A DNA stretch of 64,000 nucleotides from Salvelinus alpinus (taxonomy: Eukaryota > Chordata > Actinopteri > Salmoniformes > Salmonidae): assembly GCF_045679555.1 (NCBI RefSeq), contig NC_092087.1, positions 84,434,129 through 84,498,128 of the forward strand, in the 5' to 3' direction. Below the pieces are notes generated by a model that saw only the letters and a list, made by a program, of their open reading frames with translations, made no database searches and had not been told where the DNA came from. Shown piece by piece: positions 1 through 64,000 of the stretch (within the stretch, counting starts at the first letter, position 1; every line of letters begins with the position of its first letter). The position numbers and the translations under genes were made by a program.

Positions 1-172
1 TGAAATAAATCATTTTCTACTATTATTTTGACATTTCACATTCTTAAAATGAAGTGGTGATCCTAACTGACCTCAGACATGGAATTTCTACTAGGATTAA
101 ATGTAAGGAATTGTGAAAAACTGAGTTTAAATGTATTTTGCAAAGGTCTATGTAAACGTATGACTTCAACTG
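1..172. mobile_element. Tc1-like element, terminal fragment
   Basis: This is the end of a salmonid Tc1-like transposon that enters from outside the window. The outward terminus reads gacttcaactg, the mirror of the cagttgaagtc end of this family, and the sub-terminal stretch matches the inverted repeat region I recognise. No transposase coding is present here. Confidence 0.75.
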
Positions 173-197
173 TGTATATATATACACACACACACAG
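171..197. repeat. TA/CA simple repeat
   Basis: A short (TA)n followed by (CA)n run sits exactly between two Tc1-like termini. It is consistent with Tc1 insertion at TA dinucleotides. Confidence 0.7.
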
Positions 198-389
198 TAC
201 CAGTCCACAGTTGGGACACACCTACATTGTATAATAATAGTGAAGACATCAAAACTACGAAACACCACATATGGAATCATGTAGTAACCACAAAAGTGTT
301 AAACAAATCTACATATATTTTATATTTGAGATTCTACAAAGTAGCCACCCTTTGCCTTAATGACAGCTTTGCACTCTCTTGGCATTCTC

Positions 390-776
390 TGTCACGTTGA
401 AATGAGTAGACCAAGGCGCAGCGTCCGTAAAGTTCCACATAATTTTAATAAACCGAAACTCACTGACCAAAACAACAAACACCAAACCAAACCAAACCAA
501 ACCAAACCAAACCAAACCAAACCAAACCAAACCAAACCAAACACTACTGTTGTGCACTCAGGCAACTAAATGTAGACAAGATCCCACAAATAACCATGGG
601 GAAATGGCTACCTAAATATGATCCCCAATCAGAGACAATGATAAACAGCTGCCTCTGATTGGGAACCCTATCAGGCCACCATAGACATACAAATTCACCT
701 AGATGACCCACCCAAGTCACTATCACGCCCCAACCAACACAGAGAATTAACAGCTTACTATGGTCAGGGCGTGACA
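390..776 (+). mobile_element. TG...CA element, solo-LTR-like, copy 1
   Basis: The element has termini TGTCACG and CGTGACA and lies between perfect 5-base direct repeats TTCTC (385-389 and 777-781) inside Tc1 element A. TG...CA ends with a 5-base duplication are what solo LTRs show. It shares the core ccaaggcgcagcgt and the ccccaatcagagacaa block with the copies at 1893-2238 and 11545-11979. A non-autonomous DNA element cannot be excluded. It contains an (ACCAA)n expansion. Confidence 0.7.
482..542. repeat. (ACCAA)n microsatellite
   Basis: About twelve perfect 5-base units lie within the TG...CA element. The copy at 1893 has no such expansion at the matching place, so it arose after insertion. 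Confidence 0.9.
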
Positions 777-961
777 TTCTCTCAACCGGCTTCATGAGGT
801 AGTCACCTGGAATGCATTTTAATTAACAGTTGTGTTTTGTTAAAAGGAAATGTGTGGACTTTCTATCCTTCTTAATGCATTTAAGCCAGTCAGTTGTGTT
901 GTGACAAGGTAGGGGTGGTACACAAAAGATAGCCCATTTAGTAAAAAAACAAGTCCATATT

Positions 962-1885
962 ATGGCAAGAACAGCTCAAATAAGCTAAGAGAAACACAGT
1001 CCATCATTACTTTAAGACGTGAAGGTCAGTCAATCAGAAAATGTCAAGAACTTTGAAAGTTTCTTCAAGTGCAGTCGCAAAAACCATCAATTGCTATGAT
1101 GAAACTGGCACTCATGAGGACCGCCACAGGAAAGGAAGACCCAGAGTTACCTCTACTGCAGAGGATAAGTTCATTAGAGTTCAAGTAACAGACACTTCTC
1201 AATATCAACTGTTCAGAGGAGAGGAGGCCTTCATGGTTGAATTGCTGCAAAGAAACCACTACTAAAGGACACCAATAATAAGAAGAGACTTGATTGGGCC
1301 AAGAAACACGAGCAATGGACATTAGACAGGTGGAAATCTGTCCTTTGGTCTGATGAGTCCAAATGAGAGATTTTTGATCCAACCGCATGTCTTTGAGAGA
1401 CGCAGAGTAGGTAAACGGATGATCTCTGCATGTGTGGTTCCCACCGTGAAGCATGGAGGACGAGGTGTGATGGTGTGGGGGTGCTTTGCTGGTGACACTG
1501 TCAGTGATTTATTTAGAATTCAAGGCACACTTAAACAGAATGGCTACCACAGCATTCTGGGGTGATACGCCATCCCATCTGGTTTGCGATTAGGGGGACT
1601 ATCATTTGTTTTTCAACAGGACAATGACCCAACACACCTCCAGGCTGTGTAATGGCTATTTGAACAAGGAGAGTGATGGAGTGCTGCATGGAGACCTGGC
1701 CTCCACAATCACCCAATCTCAAACCAATTGAGATGGTTTGGGATGAGTTGGACTGCAGAATGAAGGAAAAGCAGCCAACAAGTGCTCAGCATATGTGGGA
1801 ACTCCTTCAAGACTGTTGGAAAAGCATTCCAGGTGAAGCTGGTTGAGAGAATGTTAAGAGTGTGCAAAGCTGTCATCAAGGCAAA
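962..1885 (+). pseudogene. Tc1-like transposase pseudogene (element A)
   Basis: A DDE transposase of the Tc1/mariner family, which would cut and paste the element at TA sites. The start reads MARTAQIS and is followed at once by a TAA stop. Further on there are several frameshifts, with pieces of the paired-like DNA-binding region at about 1041-1200 and of the catalytic region at about 1360-1760. The C-terminal end stops just before the second TG...CA insertion. It cannot encode an active enzyme. Confidence 0.85.
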
Positions 1886-1892
1886 GGGTGGC

Positions 1893-2238
1893 TGTCACGG
1901 TCATTTGTAGAATTAACGGACCAAAGCGCAGCGTGCATAGAGTTCCACATGTTTAATTAAAGAAACTCACCAAAACAATACATAACAAAAACAAAACGTG
2001 GAGTCAAATGTAGTGCACACTGGCAACTACACACAAACAAACAAGATCCCACAAAAACCCAGTGGGAAAAGGCTGCCTAAATATGATCCCCAATCAGAGA
2101 CAACGATAAACAGCTGCCTCTGATTGGGAACCATACCAGGCCAACATAGACATATAATCACCTAGATAACCCACCCTAGTCACACCCCGACCTAACCAAC
2201 ATAGAGAATAAAAGGCTCTCTGTGGTCAGAGCATGACA
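1893..2238 (+). mobile_element. TG...CA element, solo-LTR-like, copy 2
   Basis: The termini are TGTCACGG and GCATGACA, and the copy is flanked by perfect 5-base direct repeats GTGGC (1888-1892 and 2239-2243). Excision restores the Tc1 end sequence. It shares most of its length with copy 1 but lacks the ACCAA expansion. Confidence 0.7.
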
Positions 2239-2405
2239 GTGGCTACTTTGAAGAATCTAAAATCTAAAATATATTTTGATTTGTTTAACACTCTTTTGGT
2301 TACTACATTATTCCATATGTGTTAATTCATAGTTTTAATGTCTTCACTATTATTCTACAATGTAAAATAATGAAAAACCCTTGAATGAGTTGGTGTGTCC
2401 AAACC

Positions 2406-4143
2406 TTTTCCACATTTTGTTATGTTACAGCCTATATTCTAAAATGTATGAAAAAAATGTCATTCTACACCCAATACCCTATAATGACAAAGCAAAAACA
2501 GGTTTACAAATTACGTTTACATAAGTATTCAGACCATTTACTCAGTACTTTGTTGAAGCACCTTTGGCAGAAATTACAGCCTCAAGTCTTCTTGGGTATG
2601 ATGCTAAAGGTTTGGCACATCTGTATTTGGAGAGTTTCTCCCATTCTTCTCTGCAGATTATCTCAAGTTCTGTCAGGTTGGATAGGGAGCGTTGCTGCAC
2701 AGCTATTTTCAGGTCTCTCCAGAGATTGTTCGATCGTGTTCAAGTCCGGGCTCTGGCTGGGCCACTCAAGGACATTGAGACTTGTCCCGAAGCCACTCCT
2801 GCGTTGTCTTGGCTGTGTGCTTAGGGTCATTGTCATGTTAGAAGGTGAACCTTCGCCCCAGTCTGAGGTCCTGAGCATTCTGGAGCAGGTTCATCAAGGA
2901 TCTCTCTTAACTTTGCTCTGTTCATCTTTCGCTTGATCCTGACTAGTCTCCCAGTCCCTGCCGCTGAAAACACCCCCACAGCATTATGCTTCCACCACCA
3001 GGCTTCACCGTAAGGATGGTGCCAGGTTTCCTCCAGACGTGACACTTGGCATTAAGCCCAAAGAGTTCAGTCTTGGTTTCATTAGACCAAAGAATCTTGT
3101 TTGTCAGGGTCTGAGAGTCTTTAGGTGCCTTTTGGCAAACTCCAAGTGGGCTATCATGTGCCTTTTACTGCAGACTGGCTTCCATCTTGCCACTATACCA
3201 TAAATGCCTGATTGGTTGAGTGCTGCAGAGATGGTTGTCCTTCTGGAAGGTTCTCCCATCTCCACAGAGGAACACTAGAGCTCTGTCAAAGTGGCCATCG
3301 GGTTCTTGGTCATGTCCCTGACCAAGGCCCTTCTCCCCAGATTTAAAAAAAAATATTTTAAAAAATGTAACCTTTATTTAACTAGGCAAGACAGTTAAGA
3401 ACAAATTCTTATTTACAATGACGGCCTACCGGGGAACAGTGGGTTAACTGCCTTGTTCAGGGGCAGAACGCCAGATTTTTACCTTGTCAGCTTGGCGATT
3501 TGATCCAGCAACCTTTCGGTTACTGGCCCAACTCTCTAACCACTAGGCTACCTGCCGCCACGATTGCTCAGTTTGGCCGGGCGGCCAGCTCTAGGAAGTG
3601 TCTTGGTGGTTCCAAACTTCTTCCATTTAAGAATGATGGAGCCGACTATGTTCTTGGGGATCTTCAGTGCTGCAGAAATGTTTTGATCTGTGCTTCGCCA
3701 CAATCCTGTCTCTGAGCTCTACGGACAATTCCTTTGACCTCATGGCTTGGTTTTTCCTCTGACATGCACTGTCAACTGTGGAACCTTATATAGACAGGTG
3801 TGTGCCTTTCCAAATCCTGTCCAATCAATTGATTTTACCACAGGTGGACTCCAATCAAATTGTAGAAACATCTCAAGGATGATCAATGGAATAAGGATGC
3901 ACCTGAGCTCAATTTCGAGTCTCATAGCAAAGGGTCTGAATACTTATGTAAATAAGGTATTTCTGTTTTTTATTTTGAATACATTTGCAAACATTTCTAA
4001 AAACCTGTTTTTGCTTTGTCATTATGGGTTATTGTGTGTAGACTGCTGAGGATTATTTCTTTTTTAATCCATTTTAGAATAAGGATGTAATGTAACAAAA
4101 TGTGGAAAAAGTCAAGGGGTCTGAATACTTTCCGAAGGCACTG
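2406..4143 (-). mobile_element. Tc1-like element B, degenerate
   Basis: A second Tc1-like family whose right terminus reads ctttccgaaggcactg at 4128-4143. Its left terminus is missing because it is fused to element A. The transposase lies on the minus strand and is broken: the piece at 2663-2878 still reads WPSQSPDLNTIEQ, the region around the catalytic Glu. A SINE interrupts it at 3344-3561. No intact frame remains. Confidence 0.8.
3344..3561 (-). mobile_element. tRNA-derived SINE (HpaI-type)
   Basis: Read on the minus strand it begins with the tRNA-like head (ggcaggtagcctagtgg), carries a pol III box B region (ggatcaaatc) and ends with the LINE-derived tail (ctagttaaataaaggtta) plus an A-rich end. 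It is flanked by GATT on both sides (3340-3343, 3562-3565) and its removal restores element B. Confidence 0.85.
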
Positions 4144-5400
<1,257 letters not shown>

Positions 5401-5417
5401 ACCTCTCTCTCTCCCAG

Positions 5418-6194
5418 GAGACTGTCTTTATTAAGCATTGGCCCCTGTGAAACGGTGCTATATGGAGTAAGGGCCCGGTTTGGCATACAGCTGGGCTTCT
5501 GGGGGCCAACAGAGAGATAGAGAGCTTTGCTACGGAGGATAGTGAAGAGCTGTGGCTTTGCTACTGGGAGTCAGTTGGCGTGCTCGATTCGATAGTTTGT
5601 AATCAACAGTTATTGAGTCCAGGGTTGACTAGACATATAGATTGGAAACGGAAAACACACACTCACTGAAATTGTTTGTTCTACTGAGGGACTGAGACTG
5701 AAGGAGGACTAGTGAAATAGTTTGTTCTACTGAGGGACTGAGACTGAAGGAGAAGACCGGAGGAGGACCAGTGAAATAGTTTGTTCTACTGAGAGACTGA
5801 GACTGAAGGAGAAGAGTGGAGGAGGACCAGTGAAATAGTTTGTTCTACTGAGGAACTGAGACTGAAGGAGGACTAGTGAAATAGTTTGTTCTACTGAGGC
5901 ACTGAGTCTGAAGGAGAAGAGTGGAGGAGGACCAGTGGAATAGTTTGTTCTACTGAGGGACTGAGACTGAAGGAGAAGAGTGGAGGAGGACCAGTGAAAT
6001 AGTTTGTTCTACTGAGGGACTGAGACTGAAGGAGAAGAGTGGAGGAGGACCAGTGAAATAGTTTGTTCTACTGAGGGATTGAGACTGAAGGAGAAGAGTG
6101 GAGGAGGACCAGTGAAATAGTTTGTTCTACTGAGGGATTGAGACTGAAGGAGAGTGGAGGAGGACCAGTAGAGGGACGTATCATCTCTGTTGAG
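5418..6194 (+). promoter_or_regulatory. Putative 5' untranslated exon of the receptor gene
   Basis: A pyrimidine tract ends in cccag at 5413-5417. At 6194/6195 there is a good donor (TTGAG/GTAGGT), and the next acceptor is at 6717-6718, just upstream of the receptor start codon. Most of this putative exon is a 59-base minisatellite. The true transcription start cannot be fixed from sequence alone. Confidence 0.35.
5667..6172. repeat. 59-bp minisatellite in the likely 5' exon
   Basis: About nine units containing tagtttgttctactgag and gaggaggaccag. Full units are 59 bases. Two are short because the gaagagtggagg block is missing. Confidence 0.9.
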
Positions 6195-6753
6195 GTAGGT
6201 GAGATTTTGATGTAATTGAAAGATCATTTTTTTACTGTATTTGATAGCAATTTGTCCATTTTATAAGTCGTAATATTGCTCAGAAGAAATGTAAGTGGCT
6301 ATCTATTCGATTTGAACGAGTAATGCATTATGATAACGGATTTTTAAGCATCAATTTTAATAGGTGCAGCAAGCGCAATTCAATTATATTTATAAAGTGA
6401 TTTTTTGACGTCAGCCAACAATATGGAGTGATTTTTGTGCCAATTTCTTTTGGTATGAAAATCCATTCATACAATAAACTGAACAGATGCGTAAATCATA
6501 TAAAACACTTTTTATGACAACATGCAAAAGTTAATGTAGTGGAATATAATAGCTTGATGATAGCAGGCAGCATGTCAAAGTCTATTGGTCCTCAACTCTG
6601 TCATACACAATACAGATACAATGATATACACTACGATTATATACAGCTATACAGTATATATTATATACAATTATACATTTATAACTCATGTCAATTGTTC
6701 CCTTTTCCCTCTGTTTAGAACCAAATCTCTTCTCCACTTTGACCACACCTTCC

Positions 6754-9700
6754 ATGGCGATGATGGCTAACTCCACGGGGATGACCTCCAATGACCTCTC
6801 CCTGAACTCAACGTCGACCCTTAGCCCGGAACCTTGGACGCCGCCTCCTTGGTACCAATTCCACGTCTGCTCCGTGGCCCCTTATGGATTCATCTTCTAC
6901 TTTGGAGTCAAAATCTTCAACCTGGCCATAGGTGTAGTAGCATGATGTAGAAGAAAAAGAAATGCACACCTATTTAGGCGAGGTGCTGGCTAGCGGAGTA
7001 GAACACTTAAAAATAAAGGAGAGCCGCACACTCTAGGACACAGCTGTCAAACTCATTCCACGGAGGGCCGAGTGTCTGTGGGTTTTCGCTCCACCCTTGT
7101 ACTTGATTGATGAATTCAGGTCACTAATTAGTAAGGAACTCCCATCACCTGGTTGTCTAGGTCTTAACTGAAAGGAAAAAACAAAAACCAGCAGACACTA
7201 GGCCCTCCATGGAATGAGTTTGACACCCCTGCTCTAGGAGCTCAGATACAAAAATATTTAATTTACCAACGTTTCGACAGGCAACGAAACGTTGGTCAAT
7301 TAATTAAATATTTTTGCATCTGAGCTCCTAAAGTGTGCGGCTCTCCTTTATTTTTAAGTTTTCTACTCCGCTAGCCAGCACCTCGCCTAAATAGGACTCC
7401 TAGAGCTCCTAGAGTGTGCGGCTCTCCTTTATTTTTAAGTTTTCTACTCCGCTAGCCAGCACCTCGCCTAAATAGGACTCCTACAGCTCCTAGAGTGTGC
7501 GGCTCTCCTTTATTTTTAAGTAGTAGCATGATGTACCACATTACACATAATGCTCTGGTAGCAGGTGTAGTAGGACGATGTACTACATTACCCATAATGC
7601 TCTGGTAGCAGGTGTAGTAGCATGTTGTTTATGACGAAAATGAAAACGTCACAGTTTGACACTTTCACGTAGTTGGAGTAATAACATGTTCAACTACTTA
7701 AGACATTGGCTGGAATCTAGGTTGTGGCTTTAGATTTAGCAAAAATGAACAACTAAGGAAGAAAGTTTCCCTTCTATCATTGACTTCTCATATCCCAAAC
7801 CCAGTCCTGATCTGCTTGGTCTGCTTCCCGGAAGTCTTGCAATCTTCCGCCTTTGGATTTAGAAACTATGTGGCAGCATTATGTACTACAGTACCCATAA
7901 TACTGTGGTAGTAAGTGTAGTAGCGTGATGTACTACAGTACCCATAATGCTGTGGTAGTAAGTGTAGTAGTGTGATGTACTACAGTACCCATAATGCTGT
8001 GGTAGTAGGTGTAGTAGCGTGATATACTACAGTACCCGTAATGCTGTGGTAGTAGGTGGAGTAGCATGATGTATCTTTTGACCAGAACCCTATGAAGTAG
8101 TGCACTGTATAGAGGGCTCTGCTCAAAAGTAGTGCACTATACAGGGAATAGGGAAAGTAGGACACTATATTGGGAATGGGTGCCATTTTGGACTCAGCCT
8201 TGGTAAAGATATTCCTGTCACTAACACAGTGGTGTCCCTACTGTTTATGGAGTCTGGTCAAAAGTAGTGCACGACATAGGGAATAGGATGCCATTTGGGA
8301 CGCATCCTAACACAGTCCTTATTGATACAACAGGCACACCCTGCAACATACTGGTGCTGTGGAAGATCTCCAGCAGGAAAAGTGACTCGTCCACGTCTGA
8401 CATCTTCATCTTTAATCTGGCTATAATGGACACCTACTTCTGCCTCATGGGGCCCATAGACATGGTCAACAGGCTGGTCCTGGACCACCAAGGCATCTGG
8501 TACTTCCAACGCTTTGCCTACGGGGTCAAAGACACAGGACCCCTCTTCCTGGTGAGTAGATAATAAGACCTAGGTAGTTATGTTACATACACCTGGGTTA
8601 TGTTATAATCTGGGTTATGTTATAATCTGGATTATGTTATCTAGTCCTGGGTTATATTATAATGTGGGCTATGTTATATAGACCTGGGTTATGTTATAAT
8701 CTGGGTTATGTTATATAGACCTGGGATATGTTATAATCTTGGTTACGTTATAATCTGAGTTATGTTATATAGACCAGGGTTATATTATATTGTGGGTTAT
8801 GTTATATAGACCTGGGTTATATTATAATATGGGTTATGTTATAATCTGGGTTATATTATATAGACCTGGGTTATATTATAATATGGGTTATGTTATAATC
8901 TGGGTTATGTTATATAGACCTGGGTTATATTATAATCTGGGTTATGATATAATCTGGGTTGTGTTATAATCTGGTTATGTTACATAGATCTTGGTTATGT
9001 TATAAAGACCTGGGATATGTTATAATCTGGGTTTATGTTATAATCTGAGTTATGTTATATAGACCTGGGTTATTATGTTATAGTCTGGGTTATGTTCATA
9101 TTATATTCTGGGTTATAATGTGGGTCAGACCTAATCCCTCTCCATCTCTCTCCTCCCAGATGTGTATTTGTCTAGACCTGGGTGGTTATGTTATAATAAA
9201 TTGTGTCAGGTAGCCTAGCAGTTAAGAGCATTGAACCAAAAGATCGCTGGTTTGAATCCCTGAGCAGACTAAGTGAAAAATCTGTCCTTGAGCAAGGCAC
9301 TTAACCCTAAATTATCCTGCAAGTCTCTCTGGATAAGAGCGTCTGCTAAATTACTCAAATGTAAATGTAAAAAACTGTTATAATTTGGGTCATATTTGAA
9401 TCTGGGTTATGTTATAATCTGGGTTATTTTATGATGTTCATTATTTTGTAGTGTGGGTTATATTATAATCTGGGTTATGTTATAATCTGGGTCATGTTAT
9501 AATCAGAATTATGTTAGAATCTGGGTTATATATTAATCTGTGTTATATTATAATCTGAGTTATATTCCATCTCTCTCCTCCCAGGTGTGTATCTGTCTGG
9601 ACCGCTATGTGGCCGTGGTCCACCCGGTGCTGTTCACTGGTATCCGTGACAACAAGATCCGCGTTGGTGTCTCCGTGGTAACCTGGGCCCTCATCCTGGC

Positions 9701-10127
9701 CTACAGCCTCACCAAGAGCATCCTGGGAGTCATGTCTGTCAACGAGGTGTTCAGCGGCCTCATCCTCTTCGCCTTCGCCCTCATGATCTACTGTAACCTC
9801 TCCATCATATGGGTCCTACGCCGCTCCGTAGCCGGGAAGGAGGTGATGCACCCTGTGAAGAAGAAAGCCTTCAAAATGGTGCTGGTCGTCTTGGGTATAA
9901 TCTTCGTCAACTACCTTCCTCCTGTGGCTCTTGTTCCGTTCTTCTCCTACTACACGTTCGTCCAGTTCCGCTGTCAGGTGACTATAAGTGTGTTCTCCAT
10001 CATGGATCTGAGTTGTAGTATGGAGCCACTGCTGTATATTACCAAGATGGACAGGCCTGCGTGTATACCTGGCTGGTGCTGTGCGGGGGAGAGCTCGGCC
10101 AAGAAACCCTACGAGATTAATGTGTGA
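6754..10127 (+). CDS. Class A (rhodopsin-like) G-protein coupled receptor, orphan, three coding exons
   Basis: Coding exons are 6754-6931, 8334-8551 and 9585-10127. They join in frame (phase 1, then phase 0) with GT-AG borders and give 312 aa. The start ccATGg is the first of three nearby ATGs, and an acceptor precedes it at 6717-6718. The extracellular N-terminus has sites N6-S-T and N18-S-T. TM1 contains GTPCNILVLW and is split by intron 1. TM2 is around FNLAIMDTYF. TM3 ends in ICLDRYVAVVHP, with intron 2 just before the DRY motif. TM6 contains FVNYLPP in place of the usual CWxP, and TM7 ends MEPLLY where NPxxY/DPxxY is expected. The short tail has a Cys pair (GWCC) that could be palmitoylated. 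Odd points: the TM3 start has Ile at the conserved Cys 3.25 position and the second extracellular loop has no Cys, so the class A disulfide is absent. The organisation resembles the P2Y/lipid-receptor-like group of fish receptors; the ligand is unknown. It is probably functional, as no stop or frameshift is seen. Confidence 0.88.
6971..7520. mobile_element. Fold-back element with amplified right arm (intron 1)
   Basis: A left arm at 6971-7038 (aggcgaggtgctggctagcg ...) is the reverse complement of 7326-7394. That right arm is then repeated in tandem with an 81-base period (second copy to about 7475, partial third to 7520). A smaller perfect stem (aacgtttcg / cgaaacgtt) lies in the loop near 7269-7292. 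No coding is present. Confidence 0.8.
7039..7231. mobile_element. hAT-type MITE nested in the fold-back element
   Basis: It is bounded by 8-base direct repeats CTCTAGGA (7031-7038 and 7232-7239), the duplication size of hAT elements. Its inverted ends are gtcaaactcattcca and tggaatgagtttgac. There is no transposase. It sits immediately inside the left arm of the fold-back element. Confidence 0.85.
7521..7640. repeat. Minisatellite in intron 1 (first block)
   Basis: Two to three units of a repeat containing catgatgtac.acattac.cataatgctctggtagcaggtgtagtag. It is related to the block at 7862-8070, with which it shares cataatgct and ggtagta/gcaggtgtagtag. Confidence 0.8.
7862..8070. repeat. Minisatellite in intron 1 (second block)
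   Basis: About four to five units of roughly 47 bases carrying gatgtactacagtaccc and ataatgctgtggtag. Confidence 0.85.
9141..9186 (+). pseudogene. Partial duplicate of the exon 3 splice acceptor and first exon bases
   Basis: The 19 bases before the decoy AG at 9158-9159 (tccatctctctcctcccag) are identical to those before the true acceptor at 9583-9584. The following 27 or so bases match the start of exon 3 with a few changes. Splicing here would give about 17 codons and then a TAG stop. Confidence 0.85.
9205..9374 (+). mobile_element. tRNA-derived SINE in intron 2
   Basis: The tRNA-like head (caggtagcctagcag) and box B (ggtttgaatcc) are followed by a tail with gataagagcgtctgctaaat, common in teleost SINEs. 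This tail differs from the HpaI-type copies at 3344 and 13586. It is inserted in the intron minisatellite. Confidence 0.8.
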
Positions 10128-10367
10128 TGTGGCTCATCACTATCCTGCCAAGTTTCAAAGTCAGAAGGCCCACTAAATTCTACGATTCCTTTTCTTAAAC
10201 TCTGATTTTAAACCTTAACTTTAACCGAACCTTAACCACACTGCTAACCTTATGCCTAACCCTAACCTTAAATTAAGATCAAAAATAAAAATTTTGTTAC
10301 GATAAAGCCAATTCTGACTTTGCAGCTTGGCCATCTACTGGGAACCATGTGATGAGGGAGAGAAGAA
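10128..10367. other. Receptor 3' flank
   Basis: Includes a run of tandem-like cctaacc/cttaacc steps (10205-10275) without a clear array. No coding is recognised. A possible poly(A) signal aataaa occurs near 10283 and another near 10753, so the 3' end is not fixed. Confidence 0.4.
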
Positions 10368-10528
10368 GAGGCTGGTGGGTGGAGCTATACGAGGATGGGT
10401 TCATTGTAATGGCTGGAATGGAATAAATGGAATGGACCATGTGTTTAATGTGCGTGATTCTGTTCCATTTATTCCATTCCAACCATTACAATGAGCCTGT
10501 CCTCCTATATCTCTGCCCACCAGCCTCC
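10368..10528. mobile_element. Fold-back MITE
   Basis: Arms of about 65 bases (10368-10434 and 10461-10528) are near-perfect reverse complements, including ggaatggaataaatggaa. The loop is about 26 bases. It is non-coding. Confidence 0.85.
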
Positions 10529-10850
10529 TCTGGGGGAAAGAAGGACAGGGGACAGTGGGGTGACCATCTACCAACTCCTGTCCAGGAGAGCTACTGCTGT
10601 GCAGGCTTTAGTACCAGGCCTGCAGTACACATTAGATTCAGCCTGCACACTCCTGGCATGTCTTAAATTAGGTAGGCCGCAATACACACATTTAGATATA
10701 TCACAGGGTAAATGTATTGTGTGTGGATGGACATGTATACTGCTGTATTGCCAATAAATACTATTAATATGTATTATTATTATCATTAATAATGAATAAT
10801 CATTTGTGATTTCTGAGAATGTGTTTGTTTATTTATTGATACTTCATTTT

Positions 10851-11092
10851 GCGCTCCCGAGTGTCGCAGCGGCACTGCATCTCAGTGCTTGAGGCGTCAC
10901 TACAGCCTGGTTCGAATGCAGGCTGTATCACAACCGGCCATAATTGGGAGTCCCTTAGGGCAGCGCACAATTGGCCCAGCGTCGTCCGAGTTTGGCCGGT
11001 GTAAGCTGTCTTTGTAAACAAGAATTTGTTCTTAACTTACTTGTCTAGTTAAATAAAGGTTAAATAAAATAAATAAATAAAAATTCACCATA
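10851..11092 (+). mobile_element. tRNA-derived SINE (SmaI-like head, LINE-type tail)
   Basis: It starts gcgctcccgagtgtcgcagc and has a box B (ggttcgaatgc). It ends in the tail ctagttaaataaaggttaaa with an A/T-rich end. The head differs from the HpaI-type copies while the tail is shared. The exact subfamily is uncertain. Confidence 0.8.
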
Positions 11093-11173
11093 GTTGGCCC
11101 ATAAGCAATGTCTCCCAGTGTCGATCTCCCATTTGGACCGGATCTGGCCTGTCTAATGCTTCACATTGCCAGT

Positions 11174-11275
11174 GTACAGGTAACTGCCAAAATAAAGGAA
11201 ACACTTCAGTAAATAAGGGATACAAAGTATATTGAAGCAGGTGCACCCCACCCAGGTGTGGCTCCACTCATAGAA
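11174..11275. mobile_element. Tc1-like terminus fragment (third family)
   Basis: About 100 bases starting acaggtaactgccaaaataa match the left end of another salmonid Tc1-like family. The remainder of the element is absent. Confidence 0.65.
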
Positions 11276-11544
11276 TAGTGGACCACAATGGAAACAAGTC
11301 CTTGAGTTTTTGTGTGTATAATCTTCGGCAATTTTGGTACATGTATTGGTTGCCTGGTGAGGCTTCTTTATGTATTTTAAATGGTCAAATTACTATTATA
11401 AAAAAATATATGATAGAGCAATCTGATGCCCATCTGCAAACTCGATAATGTGTTGCGTAACCATTAGTTACAATGCAACGTCTGCAGTGTATTCGGCCTG
11501 GAACCTTCTAGTACCATGTCTTAGAGAGGAAGGAAATGACATAA

Positions 11545-11979
11545 TGTCACGATCGTCGTATGGTGGAAGAGAGGAGGACCAAGGCGCAGCGTGAAATGAA
11601 TACATCTTCTTTATTAATGAAGACGAAAACGAAACGAAACAAACACTATACAAACTAGACAAAATAATAAACCGACGAACGTGAAGCTATATAAACAAAA
11701 GTGCAGACACAGGCAACTTAGACATAGACAATCACCCACAAACTACCTAATGACTATGGTTGCCTAAATATGGCTCCCAATCAGAGACAACGATAGACAG
11801 CTGTCTCTAATTGAGAACCAATCTAGGCAACCATAGACATACATACACCCTGACTAGACAACGCCCCATAAACATACAAAAAACCCTAGACAATACAAAA
11901 CACATACATCCCCCATGTCACACCCTGACCTAACTAAAATAATAAAGAAAACAAAGATAACTAAGGCCAGGGCGTGACA
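11545..11979 (+). mobile_element. TG...CA element, solo-LTR-like, copy 3
   Basis: Termini TGTCACG and CGTGACA lie between perfect 5-base repeats CATAA (11540-11544 and 11980-11984). At 435 bases it is the longest of the three copies and carries the same ccaaggcgcagcgtg and caatcagagacaacgat blocks. Its right boundary lies seven bases before the start of the duplicated 7.5-kb block. Confidence 0.72.
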
Positions 11980-12138
11980 CATAAGCCCTGACTACATTTA
12001 ATATGTATACCACATACTTACTTCCTGTTTCCATACTGCCAGTAAGTTGTCTTACAAAACCTCTCCACTTCACTCTGTAAGTACACTTGATGATATCTTA
12101 TAATATAGTGTTTGATAGTATGTTTTTAGTGATAAACA

Positions 12139-12612
12139 ATACACTGAGTGTACAAAACATTAGGGGCACCTGCTGTTTCCATGACATAGATTGACCAGGG
12201 AATCCAGGTGTCACTTGTGAAATCCACTTCAATAAGTCTAGATGAAGGGGAGGAGACGGGTTAAAGAAGGGTTTTTAAGTCTTGAAAGAATTGAGACATG
12301 GATTGTGTGTGTGTGCCACTCAGAGGGGGTATGGTAGTAGGTGCCAGGCTCACCGGTTTGTGTCAAGAACTCAAACGCTGCTTGCTTTTTCACGCTCAAC
12401 AGTTTCCTGTGTGCATCAAGAATGATCCACCACCCAAAGGATATCCAGCAAACTTGACACAACTGGGGGGAGCATTGGCGTCAACATGGGCCAGCATCCC
12501 TGTGGAACACTTTCGACACCATGCCCCGACAAATTGTGGCTGTTCTGAGGGCAAAAAGAGGTGCAATTCAATATTAGGAAGGTGTTACTAATGCTTTGTG
12601 CACTCTGTGTAT
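12139..12612. mobile_element. Internally deleted Tc1-type/MITE-like element
   Basis: The left end acactgagtgtacaaaacat is mirrored by a degenerate right end near 12590-12612 (ctttgtgcactctgtgtat). The interior carries scraps of a transposase-like frame without an intact ORF. The whole is repeated at 19727-20200. Confidence 0.7.
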
Positions 12613-13490
12613 ATTCTGTTAATAATTGGTCTCAATGCTACAGTCAGGACTGTAAAAATTAAATGTATTTGAAGCAATAAATGAATAATTATGTGAATAC
12701 AGTGCTATAGACAGATCTTTCTCATTTGATGTATAAGGTGTAGTAATTCACCAGCTATATTTGACTTCCTTCGTGTTGCTAAGACTGTAGGGTGGGAGAT
12801 GCAACAATGTCCTTGAGAACAGCAGGAAGTGTGTTGGTGGTCTTTCTCTGGTCTGTGGTAGGTGCGGTCTCATTCATAACTTTTCAGTAATCATCTTTCT
12901 CCTATCTTTTACTATTCAATCTATAGACATTTGCATATTGCTATATAACAATTCACAATAAGTAGCTTCCGAAGGTTTGTCCTGGTGTGTATTGTTCATT
13001 TCCTTGTTCATATTCATAGCTGTCCCAAGCGGAACAAATATATTTAAATATACTTAAATTAATATATTTTATTACATTTAAGTATGTCTGTGACAAATAT
13101 AACTAAGGATATTTAAAATGACCTAAATTGAAGCAATTTTAAATACATTTATTAAATGTACAATTTCTAAAGACTGTTGACATCTAGTGGAAGGCATAGG
13201 AACTGCAATTTGAGTCGTAAGTCAATGGATACTGTAATGGCATTGAATAGAAAACTACAAAACCCCCCAAAAAACTACTTCCTGAATGGATTTTTCTCAG
13301 GTTTTCGCCTGCCAAATCAGTTATGTTATACTCACAGACACTATTTTAACAGTTTTAGAAACTTTCAGAGTGTTTTCTATCCAAATCTACCAGTTATATG
13401 CATATCATATCTTCTGGGTCCGAGTAGCAGGGGGTTTAATTTGGGCATGCTTTTCATCCAAAATTCTGAATGCTGCCCCCTACCCTAGAG
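12613..13490. other. Non-coding stretch
   Basis: AT-rich sequence with no gene that I recognise. The short frames at 13177-13488 and 13286-13561 overlap in different frames, have no family resemblance and run into a SINE. The copy is at 20201-21078. Confidence 0.5.
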
Positions 13491-13492
13491 AA

Positions 13493-13640
13493 GTTAAGGC
13501 AGCCCCCCGCACCTCTCTGATTCAGAGGCATTGGGAAATGCCTAGTCAGTTGTACAACTGAATGCCTTCAACTGAAATGTGTCTTCCACATTTAACCCAA
13601 CCCCTCTGAATCAGAGAGGTGCAGGGTGCTGCCTTAATCA
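13493..13640. repeat. Fold-back flanking the SINE end
   Basis: ttaaggcagc and the following ~35 bases at 13493 are mirrored at 13604-13640, giving a hairpin with a loop of about 75 bases. The right arm belongs to the SINE, so the left arm is probably a second, inverted SINE scrap. Confidence 0.75.
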
Positions 13641-13791
13641 ACATCCACGTCTTCAGTGCCCACGGTATAGTGGGTTAAATTCCTTGCTCAGGGGCAGAAC
13701 GACAGATTTTTACCTTGCCAGCTCGGGGATTCAATCCAGCAACCTTTCAGTTACTGGCCCAATGCTCTAACCACTAGGCTACCTGCCGCCA
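13586..13791 (-). mobile_element. tRNA-derived SINE (HpaI-type)
   Basis: Read on the minus strand it opens with ggcggcaggtagcctagtgg, then ggttgctggattgaatcc (box B) and the HpaI-type body. The copy is at 21174-21379. Confidence 0.85.
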
Positions 13792-15139
13792 ATGTAGGAG
13801 CTCCCTAGGTGAGTCCTCCTTACCTTTACTCGACTCAGGCTTAGATATGCTGTCCATGTTCATGGATCTCCTTTCTTGCCATGACTGAAAAAAATACGAA
13901 AACATCTAAATACATGTACTGTACATACAACTTTTAACCATTGTGAGAAGACCGTATTAGCAAAAGGACATGCATATTTACATTGCCCTTGGCTGGAACA
14001 TGAATGACAAGGCTAAAGTCAAGACATATTTCACACAAAAGTAAGATGGATGCACAATGCATAACATTTTTGGGTGATATCCAAGTTAATTTCAATAATG
14101 TATGAATTGAGGATGAGAGAATCTCAAATAGAGCTTGGTAGAGTTTGGTTTGAGAGCCAAACTGAGAGGCTGTCCTGTTAGGAGAGGTTTTGCTCACCTG
14201 CAGACAGGTGTATTGTATTGTATTTCCATTGTTGGCTATTCATTTTAATTTTGGAAAATCCAGCATTGTATTACAAAACAGACTTTCCAAACGTGGGTCT
14301 GTTGTAGTCCCCAACAATTTTTTTGTCTGCATATGGCGCATGTGCATGACTTTTATTTTATATTTTGTTCCAAATCCCCCCCTTCATAATGACCAACCTT
14401 CCTGCCCACTGGCACAGTACTTCGAAATGGAATTGTATTTAACTTCTGGCTTCCCGCAGACTCTTTTTGTGCAACCCAATACAATTGATAGCAATATTAA
14501 CGTATGTAATTCATTTTTTCCACCAACTTTAGAGGAGTTGCCTTGATCAGCCTGAGCTCTTATCGCCGTAACGCAAACCCTTGTGACAGCATGAAGGACC
14601 CGACGCTGACTCTCAGCCGTTCATGCCTTCACTCAACCCGAGTTCGGCCGAGTTCTTGTCCTAGCTGGGCATTGCAACGTCCAGCATGCAACGCTCTACT
14701 GATTAACGTTAGCAATTAGCAAGACCAGCCGAAGTCTGTACATGCCATTCCATATTTATTTTGGGTCATAATCATGCTATAATGAGGAAAATATCATCAT
14801 ACGATTGCCCAATTGTCAACTGTATTTCACTCGAAATAATTTGAATTCAGATGCTAATCTGGCTGACATATATACAGTTATTGCTGATGACACTAGCTAG
14901 CCAAGTTAGCTAGCTAACCAAACCCATGTTGATGGTTAGCTAGAATGCTAGCCATGACCCTCATAGAGACATCCTTGCAAGACTGACCGCATAGCGGACC
15001 TGGACGGCCCCGCCAGGGGGAGCCCTTGAGTGTATGTTGAACTAGATGCGGAAGTTGAACGAGCGAGACGTTCCCCTTGATGCAGAAGTTGAACGAGCAA
15101 GACGTCTGCATCTACCTCAGAGTTATAGCTCCCTCTCCG
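13792..15139. other. Non-coding stretch
   Basis: No recognised gene. The frames at 13934-14197 (-) and 14190-14546 (+) have no family resemblance. GCTAGC-rich sequence occurs near 14890-14950. The copy is at 21380-22727. Confidence 0.5.
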
Positions 15140-16310
15140 GTATGCTAGCCGATAATAACCACAATATGGTTAGTCTAACCATTCCCGGTAAACTAGCCTA
15201 TAATAACCACAATATAGTTGGTCTAACCATTCGCGGTACGCTAGCCTATAATAACCACAATATAGTTCGCCAAACCATTCCTGGTAAACTAGCCTATAAT
15301 AACCACTATGCAGGCCCTATACACCAGTACAGGCCTAATGATGATACTAGCCTATAGTAACCATGATACAGGCCCTATAGACCAGTACAGGTCTAATGAT
15401 GACACTAGCCTATAATAACCATGATACAGGCCCTATAGACCAGTACAGGCCTAATGATGATACTAGCCTATAATAACCACTATACAGGCCCTATAGACCA
15501 GTACAGGTCTAATGATGATACTAGCCTACAATAACCAAGATACAACCCATATAGACCAGTACAGGTCTAATGATGATACTAGCCTACAATAACCATGATA
15601 CAGGCCCTATAGACCAGTACAGGTCTAATGATGATACTAGCCTACAATAACCAAGATACAGGCCATATAGACCAGTACAGGTCTAATGATGATACTAGCC
15701 TACAATAACCATGATACAGGCCCTATAGACCAGTACAGGCCTAATGATGATACTAGCCTATAGTAACCATAATACAGGCCCTATAGACCAGTACAGGCGT
15801 AATGATGATACTAGCCTATAATAACCATGATACAGACCCTATAACCAGTACAGGCCTAATGATAATACTAGCCTACAATAACCAGGATACAGACCCTATA
15901 ACCAGTACAGGCCTAATGATAATACTAGCCTATAATAACCATAATACAGGCCCTATAGACCAGTACAGGCCTAATGATGATACTAGCCTATAGTAACCAT
16001 GATACAGGCCCTATAGACCAGTACAGGTCTAATGATGATACTAGCCTATAGTAACCATGAAACAGGCCCTATAGACCAGTACAGGTCTAATGATGATACT
16101 AGCCTACAATAACCATGATACAGGCCCTATAGACCAGTACAGGCGTAATGATGATACTAGCCTATAGTAACCATGATACAGGCCCTATAGACCAGTACAG
16201 GTCTAATGATGATACTAGCCTACAATAACCAGGATACAGACCCTATAACCAGTACAGGCCTAATGATGATACTAGCCTATAATAACCATAATACAGGCCA
16301 TATAGACAGG
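15140..16310 (+). repeat. 58-bp minisatellite, plus orientation
   Basis: About twenty units with the core tactagcctataataacca and gaccagtacaggtctaatg. The first three or four units (15140-15310) are a divergent form that shares only the ctagcctataataaccaca half. The copy is at 22728-23898. The short reading frames in it repeat LAYNNHDTDPI and are a by-product. Confidence 0.95.
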
Positions 16311-16429
16311 TACAAATATCAAAGAGCTATTTTAAAGCTGTCTCAGAGGTCAGCTTCAGGTGGTCCTCTAACGAATTGGATGGTCTCACTTCTCTTGGTC
16401 AGGGCCTCATCCCTCTCTTGCACAGCTTT
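16311..16429. other. Array flank
   Basis: Joins the plus array to the pseudogene. No separate feature is seen. Confidence 0.4.
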
Positions 16430-16862
16430 CACAGACTCAGGATTGGCGCTGTGCAGTTGTAGGAATAATCTTTGAAGCCCATTTCCTCCTCTTCCTCTGC
16501 CAAAAGAAGTGAATCTAAAAAGTCCTCCTCTTCATGCCTTGCAACCTTCACAATATCCAAATCGGTTGCCAGTGGGATGACAGGGATGGAAGCCCTCAAC
16601 GTCACCAGCCGCTCCATCGTCAGCCGTCTCCTAACCACATCTAAAGCCTGTCTCCTCTGTACTCTGTGTTTGAGTCCATGTGCCGGTCCAGCCTGCTGAA
16701 ATGGGTGGAGCATCCCGTCATTGGACACAGCTCCTGCCTGATATTGACATGGCCCGACTGCCAATGACAAAGGAGCACCCTCTCCTCCGTGTTCCTCACA
16801 TTGTCGTCCTGAATGTGCTTAGATATGTTGAATCTTGACAGTGTTGGGAACATGTCCATCAA
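16430..16862 (-). pseudogene. Frameshifted fragment of a zinc-binding-like protein
   Basis: Two overlapping minus frames look like one broken gene. The upstream frame (from 16862) reads ELCPMTGCSTHFSRLDRH, a Cys-x4-Cys pair followed by His residues. It stops at 16641. The neighbouring frame continues with RRQALDVVRRRLTMERL and a later acidic EEEEE stretch. A single shift near 16650-16660 would join them. I recall similar CPxxGC...LDRH proteins as multi-copy uncharacterised fish genes, but no function can be assigned. The copy is at 24018-24450. Confidence 0.5.
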
Positions 16863-18138
16863 TATCCATGTCTGATTTCTATGAATGTATCTGCCACACC
16901 ACGCCCAAATGAATGCTTATTGGTCAGTAGCGGCCATTTTGTTATATCCACAATTATCTCATTATTGTGTGCTTGTAACTGTACTCAGTCTCTCCTTTAC
17001 TTTTAGCCAAGAGAGACTGGCATGCATAGTATTGATATTAGCCCTCTGATTACAGTAAAGAGCAAGACAATAACAGCTTAAATGTCCTGTTTTGAATTCA
17101 TGCTGAAATAACTGCGTAAAATCAAATCAAATTGTATTCATCACATGAGCCGAATACAACTGGTGTAGACATTACCGTGAAATGCTTGCTTATGAGCCCA
17201 GAGTTAAAAAATGACATAATAACACAAGCGGAATAAAATACACAAAATGGAACTATATACAGGGAGTACCATAGAGCCTTAGCCTGATTATGCAACCATT
17301 TGGATCAGTTATGGGTCTATACCATTTATGTTCAGAAAGGTACATTAGCAGGCTACTCACATGGTGAATTTTGATCACACCATCGTGCTCTCTCTCTCTC
17401 TCTCCTTTTAAATTCACAGCCAGGGGCTTATTTATTACAGAAACCGTTTACCGTTTATAAACAAACGGAAGCAAACATAGAAAAATGTGAGTTTCTATTG
17501 GACAAATTCAGGTAGGTTCCTCCCCGTTTCGTTTGCTTCCGATTAAGAAACGCTTTGCAACAGAATCAGCATAATGAATATTCCACAGTTCTTTTGTTTT
17601 CTTTGTTTTACATTCAGCAAGCAAGAGCAAGCTGTTGTCGTAAATAAACACTCAAAATAAGTGTAGCTTTTCCTGGGACTCCAAGAGCTAAAGAGTAATT
17701 ACCAGAAATAATGAACAATTTGAAATGACAGGCAGCCTAGGATAAACATATCCCTCGAAAAAGGAGACATGCAGATAGTCCAGTCATCCACATGGACTGT
17801 TGGTATCAACTACTCCAAAACCCGATCTAATCCAATAACTTTTTTCCACATTGAGGAACCATTTCCTTTCGACTCCAACATTTCCTTTAACTTTTCTAGA
17901 CGCTCTTCAGTGGACAGAGACTGCAAAGAAACCCTTAAATTACTGTGAAGATAACTTTTTTCATGAGCTGTGGTCCTGGCATAATTTCATGAGGCAATCA
18001 GGGCTGGATTAATGCAGGGGCTTACCCGCGCTGAAGCCCCTGGGGCCCGTGTGTGGCCAAAGAGCCAACAGAAAATGTATAAAAACATTTAATAAATAAG
18101 TATTTTTACACACACACACACACACATACATACATATA
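16863..18138. other. Non-coding stretch with a dispersed repeat
   Basis: The segment 17118-17270 (caaatcaaattgtattcatc ...) resembles the 3' end of a dispersed salmonid LINE-type repeat. A short CT run lies at 17391-17404 and a CA run at 18111-18125. No gene is recognised. The copy is at 24451-25726. Confidence 0.55.
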
Positions 18139-18545
18139 CAGTGGGGCAAAAAAAGTATTTAGTCAGCCACCAATTGTGTAAGTTCTCCCACTTAAAAAGA
18201 TGAGAGAGGCCTGTACTTTTCATCATAGGTACACTTCAACTATGACAGACAAAACGAGGAAAAAAAATCCAGAAAATCACATTGTAGGATTTTTAATGAA
18301 TTTATTTGCAAATTATGGTGGAAAATAAGTATTTGGTCAATAACAAAAGTTTATCTCAATACTTTGTTATATACCCTTTGCTGGCAATGACAGAGGTCAA
18401 ACGTTTTCTGTAAGTCTTCACAAGGTTTTCACACACTGTTGCTGGTATTTTGGCCCATTCCTCCATGCAGATCTCCTCTAGATCAGTGATGTTTTGGGGC
18501 TGTTGCTGGGCAACACGGACTTTCAACTCCCTCCAAAGGTTATTA
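18139..18545 (-). mobile_element. Tc1-like element, truncated (transposase C-terminus)
   Basis: It begins at the terminus cagtggggcaaaaaaagtat and carries on the minus strand the last ~63 residues of a Tc1 transposase ([12 protein letters not shown] ... ITKY, stop at 18356). It is cut off at 18545, where the minus-orientation minisatellite begins. The copy is at 25727-26133. Confidence 0.88.
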
Positions 18546-19473
18546 TACGCTCGTATCATCATTAGACCTGTACTGGTCTATAGGGCCTGTATAGTGGTTA
18601 TTATAGGCTAGTAACATCATGAGACCTGTACTGGTCTATATGGCCTGTATCTTGGTTATTATAGGCTAGTATCATCATTAGACCTGTACTGGTCTATAGG
18701 GCCTGTATCTTGGTTATTATAGGCTAGTATCATCATTAGAGCTGTATTGGTCTATAGGGCCTGTATAGTGGTTATTATAGGCTAGTATCATCATTAGACC
18801 TGTACTGGTCTATATGGCCTGTATCTTGGTTATTGTAGGCTAGTATCCTCATTAGACCTGTACTGGTCTATAGGGCCTGTATCTTGGTTATTATAGGCCA
18901 GTATCATCATTAGACCTGTACTGGTCTATAGGGCCTGTATAGTGGTTATTATAGGCTAGTAACATCATGAGACCTGTACTGGTCTATATGGCCTGTATCT
19001 TGGTTATTATAGGCTAGTATCATCATTAGACCTGTACTGGTCTATAGGGCCTGTATCTTGGTTATTATAGGCTAGTATCATCATTAGAGCTGTATTGGTC
19101 TATAGGGCCTGTATAGTGGTTATTATAGGCTAGTATCATCATTAGACCTGTACTGGTCTATATGGCCTGTATCTTGGTTATTGTAGGCTAGTATCCTCAT
19201 TAGACCTGTACTGGTCTATAGGGCCTGTATCTTGGTTATTATAGGCCAGTATCATCATTAGACCTGTACTGGTCTATAGGGCCTGTATATTGGTTATTAT
19301 AGGCTAGTATCATCATTAGACCTGTACTGGTCTATAGGGCCTGTATCATGGTTATTATAGGCTAGTATCATCATTAGAGCTGTACTGGTCTATAGGGCCT
19401 GTATAGTGGTTATTATAGGCTAGTATCATCATTAGACCTGTACTGGTCTATATGGCCTGTATCTTGGTTATTG
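18546..19473 (-). repeat. 58-bp minisatellite, minus orientation (truncated by gap)
   Basis: It is the exact reverse complement type of the array at 15140-16310 (ccagtacaggt becomes acctgtactgg). It also shows a higher-order period: the variant aacatcatgag recurs 348 bases apart (18613 and 18961), which is six units. It stops at the 100-N gap. Confidence 0.95.
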
Positions 19474-19573
19474 NNNNNNNNNNNNNNNNNNNNNNNNNNN
19501 NNNNNNNNNNNNNNNNNNNNNNNNNNNNNNNNNNNNNNNNNNNNNNNNNNNNNNNNNNNNNNNNNNNNNNNNN
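19474..19573. other. Assembly gap, 100 N
   Basis: Exactly 100 N, the conventional size for a gap of unknown length. The sequence on both sides belongs to the same repeated 7.5-kb block. Confidence 1.
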
Positions 19574-19726
19574 CCCTGACTACATTTAATATGTATACCA
19601 CATACTTACTTCCTGTTTCCATACTGCCAGTAAGTTGTCTTACAAAACCTCTCCACTTCACTCTGTAAGTACACTTGATGATATCTTATAATATAGTGTT
19701 TGATAGTATGTTTTTAGTGATAAACA

Positions 19727-20200
19727 ATACACTGAGTGTACAAAACATTAGGGGCACCTGCTGTTTCCATGACATAGATTGACCAGGGAATCCAGGTGTC
19801 ACTTGTGAAATCCACTTCAATAAGTCTAGATGAAGGGGAGGAGACGGGTTAAAGAAGGGTTTTTAAGTCTTGAAAGAATTGAGACATGGATTGTGTGTGT
19901 GTGCCACTCAGAGGGGGTATGGTAGTAGGTGCCAGGCTCACCGGTTTGTGTCAAGAACTCAAACGCTGCTTGCTTTTTCACGCTCAACAGTTTCCTGTGT
20001 GCATCAAGAATGATCCACCACCCAAAGGATATCCAGCAAACTTGACACAACTGGGGGGAGCATTGGCGTCAACATGGGCCAGCATCCCTGTGGAACACTT
20101 TCGACACCATGCCCCGACAAATTGTGGCTGTTCTGAGGGCAAAAAGAGGTGCAATTCAATATTAGGAAGGTGTTACTAATGCTTTGTGCACTCTGTGTAT
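19727..20200. mobile_element. Tc1-type/MITE-like element, second copy
   Basis: Same element as 12139-12612, with no length change. Confidence 0.7.
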
Positions 20201-21173
20201 ATTCTGTTAATAATTGGTCTCAATGCTACAGTCAGGACTGTAAAAATTAAATGTATTTGAAGCAATAAATGAATAATTATGTGAATACAGTGCTATAGAC
20301 AGATCTTTCTCATTTGATGTATAAGGTGTAGTAATTCACCAGCTATATTTGACTTCCTTCGTGTTGCTAAGACTGTAGGGTGGGAGATGCAACAATGTCC
20401 TTGAGAACAGCAGGAAGTGTGTTGGTGGTCTTTCTCTGGTCTGTGGTAGGTGCGGTCTCATTCATAACTTTTCAGTAATCATCTTTCTCCTATCTTTTAC
20501 TATTCAATCTATAGACATTTGCAAATTGCTATATAACAATTCACAATAAGTAGCTTCCGAAGGTTTGTCCTGGTGTGTATTGTTCATTTCCTTGTTCATA
20601 TTCATAGCTGTCCCAAGCGGAACAAATATATTTAAATATACTTAAATTAATATATTTTATTACATTTAAGTATGTCTGTGACAAATATAACTAAGGATAT
20701 TTAAAATGACCTAAATTGAAGCAATTTTAAATACATTTATTAAATGTACAATTTCTAAAGACTGTTGACATCTAGTGGAAGGCATAGGAACTGCAATTTG
20801 AGTCGTAAGTCAATGGATACTGTAATGGCATTGAATAGAAAACTAAAAAAAAAAAAAAAAAACTACTTCCTGAATGGATTTTTCTCAAGTTTTCGCCTGC
20901 CAAATCAGTTCTGTTATACTCACAGACACTATTTTAACAGTTTTAGAAACTTTCAGAGTGTTTTCTATCCAAATCTACCAGTTATATGCATATCATATCT
21001 TCTGGGTCCGAGTAGCAGGGGGTTTAATTTGGGCATGCTTTTCATCCAAAATCCCGAATGCTGCCCCCTACCCTAGAGAAGTTAAGGCAGCCCCCCGCAC
21101 CTCTCTGATTCAGAGGCATTGGGAAATGCCTAGTCAGTTGTACAACTGAATGCCTTCAACTGAAATGTGTCTT

Positions 21174-21379
21174 CCACATTTAACCCAACCCCTCTGAATC
21201 AGAGAGGTGCAGGGTGCTGCCTTAATCAACATCCACGTCTTCAGTGCCCACGGTATAGTGGGTTAAATTCCTTGCTCAGGGGCAGAACGACAGATTTTTA
21301 CCTTGCCAGCTCGGGGATTCAATCCAGCAACCTTTCAGTTACTGGCCCAATGCTCTAACCACTAGGCTACCTGCCGCCA
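21174..21379 (-). mobile_element. HpaI-type SINE, second copy
   Basis: Same insertion as 13586-13791, with the same flanking fold-back. Confidence 0.85.
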
Positions 21380-22727
21380 ATGTAGGAGCTCCCTAGGTGA
21401 GTCCTCCTTACCTTTACTCGACTCAGGCTTAGATATGCTGTCCATGTTCATGGATCTCCTTTCTTGCCATGACTGAAAAAAATACGAAAACATCTAAATA
21501 CATGTACTGTACATACAACTTTTAACCATTGTGAGAAGACCGTATTAGCAAAAGGACATGCATATTTACATTGCCCTTGGCTGGAACATGAATGACAAGG
21601 CTAAAGTCAAGACATATTTCACACAAAAGTAAGATGGATGCACAATGCATAACATTTTTGGGTGATATCCAAGTTAATTTCAATAATGTATGAATTGAGG
21701 ATGAGAGAATCTCAAATAGAGCTTGGTAGAGTTTGGTTTGAGAGCCAAACTGAGAGGCTGTCCTGTTAGGAGAGGTTTTGCTCACCTGCAGACAGGTGTA
21801 TTGTATTGTATTTCCATTGTTGGCTATTCATTTTAATTTTGGAAAATCCAGCATTGTATTACAAAACAGACTTTCCAAACGTGGGTCTGTTGTAGTCCCC
21901 AACAATTTTTTTGTCTGCATATGGCGCATGTGCATGACTTTTATTTTATATTTTGTTCCAAATCCCCCCCTTCATAATGACCAACCTTCCTGCCCACTGG
22001 CACAGTACTTCGAAATGGAATTGTATTTAACTTCTGGCTTCCCGCAGACTCTTTTTGTGCAACCCAATACAATTGATAGCAATATTAACGTATGTAATTC
22101 ATTTTTTCCACCAACTTTAGAGGAGTTGCCTTGATCAGCCTGAGCTCTTATCGCCGTAACGCAAACCCTTGTGACAGCATGAAGGACCCGACGCTGACTC
22201 TCAGCCGTTCATGCCTTCACTCAACCCGAGTTCGGCCGAGTTCTTGTCCTAGCTGGGCATTGCAACGTCCAGCATGCAACGCTCTACTGATTAACGTTAG
22301 CAATTAGCAAGACCAGCCGAAGTCTGTACATGCCATTCCATATTTATTTTGGGTCATAATCATGCTATAATGAGGAAAATATCATCATACGATTGCCCAA
22401 TTGTCAACTGTATTTCACTCGAAATAATTTGAATTCAGATGCTAATCTGGCTGACATATATACAGTTATTGCTGATGACACTAGCTAGCCAAGTTAGCTA
22501 GCTAACCAAACCCATGTTGATGGTTAGCTAGAATGCTAGCCATGACCCTCATAGAGACATCCTTGCAAGACTGACCGCATAGCGGACCTGGACGGCCCCG
22601 CCAGGGGGAGCCCTTGAGTGTATGTTGAACTAGATGCGGAAGTTGAACGAGCGAGACGTTCCCCTTGATGCAGAAGTTGAACGAGCAAGACGTCTGCATC
22701 TACCTCAGAGTTATAGCTCCCTCTCCG

Positions 22728-23898
22728 GTATGCTAGCCGATAATAACCACAATATGGTTAGTCTAACCATTCCCGGTAAACTAGCCTATAATAACCACAA
22801 TATAGTTGGTCTAACCATTCGCGGTACGCTAGCCTATAATAACCACAATATAGTTCGCCAAACCATTCCTGGTAAACTAGCCTATAATAACCACTATGCA
22901 GGCCCTATACACCAGTACAGGCCTAATGATGATACTAGCCTATAGTAACCATGATACAGGCCCTATAGACCAGTACAGGTCTAATGATGACACTAGCCTA
23001 TAATAACCATGATACAGGCCCTATACACCAGTACAGGCCTAATGATGATACTAGCCTATAATAACCACTATACAGGCCCTATACACCAGTACAGGCCTAA
23101 TGATGATACTAGCCTACAATAACCAAGATACAACCCATATAGACCAGTACAGGTCTAATGATGATACTAGCCTACAATAACCATGATACAGGCCCTATAG
23201 ACCAGTACAGGTCTAATGATGATACTAGCCTACAATAACCAAGATACAGGCCATATAGACCAGTACAGGTCTAATGATGATACTAGCCTACAATAACCAT
23301 GATACAGGCCCTATAGACCAGTACAGGCCTAATGATGATACTAGCCTATAGTAACCATAATACAGGCCCTATAGACCAGTACAGGCGTAATGATGATACT
23401 AGCCTATAATAACCATGATACAGACCCTATAACCAGTACAGGCCTAATGATAATACTAGCCTACAATAACCAGGATACAGACCCTATAACCAGTACAGGC
23501 CTAATGATAATACTAGCCTATAATAACCATAATACAGGCCCTATAGACCAGTACAGGCCTAATGATGATACTAGCCTATAGTAACCATGATACAGGCCCT
23601 ATAGACCAGTACAGGTCTAATGATGATACTAGCCTACAATAACCATGATACAGGCCCTATAGACCAGTACAGGTCTAATGATGATACTAGCCTACAATAA
23701 CCATGATACAGGCCCTATAGACCAGTACAGGCGTAATGATGATACTAGCCTATAGTAACCATGATACAGGCCCTATAGACCAGTACAGGTCTAATGATGA
23801 TACTAGCCTACAATAACCAGGATACAGACCCTATAACCAGTACAGGCCTAATGATGATACTAGCCTATAATAACCATAATACAGGCCATATAGACAGG
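22728..23898 (+). repeat. 58-bp minisatellite, plus orientation, second copy
   Basis: Same length as 15140-16310 but with unit-level substitutions, for example ctatacaccag for ctatagaccag near 23025-23090 and a changed unit near 23630-23650. Confidence 0.95.
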
Positions 23899-24017
23899 TA
23901 CAAATATCAAAGAGCTATTTTAAAGCTGTCTCAGAGGTCAGCTTCAGGTGGTCCTCTAACGAATTGGATGGTCTCACTTCTCTTGGTCAGGGCCTCATCC
24001 CTCTCTTGCACAGCTTT

Positions 24018-24450
24018 CACAGACTCAGGATTGGCGCTGTGCAGTTGTAGGAATAATCTTTGAAGCCCATTTCCTCCTCTTCCTCTGCCAAAAGAAGTGA
24101 ATCTAAAAAGTCCTCCTCTTCATGCCTTGCAACCTTCACAATATCCAAATCGGTTGCCAGTGGGATGACAGGGATGGAAGCCCTCAACGTCACCAGCCGC
24201 TCCATCGTCAGCCGTCTCCTAACCACATCTAAAGCCTGTCTCCTCTGTACTCTGTGTTTGAGTCCATGTGCCGGTCCAGCCTGCTGAAATGGGTGGAGCA
24301 TCCCGTCATTGGACACAGCTCCTGCCTGATATTGACATGGCCCGACTGCCAATGACAAAGGAGCACCCTCTCCTCCGTGTTCCTCACATTGTCGTCCTGA
24401 ATGTGCTTAGATATGTTGAATCTTGACAGTGTTGGGAACATGTCCATCAA
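24018..24450 (-). pseudogene. Zinc-binding-like gene fragment, second copy
   Basis: Same frames and the same apparent frameshift as 16430-16862. Confidence 0.5.
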
Positions 24451-25726
24451 TATCCATGTCTGATTTCTATGAATGTATCTGCCACACCACGCCCAAATGA
24501 ATGCTTATTGGTCAGTAGCGGCCATTTTGTTATATCCACAATTATCTCATTATTGTGTGCTTGTAACTGTACTCAGTCTCTCCTTTACTTTTAGCCAAGA
24601 GAGACTGGCATGCATAGTATTGATATTAGCCCTCTGATTACAGTAAAGAGCAAGACAATAACAGCTTAAATGTCCTGTTTTGAATTCATGCTGAAATAAC
24701 TGCGTAAAATCAAATCAAATTGTATTCATCACATGAGCCGAATACAACTGGTGTAGACATTACCGTGAAATGCTTGCTTATGAGCCCAGAGTTAAAAAAT
24801 GACATAATAACACAAGCGGAATAAAATACACAAAATGGAACTATATACAGGGAGTACCATAGAGCCTTAGCCTGATTATGCAACCATTTGGATCAGTTAT
24901 GGGTCTATACCATTTATGTTCAGAAAGGTACATTAGCAGGCTACTCACATGGTGAATTTTGATCACACCATCGTGCTCTCTCTCTCTCTCTCCTTTTAAA
25001 TTCACAGCCAGGGGCTTATTTATTACAGAAACCGTTTACCGTTTATAAACAAACGGAAGCAAACATAGAAAAATGTGAGTTTCTATTGGACAAATTCAGG
25101 TAGGTTCCTCCCCGTTTCGTTTGCTTCCGATTAAGAAACGCTTTGCAACAGAATCAGCATAATGAATATTCCACAGTTCTTTTGTTTTCTTTGTTTTACA
25201 TTCAGCAAGCAAGAGCAAGCTGTTGTCGTAAATAAACACTCAAAATAAGTGTAGCTTTTCCTGGGACTCCAAGAGCTAAAGAGTAATTACCAGAAATAAT
25301 GAACAATTTGAAATGACAGGCAGCCTAGGATAAACATATCCCTCGAAAAAGGAGACATGCAGATAGTCCAGTCATCCACATGGACTGTTGGTATCAACTA
25401 CTCCAAAACCCGATCTAATCCAATAACTTTTTTCCACATTGAGGAACCATTTCCTTTCGACTCCAACATTTCCTTTAACTTTTCTAGACGCTCTTCAGTG
25501 GACAGAGACTGCAAAGAAACCCTTAAATTACTGTGAAGATAACTTTTTTCATGAGCTGTGGTCCTGGCATAATTTCATGAGGCAATCAGGGCTGGATTAA
25601 TGCAGGGGCTTACCCGCGCTGAAGCCCCTGGGGCCCGTGTGTGGCCAAAGAGCCAACAGAAAATGTATAAAAACATTTAATAAATAAGTATTTTTACACA
25701 CACACACACACACATACATACATATA

Positions 25727-26133
25727 CAGTGGGGCAAAAAAAGTATTTAGTCAGCCACCAATTGTGTAAGTTCTCCCACTTAAAAAGATGAGAGAGGCCT
25801 GTACTTTTCATCATAGGTACACTTCAACTATGACAGACAAAACGAGGAAAAAAAATCCAGAAAATCACATTGTAGGATTTTTAATGAATTTATTTGCAAA
25901 TTATGGTGGAAAATAAGTATTTGGTCAATAACAAAAGTTTATCTCAATACTTTGTTATATACCCTTTGCTGGCAATGACAGAGGTCAAACGTTTTCTGTA
26001 AGTCTTCACAAGGTTTTCACACACTGTTGCTGGTATTTTGGCCCATTCCTCCATGCAGATCTCCTCTAGATCAGTGATGTTTTGGGGCTGTTGCTGGGCA
26101 ACACGGACTTTCAACTCCCTCCAAAGGTTATTA
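25727..26133 (-). mobile_element. Tc1-like element, truncated, second copy
   Basis: Same as 18139-18545. Confidence 0.88.
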
Positions 26134-27625
26134 TACGCTCGTATCATCATTAGACCTGTACTGGTCTATAGGGCCTGTATAGTGGTTATTATAGGCTAGT
26201 AACATCATGAGACCTGTACTGGTCTATATGGCCTGTATCTTGGTTATTATAGGCTAGTATCATCATTAGACCTGTACTGGTCTATAGGGCCTGTATCTTG
26301 GTTATTATAGGCTAGTATCATCATTAGAGCTGTATTGGTCTATAGGGCCTGTATAGTGGTTATTATAGGCTAGTATCATCATTAGACCTGTACTGGTCTA
26401 TATGGCCTGTATCTTGGTTATTGTAGGCTAGTATCCTCATTAGACCTGTACTGGTCTATAGGGCCTGTATCTTGGTTATTATAGGCCAGTATCATCATTA
26501 GACCTGTACTGGTCTATAGGGCCTGTATAGTGGTTATTATAGGCTAGTAACATCATGAGACCTGTACTGGTCTATATGGCCTGTATCTTGGTTATTATAG
26601 GCTAGTATCATCATTAGACCTGTACTGGTCTATAGGGCCTGTATCTTGGTTATTATAGGCTAGTATCATCATTAGAGCTGTATTGGTCTATAGGGCCTGT
26701 ATAGTGGTTATTATAGGCTAGTATCATCATTAGACCTGTACTGGTCTATATGGCCTGTATCTTGGTTATTGTAGGCTAGTATCCTCATTAGACCTGTACT
26801 GGTCTATAGGGCCTGTATCTTGGTTATTATAGGCCAGTATCATCATTAGACCTGTACTGGTCTATAGGGCCTGTATATTGGTTATTATAGGCTAGTATCA
26901 TCATTAGACCTGTACTGGTCTATAGGGCCTGTATCATGGTTATTATAGGCTAGTATCATCATTAGAGCTGTACTGGTCTATAGGGCCTGTATAGTGGTTA
27001 TTATAGGCTAGTATCATCATTAGACCTGTACTGGTCTATATGGCCTGTATCTTGGTTATTGTAGGCTAGTATCCTCATTAGACCTGTACTGGTCTATAGG
27101 GCCTGTATCTTGGTTATTATAGGCTAGTATCATCATTAGAGCTGTACTGGTCTATAGGGCCTGTATAGTGGTTATTATAGGCTAGTATCATCATTAGACC
27201 TGTACTGGTCTATATGGCCTGTATCTTGGTTATTGTAGGCTAGTATCCTCATTAGACCTGTACTGGTCTATAGGGCCTGTATCTTGGTTATTATAGGCCA
27301 GTATCATCATTAGACCTGTACTGGTCTATAGGGCCTGTATCTTGGTTATTATAGGCTAGTATCATCATTTGACCTGTACTGGTCTATAGGGCCTGTATCA
27401 TGGTTATTATAGGCTAGTATCATCATTAGAGCTGTACTGGTCTATAGGGCCTGTATAGTGGTTATTATAGGCTAGTATCATCATTAGACCTGTACTGGTC
27501 TATATGGCCTGTATCTTGGTTATTGTAGGCTAGTATCATCATTAGACCTGTACTGGTCTATAGGGCCTGTATCTTGGTTATTATAGGCTAGTATCATCAT
27601 TAGACCTGTACTGGTCTATAGGGCC
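26134..27625 (-). repeat. 58-bp minisatellite, minus orientation, full array
   Basis: About 26 units, running without a gap into the outer edge of the giant palindrome at 27626. Higher-order groups of six units (348 bases) are visible, marked by aacatcatgag, gtatcctcat and aggccagtat variants. Confidence 0.95.
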
Positions 27626-30099
27626 TGTGGGAGCGGGATGAAGAAACCCATGTGCACCATGACAGAGAAGCCTGTAACAGAGCTGTTTATTACTGTGTCA
27701 GTGTGAAAGTAGGGAATTGGCTAGGGAAACTGACAGATCATTAACGTTACATTGCCATACTGACTAATACAACTCACACATTTAATATATGAACATACAA
27801 ACACCATATTACGATTACGGACTAACATTTTAGGCTTGAACAAATATTGTGTTGCAATTCTGACATACAATAATACCTTTCAGAGTTTTGGCAATTTCAT
27901 CTCAACAACAAAAAAGAACGAACACCAAACGGCCTGTGAGGAGTGCTACATGAAAAAGCATAACACCGTATAAAAACTCTGAAGTCAAGGAAACCAGAAA
28001 GAGGTATCCTGTACGTTTTCAAGTTAAAAGTCTCCATTCTCTATTACTCCCCAGTTGAGTTTACTTCACATTTACGTAGATAATGTAATGGATTTGTTTG
28101 CCAGCGTGAGTCTAGACAGCACTAGCTGTATTATGCCTACAACAGTTTAGTTCCAGTCCGCTAGGTGTTTCTCTACAGTATGGGTAGATCTCTGGGTGAC
28201 TTGGACATCCCCATGCATGCACCTTATCAAAGGGTGGGTCTAATCGTGAATGCTGATTGGTTAAAACCGCATTTCAGCCTGTGTCTATTCCATAAGTTAC
28301 CAGCAGCTAAATCTATGACCTTAAAATGCCTATTTACTCTGTTCCATCTGACTGTGTGTAACGGATGTGAAATGGCTAGCTAGTTAGCGGGTACGCGCTA
28401 ATAGCGTTTCAATCAGTTACGTCACTTGCTCTGAAACCTAGAAGTATGGTTCCCCTTGCTCTGCAAGGGTCGCGGCTTTTGTGGAGCGATGGGTAACGAC
28501 GCTTCGTGGGTGTCAGTTGTTGATGTGTGCAGAAGGTCCCTGGTTCGCGCCCGTGTCGGGGCGAGGGGACGGTCTAAAGTTATACTGTTACATGTGCAAT
28601 CCACTGTCTCATCAGCCCAGCCAGGCACTTTATAAACTTGATCTCCACTATAACAAGCATCTAGACATTATCTCACATTTCGTTTAGTCTAACATTTAGT
28701 TTTCAACAGCGGAGATTTGTATAAACCTTGCTGACTGTCTCTCCGACATTTGCAACATTGTTTATATATTCAAATTCGATATCCAGCTGTCCCATTAGTA
28801 ATGAAAGTGTTGGGAGTCGGGAGGAGACTGACAGGCAGCGTTTCTCAGCCAGTCGAAGTCATTAAATCAGCTGGCATCATTTTTATGGATATATACAAAG
28901 AAATGTCAATTGAAAAAGGTGAAATGAAACGAAGTGCAGCTAGTTTGCAGTCTTTCCAGCTTCAGTTTGAAGTGAATGTGTTAGCTTTGTTGTTGGCTAG
29001 CTCCTCTGAACAACCGTGTCCTGACGAGTGAGCACATTTTCTATGCCAGGCGAAATCGCTTCTCATTAGCTCATTGTTATGGATGTATCCAAATAAATGT
29101 CAGAAATGCAAATGCAGCTACTTTGCTGTTATTCTGACTAAGTTAGCCGTAGTTGGCTAGCTAGCAAGCAAGGGATAGGAACGTGGCCAGCCAGTGTGGC
29201 AATGGAACATTTAGAATGAACAACTGGGTCGCGTCCATAGATACAGAACAAAAAGACTGAACGACTGGGTCACGTCTCTAGCAACCGAACCGTCTCGGGC
29301 CTGACAACACCAGTGCCAATATATCGTCCAAATACCCGCATCTCGGGCATTATCACTTAAGTGACTAATTAAATATTGCACCTTCCCATTCTCTGGGCTC
29401 TGTCTGCAATCATAACCAGTAGTATAAACCAGGAATAATAAAACATAAATAATGATCGATGTTTGGTGAATCTATGAATTATGTATGACCACTGGAGCCT
29501 TTACCACAATTCTTTTTTCTATAATATTTTTAAACGTATTTAATCACTCAATCTTGCCAAAGCATATTCTGTGGGAGGGGTTAATATGAATTTAAAATAA
29601 TTTGACATGATTTATATGAATCGGGGTATGAACATATGGACTTTGAAATGAATAAGGGAGAGGTTAAATGTAGGCTAGTCTAAAATAAGCTTATTCCCAC
29701 ACTTTACAATAACTGTTGCAGTGGTCTTAGGTAGTCTCCCTATAGGCTGTTCCCTCCATTGTGACACTGCTGCCCAGTTGAAGAGCTTGTGATCTGCATG
29801 CAGCACCACGCGCCTTAGTAAAAGCACCCCTCAGCCTCAGAAGACGCCCTTCTGGAGGCATGTAGCCACGGAGTCATTAGACCCTAATTTAGGTCTATTT
29901 GCCTACTAGCCAAATAAAGTGCAGAGCATGCATGATGCGTGCAACTCATCATTCCAACATATTTGAACATTTAATTCATCCTTCATGAAAAACTACACCT
30001 GATGCTTCAATTAAGCAGGAAACAACACTTATTATAACAGATGTGTAGCACTGTAAGACACGTGTTTCTCTGTTGTTGTTTTAAACCCGTTTTATTCTC
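27626..30099. other. Outer part of left arm, no recognised gene
   Basis: It mirrors 57681-60435. The open frame at 28750-29031 is not supported by any family resemblance, and its mirror copy is interrupted by a different frame, so I do not call it. The stretch contains the left-only insertion at 28357-28592. Confidence 0.5.
28357..28592 (+). mobile_element. TGTAAC...GTTACA element with tRNA-like box B, left-arm-specific copy
   Basis: It has perfect terminal hexamers TGTAAC and GTTACA, 4-base direct repeats TGTG on both sides, and an internal segment with ctggttcgcgcc that resembles a pol III box B. The mirror position in the right arm (near 59716) is empty, so it was inserted after the arms separated. 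It shares its whole length with 41192-41430. The class (short LTR-like or tRNA-derived element) is not settled. Confidence 0.75.
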
Positions 30100-30547
30100 A
30101 GGACCAGGACTACAACACTGAGTATTGGGACACAGGCCAACAACATATCCTGGTCTCTATTCTCAGGACCAGGACTACAACACTGAGTATTGGGACACAG
30201 GCCAACAACATATCCTGGTCTCTATTCTCAGGACCAGGACTACAACATTGAGTATTGGGACACAGAGCAACAACATATCCTGGTCTCTATTCTCAGGACC
30301 AGGACTACAACATTGAGTATTGGGACACAGGCCACCAACAACATATTGGTCTCTATTCTCAGGACCAGGACTACAACATCGAGTGTTGGGACCCAGGCCA
30401 CCAACAACATATTGGTCTCTATTCTCAGGACCAGGACTACAACATCGAGTGTTGGGACCCAGGCCACCAACAACATATTGGTCTCTATTCTCAGGACCAG
30501 GACTACAACATCGAGTGTTGGGACCCAGGCCATCAACAACATATTGG
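30100..30547. repeat. 65/66-bp minisatellite, left arm
   Basis: About seven units of aggaccaggactacaacat ... attgggacacaggcc. The last units carry ccaccaacaacatattgg. Because some units are 66 bases, long frames stay open on both strands, but these are by-products. The right arm has about five units. Confidence 0.93.
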
Positions 30548-30927
30548 TCTCTTCTACATAATACAACTAAATATTTAAAAAATACATGTTTAAATAAATG
30601 AATATACAATCAGCAATGTAAAACAACATTCCAGATATGTTTTACAATGACATTTACATGCAATCATTTGTTCTGCGTAACAAATCACCAATAGTAAGGT
30701 ATAAGATATTATCAAGTGTATTTTCAGAGTGAAGAAAGAGAAGTTTGGTAGGAGAACTTACTGGCCGTGAGAAAACCGAAGAGTGGTGAGGTCTGTGGTT
30801 GACATGACCTATAAGTGCTGATGGGCAGAGCTGGCTTCCTGCCCCATGATGCCTCTCCCTAACAACCAACACATCATTCACTTCACAATAAAAATTTGTG
30901 AAAGTCTTTTTGGAGCACACTTAATAT

Positions 30928-32545
30928 ACAGTACCAGTCAAAATTTTGGACACACCTACTCATTCAAGGGTTTTTCTTTATTTTGACTATTTTCTACATT
31001 GTAGAATAATAGTGAAGGCATCAAAACTATGAAATAACACATATGGAATCATTGTTAAACAAATCAAAATATATTTGATATTCTTCAAATTAGCCACCCT
31101 TTGCCTTGATGAAAGCTTGGCACACTCTTGGAATTCTCTCAACCAGCTTCATGAGGTAGGCACCTGTAATGCATTTCAATTAACAGGTGTGCCTTGTTAA
31201 AAGTTAATTTGTGAAATGTATTTCCTTCTTAATGTGTTGTGCTAATCAGTTGTGTTGTGACAAGGTAGGGGTGGAATACAGAAGATTTGGTAAAAGACCA
31301 AGTCTATATTACTGCAAGAACAGCTCAAATAAGCAAAGAGAAATGACAGTCCATCAAGACTTTAAGACATGAAGGTCAGTCAATCTGGAAAGTGCAATCG
31401 CAAAAATCATCGAGCGCTTTGATGAAAATGGCACTCATGAGGATCGCCACAGGAAAGGAAGACCCAGAGTTACCTCTGCTGCAGAGGATAGGTTCATTAG
31501 AGTTACCAGCCTCAGAAATCGGTAATTAACTGCACCTCAAATTGCAGCCCAAATAAATGCTTCACAGAGTTCAAGTAACAGACACATCTCAACATAACTG
31601 TTCAGAGGAGACTGTATGAATCAGGCCTTCATGGTCGAATTGCTGCCAAGAAACCACTACTAAAGGACACCAACAAGAAGAAGAGACTTGCCTGGGCCAA
31701 GAAACACGAGCAATGGACATTAGACTTGTGGAAATCTGTCCTTTGGTCTGATGTGTCCAAATTTTAGATTTTTGGTTCCAAAAATCTTTGTGAGACACAG
31801 AGTAAGGGAAAGGGGGATACCTTGTCAGTTGTCCAACAGAATGTATTCAACTGAAATGTGTCTTCAGCATTTAATCAAACCCCTCTGAAAAGGTGAACAG
31901 ATGATCTCTGCATGTGTGGATCCCACTGTGAAGCATGGAGGAAGAGGTGTTATGATGTAGGGATGCTTTTCTGGTGACACTTTCTGTGATTTATTTAGAA
32001 TTCAAGGCACACACTTAACCAGCAAGGCTACCACAGCATTCTGCAGCAATACGCCATCCCATCTGGTTTGCACTTAATGGGACTATCATTTGTTATTCAA
32101 CAGGACAATGACCCAAAACACGCCTCCAGGCTGTGTGAAGGCTATTTGACCAAGAAGGAGAGTAATGGAGTGCTGCATCAGATGACCTGGCATCCACAAT
32201 CACCCGACCTCAACCCAATTGAGATGGTTTGGGATGAGCTGGACCGCAGAGTGAAGGAAAAGCAGCCAAAAAGGCCTCCGCATATGTGGGAACTCCTTCA
32301 AGAATGTTGGAAAAGCATTCCAGGTCACTACCTCATGAAGTTGGTTGAGAGTATGCCAAGAGTGTGCAAAGCTGTCATCAAGGCAACCTTGAAGAATCTA
32401 ACATATATTTTGGTTACAACATGATTCCTTATGTGTTATTTCATTGTTTTGATGTCTTCACTATTATCCTACATGTAGAAAATAGTAAAAATAAAGAAAA
32501 ACCCTTGAATGATTAACTGTGGCCTAACTTTTCACTGGTACTGTA
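30928..32545 (+). mobile_element. Tc1-like element, left arm
   Basis: It is the same family as element A, with both ends present (cagtaccagtcaaaattttg and cactggtactgta). The transposase on the plus strand is broken. The catalytic part at 32068-32424 is still open and reads QQDNDPKHAS and NPIEMVWDELDRR, around the second Asp and the Glu of the DDE triad. A SINE-derived scrap of about 70 bases (31823-31892) interrupts it, and the same scrap is in the right-arm copy, so it predates the duplication. Confidence 0.88.
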
Positions 32546-33089
32546 CAATAAGGAAAGTTGAAAGATATACCCATTAAAATCATTGAAAACAAATGCAACA
32601 ACATAATATGACCACACTAATAGTATTTTTGACCACACTTCCTTATGGCTCATCAGCTACAGTAAAACCTGATGAAGGGTTTTAAAAATAAACATGTTCA
32701 CATCTTTAGGACCAAAGAAATTATACAAGAGGCCTATGTTCCTTATTAAAAAAATATTATTATAGATTTTAAAAGCATATAATTAATGTGATAAGCAGAC
32801 GTTGAACAGATAATGGATTTAATATTTATCTATTGAATACATACCTAATATTGTTGAAACATTATTCTACATTAAAGTTAATTCATGGATAATAGGAGTT
32901 AATGAAATAAGATACAGCTCTGAACACCTCCACCCCACCACACACCACTCCTACTCCAAGACACTGGATACATATGGATCCAGAGCTGCATATTATCTAC
33001 ACAGGTTACCATGGTAATCAGACTTAGTAAACTGTTAGAGAATGGGAGTTGGATGACTCTTTACAATATGTTTTCTATTGAACCTTTAT
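32546..33089. other. 3' flank of the left zinc-finger gene
   Basis: AT-rich and mirrored at 54787-55323. No gene seen. It probably contains the 3' UTR. Confidence 0.55.
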
Positions 33090-36000
33090 TTAGGGATCTG
33101 GAACCGGTGCCGGAGATGAAAGATGACATGTTTGTGTTTTCTGGTGTTGTTTCAGTGACCCTGAATGAGCAAATCTCTTTCCACATAGACAGGAGTAAGG
33201 CTTCTCTCCAGTGTGTGTGACCTGGTGTGTAGTCAGGTTTGAATCTCGAGCAAAACTCTTCCCACACTGATCACAGCTATAAGGCTTCTCTCCTGTGTGT
33301 ATGCGCTGGTGTGCAGTCAGGGTGGAATCTTGAGCAAAACCCTTACCACACTGATTACAGCTATAAGGCTTCTCTCCTGTGTGTATTCGTTGGTGTATAG
33401 TCAGGTATCCTGATTGATTGAAGCTCTTCCCACACTGATAACAGCTATAAGGCTTCTCTCCTGTGTGTATGCGTTGGTGTGTACTCAGGTTTCCTGATTG
33501 ATTGAAGCTCTTCCCACACTGATCACAGCTATAAGGCTTCTCTCCTGTGTGTATGCGTTGGTGTGTAACCAGGGATCCTGAATGATTGAAGGTCTTCCCA
33601 CACTGATCACAGCGATAATGCTTCTCTCCTGTGTGTATGCGTTGGTGTTTAGTCAGGTTTCCTGGTTGAATGAAGCTTTTCCCACACTGATCACAGCTAT
33701 AAGGCTTCTCTCCTGTGTGTATGCGTTGGTGTGTAACCAGGGATCCTGATTGATTGAAGCTCTTCCCACACTGATCACAGCTATAAGGCTTCTCTCCTGT
33801 GTGTATGCGTTGGTGTGTAACCAGGGATCCTGAATGATTGAAGGTCTTCCCACACTGATCACAGCGATAAGGTTTCTCTCCTGTGTGTATGCGTTGGTGT
33901 TTAGTCAGGTCTCCTGGTTGATTGAAGCTCTTCCCACACTGATCACAGCTATAAGACGTCTCTCCTGTGTGTATGCACTGGTGTGCAGTCAGATGTCCTG
34001 ACTTCCTGAAGCTCTTCCCACACTGAACACAGCTATAAGGTTTCTCTCCTGTGTGTATGCGTTGGTGTGAAGTCAGATTTCCTGAATGATTGAAACTCTT
34101 CCCACACTGATCACAGCTATAAGGCTTCTCTCCTGTGTGTATGTGTTGATGTGTAATCAGGGATCCTGAATGATTGAAGCTCTTCCCACAATGATGACAG
34201 CTATAAGGCTTCTCTCCTGTGTGTATGCGTTTGTGTGTAGTCAGACTTCCGGATAGTGCAAAGCTCTTCCCACACTCTTCACAGGTATAAGGCTTCTCTC
34301 CTGTGTGTATGCGTTGGTGTCTAGTCAGGTGTCCTGAGTTCCTGAAGCTCTTCCCACACTGAACACAGCTATAAGGTTTCTCTCCTGTGTGTATGCGTTG
34401 GTGTGAAGTCAGATCTCCGGATTGATTGAAGCTCTTCCCACACTGATCACAGCTGTAAGGCTTCTCTCCTGTGTGTATGCGTTGGTGTGTAGTCAGGTGT
34501 CCTGACTTCCGGAAGCTCTTCCCACACTGATCACAGCTGTAAGGCTTCTCTCCTGTGTGTATGTGTTGGTGTGTTGTCAGGGCTCTTGATTGACCGAAAG
34601 TCGTCCCACAATCAAAGCAGGGGTAAGGCCTCTCCCCTGTATGAATTCTCAGAGATTTTAAGGTTTTAGATGCAGCGAAACTCTTCCCACACTGAGAGCA
34701 GTGGTACGGTTTCTCTCCAGTGTGACTCCGCTGGTAAATTATCAATTCCCTCTGTTTAGCAAAACTCTTCCCACAGTCAAAGCAGCAGTGGTGAGGTTTC
34801 TTCCCTATACGTCTCTGCTGGTGTTTCTTGAGGTGTTCTGGTCTGGAGAGACTCTTCTCTTCCTTGTCAGCATCATGATGTTGTCGAGGCTCCCCAGATG
34901 ATAAGCCCTTCCCACTGAGAGAGCAACGATTAGGGCTGTCCCCTGTGAAACAAAGACATTGAATAGCATGGACATCTGAAATCAGGCTCCCTGATGGGAC
35001 TTTGATAAATGCTGAAAATTGGCAATCAAAATAAACGTACTACCACAGCAACCATGTTATTTTTTAGAAGCATATTTGATTCCGAATTCTGACATATAAC
35101 TTTTGTATGTGAAAACTATTTCTAAGATGCATACTTTCAGTTTTCCTGAACTCACTGCACTCGGTCAAAAGAAGGAAGCTTGTGCTGCTTGTGTTAGAAC
35201 ATGTAAAGATGAAATATGCCTCTATGAATCTGATGTAGGCCTTGACGTGTCCTAATAAATTGAGAAATTGCTCAGAAAACCAGGTGTTTTTAACAGCGTC
35301 GCTCCGATTGTCAACTTAAGCCAATTAAGATAAGCAGAGTAAGGTGTTTACATGACTAATGCCATAGTCGACCTACTGCCATAACTAGTTTAATGTCAAA
35401 ATATGATTGGGAATGTGTTGGATTCTAGCTTGAAATATACCTATTCATGTTACCATACTAGAACTTGTTGATTACTTTGCATGTAGAAGGAATGTATATG
35501 TTGGGGTCAATGGAGGGTGGATAGGAACTAAGTGTATGGAAAGTTACTGAGTGAGACAAGGGGGGGGGGGGGGTGCAGAAAGTTTACACTGTCTTTTGAC
35601 CAAGATACACTTTTAAAAAATGGGTGGAATGACCCAGATATTTTCATATATAATGAATCAATGGCAGAACTCTGATATGACGTCATTGTTTTATCCACTG
35701 AGTTCTGAAACTACGGTGCGCGACATTGAACAATGTTCCAATAAATCAACAACCTACTTTTTGGTTTTTTTCAAATTGCCAGCGACTTGAAGCTAAAATT
35801 GGGATCATGTTTACTGCGCTAATGACCATACCAACAGTAAAGGAGAGCAAAGTAGAATACAGTGAACTTAACAAAACAAGGAATTTGTGTTAAGTAATGC
35901 GGGCCGCCATCTTTATGCACCTCCGCTATCGTTACAGAAGCAGACTGTAGTCTAATCTACACACCGTGGTTCTTACTTAATGAAATAAAATCTCCATCTT

Positions 36001-38509
36001 CCTTCTCTTCTTCTTCTCCTCCTCCTCCTCTCTCAGTTCCACTCTGCCCCGGTGTTTTCCTGCAGTCAACCAGACCCAGCAGTAAAGCGGTACCCGGAGA
36101 CGTTTGACCTGGGGACTCCAGGAGGGTGGCGGGGAACGTGCTAGCTTTGTCCTGGTGGCCACAATAAATATTAAACATAGTTAATCATTAAACCAAATAT
36201 TTGATTAATTTAGTCTACACCTCTGATTGATGGGTGCATCCCTAGAATATCTCCTTTTTCCTCAAATGTTCAATCCTTCCCTACTTTAATCTAATAGCAT
36301 TGGGTTTGTAGAGGCATGAGCTAGTCAGAGTTTCCACCATATTTCTTTTACCAGTCATTACCTTTCAAAACGACTTGTGGCTAATTTGAGCGTATATACA
36401 TTTCGTAATGATTAGGTTGTTACGAGTGTACTGAGAAAAGTAGGACACATGACATGCCAGCAACTTTGAGAAAAAAACAGTAGTGCCAGGTAGTCACTAG
36501 TTACCACAGCCACAAAGTCATAAGCCACGCCTATTTCAACAATTTCTCGTCTTAAAATGTCATCTTAAACCTAACCTTAAGCACACTGCTAACCTCATGC
36601 CTGACCCTAACCTTAAAATAAATAAATAAACATTTTTGTTATCATGAATTTCTATGATATACATTTTTGACTTTGTTGCTGTGGTAACAACTGCCTTCCA
36701 TTTGTGAAGACATTTATTTTCATTGACATTACATATTAGAAGGCAATCGCTGGCAATTAATTATTGGGTTTAAACTTACAGGAACATGAGGTGTCTCACC
36801 CCACAAAAGGGGTGCTACAGAAAAGTTGGGAGCATTACGTGGACAGAATAAAAGCTTTGGATGGGTGGGTGATAAGCAGGCGAGGCAGATGGGAATGTAT
36901 GGCAGGGACTTAAGCCCCACGGTACCTATCCCTGTGAGTCCACCATGGCTACTCCCACCTCCAGTAGTTGATTTACAAGTGTTGGAGAGATTACGGAAAG
37001 ACAGGGAGGGGGTTTATCCATGAGAGTTCTTTAAAAGGCGACTGTTAACTGTAAATCAGTATTTTCTGCCCATATATACAGATGGATCAAAAGACCCAAG
37101 GACAGGTCAGACTGGACCAGCCTTTGTTGAACAGGAGAGTGGGGTGGCTGTCAGGAGACGTATTACAGACCAACTGGCTGTGTACATGGCAGAGCTGATG
37201 GCCATACTGTTGGCCTTGCAGTGGGCGGAGGAAATCAAACCAGACAGTGTAGTTATATGTTCTGTCTCATATGCTGTGTTGAGTTGGCAATCATTTAGCT
37301 CACATAGCAGACAAGGCCTGCTATACGAGGCCTGCTATATGAAGGAATTCAAATTCATGCCCAGGTGAGAGAAATGGGTGTTTATATAAGCTTTGCTTGG
37401 GTCCCGGCCCATGTGGGGGTGGAAGGGAATGAGGAAGTAGATGTACTAGCTAAACACGCCCTTAGGAGACAGGAGGTGGAGGTGCCAATGAGCAAGGCAG
37501 AGGCTAAGGGAATTACATGGGCAGTAGTGGTGCAGAGATGGCAGGAGCAGTGGAACAGTGACAATAAGGGCAGGAATTTATTCAGTGTTTATATTTGAGT
37601 CATTTAGCAGAAACTCTTATCAGAGCGACTTACAGGAGCAATTAGGGTTAAGTTGCTCAAAAGTACATTGACAGATTTTTCATCTAGTCGGCTCGGATTA
37701 CTGGCCCAATGCTCTAAACCACCAGGCTACCTGCTGCCCCTATTCCAGGTACAGAGTAAAGTAGGCGAGGATGGTAGGAATGGACAGAAGAGAGGAGGCT
37801 TTCCTTACAAGGCTAACAGTAGGGCACAGCCAGCTGAATAAGTTATTAAATGTGATAGCAAATCATTCAACAGGAAGATGTGATTACTGCCAGGAAACAG
37901 AGACAGTGGAGCATGTACTGATAGTGTGGGCAGTATGATAGGGAAAGAGAGAGTGATACTGTATAAGGGACAGTAGGGTACAGGAATTGAGTTTGATAAG
38001 CATACTGAGTTGAACATTGTTAGACACAGTCGCAAATATTTATGTTTTAAGAGAAACGGGCTGGCACATAGGATTTAGTTCCTCGATCCCTGTAGCTGGC
38101 CCACACTCCAGTACAGCAGGTGGTGTAATGTACCATAAAGTTAGATGCCAACCGCTGATAAACCCCACAGGAGATTATGTATTTTCAGTATCTGGTCATA
38201 TAATGGATAATCTGACTTTCAAAATCAGTGGAGGTGAACAAGTGCACACTTTGGGAGGAAGGAGAGATAATTAAGTAATGAAGGAGAGATAATTAAGTAA
38301 TAAACCCAGATTCCTGCATGATACATTAGTAGGTTACTTTTCTGAAGGAAAAAGAACAAAACAAGTTTTACCGTCATGTTTTTTTTTGTCCAGCCAATAA
38401 CACAGAACACTGGAATGTGGAGGATCAAAGATGATGAAAACTAGGCCTAGACATGTTATATAGCACAGCAGGCCTATACTGTTAAGGAAACCAGACTTAC
38501 CTGATCCAT
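33090..38509 (-). CDS. C2H2 zinc-finger protein, left paralogue
   Basis: Model: exons 38509-38501, 36151-35977 and 34942-33090 on the minus strand, joined in frame (phase 0, then phase 1), 678 aa. Exon 1 supplies only MDQ from an ATG just before a strong donor (CAG/gtaagt). An alternative start at 36178 in exon 2 keeps the same frame and has an in-frame stop upstream. The N-terminal part has [19 protein letters not shown] and an acidic [13 protein letters not shown] stretch, with no KRAB or SCAN domain. Then come a degenerate finger (CCFDCGKSF ... Tyr for the first His), a finger lacking one His (KTLKSLRIH), about 17 canonical fingers with TGEKPYSC linkers, and a last atypical one (YSCLCGK). 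The family consists of nuclear DNA-binding regulators; the target is unknown. The TAA stop overlaps an AATAAA signal. Oddity: the exon holding the ATG has lost its upstream acceptor (see findings). Confidence 0.88.
35035..35960. other. Intron of left zinc-finger gene
   Basis: It mirrors 50881-52875 but lacks the roughly 1-kb segment found only in the right arm. A G homopolymer lies near 35562. No other gene seen. Confidence 0.6.
36769..38290 (+). mobile_element. LINE 3' fragment with RNase H domain (I-type), left arm
   Basis: On the plus strand a degraded pol ORF reads IYTDGSKD (first catalytic Asp, about 37075), VYMAELMA (Glu), VICSVSYAV where an SDS with Asp is usual, and [19 protein letters not shown] (final Asp). 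A frameshift separates the two halves near 37365. A SINE interrupts it at 37592-37739, after which the tail continues with [13 protein letters not shown]. It lies antisense within the zinc-finger gene intron. Confidence 0.82.
37592..37739 (-). mobile_element. tRNA-derived SINE inside the LINE, left arm
   Basis: Minus-strand head ggggcagcaggtagcctgg and tail cagaaactctt/gataagagtttctgct type. The same insertion is at 49116-49264, so it predates the palindrome. Confidence 0.8.
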
Positions 38510-38619
38510 TGAGGAAGCTATTGTTCCTTTATCAGACAACTTGTCATATAAATGATATGTTACTTTTTTTTTAAAGTGTTCACAAGAGGTCTCCCGGGAG
38601 GCGTAATTTCCTTCAGCAG

Positions 38620-39410
38620 GAAGGGGCAATGTCATGAATATTCATGCCTCTCGCCATAAAACCTGTCGGGTGAATGGATGAGCGTTCTTAAGTGCTTGAC
38701 GTCACTGAGGCCTAAACGAAACAAAACATTGCGGACAATTTATCTCGCTTCGGATCTGTAACCAGTAGTAACCATCAACTTCAATGACAATGAACATAAA
38801 ATTAAAACACGAATCTGACATTCCTGCCCCACAATAACATTATCGCCGAGGGTGGCTTGCTAGCTAACTACAGTGTTTGATTAATTTCATCGTTTTGATA
38901 TAAAACAGCTTAGCTAGGTAGCAAAATGCTAACTCGCGGCGCTAGGTAACGTTACGTGAACGCGATTGTTACGTTAGTTAGACTCAGGAGCCTGTGGGTT
39001 TGATATGATTCCACCATGGGCAACAACAACTGGCTACTAGTTCGTTTTCTGACATATGTTCAACTCGGAGCTAGTTTATCCACTGACCACCGCATTTGGA
39101 ATGACAACTACTGACTAACATGTAACGTTAGCTGGCTAGTTAGCGTTCTGGCTCACACTGGCCATGCAATAACAAAATACACTACTATCTCGATTTAACA
39201 GCGACATTAGAGAAAGGAGGATCTAGGAATCCCATTCGTTAATGAATGGAGGAACGTATATCGCCTCACCCAGCAGACTGTCGAACAATCTCGTTCACGT
39301 TGTCATGCTGGGTCACAAGGTTGCTAAACGAATCGTCACTCAATCCCTTCTCATAGTCAGGGTATGAGTCGAGAAACCTGCATATTTTTCTCCGCAGTAG
39401 ATAATGTCCC
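38620..39410 (-). promoter_or_regulatory. Promoter-like 5' region of left zinc-finger gene
   Basis: A CpG-richer segment than its surroundings, with taacgttacgtgaacg motifs and a non-coding first exon candidate at 39270 upward that ends in a donor (CTGG/gtgagg on the minus strand). It mirrors 47410-48300. Confidence 0.45.
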
Positions 39411-39959
39411 GATTCCAAAGCTATACGATAGTACAGAGAACAAGTAAATTATATCACATATCGGAAAAGATTTGCAATGACCAAATTCTACTTATTCTTC
39501 TTCAGTGGGCTTTAATGACACCCACCATTAAAGCATCCAATATCTTGCATTACCGCCCCCAACTGGACTTCAGTATATATCCATTATACTTCAGGGACAG
39601 GCAGAATTGTAAGCAATTACTGTATTTCTCGGAGGAAAATGGGGGAGTGTCATGCTTTTTCAATTTCAGTCTGGGGAGGGATTAGTATTTTTTGATTTAG
39701 TCCAGGGGAGAGTCATGTAATGACAGTATTTGTCACCATTTTGGAACTTACGTATTGAATTACCATCCAACTTCAGGGTACAACCCTGCTCGCTCTCTCT
39801 CTCTGAATTCAATTTAAGGTTCATTAATGGCATGGGAAACATATGATTACATTGCCAAAGCAAGTGAAATAGATAATAAATAAAAGTGAAAAAACGATAA
39901 AAAATTGACAGTAAACATTACACTCACAAAAGTTCCAAAAGAATAAAGACATTTCAAAT
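39411..39959. other. Intergenic, mirrored
   Basis: No gene recognised. It mirrors 46916-47460. The 93-aa frame at 39404-39685 has no family resemblance. Confidence 0.5.
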
Positions 39960-40457
39960 GTCATATTAAAATCAAATTGTATTGGTCACATACACGTGTT
40001 TAGCAGATGTTATTGCAGGTGTAGCAAAATGCTTGTTATTCTAGCTCTGACAGTGCAGTAATATCTAACAAGTAATATCTAACAATTTCACAACATATAC
40101 CCAATACATACAAATGTAAGTAAGGAATGGAATTAAAAATATATACATATATTGACGAGTGATGTCAGAGCGGCATGGACTAAGATACCGTAGAATAGTA
40201 TAGAATACTGTATATACATATGAGATGAGTAATGCAAAATATGTAAACATTATCAAAGTGACTAATGTTCCATTTCTTAAAGTGGCCAGTGATTTCTAGT
40301 CTATGTCTATAGGCAGCAGCCTATAATGTGCTAGTGATGGCTGTTTAACAGTCTGATGGCCTTGAGATAGAAGCTGTTTTTTGATCATATTACTAAATTT
40401 GATCATATTACTCCAGTGCTAGCTTCCCCACACTGGCTTTCTGTTAAGGCAAGGGCT

Positions 40458-40975
40458 GATTTCAAGCTAGTTATCTTGCACTTGCTAGCTAATTTGTCCT
40501 ATTCAGCTAGCTTGCTGTTGTTTGCTTATTTGTCCTCCGATATAAACATAGAGTTGCTATTTTCCCTGAAATGCACACGGTCTTCTACTCCGACAACTAA
40601 GGTATTCTACTTTCATACATAAAACAAGGTCTTCTACTTCCACACATAAGACGGCCAACCGAATCGTTTCTAGTCATCTCTCCTCCTAGGCTTTTTCATC
40701 TTTGAACTTATATGGTGATTGCATCTACACTTTTACCAAGACAACCGGCAAAACATTTAGTCTTTCAATCACCCACGTGGGTATAACCAATGAGGAGATG
40801 GCACGTGGGTACCTGCTTCTATAAACCAATGAGGAGATGGGAGAGGCAGGACTTTCAGCTCGATCTGCGTCAGAAATAGAAAGGAATTCTATTTTAGCCC
40901 TTGGCATCGCAGACGGTCGTTGGAGCGCGCGAGCAGTGTGGGTGCAATAATTGAATAAAATGGATTTCTACATTT
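40458..40975. repeat. Promoter-like dispersed repeat inside the LINE, left arm
   Basis: It carries two ataaccaatgaggag / aaaccaatgaggag CCAAT-type boxes and a cacgtgggta pair. Mirrored at about 45615-46130. The right arm has about 280 further bases of LINE ORF (46130-46410) that the left arm lacks. Confidence 0.55.
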
Positions 40976-41191
40976 ATTTTTGCGACGCTCACGCACACGA
41001 TGTGTCCGGTCTGGTCAGCATGTAATTGTCCCTAGAATTTCTAAGCAAACAGCTGGAGGCAGGGCTTTCTCCTATAGAGCTCAATTCTTATGGAATGGTC
41101 TGCCTACCCATGAGAGAGACGCAGACTCGGTCTCAACCTTTAAGTCTTTATTGAAGACTCATCTCTTTAGTAGGTCCTATGATTGAGTGTA

Positions 41192-41430
41192 TGTAACAGT
41201 TTAACTTTAGTCCGTCCCCTCGCCCATACCCGGGCTCGAACCTGGGACCCTCTGCACACATCAACAACAGTCACCCACGAAGCATCGTTACCCATCGCTC
41301 CACAAAAGCCTTGGCCCTTGCAGAGCAAGGGGAACCACTACTTCAAGGTATCAAAGCAAGTGACGTCACCGATTGAAACGCTATTAGCACGCACCACCGC
41401 TAACTAGCTAGCCATTTCACATCGGTTACA
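41192..41430 (-). mobile_element. TGTAAC...GTTACA element, left arm inner copy
   Basis: Flanked by TGTA on both sides (41188-41191, 41431-41434). Its removal restores the LINE sequence seen uninterrupted near 62210. The internal box B-like ggttcgagcc is on the minus strand. Confidence 0.8.
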
Positions 41431-43080
41431 TGTAGTCTGGCCCAGGAGTGTGAAGGTGAACGGAAAGGCACTGGAGCAACAAACCACCCGTGCTGTCTCT
41501 GCCTGGCCAGTTCCACTCTCTCCACTGGGATTCTCTGCCTCTAACCCTTTTACAGGAGGGGTGCGTCACTTGAGTGGGTTGAGTCACTGACGTGGTCTTC
41601 CTGTCTGGGTTGGCGCCCCCCCTCGGGTTGTGCCATGGCGGAGATCTTTGTGGGCTATATTCGGCCTTGTCTCAGGATGGTAAGTTGGTGTTTGAAGATA
41701 TCACACTAGTGGTGTGGGGGCTGTGCTTTGGCAAAGTGGGTGGGGTTATATCCTGCCTGTTTGGCCCTGTCTGAGGGTATCATCGGATGGGGCCACAGTG
41801 TCTCCTGACCCCTCCTGTCTCAGCCTCCAGTATTTATGCTGCAGTAGTTTATGTGTCGGGGGGCTAGGGTCAGTCTGTTATATCTCGAGTATTTCTCCTG
41901 TCTTATTTCTCCTGTGTCCTGTGTGAATTTAAGTATGCTCTCTCTAATTCTCTCTTTCTCTTTTTCTTTCTTTCTCTCTCTCGGAGGACCTGAGCCCTAG
42001 GACCGTGCCTCAGGACTACATGGCATGATGACTCCTCGTTGTCCCCAGTCCACCTGGCCGTGCTGCTGCTCCATTTTCAACTGTTCTGCCTGCGGCTATG
42101 AAACCCTGACCTGTTCACTGTGATTACTATTATTTGACCATCCTGGTCATTTATGAACATTTGAACATCTTGGCCATGTTCTGTAATAATCTCCACCCGG
42201 CACAGCCAGAAGAGGACTGGCCACCTCTCATAGCCTTGTTCCTCTCTAGGTTTCTTCCTAGGTTTTGGCCTTTCTCGGGAGTTTTTCCTAGCCACCGTGC
42301 TTTTACACCTGCATTGCTTGCTGTTTGGGGTTTTAGGCTGGGTTTCTGTACTTTGATATATCAGCTGATGTAAGAAGGGCTATATAAATACATTTGATTT
42401 AATTAGATTTTTCAGTCTCTCGGTCCTAGCTTTGATGCACCTGTGCTGACCTTGCCTTCTGGATGATAGCGGGGTAAACAGGCAGTGGCTCGGGTGGTTG
42501 ATGTCCTTGATGATCTTTTTGGCCTTCCTGTGACATCGGGTGCTGTAGGTGTCCTGGAAGGCGGGTAGTTTGCCCCCGGTAATGCGTTGGGCATACTTGC
42601 CGATGGTGCAGTTGCCGTGTCAGGCAGTGATACAGCCCAACAGGATGCTCTCAATTGTGCATCTGTAAATGTTTGTGAGGGTTTTAGGTGCCAAGACAAC
42701 AACAAAAAATTCAGCCTCCTGAGGTTGAAGAGGTTCTGTTGCACCTTCTTCACCACACTGTCTGTGTGGGTGGTCCATTTCAGTTTGTTAGTGATGTGTA
42801 CACCAAGGAACTTGAAGCGTTCTACCTTCTCCACTGCGGTCCCATCGATGTGAATAGGGGGTGCACCCTCTGCTGTTTCCTGAAGTCCACAATCATCTCC
42901 TTTGTTTTGTTGACGTTGAGTGAGAGGTTATTTTCCTGGCCCCACTCTCCCAGAGCCCTCACCTCCTCCCTGTAAGCTGTCTCGTCATTGTTGGTAATCA
43001 AGCCTACTACTGTTGTGTCATCTGCAAACTTGATGATTGAGTTGGAGGCGTGCTTGACCACGCACTCATGGGTGAGCATG

Positions 43081-43506
43081 ACCTTGCTATTGAGAAAGGT
43101 CACCGTAGGCAGACCAGGCTCTCAAGAGAAGACATGCTGTGCACACTGCCCACAAAATGAGGTGGAAACTGAGCTGCACTTCCTAACATCCTGCCAAATG
43201 TATGACCATATCAGAGACACATATTTCCCTCAGATTACACAGACCCACAACGAATTCGAAAACAAATCCAATTTTGATAAACTGCCATATCTATTGGGTA
43301 AAATACCACAGTGTGCAATCACAGCAGCAAGATTTGTGACCTTTTTCCACAAGAAAAGGGCAACCAGTGAAGAACAAACAGCATTATAAATAAAACCTAT
43401 ATTTCTTTATTTTCCCTTTTGTACTTATCTATTTGGACTTCTCACTCAATGTCAACAAAACAAAGGAGATGATCGTGGACAGACGAGTACAGTAAGTACT
43501 GTACTA
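43081..43506 (+). other. Spacer at the palindrome centre
   Basis: The only single-copy part of the inverted repeat core. 43084-43389 is open on the plus strand and reads CCAHCPQNEVETELHFLTSC and KLPYLLGK. This resembles the C-terminal Cys/His region of LINE ORF2 proteins, with a proper stop. 43440-43483 is a separate scrap matching the RT segment at 43664-43703 in direct orientation. Confidence 0.7.
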
Positions 43507-44182
43507 CATGTTCACCCATGAGTGTGTGGTCAAGCACGCCTCCAACTCAATCATCAAGTTTGCAGATGACACAACAGTAGTAGGCTTGATTACCAACAAT
43601 GACGAGACAGCTTACAGGGAGGAGGTGAGGGCTCTGGGAGAGTGGGGCCAGGAAAATAACCTCTCACTCAACGTCAACAAAACAAAGGAGATGATTGTGG
43701 ACTTCAGGAAACAGCAGAGGGTGCACCCCCCTATTCACATCGATGGGACCGCAGTGGAGAAGGTAGAACGCTTCAAGTTCCTTGGTGTACACATCACTAA
43801 CAAACTGAAATGGACCACCCACACAGACAGTGTGGTGAAGAAGGTGCAACAGAACCTCTTCAACCTCAGGAGGCTGAATTTTTTGTTGTTGTCTTGGCAC
43901 CTAAAACCCTCACAAACATTTACAGATGCACAATTGAGAGCATCCTGTTGGGCTGTATCACTGCCTGGCACGGCAACTGCACCATCGGCAAGTATGCCCA
44001 ACGCATTACCGGGGGCAAACTACCCGCCTTCCAGGACACCTACAGCACCCGATGTCACAGGAAGGCCAAAAAGATCATCAAGGACATCAACCACCCAAGC
44101 CACTGCCTGTTACCCCGCTATCATCCAGAAGGCAAGGTCAGCACAGGTGCATCAAAGCTAGGACCGAGAGACTGAAAAAACT

Positions 44183-46489
44183 AATCAAATCAAATGTATT
44201 TATATAGCCCTTCTTACATCAACTGAAATATCAAAGTGCTGCACAGAAACCCAGCCTAAAACCCCAAACAGCAAGCAATGCAGGTGTAAAAGCACGGTGG
44301 CTAGGATAAACTCCCTAGAAAGGCCAAAACCTAGGAAGAAACCTAGAGAGGAACAAGGCTATGAGAGGTGGCCAGTCCTCTTCTGGCTGTGCCGGGTGGA
44401 GATTATAACAGAACATGGCCAAGATGTTCAAATGTTCATAAATGACCAGCATGGTCAAATGATAGTAATCACAGTGAACAGGTCAGGGTTTCATAGCCGC
44501 AGGCAGAACAGTTGAAAATGGAGCAGCAGCACGGCCAGGTGGACTGGGGACAACGAGGAGTCATCATGCCATGTAGTCCTGAGGCACGGTCCTAGGGCTC
44601 AGGTCCTCCGAGAGAGAGAAAGAAAGAAAAAGAGAAAGAGAGAATTAGAGAGAGCATACTTAAATTCACACAGGACACAGGAGAAATAAGACAGGAGAAA
44701 TACTCCAGATATAACAGACTGACCCTAGCCCCCCGACACATAAACTACTGCAGCATAAATACTGGAGGCTGAGACAGGAGGGGTCAGGAGACACTGTGGC
44801 CCCATCTGATGATACCCCCGGACAGGGCCAAACAGGCAGGATATAACCCCACACACTTTGCCAAAGCACAGCCCCCTCACCACTAGTGTGATATCTTCAA
44901 ACACCAACTTACCTTCCTGAGACAAGGCCAAATATAGCCCACAAAGAGATCCGCCACGGCACAACCCAAGGGGGGGGCGCCAACCCAGACAGGAAGACCA
45001 CGTCAGTGACTCAACCCACTCAAGTGACGCACTCCTCCTGTAATAGGGTTAGAGGCAGAGAATCCCAGTGGAGAGAGAGGAACTGGCCAGGCAGAGACAG
45101 CACGGGTGGTTCGTTGCTCCAGTGCCTTTCAGTTCACCTTCACACTCCGGGGCAGACTACATGTAACCGATGTGAAATGGCTAGCTAGTTAGCGGTGGTG
45201 CGCGCTAATAGCGTTTCAATCGGTGATGTCACTTGCTTTGGGACCTTGAAGTAGTGGTTCCCCTTGCTCTGCAAGGGCCAAGGCTTTTGTGGAGCGATGG
45301 GTAACGATGCTTCGTGGGTGACTGTTGTTGATCTGTGCAGAGGGTCCCTGGTTCGAGCCTGGGTATGGGCGAAGGGACGGACTAAAGTTAAACTGTTACA
45401 TACACTCAATCATAGGACCTACTGAAGAGATGAGTCTTCAATAAAGACTTAAAGGTTGAGACCGAGTCTGCGTCTCTCACATGGGTAGGCAGACCATTCC
45501 ATAAAAATGGAGCTCTATAGGAGAAAGCCCTGCCTCCAGCTGTTTGCTTAGAAATTCTAGGGACAATTACATGCTGACCAGACCGGACACATCGCGTGCG
45601 TGAGCGTCGCAAAAATAAATGTAGAAATCCATTTTATTAAATTATTGCACCCACACTGCTCGCGCGCCTAATGAGCGTCTGCGATGCCAAGGGCTAAAAT
45701 AGAACTCCTTTCTATTTCTGACGCAGATCGAGCTGAAAGTCCTGCCTCTCCCATCTCCTCATTGGTTTATAGAAGCAGGTACCCACGTGTCATCTCCTCA
45801 TTGGTTATACCCACGTGGGTGATTGAAAGACTAAATGTTTTGCCGGTTGTCGTGGTAAAAGTGTAGATGCAATCACCATATAAGTTCAAAGATGAAAAAG
45901 CCTAGGAGGAGAGATGACTAGAAATGATTCGGTTGGCCGTTTTATGTGTGGAAGTAGAAGACCTTGTTTTATGTGTGGAAGTAGAATACCTTAATATACG
46001 GAGTAGAAGACCTTGTGCATTTCAGGTAAAATAACAACTCAATGTTTATATCCCAGGACAAATTAGCTAGCAACAGCAAGCTAGCTAAATAGGACAAATT
46101 AGCTAGCAAGTGCAAGATAACTAGCTAAATTTCCATACATGTTTAATGCTTTTCGACCTGTCCCCAAATTAATGTCATTGGTTCAGAGTTTGTTTTGATA
46201 TTTTAACCTGCGTGTCGTGTTTGTGTTTGGTGTAGGGGGACAAAATAAATGTATGCACGATAGCGCACGATGGCGCACGCACGCAGCCTTGGTGGGTTCC
46301 GTGTGTCTTGCGACCGTAGCATACGTGTAGGTATGTACGGCAGGACCAAATCGGAAAGATAGATAGGAGCAAGCCCATGTAATGCTTTGTAGGTTAGCAG
46401 TAAAACCTTGAAATCAGCCCTTGCCTTAACAGGAAGCCAGTGTGGGGAAGCTAGCACTGGAGTAATATGATCAAATTTAGTAATATGAT
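44183..46489 (-). mobile_element. RSg-1-like LINE 3' fragment, right arm
   Basis: Mirror of 40384-42405. The ORF2 piece HWLPVKARADFKVLLLTYKA at 46440-46380 is longer than in the left arm, and the later GGRAFSYRAPFLWNGLP ends near 45406. The 3' UTR runs to about 44190. Confidence 0.8.
45162..45400 (+). mobile_element. TGTAAC...GTTACA element, right arm inner copy
   Basis: Mirror of 41192-41430, flanked by TACA on both sides. Present in both arms, so it is older than the duplication, unlike the copy at 28357. Confidence 0.8.
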
Positions 46490-46915
46490 CAAAAAACAGC
46501 TTCTATCTCAAGGCCATCAGACTGTTAAACAGCCATCACTAGCACATTATAGGCTGCTGCCTATAGACATAGACTAGAAATCACTGGCCACTTTAAGAAA
46601 TGGAACATTAGTCACTTTGATAATGTTTACATATTTTGCATTACTCATCTCATATGTATATACAGTATTCTATACTATTCTACTGTATCTTAGTCCATGC
46701 CGCTCTGACATCACTCGTCAATATATGTATATATTTTTAATTCCATTCCTTACTTACATTTGTATGTATTGGGTATATGTTGTGAAATTGTTAGATATTA
46801 CTTGTTAGATATTACTGCACTGTCAGAGCTAGAATAACAAGCATTTTGCTACACCTGCAATAACATCTGCTAAACACGTGTATGTGACCAATACAATTTG
46901 ATTTTAATATGACAT

Positions 46916-47409
46916 TTGAAATGTCTTTATTCTTTTGGAACTTTTGTGAGTGTAATGTTTACTGTCAATTTTTTATCGTTTATTTCACTTTTATTTATTA
47001 TCTATTTCACTTGCTTTGGCAATGTAATCATATGTTTCCCATGCCATTAATGAACCTTAAATTGAATTCAGAGAGAGAGAGCGAGCAGGGTTGTACCCTG
47101 AAGTTGGATGGTAATTCAATACGTAAGTTCCAAAATGGTGACAAATACTGTCATTACATGACTCCCCTGGACTAAATCAAAAAATACTAATAGCTTCCCA
47201 GACTGAAATTGAAAAAGCATGACACTCCCCCATTTTCCTCCGAGAAATACAGTAATTGCTTACAATTCTGCCTGTCCCTGAAGTATAATGGATATATACT
47301 GAAGTCCAGTTGGGGGCGGTAATGCAAGATATTGGATGCTTTAATGGTGGGTGTCATTAAAGCCCACTGAAGAAGAATAAGTAGAATTTGGTCATTGCAA
47401 ATCTTTTCC
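46916..47409. other. Intergenic, mirrored
   Basis: No gene recognised. Mirror of 39411-39959. Confidence 0.5.
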
Positions 47410-48361
47410 GATATGTGAGATAATTTACTTGTTCTCTGTACTATCGTATAGCTTTGGAATCGGGACATTATCTACTGCGGAGAAAAATATGCAGGTTTCT
47501 CGACTCATACCCTGACTATGAGAAGGGATTGAGTGACGATTCGTTTAGCAACCTTGTGACCCAGCATGACAACGTGAACGAGATTGTTCGACAGTCTGCT
47601 GGGTGAGGCGATATACGTTCCTCCATTCATTAACGAATGGGATTCCTAGATCCTCCTTTCTCTAATGTCGCTGTTAAATCGAGATAGTAGTGTATTTTGT
47701 TATTGCATGGCCAGTGTGAGCCAGAACGCTAACTAGCCAGCTAACGTTACATGTTAGTCAGTAGTTGTCATTCCAAATGCGGTGGTCAGTGGACAAACTA
47801 GCTGAGTTGAACATATGTCAGAAAACGAACTAGTAGCCAGTTGTTGTTGCCCATGGTGGAATCATATCAAACCCACAGGCTCCTGAGTCTAACGAACGTA
47901 ACAATTCCGTTCACGTAACGTTACCTAGCGCCGCGAGTTAGCATTTTGCTACCTAGCTAAGCTGTTTTATATCAAAACGATGAAATGAATCAAACACTGT
48001 AGTTAGCTAGCAAGCCACTCTCGGCGATAATGTTATTGTGGGGCAGGAATGTCAGATTCGTGTTTTAATTGTATGTTCACTGTCATTGAAGTTGATGGTT
48101 ACTACTGGTTACAGATCCGAAGCGAGATAAATTGTCCGCAATGTTTTGTTTCGTTTAGGCCTCAGTGACGTCAAGCACTTAAGAACACTCATCCAGTCAC
48201 CCGACAGGTTTTATGTCGAGATGAATGAATATTCATGACATTGCCCCTTCCTGCTGAAGGAAATTACGCCTCCCGGGAGACCTCTTGTGAACACTTAAAA
48301 AAAAAAAAAAAACTTTTCTACTGTTGACTTTTTCCCCCCTTTTTTTTCTTCTACAATTCAG
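47410..48361 (+). promoter_or_regulatory. Promoter-like region and candidate non-coding exon of right zinc-finger gene
   Basis: A candidate exon ends at 47602 before gtgagg, and the next acceptor is at 48360-48361 after a pyrimidine-rich tract (ttttttcttctacaattcag). The exon holds a long open frame without an ATG (YLLRRKICRFLDSYPDYEKG ... NEIVRQSAG) and several short ATG frames that would act as upstream ORFs. CpG-richer sequence with taacgtta motifs lies in the intron. Confidence 0.5.
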
Positions 48362-48411
48362 GATATCATTTATATGACAAGTTGTCTGATAAAGGAACAA
48401 TAGCTTCCTCA

Positions 48412-51400
48412 ATGGATCAGGTAAGTCTGGTTTCCTTTTAACAGTATAGGCCTGCTGTGCTATATAAAATGTCTAGGCCTAGTTTTCATCATCTTTGATC
48501 CTCCACATTCCATTGTTCTATGTTATTGGCTGGACAAAAAAACCTACTAATGTATCATGCATAGGAATCTGGGTTTATTACTTCATTATCTCTCCTTCCT
48601 CCCAAAGTGTGCACTTGTTCACCTCCACTGATTTTGAAAGTCAGATTATCCATTATATGACCAGATACTGAAAATACATCATCTCCTGTGGGGTTTATCA
48701 GCGGTTGGCATCTAACTTTATGGTACATTACACCACCTGCTGTACTGGAGTGTGGGCCAGCTACAGGGATCGAGGAACTAAATCCTATGTGCCAGCCCGT
48801 TTCTCTTAAAACATAAATATTTGCGACTGTGTCTAACAATGTTCAACTCAGTATGCTTATCAAACTCAATTCCTGTACCCTATTGTGCCTTATACAGTAT
48901 CACTCTCTCTTTCCCTATCATACTGCCCACACTATCAGTACATGCTCCACTGTCTCTGTTTCCTGGCAGTAATCACACCTTCCTGTTGAATGATTTCCTA
49001 TCACATTTAATAACTTATTCAGCTGGCTGTGCCCCACTCTTAGCCTTGTAAGGAAAGCCTCCTCTCTTCTGTCCATTCCTACCATCCTCGCCTACTTTAC
49101 TCTGTACCTGGAATAGGGGCAGCAGGTAGCCTAGCGGTTTATAGCGTTGGGCCAGTAACCCGAGCCGACTAAGTGAAAAATCTGTCAATGTACTTTTGAG
49201 CAACTTAACCCTAATTGCTCCTGTAAGTCACTCTGATAAGAGTTTCTGCTAAATGACAAAAATATAAACACTGAATAAATGCCTGCCCTTATTGTCACTG
49301 TTCCACTGCTCCTGCCATCTCTGCACCACCACTGCCCATATCATTCCCTTAGCCTCTGCCTTGCTCATTGGCACCTCCACCTCCTGTCTCCTAAGGGCGT
49401 GTTTAGCTAGCACATCTACTTCCTCATTCCCTTCCACCCCCACATGGGCCGGGACCCAAGCAAAGCTTATATAAACACCCATCTCTCTCACCTGGGCATG
49501 AATTTGAATTCCTTCATATAGCAGGCCTCGTATAGCAGGCCTTGTCTGCTATGTGAGCTAAATGATTGCCAACTCAACACAGCACATGAGACAGAACATA
49601 TAACTACACTGTCTGGTTTGACTTCCTCCGCCCACTGCAAGGCCATCAGCTCTGCCATGTACACAGCCAGGTGGTCTGTAATTTGTCTCCTGACAGCCAC
49701 CCCACTCTCCTGTTCAACAACGGCTGGTCCAATCTGACCTGTCCTTAGGTCTTTTGATCCATCTGTATATATGGGCAAAAAATACTGATTTCCAGTTTCC
49801 AGTCACCTTTTAAAGAACTCTCATGGATCAACCCCCTCCCTGTCTTTCCGTACTCTCTTCAACACTTGTAAATCAACTACTGGAGGTGGGAGTAGCCATG
49901 GTGGACTCACAGGGATAGGTACCGTGGTGCTAAAGTCCCTGCCATTCATTCCCATCTGCCTCGCCTGCTTATCACCCACACATCCAAAGCTTTTATTCTG
50001 TCCACGTTATGCTCCCAACTTTTCTGTAGCTCCCCTTTTGTGGGGTGAGACACCTCATGTTCCTGTAAGTTAAAACCCAATAATTAATTGCCAGCGATTG
50101 CCTTCTAATATGTAATGGCAATGAAAATAAATGTCTTCACAAGTGGAAGGCAGTCGTTACCACAGCAACAAAGTCAAAAATGTATATCATAGAAATTCAT
50201 GGTAACAGAAATGTGTTTTTTATTTTAAGGTTAGGGTCAGGCATGAGGTTAGCAGTGTGCTTAAGGTTAGGTTTAAGATTACATTTTAAGAAGAGAAATT
50301 GTTGAAATGGGCGTGGCTTATGACTTTGTGGCTGTGGTAACTAGTGACGACCTGGCACTACTGTTTTTTTCTCAAAGTTGCTGGCATGTCACGTGTCCTA
50401 CTTTTCTCAGTACACTCGTAACAACCTAATCATTACGAAATGTATATACGCTCAAATTAGCCACAAGTCGTTTTGAAAGGTAATGACTGGTAAAAGAAAT
50501 ATGGTGGAAACTCTGACTAGCTCATGCCTCTACAAACCCAATGCTATTAGATTAAAGTAGGGAAGGATTGAACATTTGAGGAAAAAGGAGATATTCTAGG
50601 GATGCACCCATCAATCAGAGGTGTAGACTAAATTAATCAAATATTTGGTTTAATGATTAACTATGTTTAATATTTATTGTGGCCACCAGGACAAAGCTAG
50701 CACGTTCCCCGCCACCCTCCTGGAGTCCCCAGGTCAACCGTCTCCGGGTACCGCTTTACTGCAGGGTCTGGTCGACTGCAGGAAAACACCGGGGCAGAGT
50801 GGAACTGAGAGAGGAGGAGGAGGAGAAGAAGAAGAGAAGGAAGATGGAGATTTTATTTCATTAAGTAAGAACCATGGTGTGTAGATTAGACTACAGTCTG
50901 CTTCTGAAACGATAGCGGAGGTGCATAAAGATGGCGGCCCGCATTACTTAACACAAATTCCTTGTTTTGTTAAGTTCACTGTATTCTTCTTTGCTCTCCT
51001 TTACTGCTATTTTGGTATGGTCATTAGCACAGTAAACATGATCCCAATTTTAGCTTCAAGTCGCCGGCAATTTGAAAAAAAAAAAAAAAGTAGGTTGTTG
51101 ATTTATTGGAACATTGTTCAATGTCGCGCACCGTAGTTTCAGAACTCAGTGGATAAAACAATGACGTCATATCAGAGTTCTGCCATCTTTATGAACTTTA
51201 GTCATTCATTGATTAATTATATATGAAAATATCTGGGTCATTTGGCCAAGTGTAACTTGGTCAAAAGATTTTACCATTCTGTAATAAAGAGCACATGTTC
51301 AACTTCACAAAAAACAAGACATTGAATAAAAATATTACTACACTAAGTGCCTATGTGCCAAATAAAGTAACAGTGTTGACCGTAACGGGACTACTGAAAA

Positions 51401-54400
51401 CAACAAAACCACCAGATTACATGGGTAAAATAGTCCTTTAAATGAACCATAACACCGCTTGTGACAGGGGGATTGGAAGGTTGTTTTGTGAGACAAGGGG
51501 TGGCAATTGAATGCAATCTTCACCAAAAAATGTAATTGTAAAACATTTCTAGCATGTCTATGTATGGGGAGAGGGTTGACTTGCTCAGTTCTGCACCACA
51601 AAACAGCAATAAATTGATAAAAAGAGTAGAACCACCTGCTTTTACTCTGATTTTGACTATTAGATGTTCAATGTTTGTTTTCAAAACATATTTTTTAAAG
51701 GAATAGTTTCACCATATTAAAACGAGAGTTCAGTTCATGTAACAGGGTTGACCTTAAAATGAGGGACAGACGTAAATTAATTACTAATCACATCCATAGT
51801 AACCTTCAGAAATGACTTTGTCAAAGCAACAAAATAACTAGTGCTTTACAATGAGTATGTTTACATGTGTTAGGTTCTGAACAAACAGTAAAAACTCAGA
51901 CAACTAGGAGAGGCTCAAACCAAGATTATTCACCCACTGGGTCATACAGCTGCAAAGATTACACAAGCACATATATTTATACCCTCCTACTAGGCGGAGT
52001 CAACTCCTTGCACAGCTAGACAGCCAACACATCTTTGTTGCTAGGCAGGAACTTAATTGTTTCCTCTCATTGGTGTTGTCATGGCCTTGCCTGATGCTAG
52101 AACCCTTGTGGGCGTGGAAGTATATGTGTCAAATAGGACTGTTTCTTCTCACTTCATCAGCCTACCACAAATTCCTCGCTCCTCTCTAATCCACAGCTGT
52201 CCAATTTATCAGTGACTGAAACCAGACTGTTGCCCTTTGCCTCCCTCCTTAGGAAATAACATGTTTTGACAGTGTAAACTTTCTGCACCCCCCCCCTTGT
52301 CTCACTCAGTAACTTTCCATACACTTAGTTCCTATCCACCCTCCATTGACCCAAACATATACATTCCTTCTACATGCAAAGTAATCAACAAGTTCTAGTA
52401 TGGTAACATGAATAGGTATATTTCAAGCTAGAATCCAACACATCCCCAATCATAATTTGACATTAAACTAGTTATGGCAGTAGGCCGACAATGGCATTAG
52501 TCATGTAAACACCTTACTCTGCTGATCTTAATTGGCTTAAGTTGACAATCAAAGTGACGCTGTTAAAAACACCTGGTTTTCTGAGCAATTTCTCAATTTA
52601 TTAGGACACGTCAAGGCCTTCATCAGATTCATAGAAGCATATTTCATCTTTACATGTTCTAGCACGAGCAGCGCAAGCTTCCTTCTTTTGCTCGAGTGCA
52701 GTGAGTTCAGGAAAACAAAGTAAGCATCTTAGAAATAGTTTTCACGTACAAACGTTATGTCAGAATTCGGAATCAAATATGCTTCTAAAAAATAACATGG
52801 TTGCTGTGGTAGTACGTTTATTTTGATTGCCAATTTTCAGCATTTATCAAAGTCCCATCAGGTAGCCTGATTTCAGATGTCCATGATATTCAATGTCTTT
52901 GTTTCACAGGGGACAGCCCTAATCGTTGCTCTCTCAGTGGGAAGGGCTTATCATCTGGGGAGCCTCGACAACATCATGATGCTGACAAGAAAGAGACGAG
53001 TCTCTCCAGACCAGAACACCTCAAGAAACACCAGCAGAGACGTATAGGGAAGAAACCTCACCACTGCTGCTTTGACAGTGGGAAGGGTTTTGCTAAACAG
53101 AGGGAATTGATCATTTACCAGCAAAGTCACACCGGAGAGAAACCGTACCACTGCTCTCAGTGCGGGAAGAGTTTCGCTGCATCTAAAACCTTAAAATCTC
53201 TGAGAATTCATACAGGGGAGAGGCCTTACCCCTGCTTTGATTGTGGGACGACTTTCAATCAATCAAGAGCCCTGACAACACACCAACACATACACACAGG
53301 AGAGAAGCCTTACAGCTGTGATCAGTGTGGGAAGAGCTTCCGGAAGTCAGGACACCTGACTACACACCAACGCATACACACAGGAGAGAAGCCTTACAGC
53401 TGTGATCAGTGTGGGAAGAGTTTCAATCAATCAGGAGATCTGACAACACACCAACGCATACACACAGGAGAGAAGCCTTATAGCTGTGATCAGTGTGGGA
53501 AGAGCTTCAGGAACTCAGGACACCTGACTAGACACAAACGCATACACACAGGAGAGAAGCCTTATACCTGTGAAGAGTGTGGGAAGAGCTTTGCACTATC
53601 CGGAAATCTGACTACACACAAACGCATACACACAGGAGAGAAGCCTTATAGCTGTGATCAGTGTGGGAAGAGCTTTAATCATTCAGGATCCCTGATTACA
53701 CATCAACACATACACACAGGAGAGAAGCCTTATAGCTGTGATCAGTGTGGGAAGAGTTTCAATCATTCAGGAAATCTGACTTCACACCAACGCATACACA
53801 CAGGAGAGAAACCTTATAGCTGTGTTCAGTGTGGGAAGAGCTTCAGGAAGTCAGGACACTTGACTGAACACCAGCGCATACACATAGGAGAGACTTCTTA
53901 TAGCTGTGATCAGTGTGGGAAGAGCTTCAATCAACCAGGAGACCTGACTAAACACCAACGCATACACACAGGAGAGAAGCCTTATCGCTGTGATCAGTGT
54001 GGGAAGACCTTCAATCATTCAGGATCCCTGGTTACACACCAACGCATACACACAGGAGAGAAGCCTTATAGCTGTGATCAGTGTGGGAAGAGCTTCAATC
54101 AATCAGGAGACCTGACTACACACCAACGCATACACACAGGAGAGAAGTCTTATAGCTGTTATCATTGTGGGAAGAGCTTCAGGAACTCAGGACACCTGAC
54201 TGCACACCAGCGCATACACACAGGAGAGAAGCCTTATAGCTGTGATCAGTGTGGGAAGAGCTTCAATCAATCAGGAGACCTGACTAAACACCAACGCATA
54301 CACACAGGAGAGAAACCTTATAGCTGTGATCAGTGTGGGAAGAGCTTCAATCAATCAGGATACCTGACTATACACCAACGAATACACACAGGAGAGAAGC

Positions 54401-54786
54401 CTTATAGCTGTAATCAGTGTGGGAAGGGTTTTGCTCGAGATTCCACCCTGACTGCACACCAACGCATACACACAGGAGAGAAGCCTTATATCTGTGATCA
54501 GTGTGGGAAGAGCTTCAATCAGTCAGGAGACCTGATTACACACCAACGCATACACACAGGAGAGAGACCTTATAGCTGTGATCAGTGTGGGAAGAGTTTT
54601 GCTCGAGATTTCACCCTGACTACACACCACCTCACACACACAGGAGAGAAATCTTACTCCTGTCTATGTGGAAAGAGCTTTGCTCATTCAGGGTCACTGA
54701 AAAAACACCAGAAATCACAACCATGTCATCTTTTATCTCCCTCCTCTCTGGCACCGGTTCCAGATCCCTACATAAAGTTTCAATAG
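48412..54786 (+). CDS. C2H2 zinc-finger protein, right paralogue
   Basis: Model: 48412-48420, 50690-50864 and 52910-54786, joined in frame (phase 0, then phase 1), 686 aa. The first coding exon is the end of 48362-48420, which has both a good acceptor and a strong donor (CAG/gtaagt). It adds MDQ to [16 protein letters not shown] in the next exon. An alternative start at 50663 keeps the frame. The N-terminal region is acidic and has no KRAB or SCAN domain. Then follow a dead finger (FDSGKGF, first-pair Cys changed to Ser), a finger lacking a His, about 17 canonical C2H2 fingers with TGEKPYSC linkers, and an atypical last one (YSCLCGK). Likely a nuclear DNA-binding regulator; target unknown. 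Compared with the left paralogue, fingers 12-17 differ by whole-finger replacement and the stop has moved downstream by five residues (YIKFQ). Both frames are intact, so both may be expressed. Confidence 0.9.
48575..50068 (-). mobile_element. LINE 3' fragment with RNase H domain (I-type), right arm
   Basis: Mirror of 36769-38290. The first part at 49778-49488 reads [14 protein letters not shown] and [11 protein letters not shown], the second at 49491-49249 [19 protein letters not shown]. The same Val replaces the expected Asp (ICSVSCAV) and the same frameshift lies between the halves, so the LINE was already dead before the duplication. Confidence 0.82.
49116..49264 (+). mobile_element. tRNA-derived SINE inside the LINE, right arm
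   Basis: Mirror of 37592-37739, with head ggggcagcaggtagcctag. Confidence 0.8.
50865..52909 (+). other. Last intron of right zinc-finger gene
   Basis: GT-AG intron with a right-arm-only segment at about 51266-52268. Part of that segment (51869-52258) is bounded by direct repeats ACATGT. The remainder (51270-51860) holds no recognised gene. Confidence 0.75.
51869..52258. mobile_element. Insertion bounded by ACATGT repeats (LTR-like?)
   Basis: 390 bases between perfect 6-base repeats ACATGT (51863-51868 and 52259-52264). The sequence starts gttaggttctgaacaaacag and ends ctccttaggaaata. It is present only in the right arm. I cannot tell its class; the ends could also be read as tgttagg...aaca, like an LTR. 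Confidence 0.5.
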
Positions 54787-55323
54787 AAAACATATTGTAA
54801 AGAGTCATGCAACTCCCATTCTTTATCAGTTTACTAAGTCTGATTACCATGGTAACCTGTGTAGATAATATGCAGCTCTAATTCATATGTATCAAGCTTC
54901 TTGCAGTAGGAGTGCTGTGTGTGTGTGGTGGTGGGGTGGAGGTGTTCAGAGCTGTATCTTATTTCAGTAACTCCTATTATCCATGAATTAACTTTAATGT
55001 AGAATAATGTTTCAACAATATTAGGTATGTATTCAATAGATAAATATTAAATCCATTATCTGTTCAACGTCTGCTTATCACATTAATTATATGCTTTTAA
55101 AATCTATAATAATATTTTTTTTATAAGGAACATAGGCCTCTTGTATAATTTCTTTGGTCCTAAAGATGTGAACATATTTATTTTGAAAACCCTTCATCAG
55201 GTTTTACTGTAGCTGATGAGCCATGAGGAAGTGTGGTCAAAAATACTATTAGTGTGGTCATATTATGTTGTTGCATTTGTTTTCAATGATTTTAATGGGT
55301 ATATCTTTCAACTTTCCTTATTG
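54787..55323. other. 3' flank of the right zinc-finger gene
   Basis: Mirror of 32546-33089. No gene seen. Confidence 0.55.
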
Positions 55324-56960
55324 TACAGTACCAGTGAAAAGTTAGGCCACAGTTAATCCTTCAAGGGTTTTTCTTTATTTTGACTATTTTCTACATGTAG
55401 GATGTACATGTACATGTAGGATAATAGTGAAGACATCAAAACAATGAAATAACACATATGGAATAATGTAGTAACCAAAATATATGTTAGATTCTTCAAG
55501 GTTGCCTTGATGACAGCTTTGCACACTCTTGGCATACTCTCAACCAACTTCATGAGGTAGTGACCTGGAATGCTTTTCCAACATTCTTGAAGGAGTTCCC
55601 ACATATGCGGAGGCCTTTTTGGCTGCTTTTCCTTCACTCTGCGGTCCAGCTCATCCCAAACCATCTCAATTGGGTTGAGGTCGGGTGATTGTGGATGCCA
55701 GGTCATCTGATGCAGCACTCCATTACTCTCCTTCTTGGTCAAATAGCCTTCACACAGCCTGGAGGCGTGTTTTGGGTCATTGTCCTGTTGAATAACAAAT
55801 GATAGTCCCATTAAGTGCAAACCAGATGGGATGGCGTATTGCTGCAGAATGCTGTGGTAGCCTTGCTGGTTAAGTGTGTGCCTTGAATTCTAAATAAATC
55901 ACAGACAGTGTCATCAGCAAAGCATCCCTACACCATAACACCTCTTCCTCCATGCTTCACAGTGGGATCCACACATGCAGAGATCATCTGTTCACCTTTT
56001 CAGAGGGGTTTGGTTAAATGCTGAAGACACATTTCAGTTGAATACATTCTGTTGGACAACTGACAAGGTATCCCCCTTTCCCTTACTCTGTGTCTCACAA
56101 AGATTTTTGGAACCAAAAATCTAAAATTTGGACACATCAGACCAAAGGACAGATTTCCACAAGTCTATTGTGCATTGCTCGTGTTTCTTGGCCCAAGCAA
56201 GTCTCTTCTTCTTGTTTGTGTCCTTTAGTAGTGGTTTCTTGGCAGCAGTTCGACCATGAAGGCCTGATTCATACAGTCTCCTCTGAACAGTTATGTTGAG
56301 ATGTGTCTGTTAGTTGAACTCTGTGAAGCATTTATTTGGGCTGCAATTTGAGGTGCAGTTAATTACCGATTTCTGAGGCTGGTAACTCTAATGAACCTAT
56401 CCTCTGCAGCAGAGGTAACTCTGGGTCTTCCTTTCCTGTGGCGGTCCTCATGAGTGCCATTTTCATCAAAGCGCTCAATGGTTTTTGCGATTGCACTTTC
56501 CGGATTGACTGACCTTCATGTCTTAAAGTCTTGATGGACTGTCGTTTCTCTTTGCTTATTTGAGCTGTTCTTGCAGTAATATAGACTTGGTCTTTTACCA
56601 AATCTTCAGTATACCACCCCTACCTTGTCACAACACAACTGATTAGCACAAACACATTAAGAAGGAAATACATTTCACAAATTAACTTTTAACAAGGCAC
56701 ACCTGTTAATTGAAATGCATTACAGGTGCCTACCTCGAAGCTGGTTGAGAGAATTCCAAGAGTGTCCCAAGCTTTCATCAAGGCAAAGGGTGGCTAATTT
56801 GAAGAATATCAAATATATTTTGATTTGTTTAACAATGATTCCATATGTGTTATTTCATAGTTTTGATGCCTTCACTATTATTCTACAATGTAGAAAATAG
56901 TAAAAATAAAGAAAAACCCTTGAATGAGTAGGTGTGTCCAAACTTTTGACTGGTACTGTA
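55324..56960 (-). mobile_element. Tc1-like element, right arm
   Basis: Mirror of 30928-32545. The open minus frame at 55820-55353 keeps QQDNDPKHAS and NPIEMVWDELDRR. The N-terminal piece at 56601-56359 reads ARTAQISKEKRQSI. The same SINE scrap interrupts it near 56010-56075. Confidence 0.88.
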
Positions 56961-57354
56961 TATTAAGTGTGCTCCAAAAAGACTTTCACAAATTTGTATT
57001 GTTAATCAAATGATGTGTTGGTTGTTAGGAAGAGGCATCATGGGGGCAGAAAGCCAGCTCTGCCCATCAGTACTTATAGGTCATGTCAACCACAGACCTC
57101 ACACTCTTCGGTTTTCTCACGGCCAGTAAGTTCTCCTACCAAACTTCTCTCTCTTCACTCTGAAAATACACTTGATAATATCTTATACCTTACTATTGGT
57201 GATTTGTTACGCAGAACGAATGATTGCATGTAAATGTCATTGTAAAACATATCTGGAATGTGGTTTTATGTTTTCTTCATTTGTTTTACATTGCTGATTG
57301 TATATTCATTTATTTAAACATGTATTTTTTTATATTTAGTTGTATTATGTAGAA

Positions 57355-57680
57355 GAGACCAGGATATGTTGTTGGCCTGGGTCCCAACACTCGATGTTGT
57401 AGTCCTGGTCCTGAGAATAGAGACCAGGATATGTTGTTGCCCTGTGTCCCAATACTCAATGTTGTAGTCCTGGTCCTGAGAATAGAGACCAGGATATGTT
57501 GTTGCCCTGTGTCCCAATACTCAATGTTGTAGTCCTGGTCCTGAGAATAGAGACCAGGATATGTTGTTGGCCTGAGTCCCAATACTCAATGTTGTAGTCC
57601 TGGTCCTGAGAATAGAGACCAGGATATGTTGTTGGCCTGGGTCCCAACACTCAATGTTGTAGTCCTGGTCCTGAGAATAA
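57355..57680. repeat. 65/66-bp minisatellite, right arm
   Basis: About five units, against about seven in the left arm. The ccaccaacaacatattgg unit type of the left arm is absent here. Confidence 0.92.
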
Positions 57681-58585
57681 AACAGGTTTAAAACAACAAC
57701 AGAGAAACACGTGTCTTACAGTGCTACACATCTGTTATAATAAGTGCTTTTTACTGCTTTATTGAAGTATCAGGTGTAGTTTTTCATGCAGGATGAATTA
57801 AATGTTCAAATATGTTGGAATGATGAGTTGCACGCATCATGCATGCTCTGCACTTTATTTGGCTAGTAGGCAAATAGGTCTACATTAGGGTATAATGACT
57901 CTATGGCTACATGCTTCCAGAAGGGCGTCTTCTGAGGCTGAGGGGTGCTTTTACTAAGGCGCGTGGTGCTGCATGCAGATCACAAGCTCTTCAACTGGGC
58001 AGCAGTGTCACAATGGAGGGAACAGCCTATAGGGAGACTACCTAAGACCACTGCAACAGTTATTGTAAAGTGTGGGAATAAGCTTATTTTAGACTAGCCT
58101 ACATTTAACCTCTCCCGTGTTCATTTCAAAGTCCATATGTTCATGCCCCGATTCATATAAATCATGTCAAATTATTTTAAATTCATATTAACCCCTCCCA
58201 CAGAATATGCTTTGGCAAGATTGAGTGATTAAATACGTTTAAAAATATGATTTAAAAAAGAATTGTGGTAAAGGCTCCAGTGGTCATACATAATTCATAG
58301 ATTCACCAAACATCGATCATTATTTGTTTCATTATTCCTGGTTTATACTACTGGTTATGATTGCAGACAGAGCCCAGAGAATGGGAAGGTGCAATATTTA
58401 ATTAGTCACTTAAGTGATAATGCCCGAGATGCGGGTATTTGGACGATATATTGGCACTGGTGTTGTCAGGCCCGAGACGGTTCGGTTGCTAGAGACGTGA
58501 CCCAGTCGTTCAGTCTTTTTGTTCTGTATCTATGGACGCGACCCAGTTGTTCATTCTAAATGTTCCATTGCCACACTGGCTGGCC
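57681..58585. other. Outer part of right arm, before the gap
   Basis: Mirror of about 29190-30099. No gene recognised. Confidence 0.55.
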
Positions 58586-58685
58586 NNNNNNNNNNNNNNN
58601 NNNNNNNNNNNNNNNNNNNNNNNNNNNNNNNNNNNNNNNNNNNNNNNNNNNNNNNNNNNNNNNNNNNNNNNNNNNNNNNNNNNNN
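58586..58685. other. Assembly gap, 100 N
   Basis: Exactly 100 N. The bases on both sides (ctggctggcc and cacgttcctatcc) are contiguous in the mirror position of the left arm near 29185-29200, with one base of overlap. Confidence 1.
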
Positions 58686-60435
58686 CACGTTCCTATCCCT
58701 TGCTTGCTAGCTAGCCAACTACGGCTAACTTAGTCAGAATAACAGCAAAGTAGCTGCATTTGCATTTCTTTAAGCAGTTTTCTAGTGACATTTATTTGGA
58801 TACATCCATAACAATGAGCTAATGAGAAGCGATTTCGCCTGGCATAGAAAATGTGCTCTCTCGTCAGGACACTGTTGTTCAGAGGAGCTAGCCAACAACA
58901 AAGCTAACACATTCACTTCAAACTGAAGCTGGAAAGACTGCAAACTAGCTGCACTTCGTTTCATTTCACCTTTTCAATTGACATTTCTTTGTATATATCC
59001 ATAAAAATGATGCCAGCTGATTTAATGACTTCGACTGGCTGAGAAACGCTGCCTGTCAGTCTCCTCCCGACTCCCAACACGTTCATTACTAATGGAACAG
59101 CTGGATATCGAATTTGAATATATTGTAGCGACCCGCACAGACAGCTGTGTGTTATGTGTTAGGCTAGTAGGTGGTTGTGTTGTACTGACCAGTACCCAGT
59201 GTTCGCGGGGTCCGACATGTCAATCAACCTGCTATCTGCCAATCACGGGAATGCCTGGAATGTTCTGATGCCGGGCATCCTGGCGGTTGGCGGAGTGGCG
59301 TGGAGGGGGGTTGGGCAGGGGGATGGAGCATTGGAAGTTAAGAGCAGGTTTCGCCTTTGTTCTCTCTCTTACGTCTGGGCTTCACAAGAGAAGGTCACGA
59401 TTGGCTTGTGGGTTATCTGTCATTTATTTGGCGTGTGCTACGGCCCAAACAGTAGCCTGTGTAAAGTTGGTTTAATAAACCGTCAATTCGCAAACTCAAG
59501 CCTCTGTCTGGACAATTGTTCATTTATGATCTAGTCAGGTCATTACAATATAAACAATGTTGCAAATGTCGGAGAGACAGACAGCAAGGTTTATACAAAT
59601 CTCCGCTGTTGAAAACTAAATGTTAGACTAAACGAAATGTGAGATAATGTCTAGATGCTTGTTATAGTGGAGATCAAGTTTATAAAGTGCCTGGCTGGGC
59701 TGATGAGACAGTGGATTGCAAAGTCAGATGGAACAGAGTAAATAGGAATTTTAAGGTCATAGATTTAGCTGCTGGTAATTTATGGAATAGACACAGGCTG
59801 AAATGCGGTTTTAACCAATCAGCATTCACGATTAGACCCAGCCTTTGATAAGGTGCATGCATGGGGATGTCCACGTCACCCAGAGATCTGCCCATACTGT
59901 AGAGAAACACCTAGCGGACTGGAACTAAACTGTTGTAGGCATAATACAGCTAGTGCTGTCTAGACTCACGCTGGCAAACACATCCATTACATTATCTACC
60001 TAAATGTGAAGTAAACTCAACTGGGGAGTAATAGAGAATGGAGACTTTTAACTTGAAAACGTACAGGATACCTCTTTCTGGTTTCCTTGACTTCAGAGTT
60101 TTTATACCGTGTTATGCTTTTTCACAGGCCGTTTGGTGTTCGTTCTTTTTTGTTGTTGAGATGAAATTGACAAAACTCTGAAAGGTATTATTGCATGTCA
60201 GAATTGCAACACAATATTTGTTCAAGCCTAAAATGTTAGTCCGTAATCGTAATATGGTGTTTGTATGTTCATATATTAAATGTGTGAGTTTTATTAGTCA
60301 GTATGGCAATGTAACGTTAATGATCTGTCAGTTTCCCTAGCCAATTCCCTACTTTCACACTGACACAGTAATAAACAGCTCTGTTACAGGCTTCTCTGTC
60401 ATGGTGCACACGGGTTTCTTCATCCCGCTCCCACA
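58686..60435. other. Outer part of right arm, after the gap
   Basis: Mirror of 27626-29190. No gene recognised. Contains the right-only LTR-like insertion. Confidence 0.55.
59124..59547 (+). mobile_element. Solo LTR-like insertion, right arm only
   Basis: 424 bases with TG...CA ends (tgtagcgaccc and ggtcattaca), 4-base direct repeats ATAT (59120-59123, 59548-59551) and an internal aataaa (ggtttaataaaccgtc) about 75 bases from the end, as in an LTR. The mirror site in the left arm near 28770 is empty. The 119-aa frame across it is not a gene I recognise. Confidence 0.75.
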
Positions 60436-61062
60436 CGCACCCGCTGAATTTCTTTCCGACACCCGCCCTCTACCCGCCCTCTACTGTAAGAACTGGTCCC
60501 GAACACAACCGCAGTGGCGTATGTGACGCAGCTCACTTGCCAACCATGGTCCCAGCAATATTGCGCCCTAAAAGCGATGTCAAATGTGCAAAATATGACT
60601 TAAGAAATATGTTAAATTAGCAGAGATTCTCACATGGCCCTTATATTGTATTACAGGGCTATATCAGCCAGTATGCTAGATGTAGTTTGAAGAGAGCAGA
60701 GTTGGAGAGACTTGCACTTTCTCTTGAGCTGTTGTTACAGCCTACCTTTTAGGAGTGGGAAGATCTTCAGACGGAGAAATAAAGGGTGATCAAGATTTAG
60801 GACTATTTCTTGGCAATTTAGTAAACTATAGCCTAATCACAGACATATTTAGGAAGTACATTTCTTTGGAAAGATCACTGCCCCGTGCTTCTTGGAAAAT
60901 GCATAGCCTACAGCCTACTCTATGATATTGAGACCACATGTGCACCTGAAAGCAGCAAGAATGATGACAGCGACACTTGCTACGTTTTGCAAATTCCTAT
61001 AGGATATAGCCTACCGTTTAGGATGACGATTTGCAGGCAGAGACAAATTGGTAATCAATACT
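60436..61062. other. Single-copy stretch outside the palindrome
   Basis: No gene recognised. Includes a short tandem of cccgccctcta near 60465-60485. Confidence 0.5.
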
Positions 61063-63240
<2,178 letters not shown>

Positions 63241-63761
63241 ACTTGTTACTTATGGATAATGAAAAGGCGCAATGCTCGCTCACCATCATAGCCTAACATA
63301 CAGTGCGTTCGGAAAATATTCAGACCAGCCAGTCCAAGCCCATTTGATATAGAGGACGTCTTAATAAAGACAATCAAAAGTCTGTATTTTTTCAAAAGTT
63401 GTTCATTTGTTAGGCTATTGGTTAAAGGTGCAACACAATATTTATTACTGAATGACCTGTGATCTAGTTCTGTCTTATTAATCACAAACATTTTTAAATG
63501 GAATCTATTAACAAACTATATGTTACCTAGCTTGATGACTGTGGGCATTTATCAAAATTCTGGTAGAGGACCCCCAGGCCCCCGCCAGGTTATGTGATCC
63601 TACTTCTAAAACAAAAGTGGCGTCCCTGGTTTATTGCTTATTGGTTCTAAACTGCACAGCACAAACAAAGACGAAATCTGAGAAAATAGGCATCAATTGT
63701 GAGTGCAGCTGAACGTGTTTTGGGACTCAGGGATTTTACAGCAGAGGCATTACGAGGAATC
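63241..63761. other. Short unassigned stretch with a Tc1 terminus scrap
   Basis: 63299-63328 (tacagtgcgttcggaaaatattcagacc type) matches the terminus of Tc1-like element B. Nothing else is recognised. Confidence 0.5.
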
Positions 63762-64000
63762 CTGTCTATATACAATCGTGGCAAAAAGTTTTGAGAATGA
63801 CACAAATATTAATTTTCACAAAGTCTGCTGCTTCAGTTTGTATGATGGCAATTTGCATATACTCCAGAATGTTATGAAGTGTGATCAGATGAATTGCAAT
63901 TAATTGCAAAGTCCCTCTTTGCCATGCAAATGAACTGAATCGGGATCGGGGCACCACCAGTACAGAGCTTGCTCAGGAATGGCAGTAGGCAGGTGTGAGT
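63762..64000 (+). mobile_element. Tc1-like element (fourth family), internally deleted, cut by window end
   Basis: It starts at a terminus of type tacaatcgtggcaaaaagtt and continues in inverted-repeat sequence to about 63940. It then jumps into transposase coding (cggggcaccaccagtacaga ...), so the start of the transposase gene is deleted. Confidence 0.75.

Follow-up and report, generated by a model that had tools for sequence, protein, structure and literature searches.

The Salvelinus alpinus locus considered here raises the question of whether a near-palindrome of about 33 kb, with a zinc-finger exon in each arm, is a real chromosomal structure, how old such a structure might be, and whether its two arms still pass sequence to one another. 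The window (the whole stretch of DNA that was analysed, 64,000 nucleotides of contig NC_092087.1) contains the palindrome and sequence on both sides of it.

Geometry of the arms and continuity of the assembly

The initial annotation described mirrored arms around a 426-base spacer, and both self-BLAST and alignment recover that arrangement (Table 1). Among the opposite-strand matches listed, the inverted chain spans 27623/60438 to 43080/43507; the spacer measures 426 bases between these BLAST ends and 420 bases in the trimmed alignment, and the inner arm edges fall within a LINE remnant. The longest inverted match among those listed is 5.4 kb (94.6% identical, from 30223), so long that a chance origin of the arm homology is not at issue, and the homology extends past the transposon copies within it. 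Two facing arrays of a 58-base minisatellite lie about 2.2 kb apart (22725–23902 and 26126–27628), and the second of these stops exactly at the outer edge of the left arm.

Library matches were to a LINE (RVT_1) and a Tc1-like element (DDE_3), both under the Pfam cut-off, and no other element was matched; element classes other than these two are assigned from their ends. Another copy of the arms' Tc1-like sequence lies outside the palindrome (776–1884 and 2239–2408; about 77–87% identical).

Table 1. Coordinates of the arms, spacer, insertions, low-divergence tracts and finger exons in the window
Feature	Coordinates	Strand	Remarks
Left arm of inverted duplication	27629–43083	+	Self-BLAST and trimmed alignment
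Right arm, inverted copy	43504–60432	-	Self-BLAST and trimmed alignment; includes 100-N join 58586–58685
Spacer between arms	43084–43503	.	LINE-like piece and hairpin inside
LINE-like piece in spacer	43440–43480		95% to 43662–43702; inverted match to 42925–42885
Perfect 9-base hairpin	43486–43505		Abuts inner edge of right arm
Nested element in LINE, left copy	41191–41430	+	TGTA target-site duplication
Nested element in LINE, right copy	45162–45401	-	Same element as left copy
Third LINE copy, beyond palindrome	61065–62375	-	Empty site of nested element
Left-only insertion, 238 bp	28357–28594	+	TGTAAC...GTTACA ends; TGTG target-site duplication
Right-only insertion, solo-LTR-like, 424 bp	59124–59547	+	TGTA...TACA ends; ATAT target-site duplication
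Right-only piece, 999 bp	51269–52267	-	GA microhomology at ends
Right-only piece, 282 bp	46127–46408	-	CT microhomology at ends
Minisatellite excluded from arm comparison	30093–30552 / 57354–57679		About 7 and 5 units
Low-divergence tract 1	28807–29439	.	2 mismatches/632
Low-divergence tract 2	31983–32417	.	0/435; within Tc1-like remnant
Low-divergence tract 3	38977–40439	.	6/1459; overlaps CpG-rich stretch
Low-divergence tract 4	42408–43061	.	2/653; LINE remnant adjoining centre
Left zinc-finger exon	33090–34942	-	Open; 20 finger units; splice-acceptor-like start; no in-frame ATG
Right zinc-finger exon	52910–54786	+	Open; 20 finger units; no in-frame ATG

Two 100-N gaps are present (19474–19573 and 58586–58685), the second of them within the right arm. 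The gap-free contig between them (19574–58585) passes through the palindrome centre, and no gap separates the two arms. The flanks of the 58586–58685 join abut, with one shared base, when set against the left arm; therefore probably no sequence is missing there. The first gap lies between the two copies of a direct repeat (11986–19473 and 19574–27061), which end exactly at either side of it; over 7488 bases these copies have 18 differences (0.24%), seven of which cluster in a single run at 13258–13268, and zero indels. This pair is probably an unmerged contig overlap or a false duplication. A gap between the members of a duplicated pair on one scaffold is a published sign of false duplication, according to the available text of that study (PMC9516828); it is present between the direct-repeat copies and absent between the palindrome arms.

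If the 0.24% of the direct repeat is taken as an approximate gauge of the difference expected from alleles or errors, the arms are nine times as divergent, and they carry independent insertions (described below); they are thus too divergent to be alleles, and a comparison of this sort makes it very unlikely that they are two haplotypes of one locus folded together. A misjoin between paralogous loci also seems unlikely, although it is harder to exclude than one between haplotypes. The general possibility of an assembly artefact, in which haplotypes or paralogous loci were misjoined head to head, draws some plausibility from the probable false duplication in the window and from the N join within the right arm, but the contig that crosses an ungapped centre, the ninefold divergence relative to the false duplication and the independent insertions make it very improbable. 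The initial annotation had also considered an inversion artefact unlikely, and contig continuity, divergence, arm-specific insertions and a nested element common to both arms all agree with that judgment. With a probable false duplication on the same scaffold, copy-number claims at this locus nevertheless need reads.

Order of the insertions and age of the duplication

Both arms carry the same nested element within a LINE, and a LINE copy outside the palindrome has the corresponding empty site; the nested insertion is therefore older than the duplication. Two other insertions are confined to one arm each, as had been noticed originally, and each has a target-site duplication (both 4-base duplications were read by eye). 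The left-only insertion is 89.6% identical to the nested element common to both arms. The opposite arm retains the empty site in both cases, with a one-base difference for the left insertion. Two more pieces, which end in microhomologies and are present only in the right arm, may be left-arm deletions.

When the finger array, one minisatellite and the large pieces confined to a single arm are left aside, a global aligner gives 288 differences in 13,149 aligned bases (2.19%; 97.8% identity), with 51 gap events, six of which coincide with the contig join or with the boundaries of alignment blocks. The differences between 27629–43083 and 43504–60432 comprise 132 transitions and 156 transversions, a proportion of transitions that seems low for neutral vertebrate DNA. 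If neutral substitution in each lineage is taken to proceed at 1–3 changes per billion sites a year, the 2.8% divergence found over most of the arms (see below) would place the duplication roughly 5–14 million years ago. The inverted chain, the divergence, the shared nested element and the arm-specific insertions together uphold the original proposal of a single ancestral segment that was inverted and has since aged. Each copy has undergone its own changes since the duplication (the two insertions with target-site duplications, and the substitutions between the arms), and as read from the DNA the mirror structure appears to be real and old, and of an ordinary kind.

Patchy identity between the arms

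Windowed identity along the arms, which the initial annotation had proposed to examine, proves to be strongly patchy. The mismatch variance is 41.4 around a mean of 11.0 per 500-base window, a value that 2000 shuffles never reached; seven of the 2000 reached the longest run of identity (506 bases), and none reached the fifth-longest (374 bases). A two-state model of the mismatches improves on a single rate by 25.7 log units (the best of 18 settings), whereas the best of 60 shuffled controls, scored on two settings, was below zero. A two-state segmentation with rates that we chose divides the arms into four low tracts, which total 3179 bp with 10 mismatches (0.31%), and five high segments, which total 9970 bp with 278 (2.79%), the latter being about three-quarters of the compared bases; the last high segment is just 22 bases long and lies at the inner edge.

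Sporadic gene conversion between the arms is a candidate for the cause of this pattern. Constraint is a poor explanation for tracts 2 and 4, which are situated in transposon remnants, and conversion is favoured there. On the other hand, the low tracts hold eight indels (2.5 per kb) and the remaining sequence 43 (4.3 per kb), so that the tracts are depleted of indels by a factor of only 1.7 but of substitutions by a factor of 9, and this lesser depletion of indels weakens the case. Of these eight indels, five are accounted for by the contig join and by changes in the length of homopolymers or dinucleotide repeats; three, one of them a 17-base difference, are of neither sort. Arm-to-arm conversion, which had been suggested originally, is thus upheld by the patchiness and by the position of tracts 2 and 4 and is held back by the indels; on the pattern of differences we would put it at about two chances in three.

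The same old inverted duplication might instead have evolved with no conversion, the patches reflecting constraint or local mutation rate. The indels agree with this, as does the CpG-rich stretch that overlaps tract 3, a tract that may be under constraint, but the ninefold contrast in substitutions and the transposon remnants that hold tracts 2 and 4 do not, and this reading, although tenable, seems rather unlikely.

It is almost certainly not the case that the arms form a long-lived palindrome held alike by strong ongoing conversion in the style of mammalian sex chromosomes. Low tracts are present and one of them adjoins the centre, as strong conversion might produce, but 9970 of the 13,149 compared bases have diverged by 2.79%. 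Identity above 99%, the mark of a strongly gene-converted palindrome, is confined to the four low tracts, and the G+C content of the arms (42.5 and 42.3%) is not raised relative to the flanks (41.5 and 44.2%). The divergence of about three-quarters of the bases and the unraised G+C likewise speak against the earlier suggestion that the structure has persisted through ongoing homogenisation or intrachromosomal selection.

The reading that we prefer, with a probability of about 0.6, is that of an inverted segmental duplication that formed once and is now decaying with occasional conversion, and not of a strongly homogenised palindrome. A single event would have created the ~16-kb inverted segmental duplication, whose inner edges fall in a LINE remnant and are separated by a short spacer. 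The geometry itself is directly visible; its origin may have been fold-back or template-switch repair. Two features of the spacer are suggestive only of such an origin: a 41-base LINE-like piece with a further copy some 0.2 kb away on the right and an inverted copy some 0.5 kb away on the left, and the hairpin (perfect 9-base hairpins occur at five places in the window, from nine overlapping hits, and two of these places are mirror images of one another). The arms would then have evolved mostly separately, through the substitutions, transposon insertions, small deletions and finger gains and losses seen in the alignment, while gene conversion, to judge from the patchy identity, may have carried a few patches from one arm to the other. 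The finger exons would have stayed open under constraint throughout, coming to differ from finger 13 on.

Zinc-finger exons and related systems

The two finger exons both point away from the centre, and are 617 (left) and 625 (right) codons long, stop included. Each is a C2H2 array in a single open exon, with 17 PF00096 stretches; the count of 20 finger units comes from our own pattern. The right copy lacks one cysteine of finger 1 through loss. The 387 codons that remain collinear contain 29 differences, 13 of them synonymous and 16 nonsynonymous (dN/dS 0.31). The probability of 16 or fewer nonsynonymous changes among 29 without constraint is 0.003, in a test that finger-to-finger exchange can distort, and no frame-breaking indels are present where 5.7 would be expected (P = 0.003), an expectation that the non-coding indel rate may overstate. 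The finger exons are kept open under constraint. From finger 13 onward the arrays lose collinearity, in accord with the finger turnover noticed at the outset: the best partners of left fingers 17 and 18 are right fingers 16 and 17, respectively, and right finger 18 has no close counterpart in the corresponding position.

The initial annotation placed a gene in each arm; an open finger exon is indeed present in each, but no start codon could be established. Neither exon contains an in-frame methionine, and no first exon was established upstream: ATG-to-donor candidates of the right phase number five on the left and eight on the right, and none is supported. The 61 upstream stop-to-stop frames listed are of at least 38 amino acids; ten of them were searched against Pfam, and one matched reverse transcriptase and the other nine had no match.

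A 60-amino-acid open frame (39269–39448, minus strand) that ends in a donor-like GTGAGG was considered as an upstream coding exon and rejected, as splicing it in silico gives an out-of-frame product. It has no Pfam match and one weak match among solved structures (E 0.23), and it is predicted to be helical at low confidence (mean pLDDT 67.7). This frame is located in a CpG-rich stretch and lies mostly within a 374-base run that is identical between the arms. A scan of the window with a set of acidic motifs gave no match, and ARAGORN detected no tRNA gene there.

Among the systems compared, the nearest fish case is that of the Atlantic herring inversion breakpoints, which according to the available text are flanked by inverted copies of 8–60 kb, with cores of 7–21 kb and 95–99% identity, that contain one gene or none (PMC11499932). 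The likeness lies in the inverted copies; in herring these sit at the two ends of large inversions, whereas here only a short spacer separates them. Primate X palindromes are similar in having long arms that contain coding sequence, a short centre and some signs of arm-to-arm exchange, but are far more homogenised: their arms differ by a median of about 0.047% and their G+C is raised (PMC8981503), against 2.19% and no rise here. In yeast, a short inverted repeat near a double-strand break can prime an inverted copy by fold-back, as that report's accessible text describes (PMC10622511). The 9-base hairpin that touches the right inner edge recalls this process, but the mirror axis here lies off the hairpin, and the event is old and known from sequence alone. 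The zebrafish FiNZ-ZNFs, described in the text available as unique to cyprinids (PMC10547256), are alike in their long single-exon finger array, their duplication and their changing fingers; they differ in that no N-terminal domain has been established for the exons here. The titles and abstract openings of a limited literature collection contained no description of this locus or of a salmonid palindrome with zinc-finger genes.

The locus is a well-preserved but ordinary case of a kind that is already known. It illustrates how zinc-finger exons can multiply in the form of mirror copies, with nested insertions giving the order of events, and shows what is probably partial arm-to-arm exchange in a decaying palindrome. 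It could be imagined further that the palindrome is a small two-copy engine in which conversion exchanges patches of intronic and central sequence between the arms but spares the finger arrays, which diverge from finger 13 on; this is improbable, but if true the locus would encode a pair of zinc-finger proteins whose targets are related without being the same. Independently of such an arrangement, the exons, if expressed, may give rise to a pair of related proteins that differ in part in the DNA they prefer.
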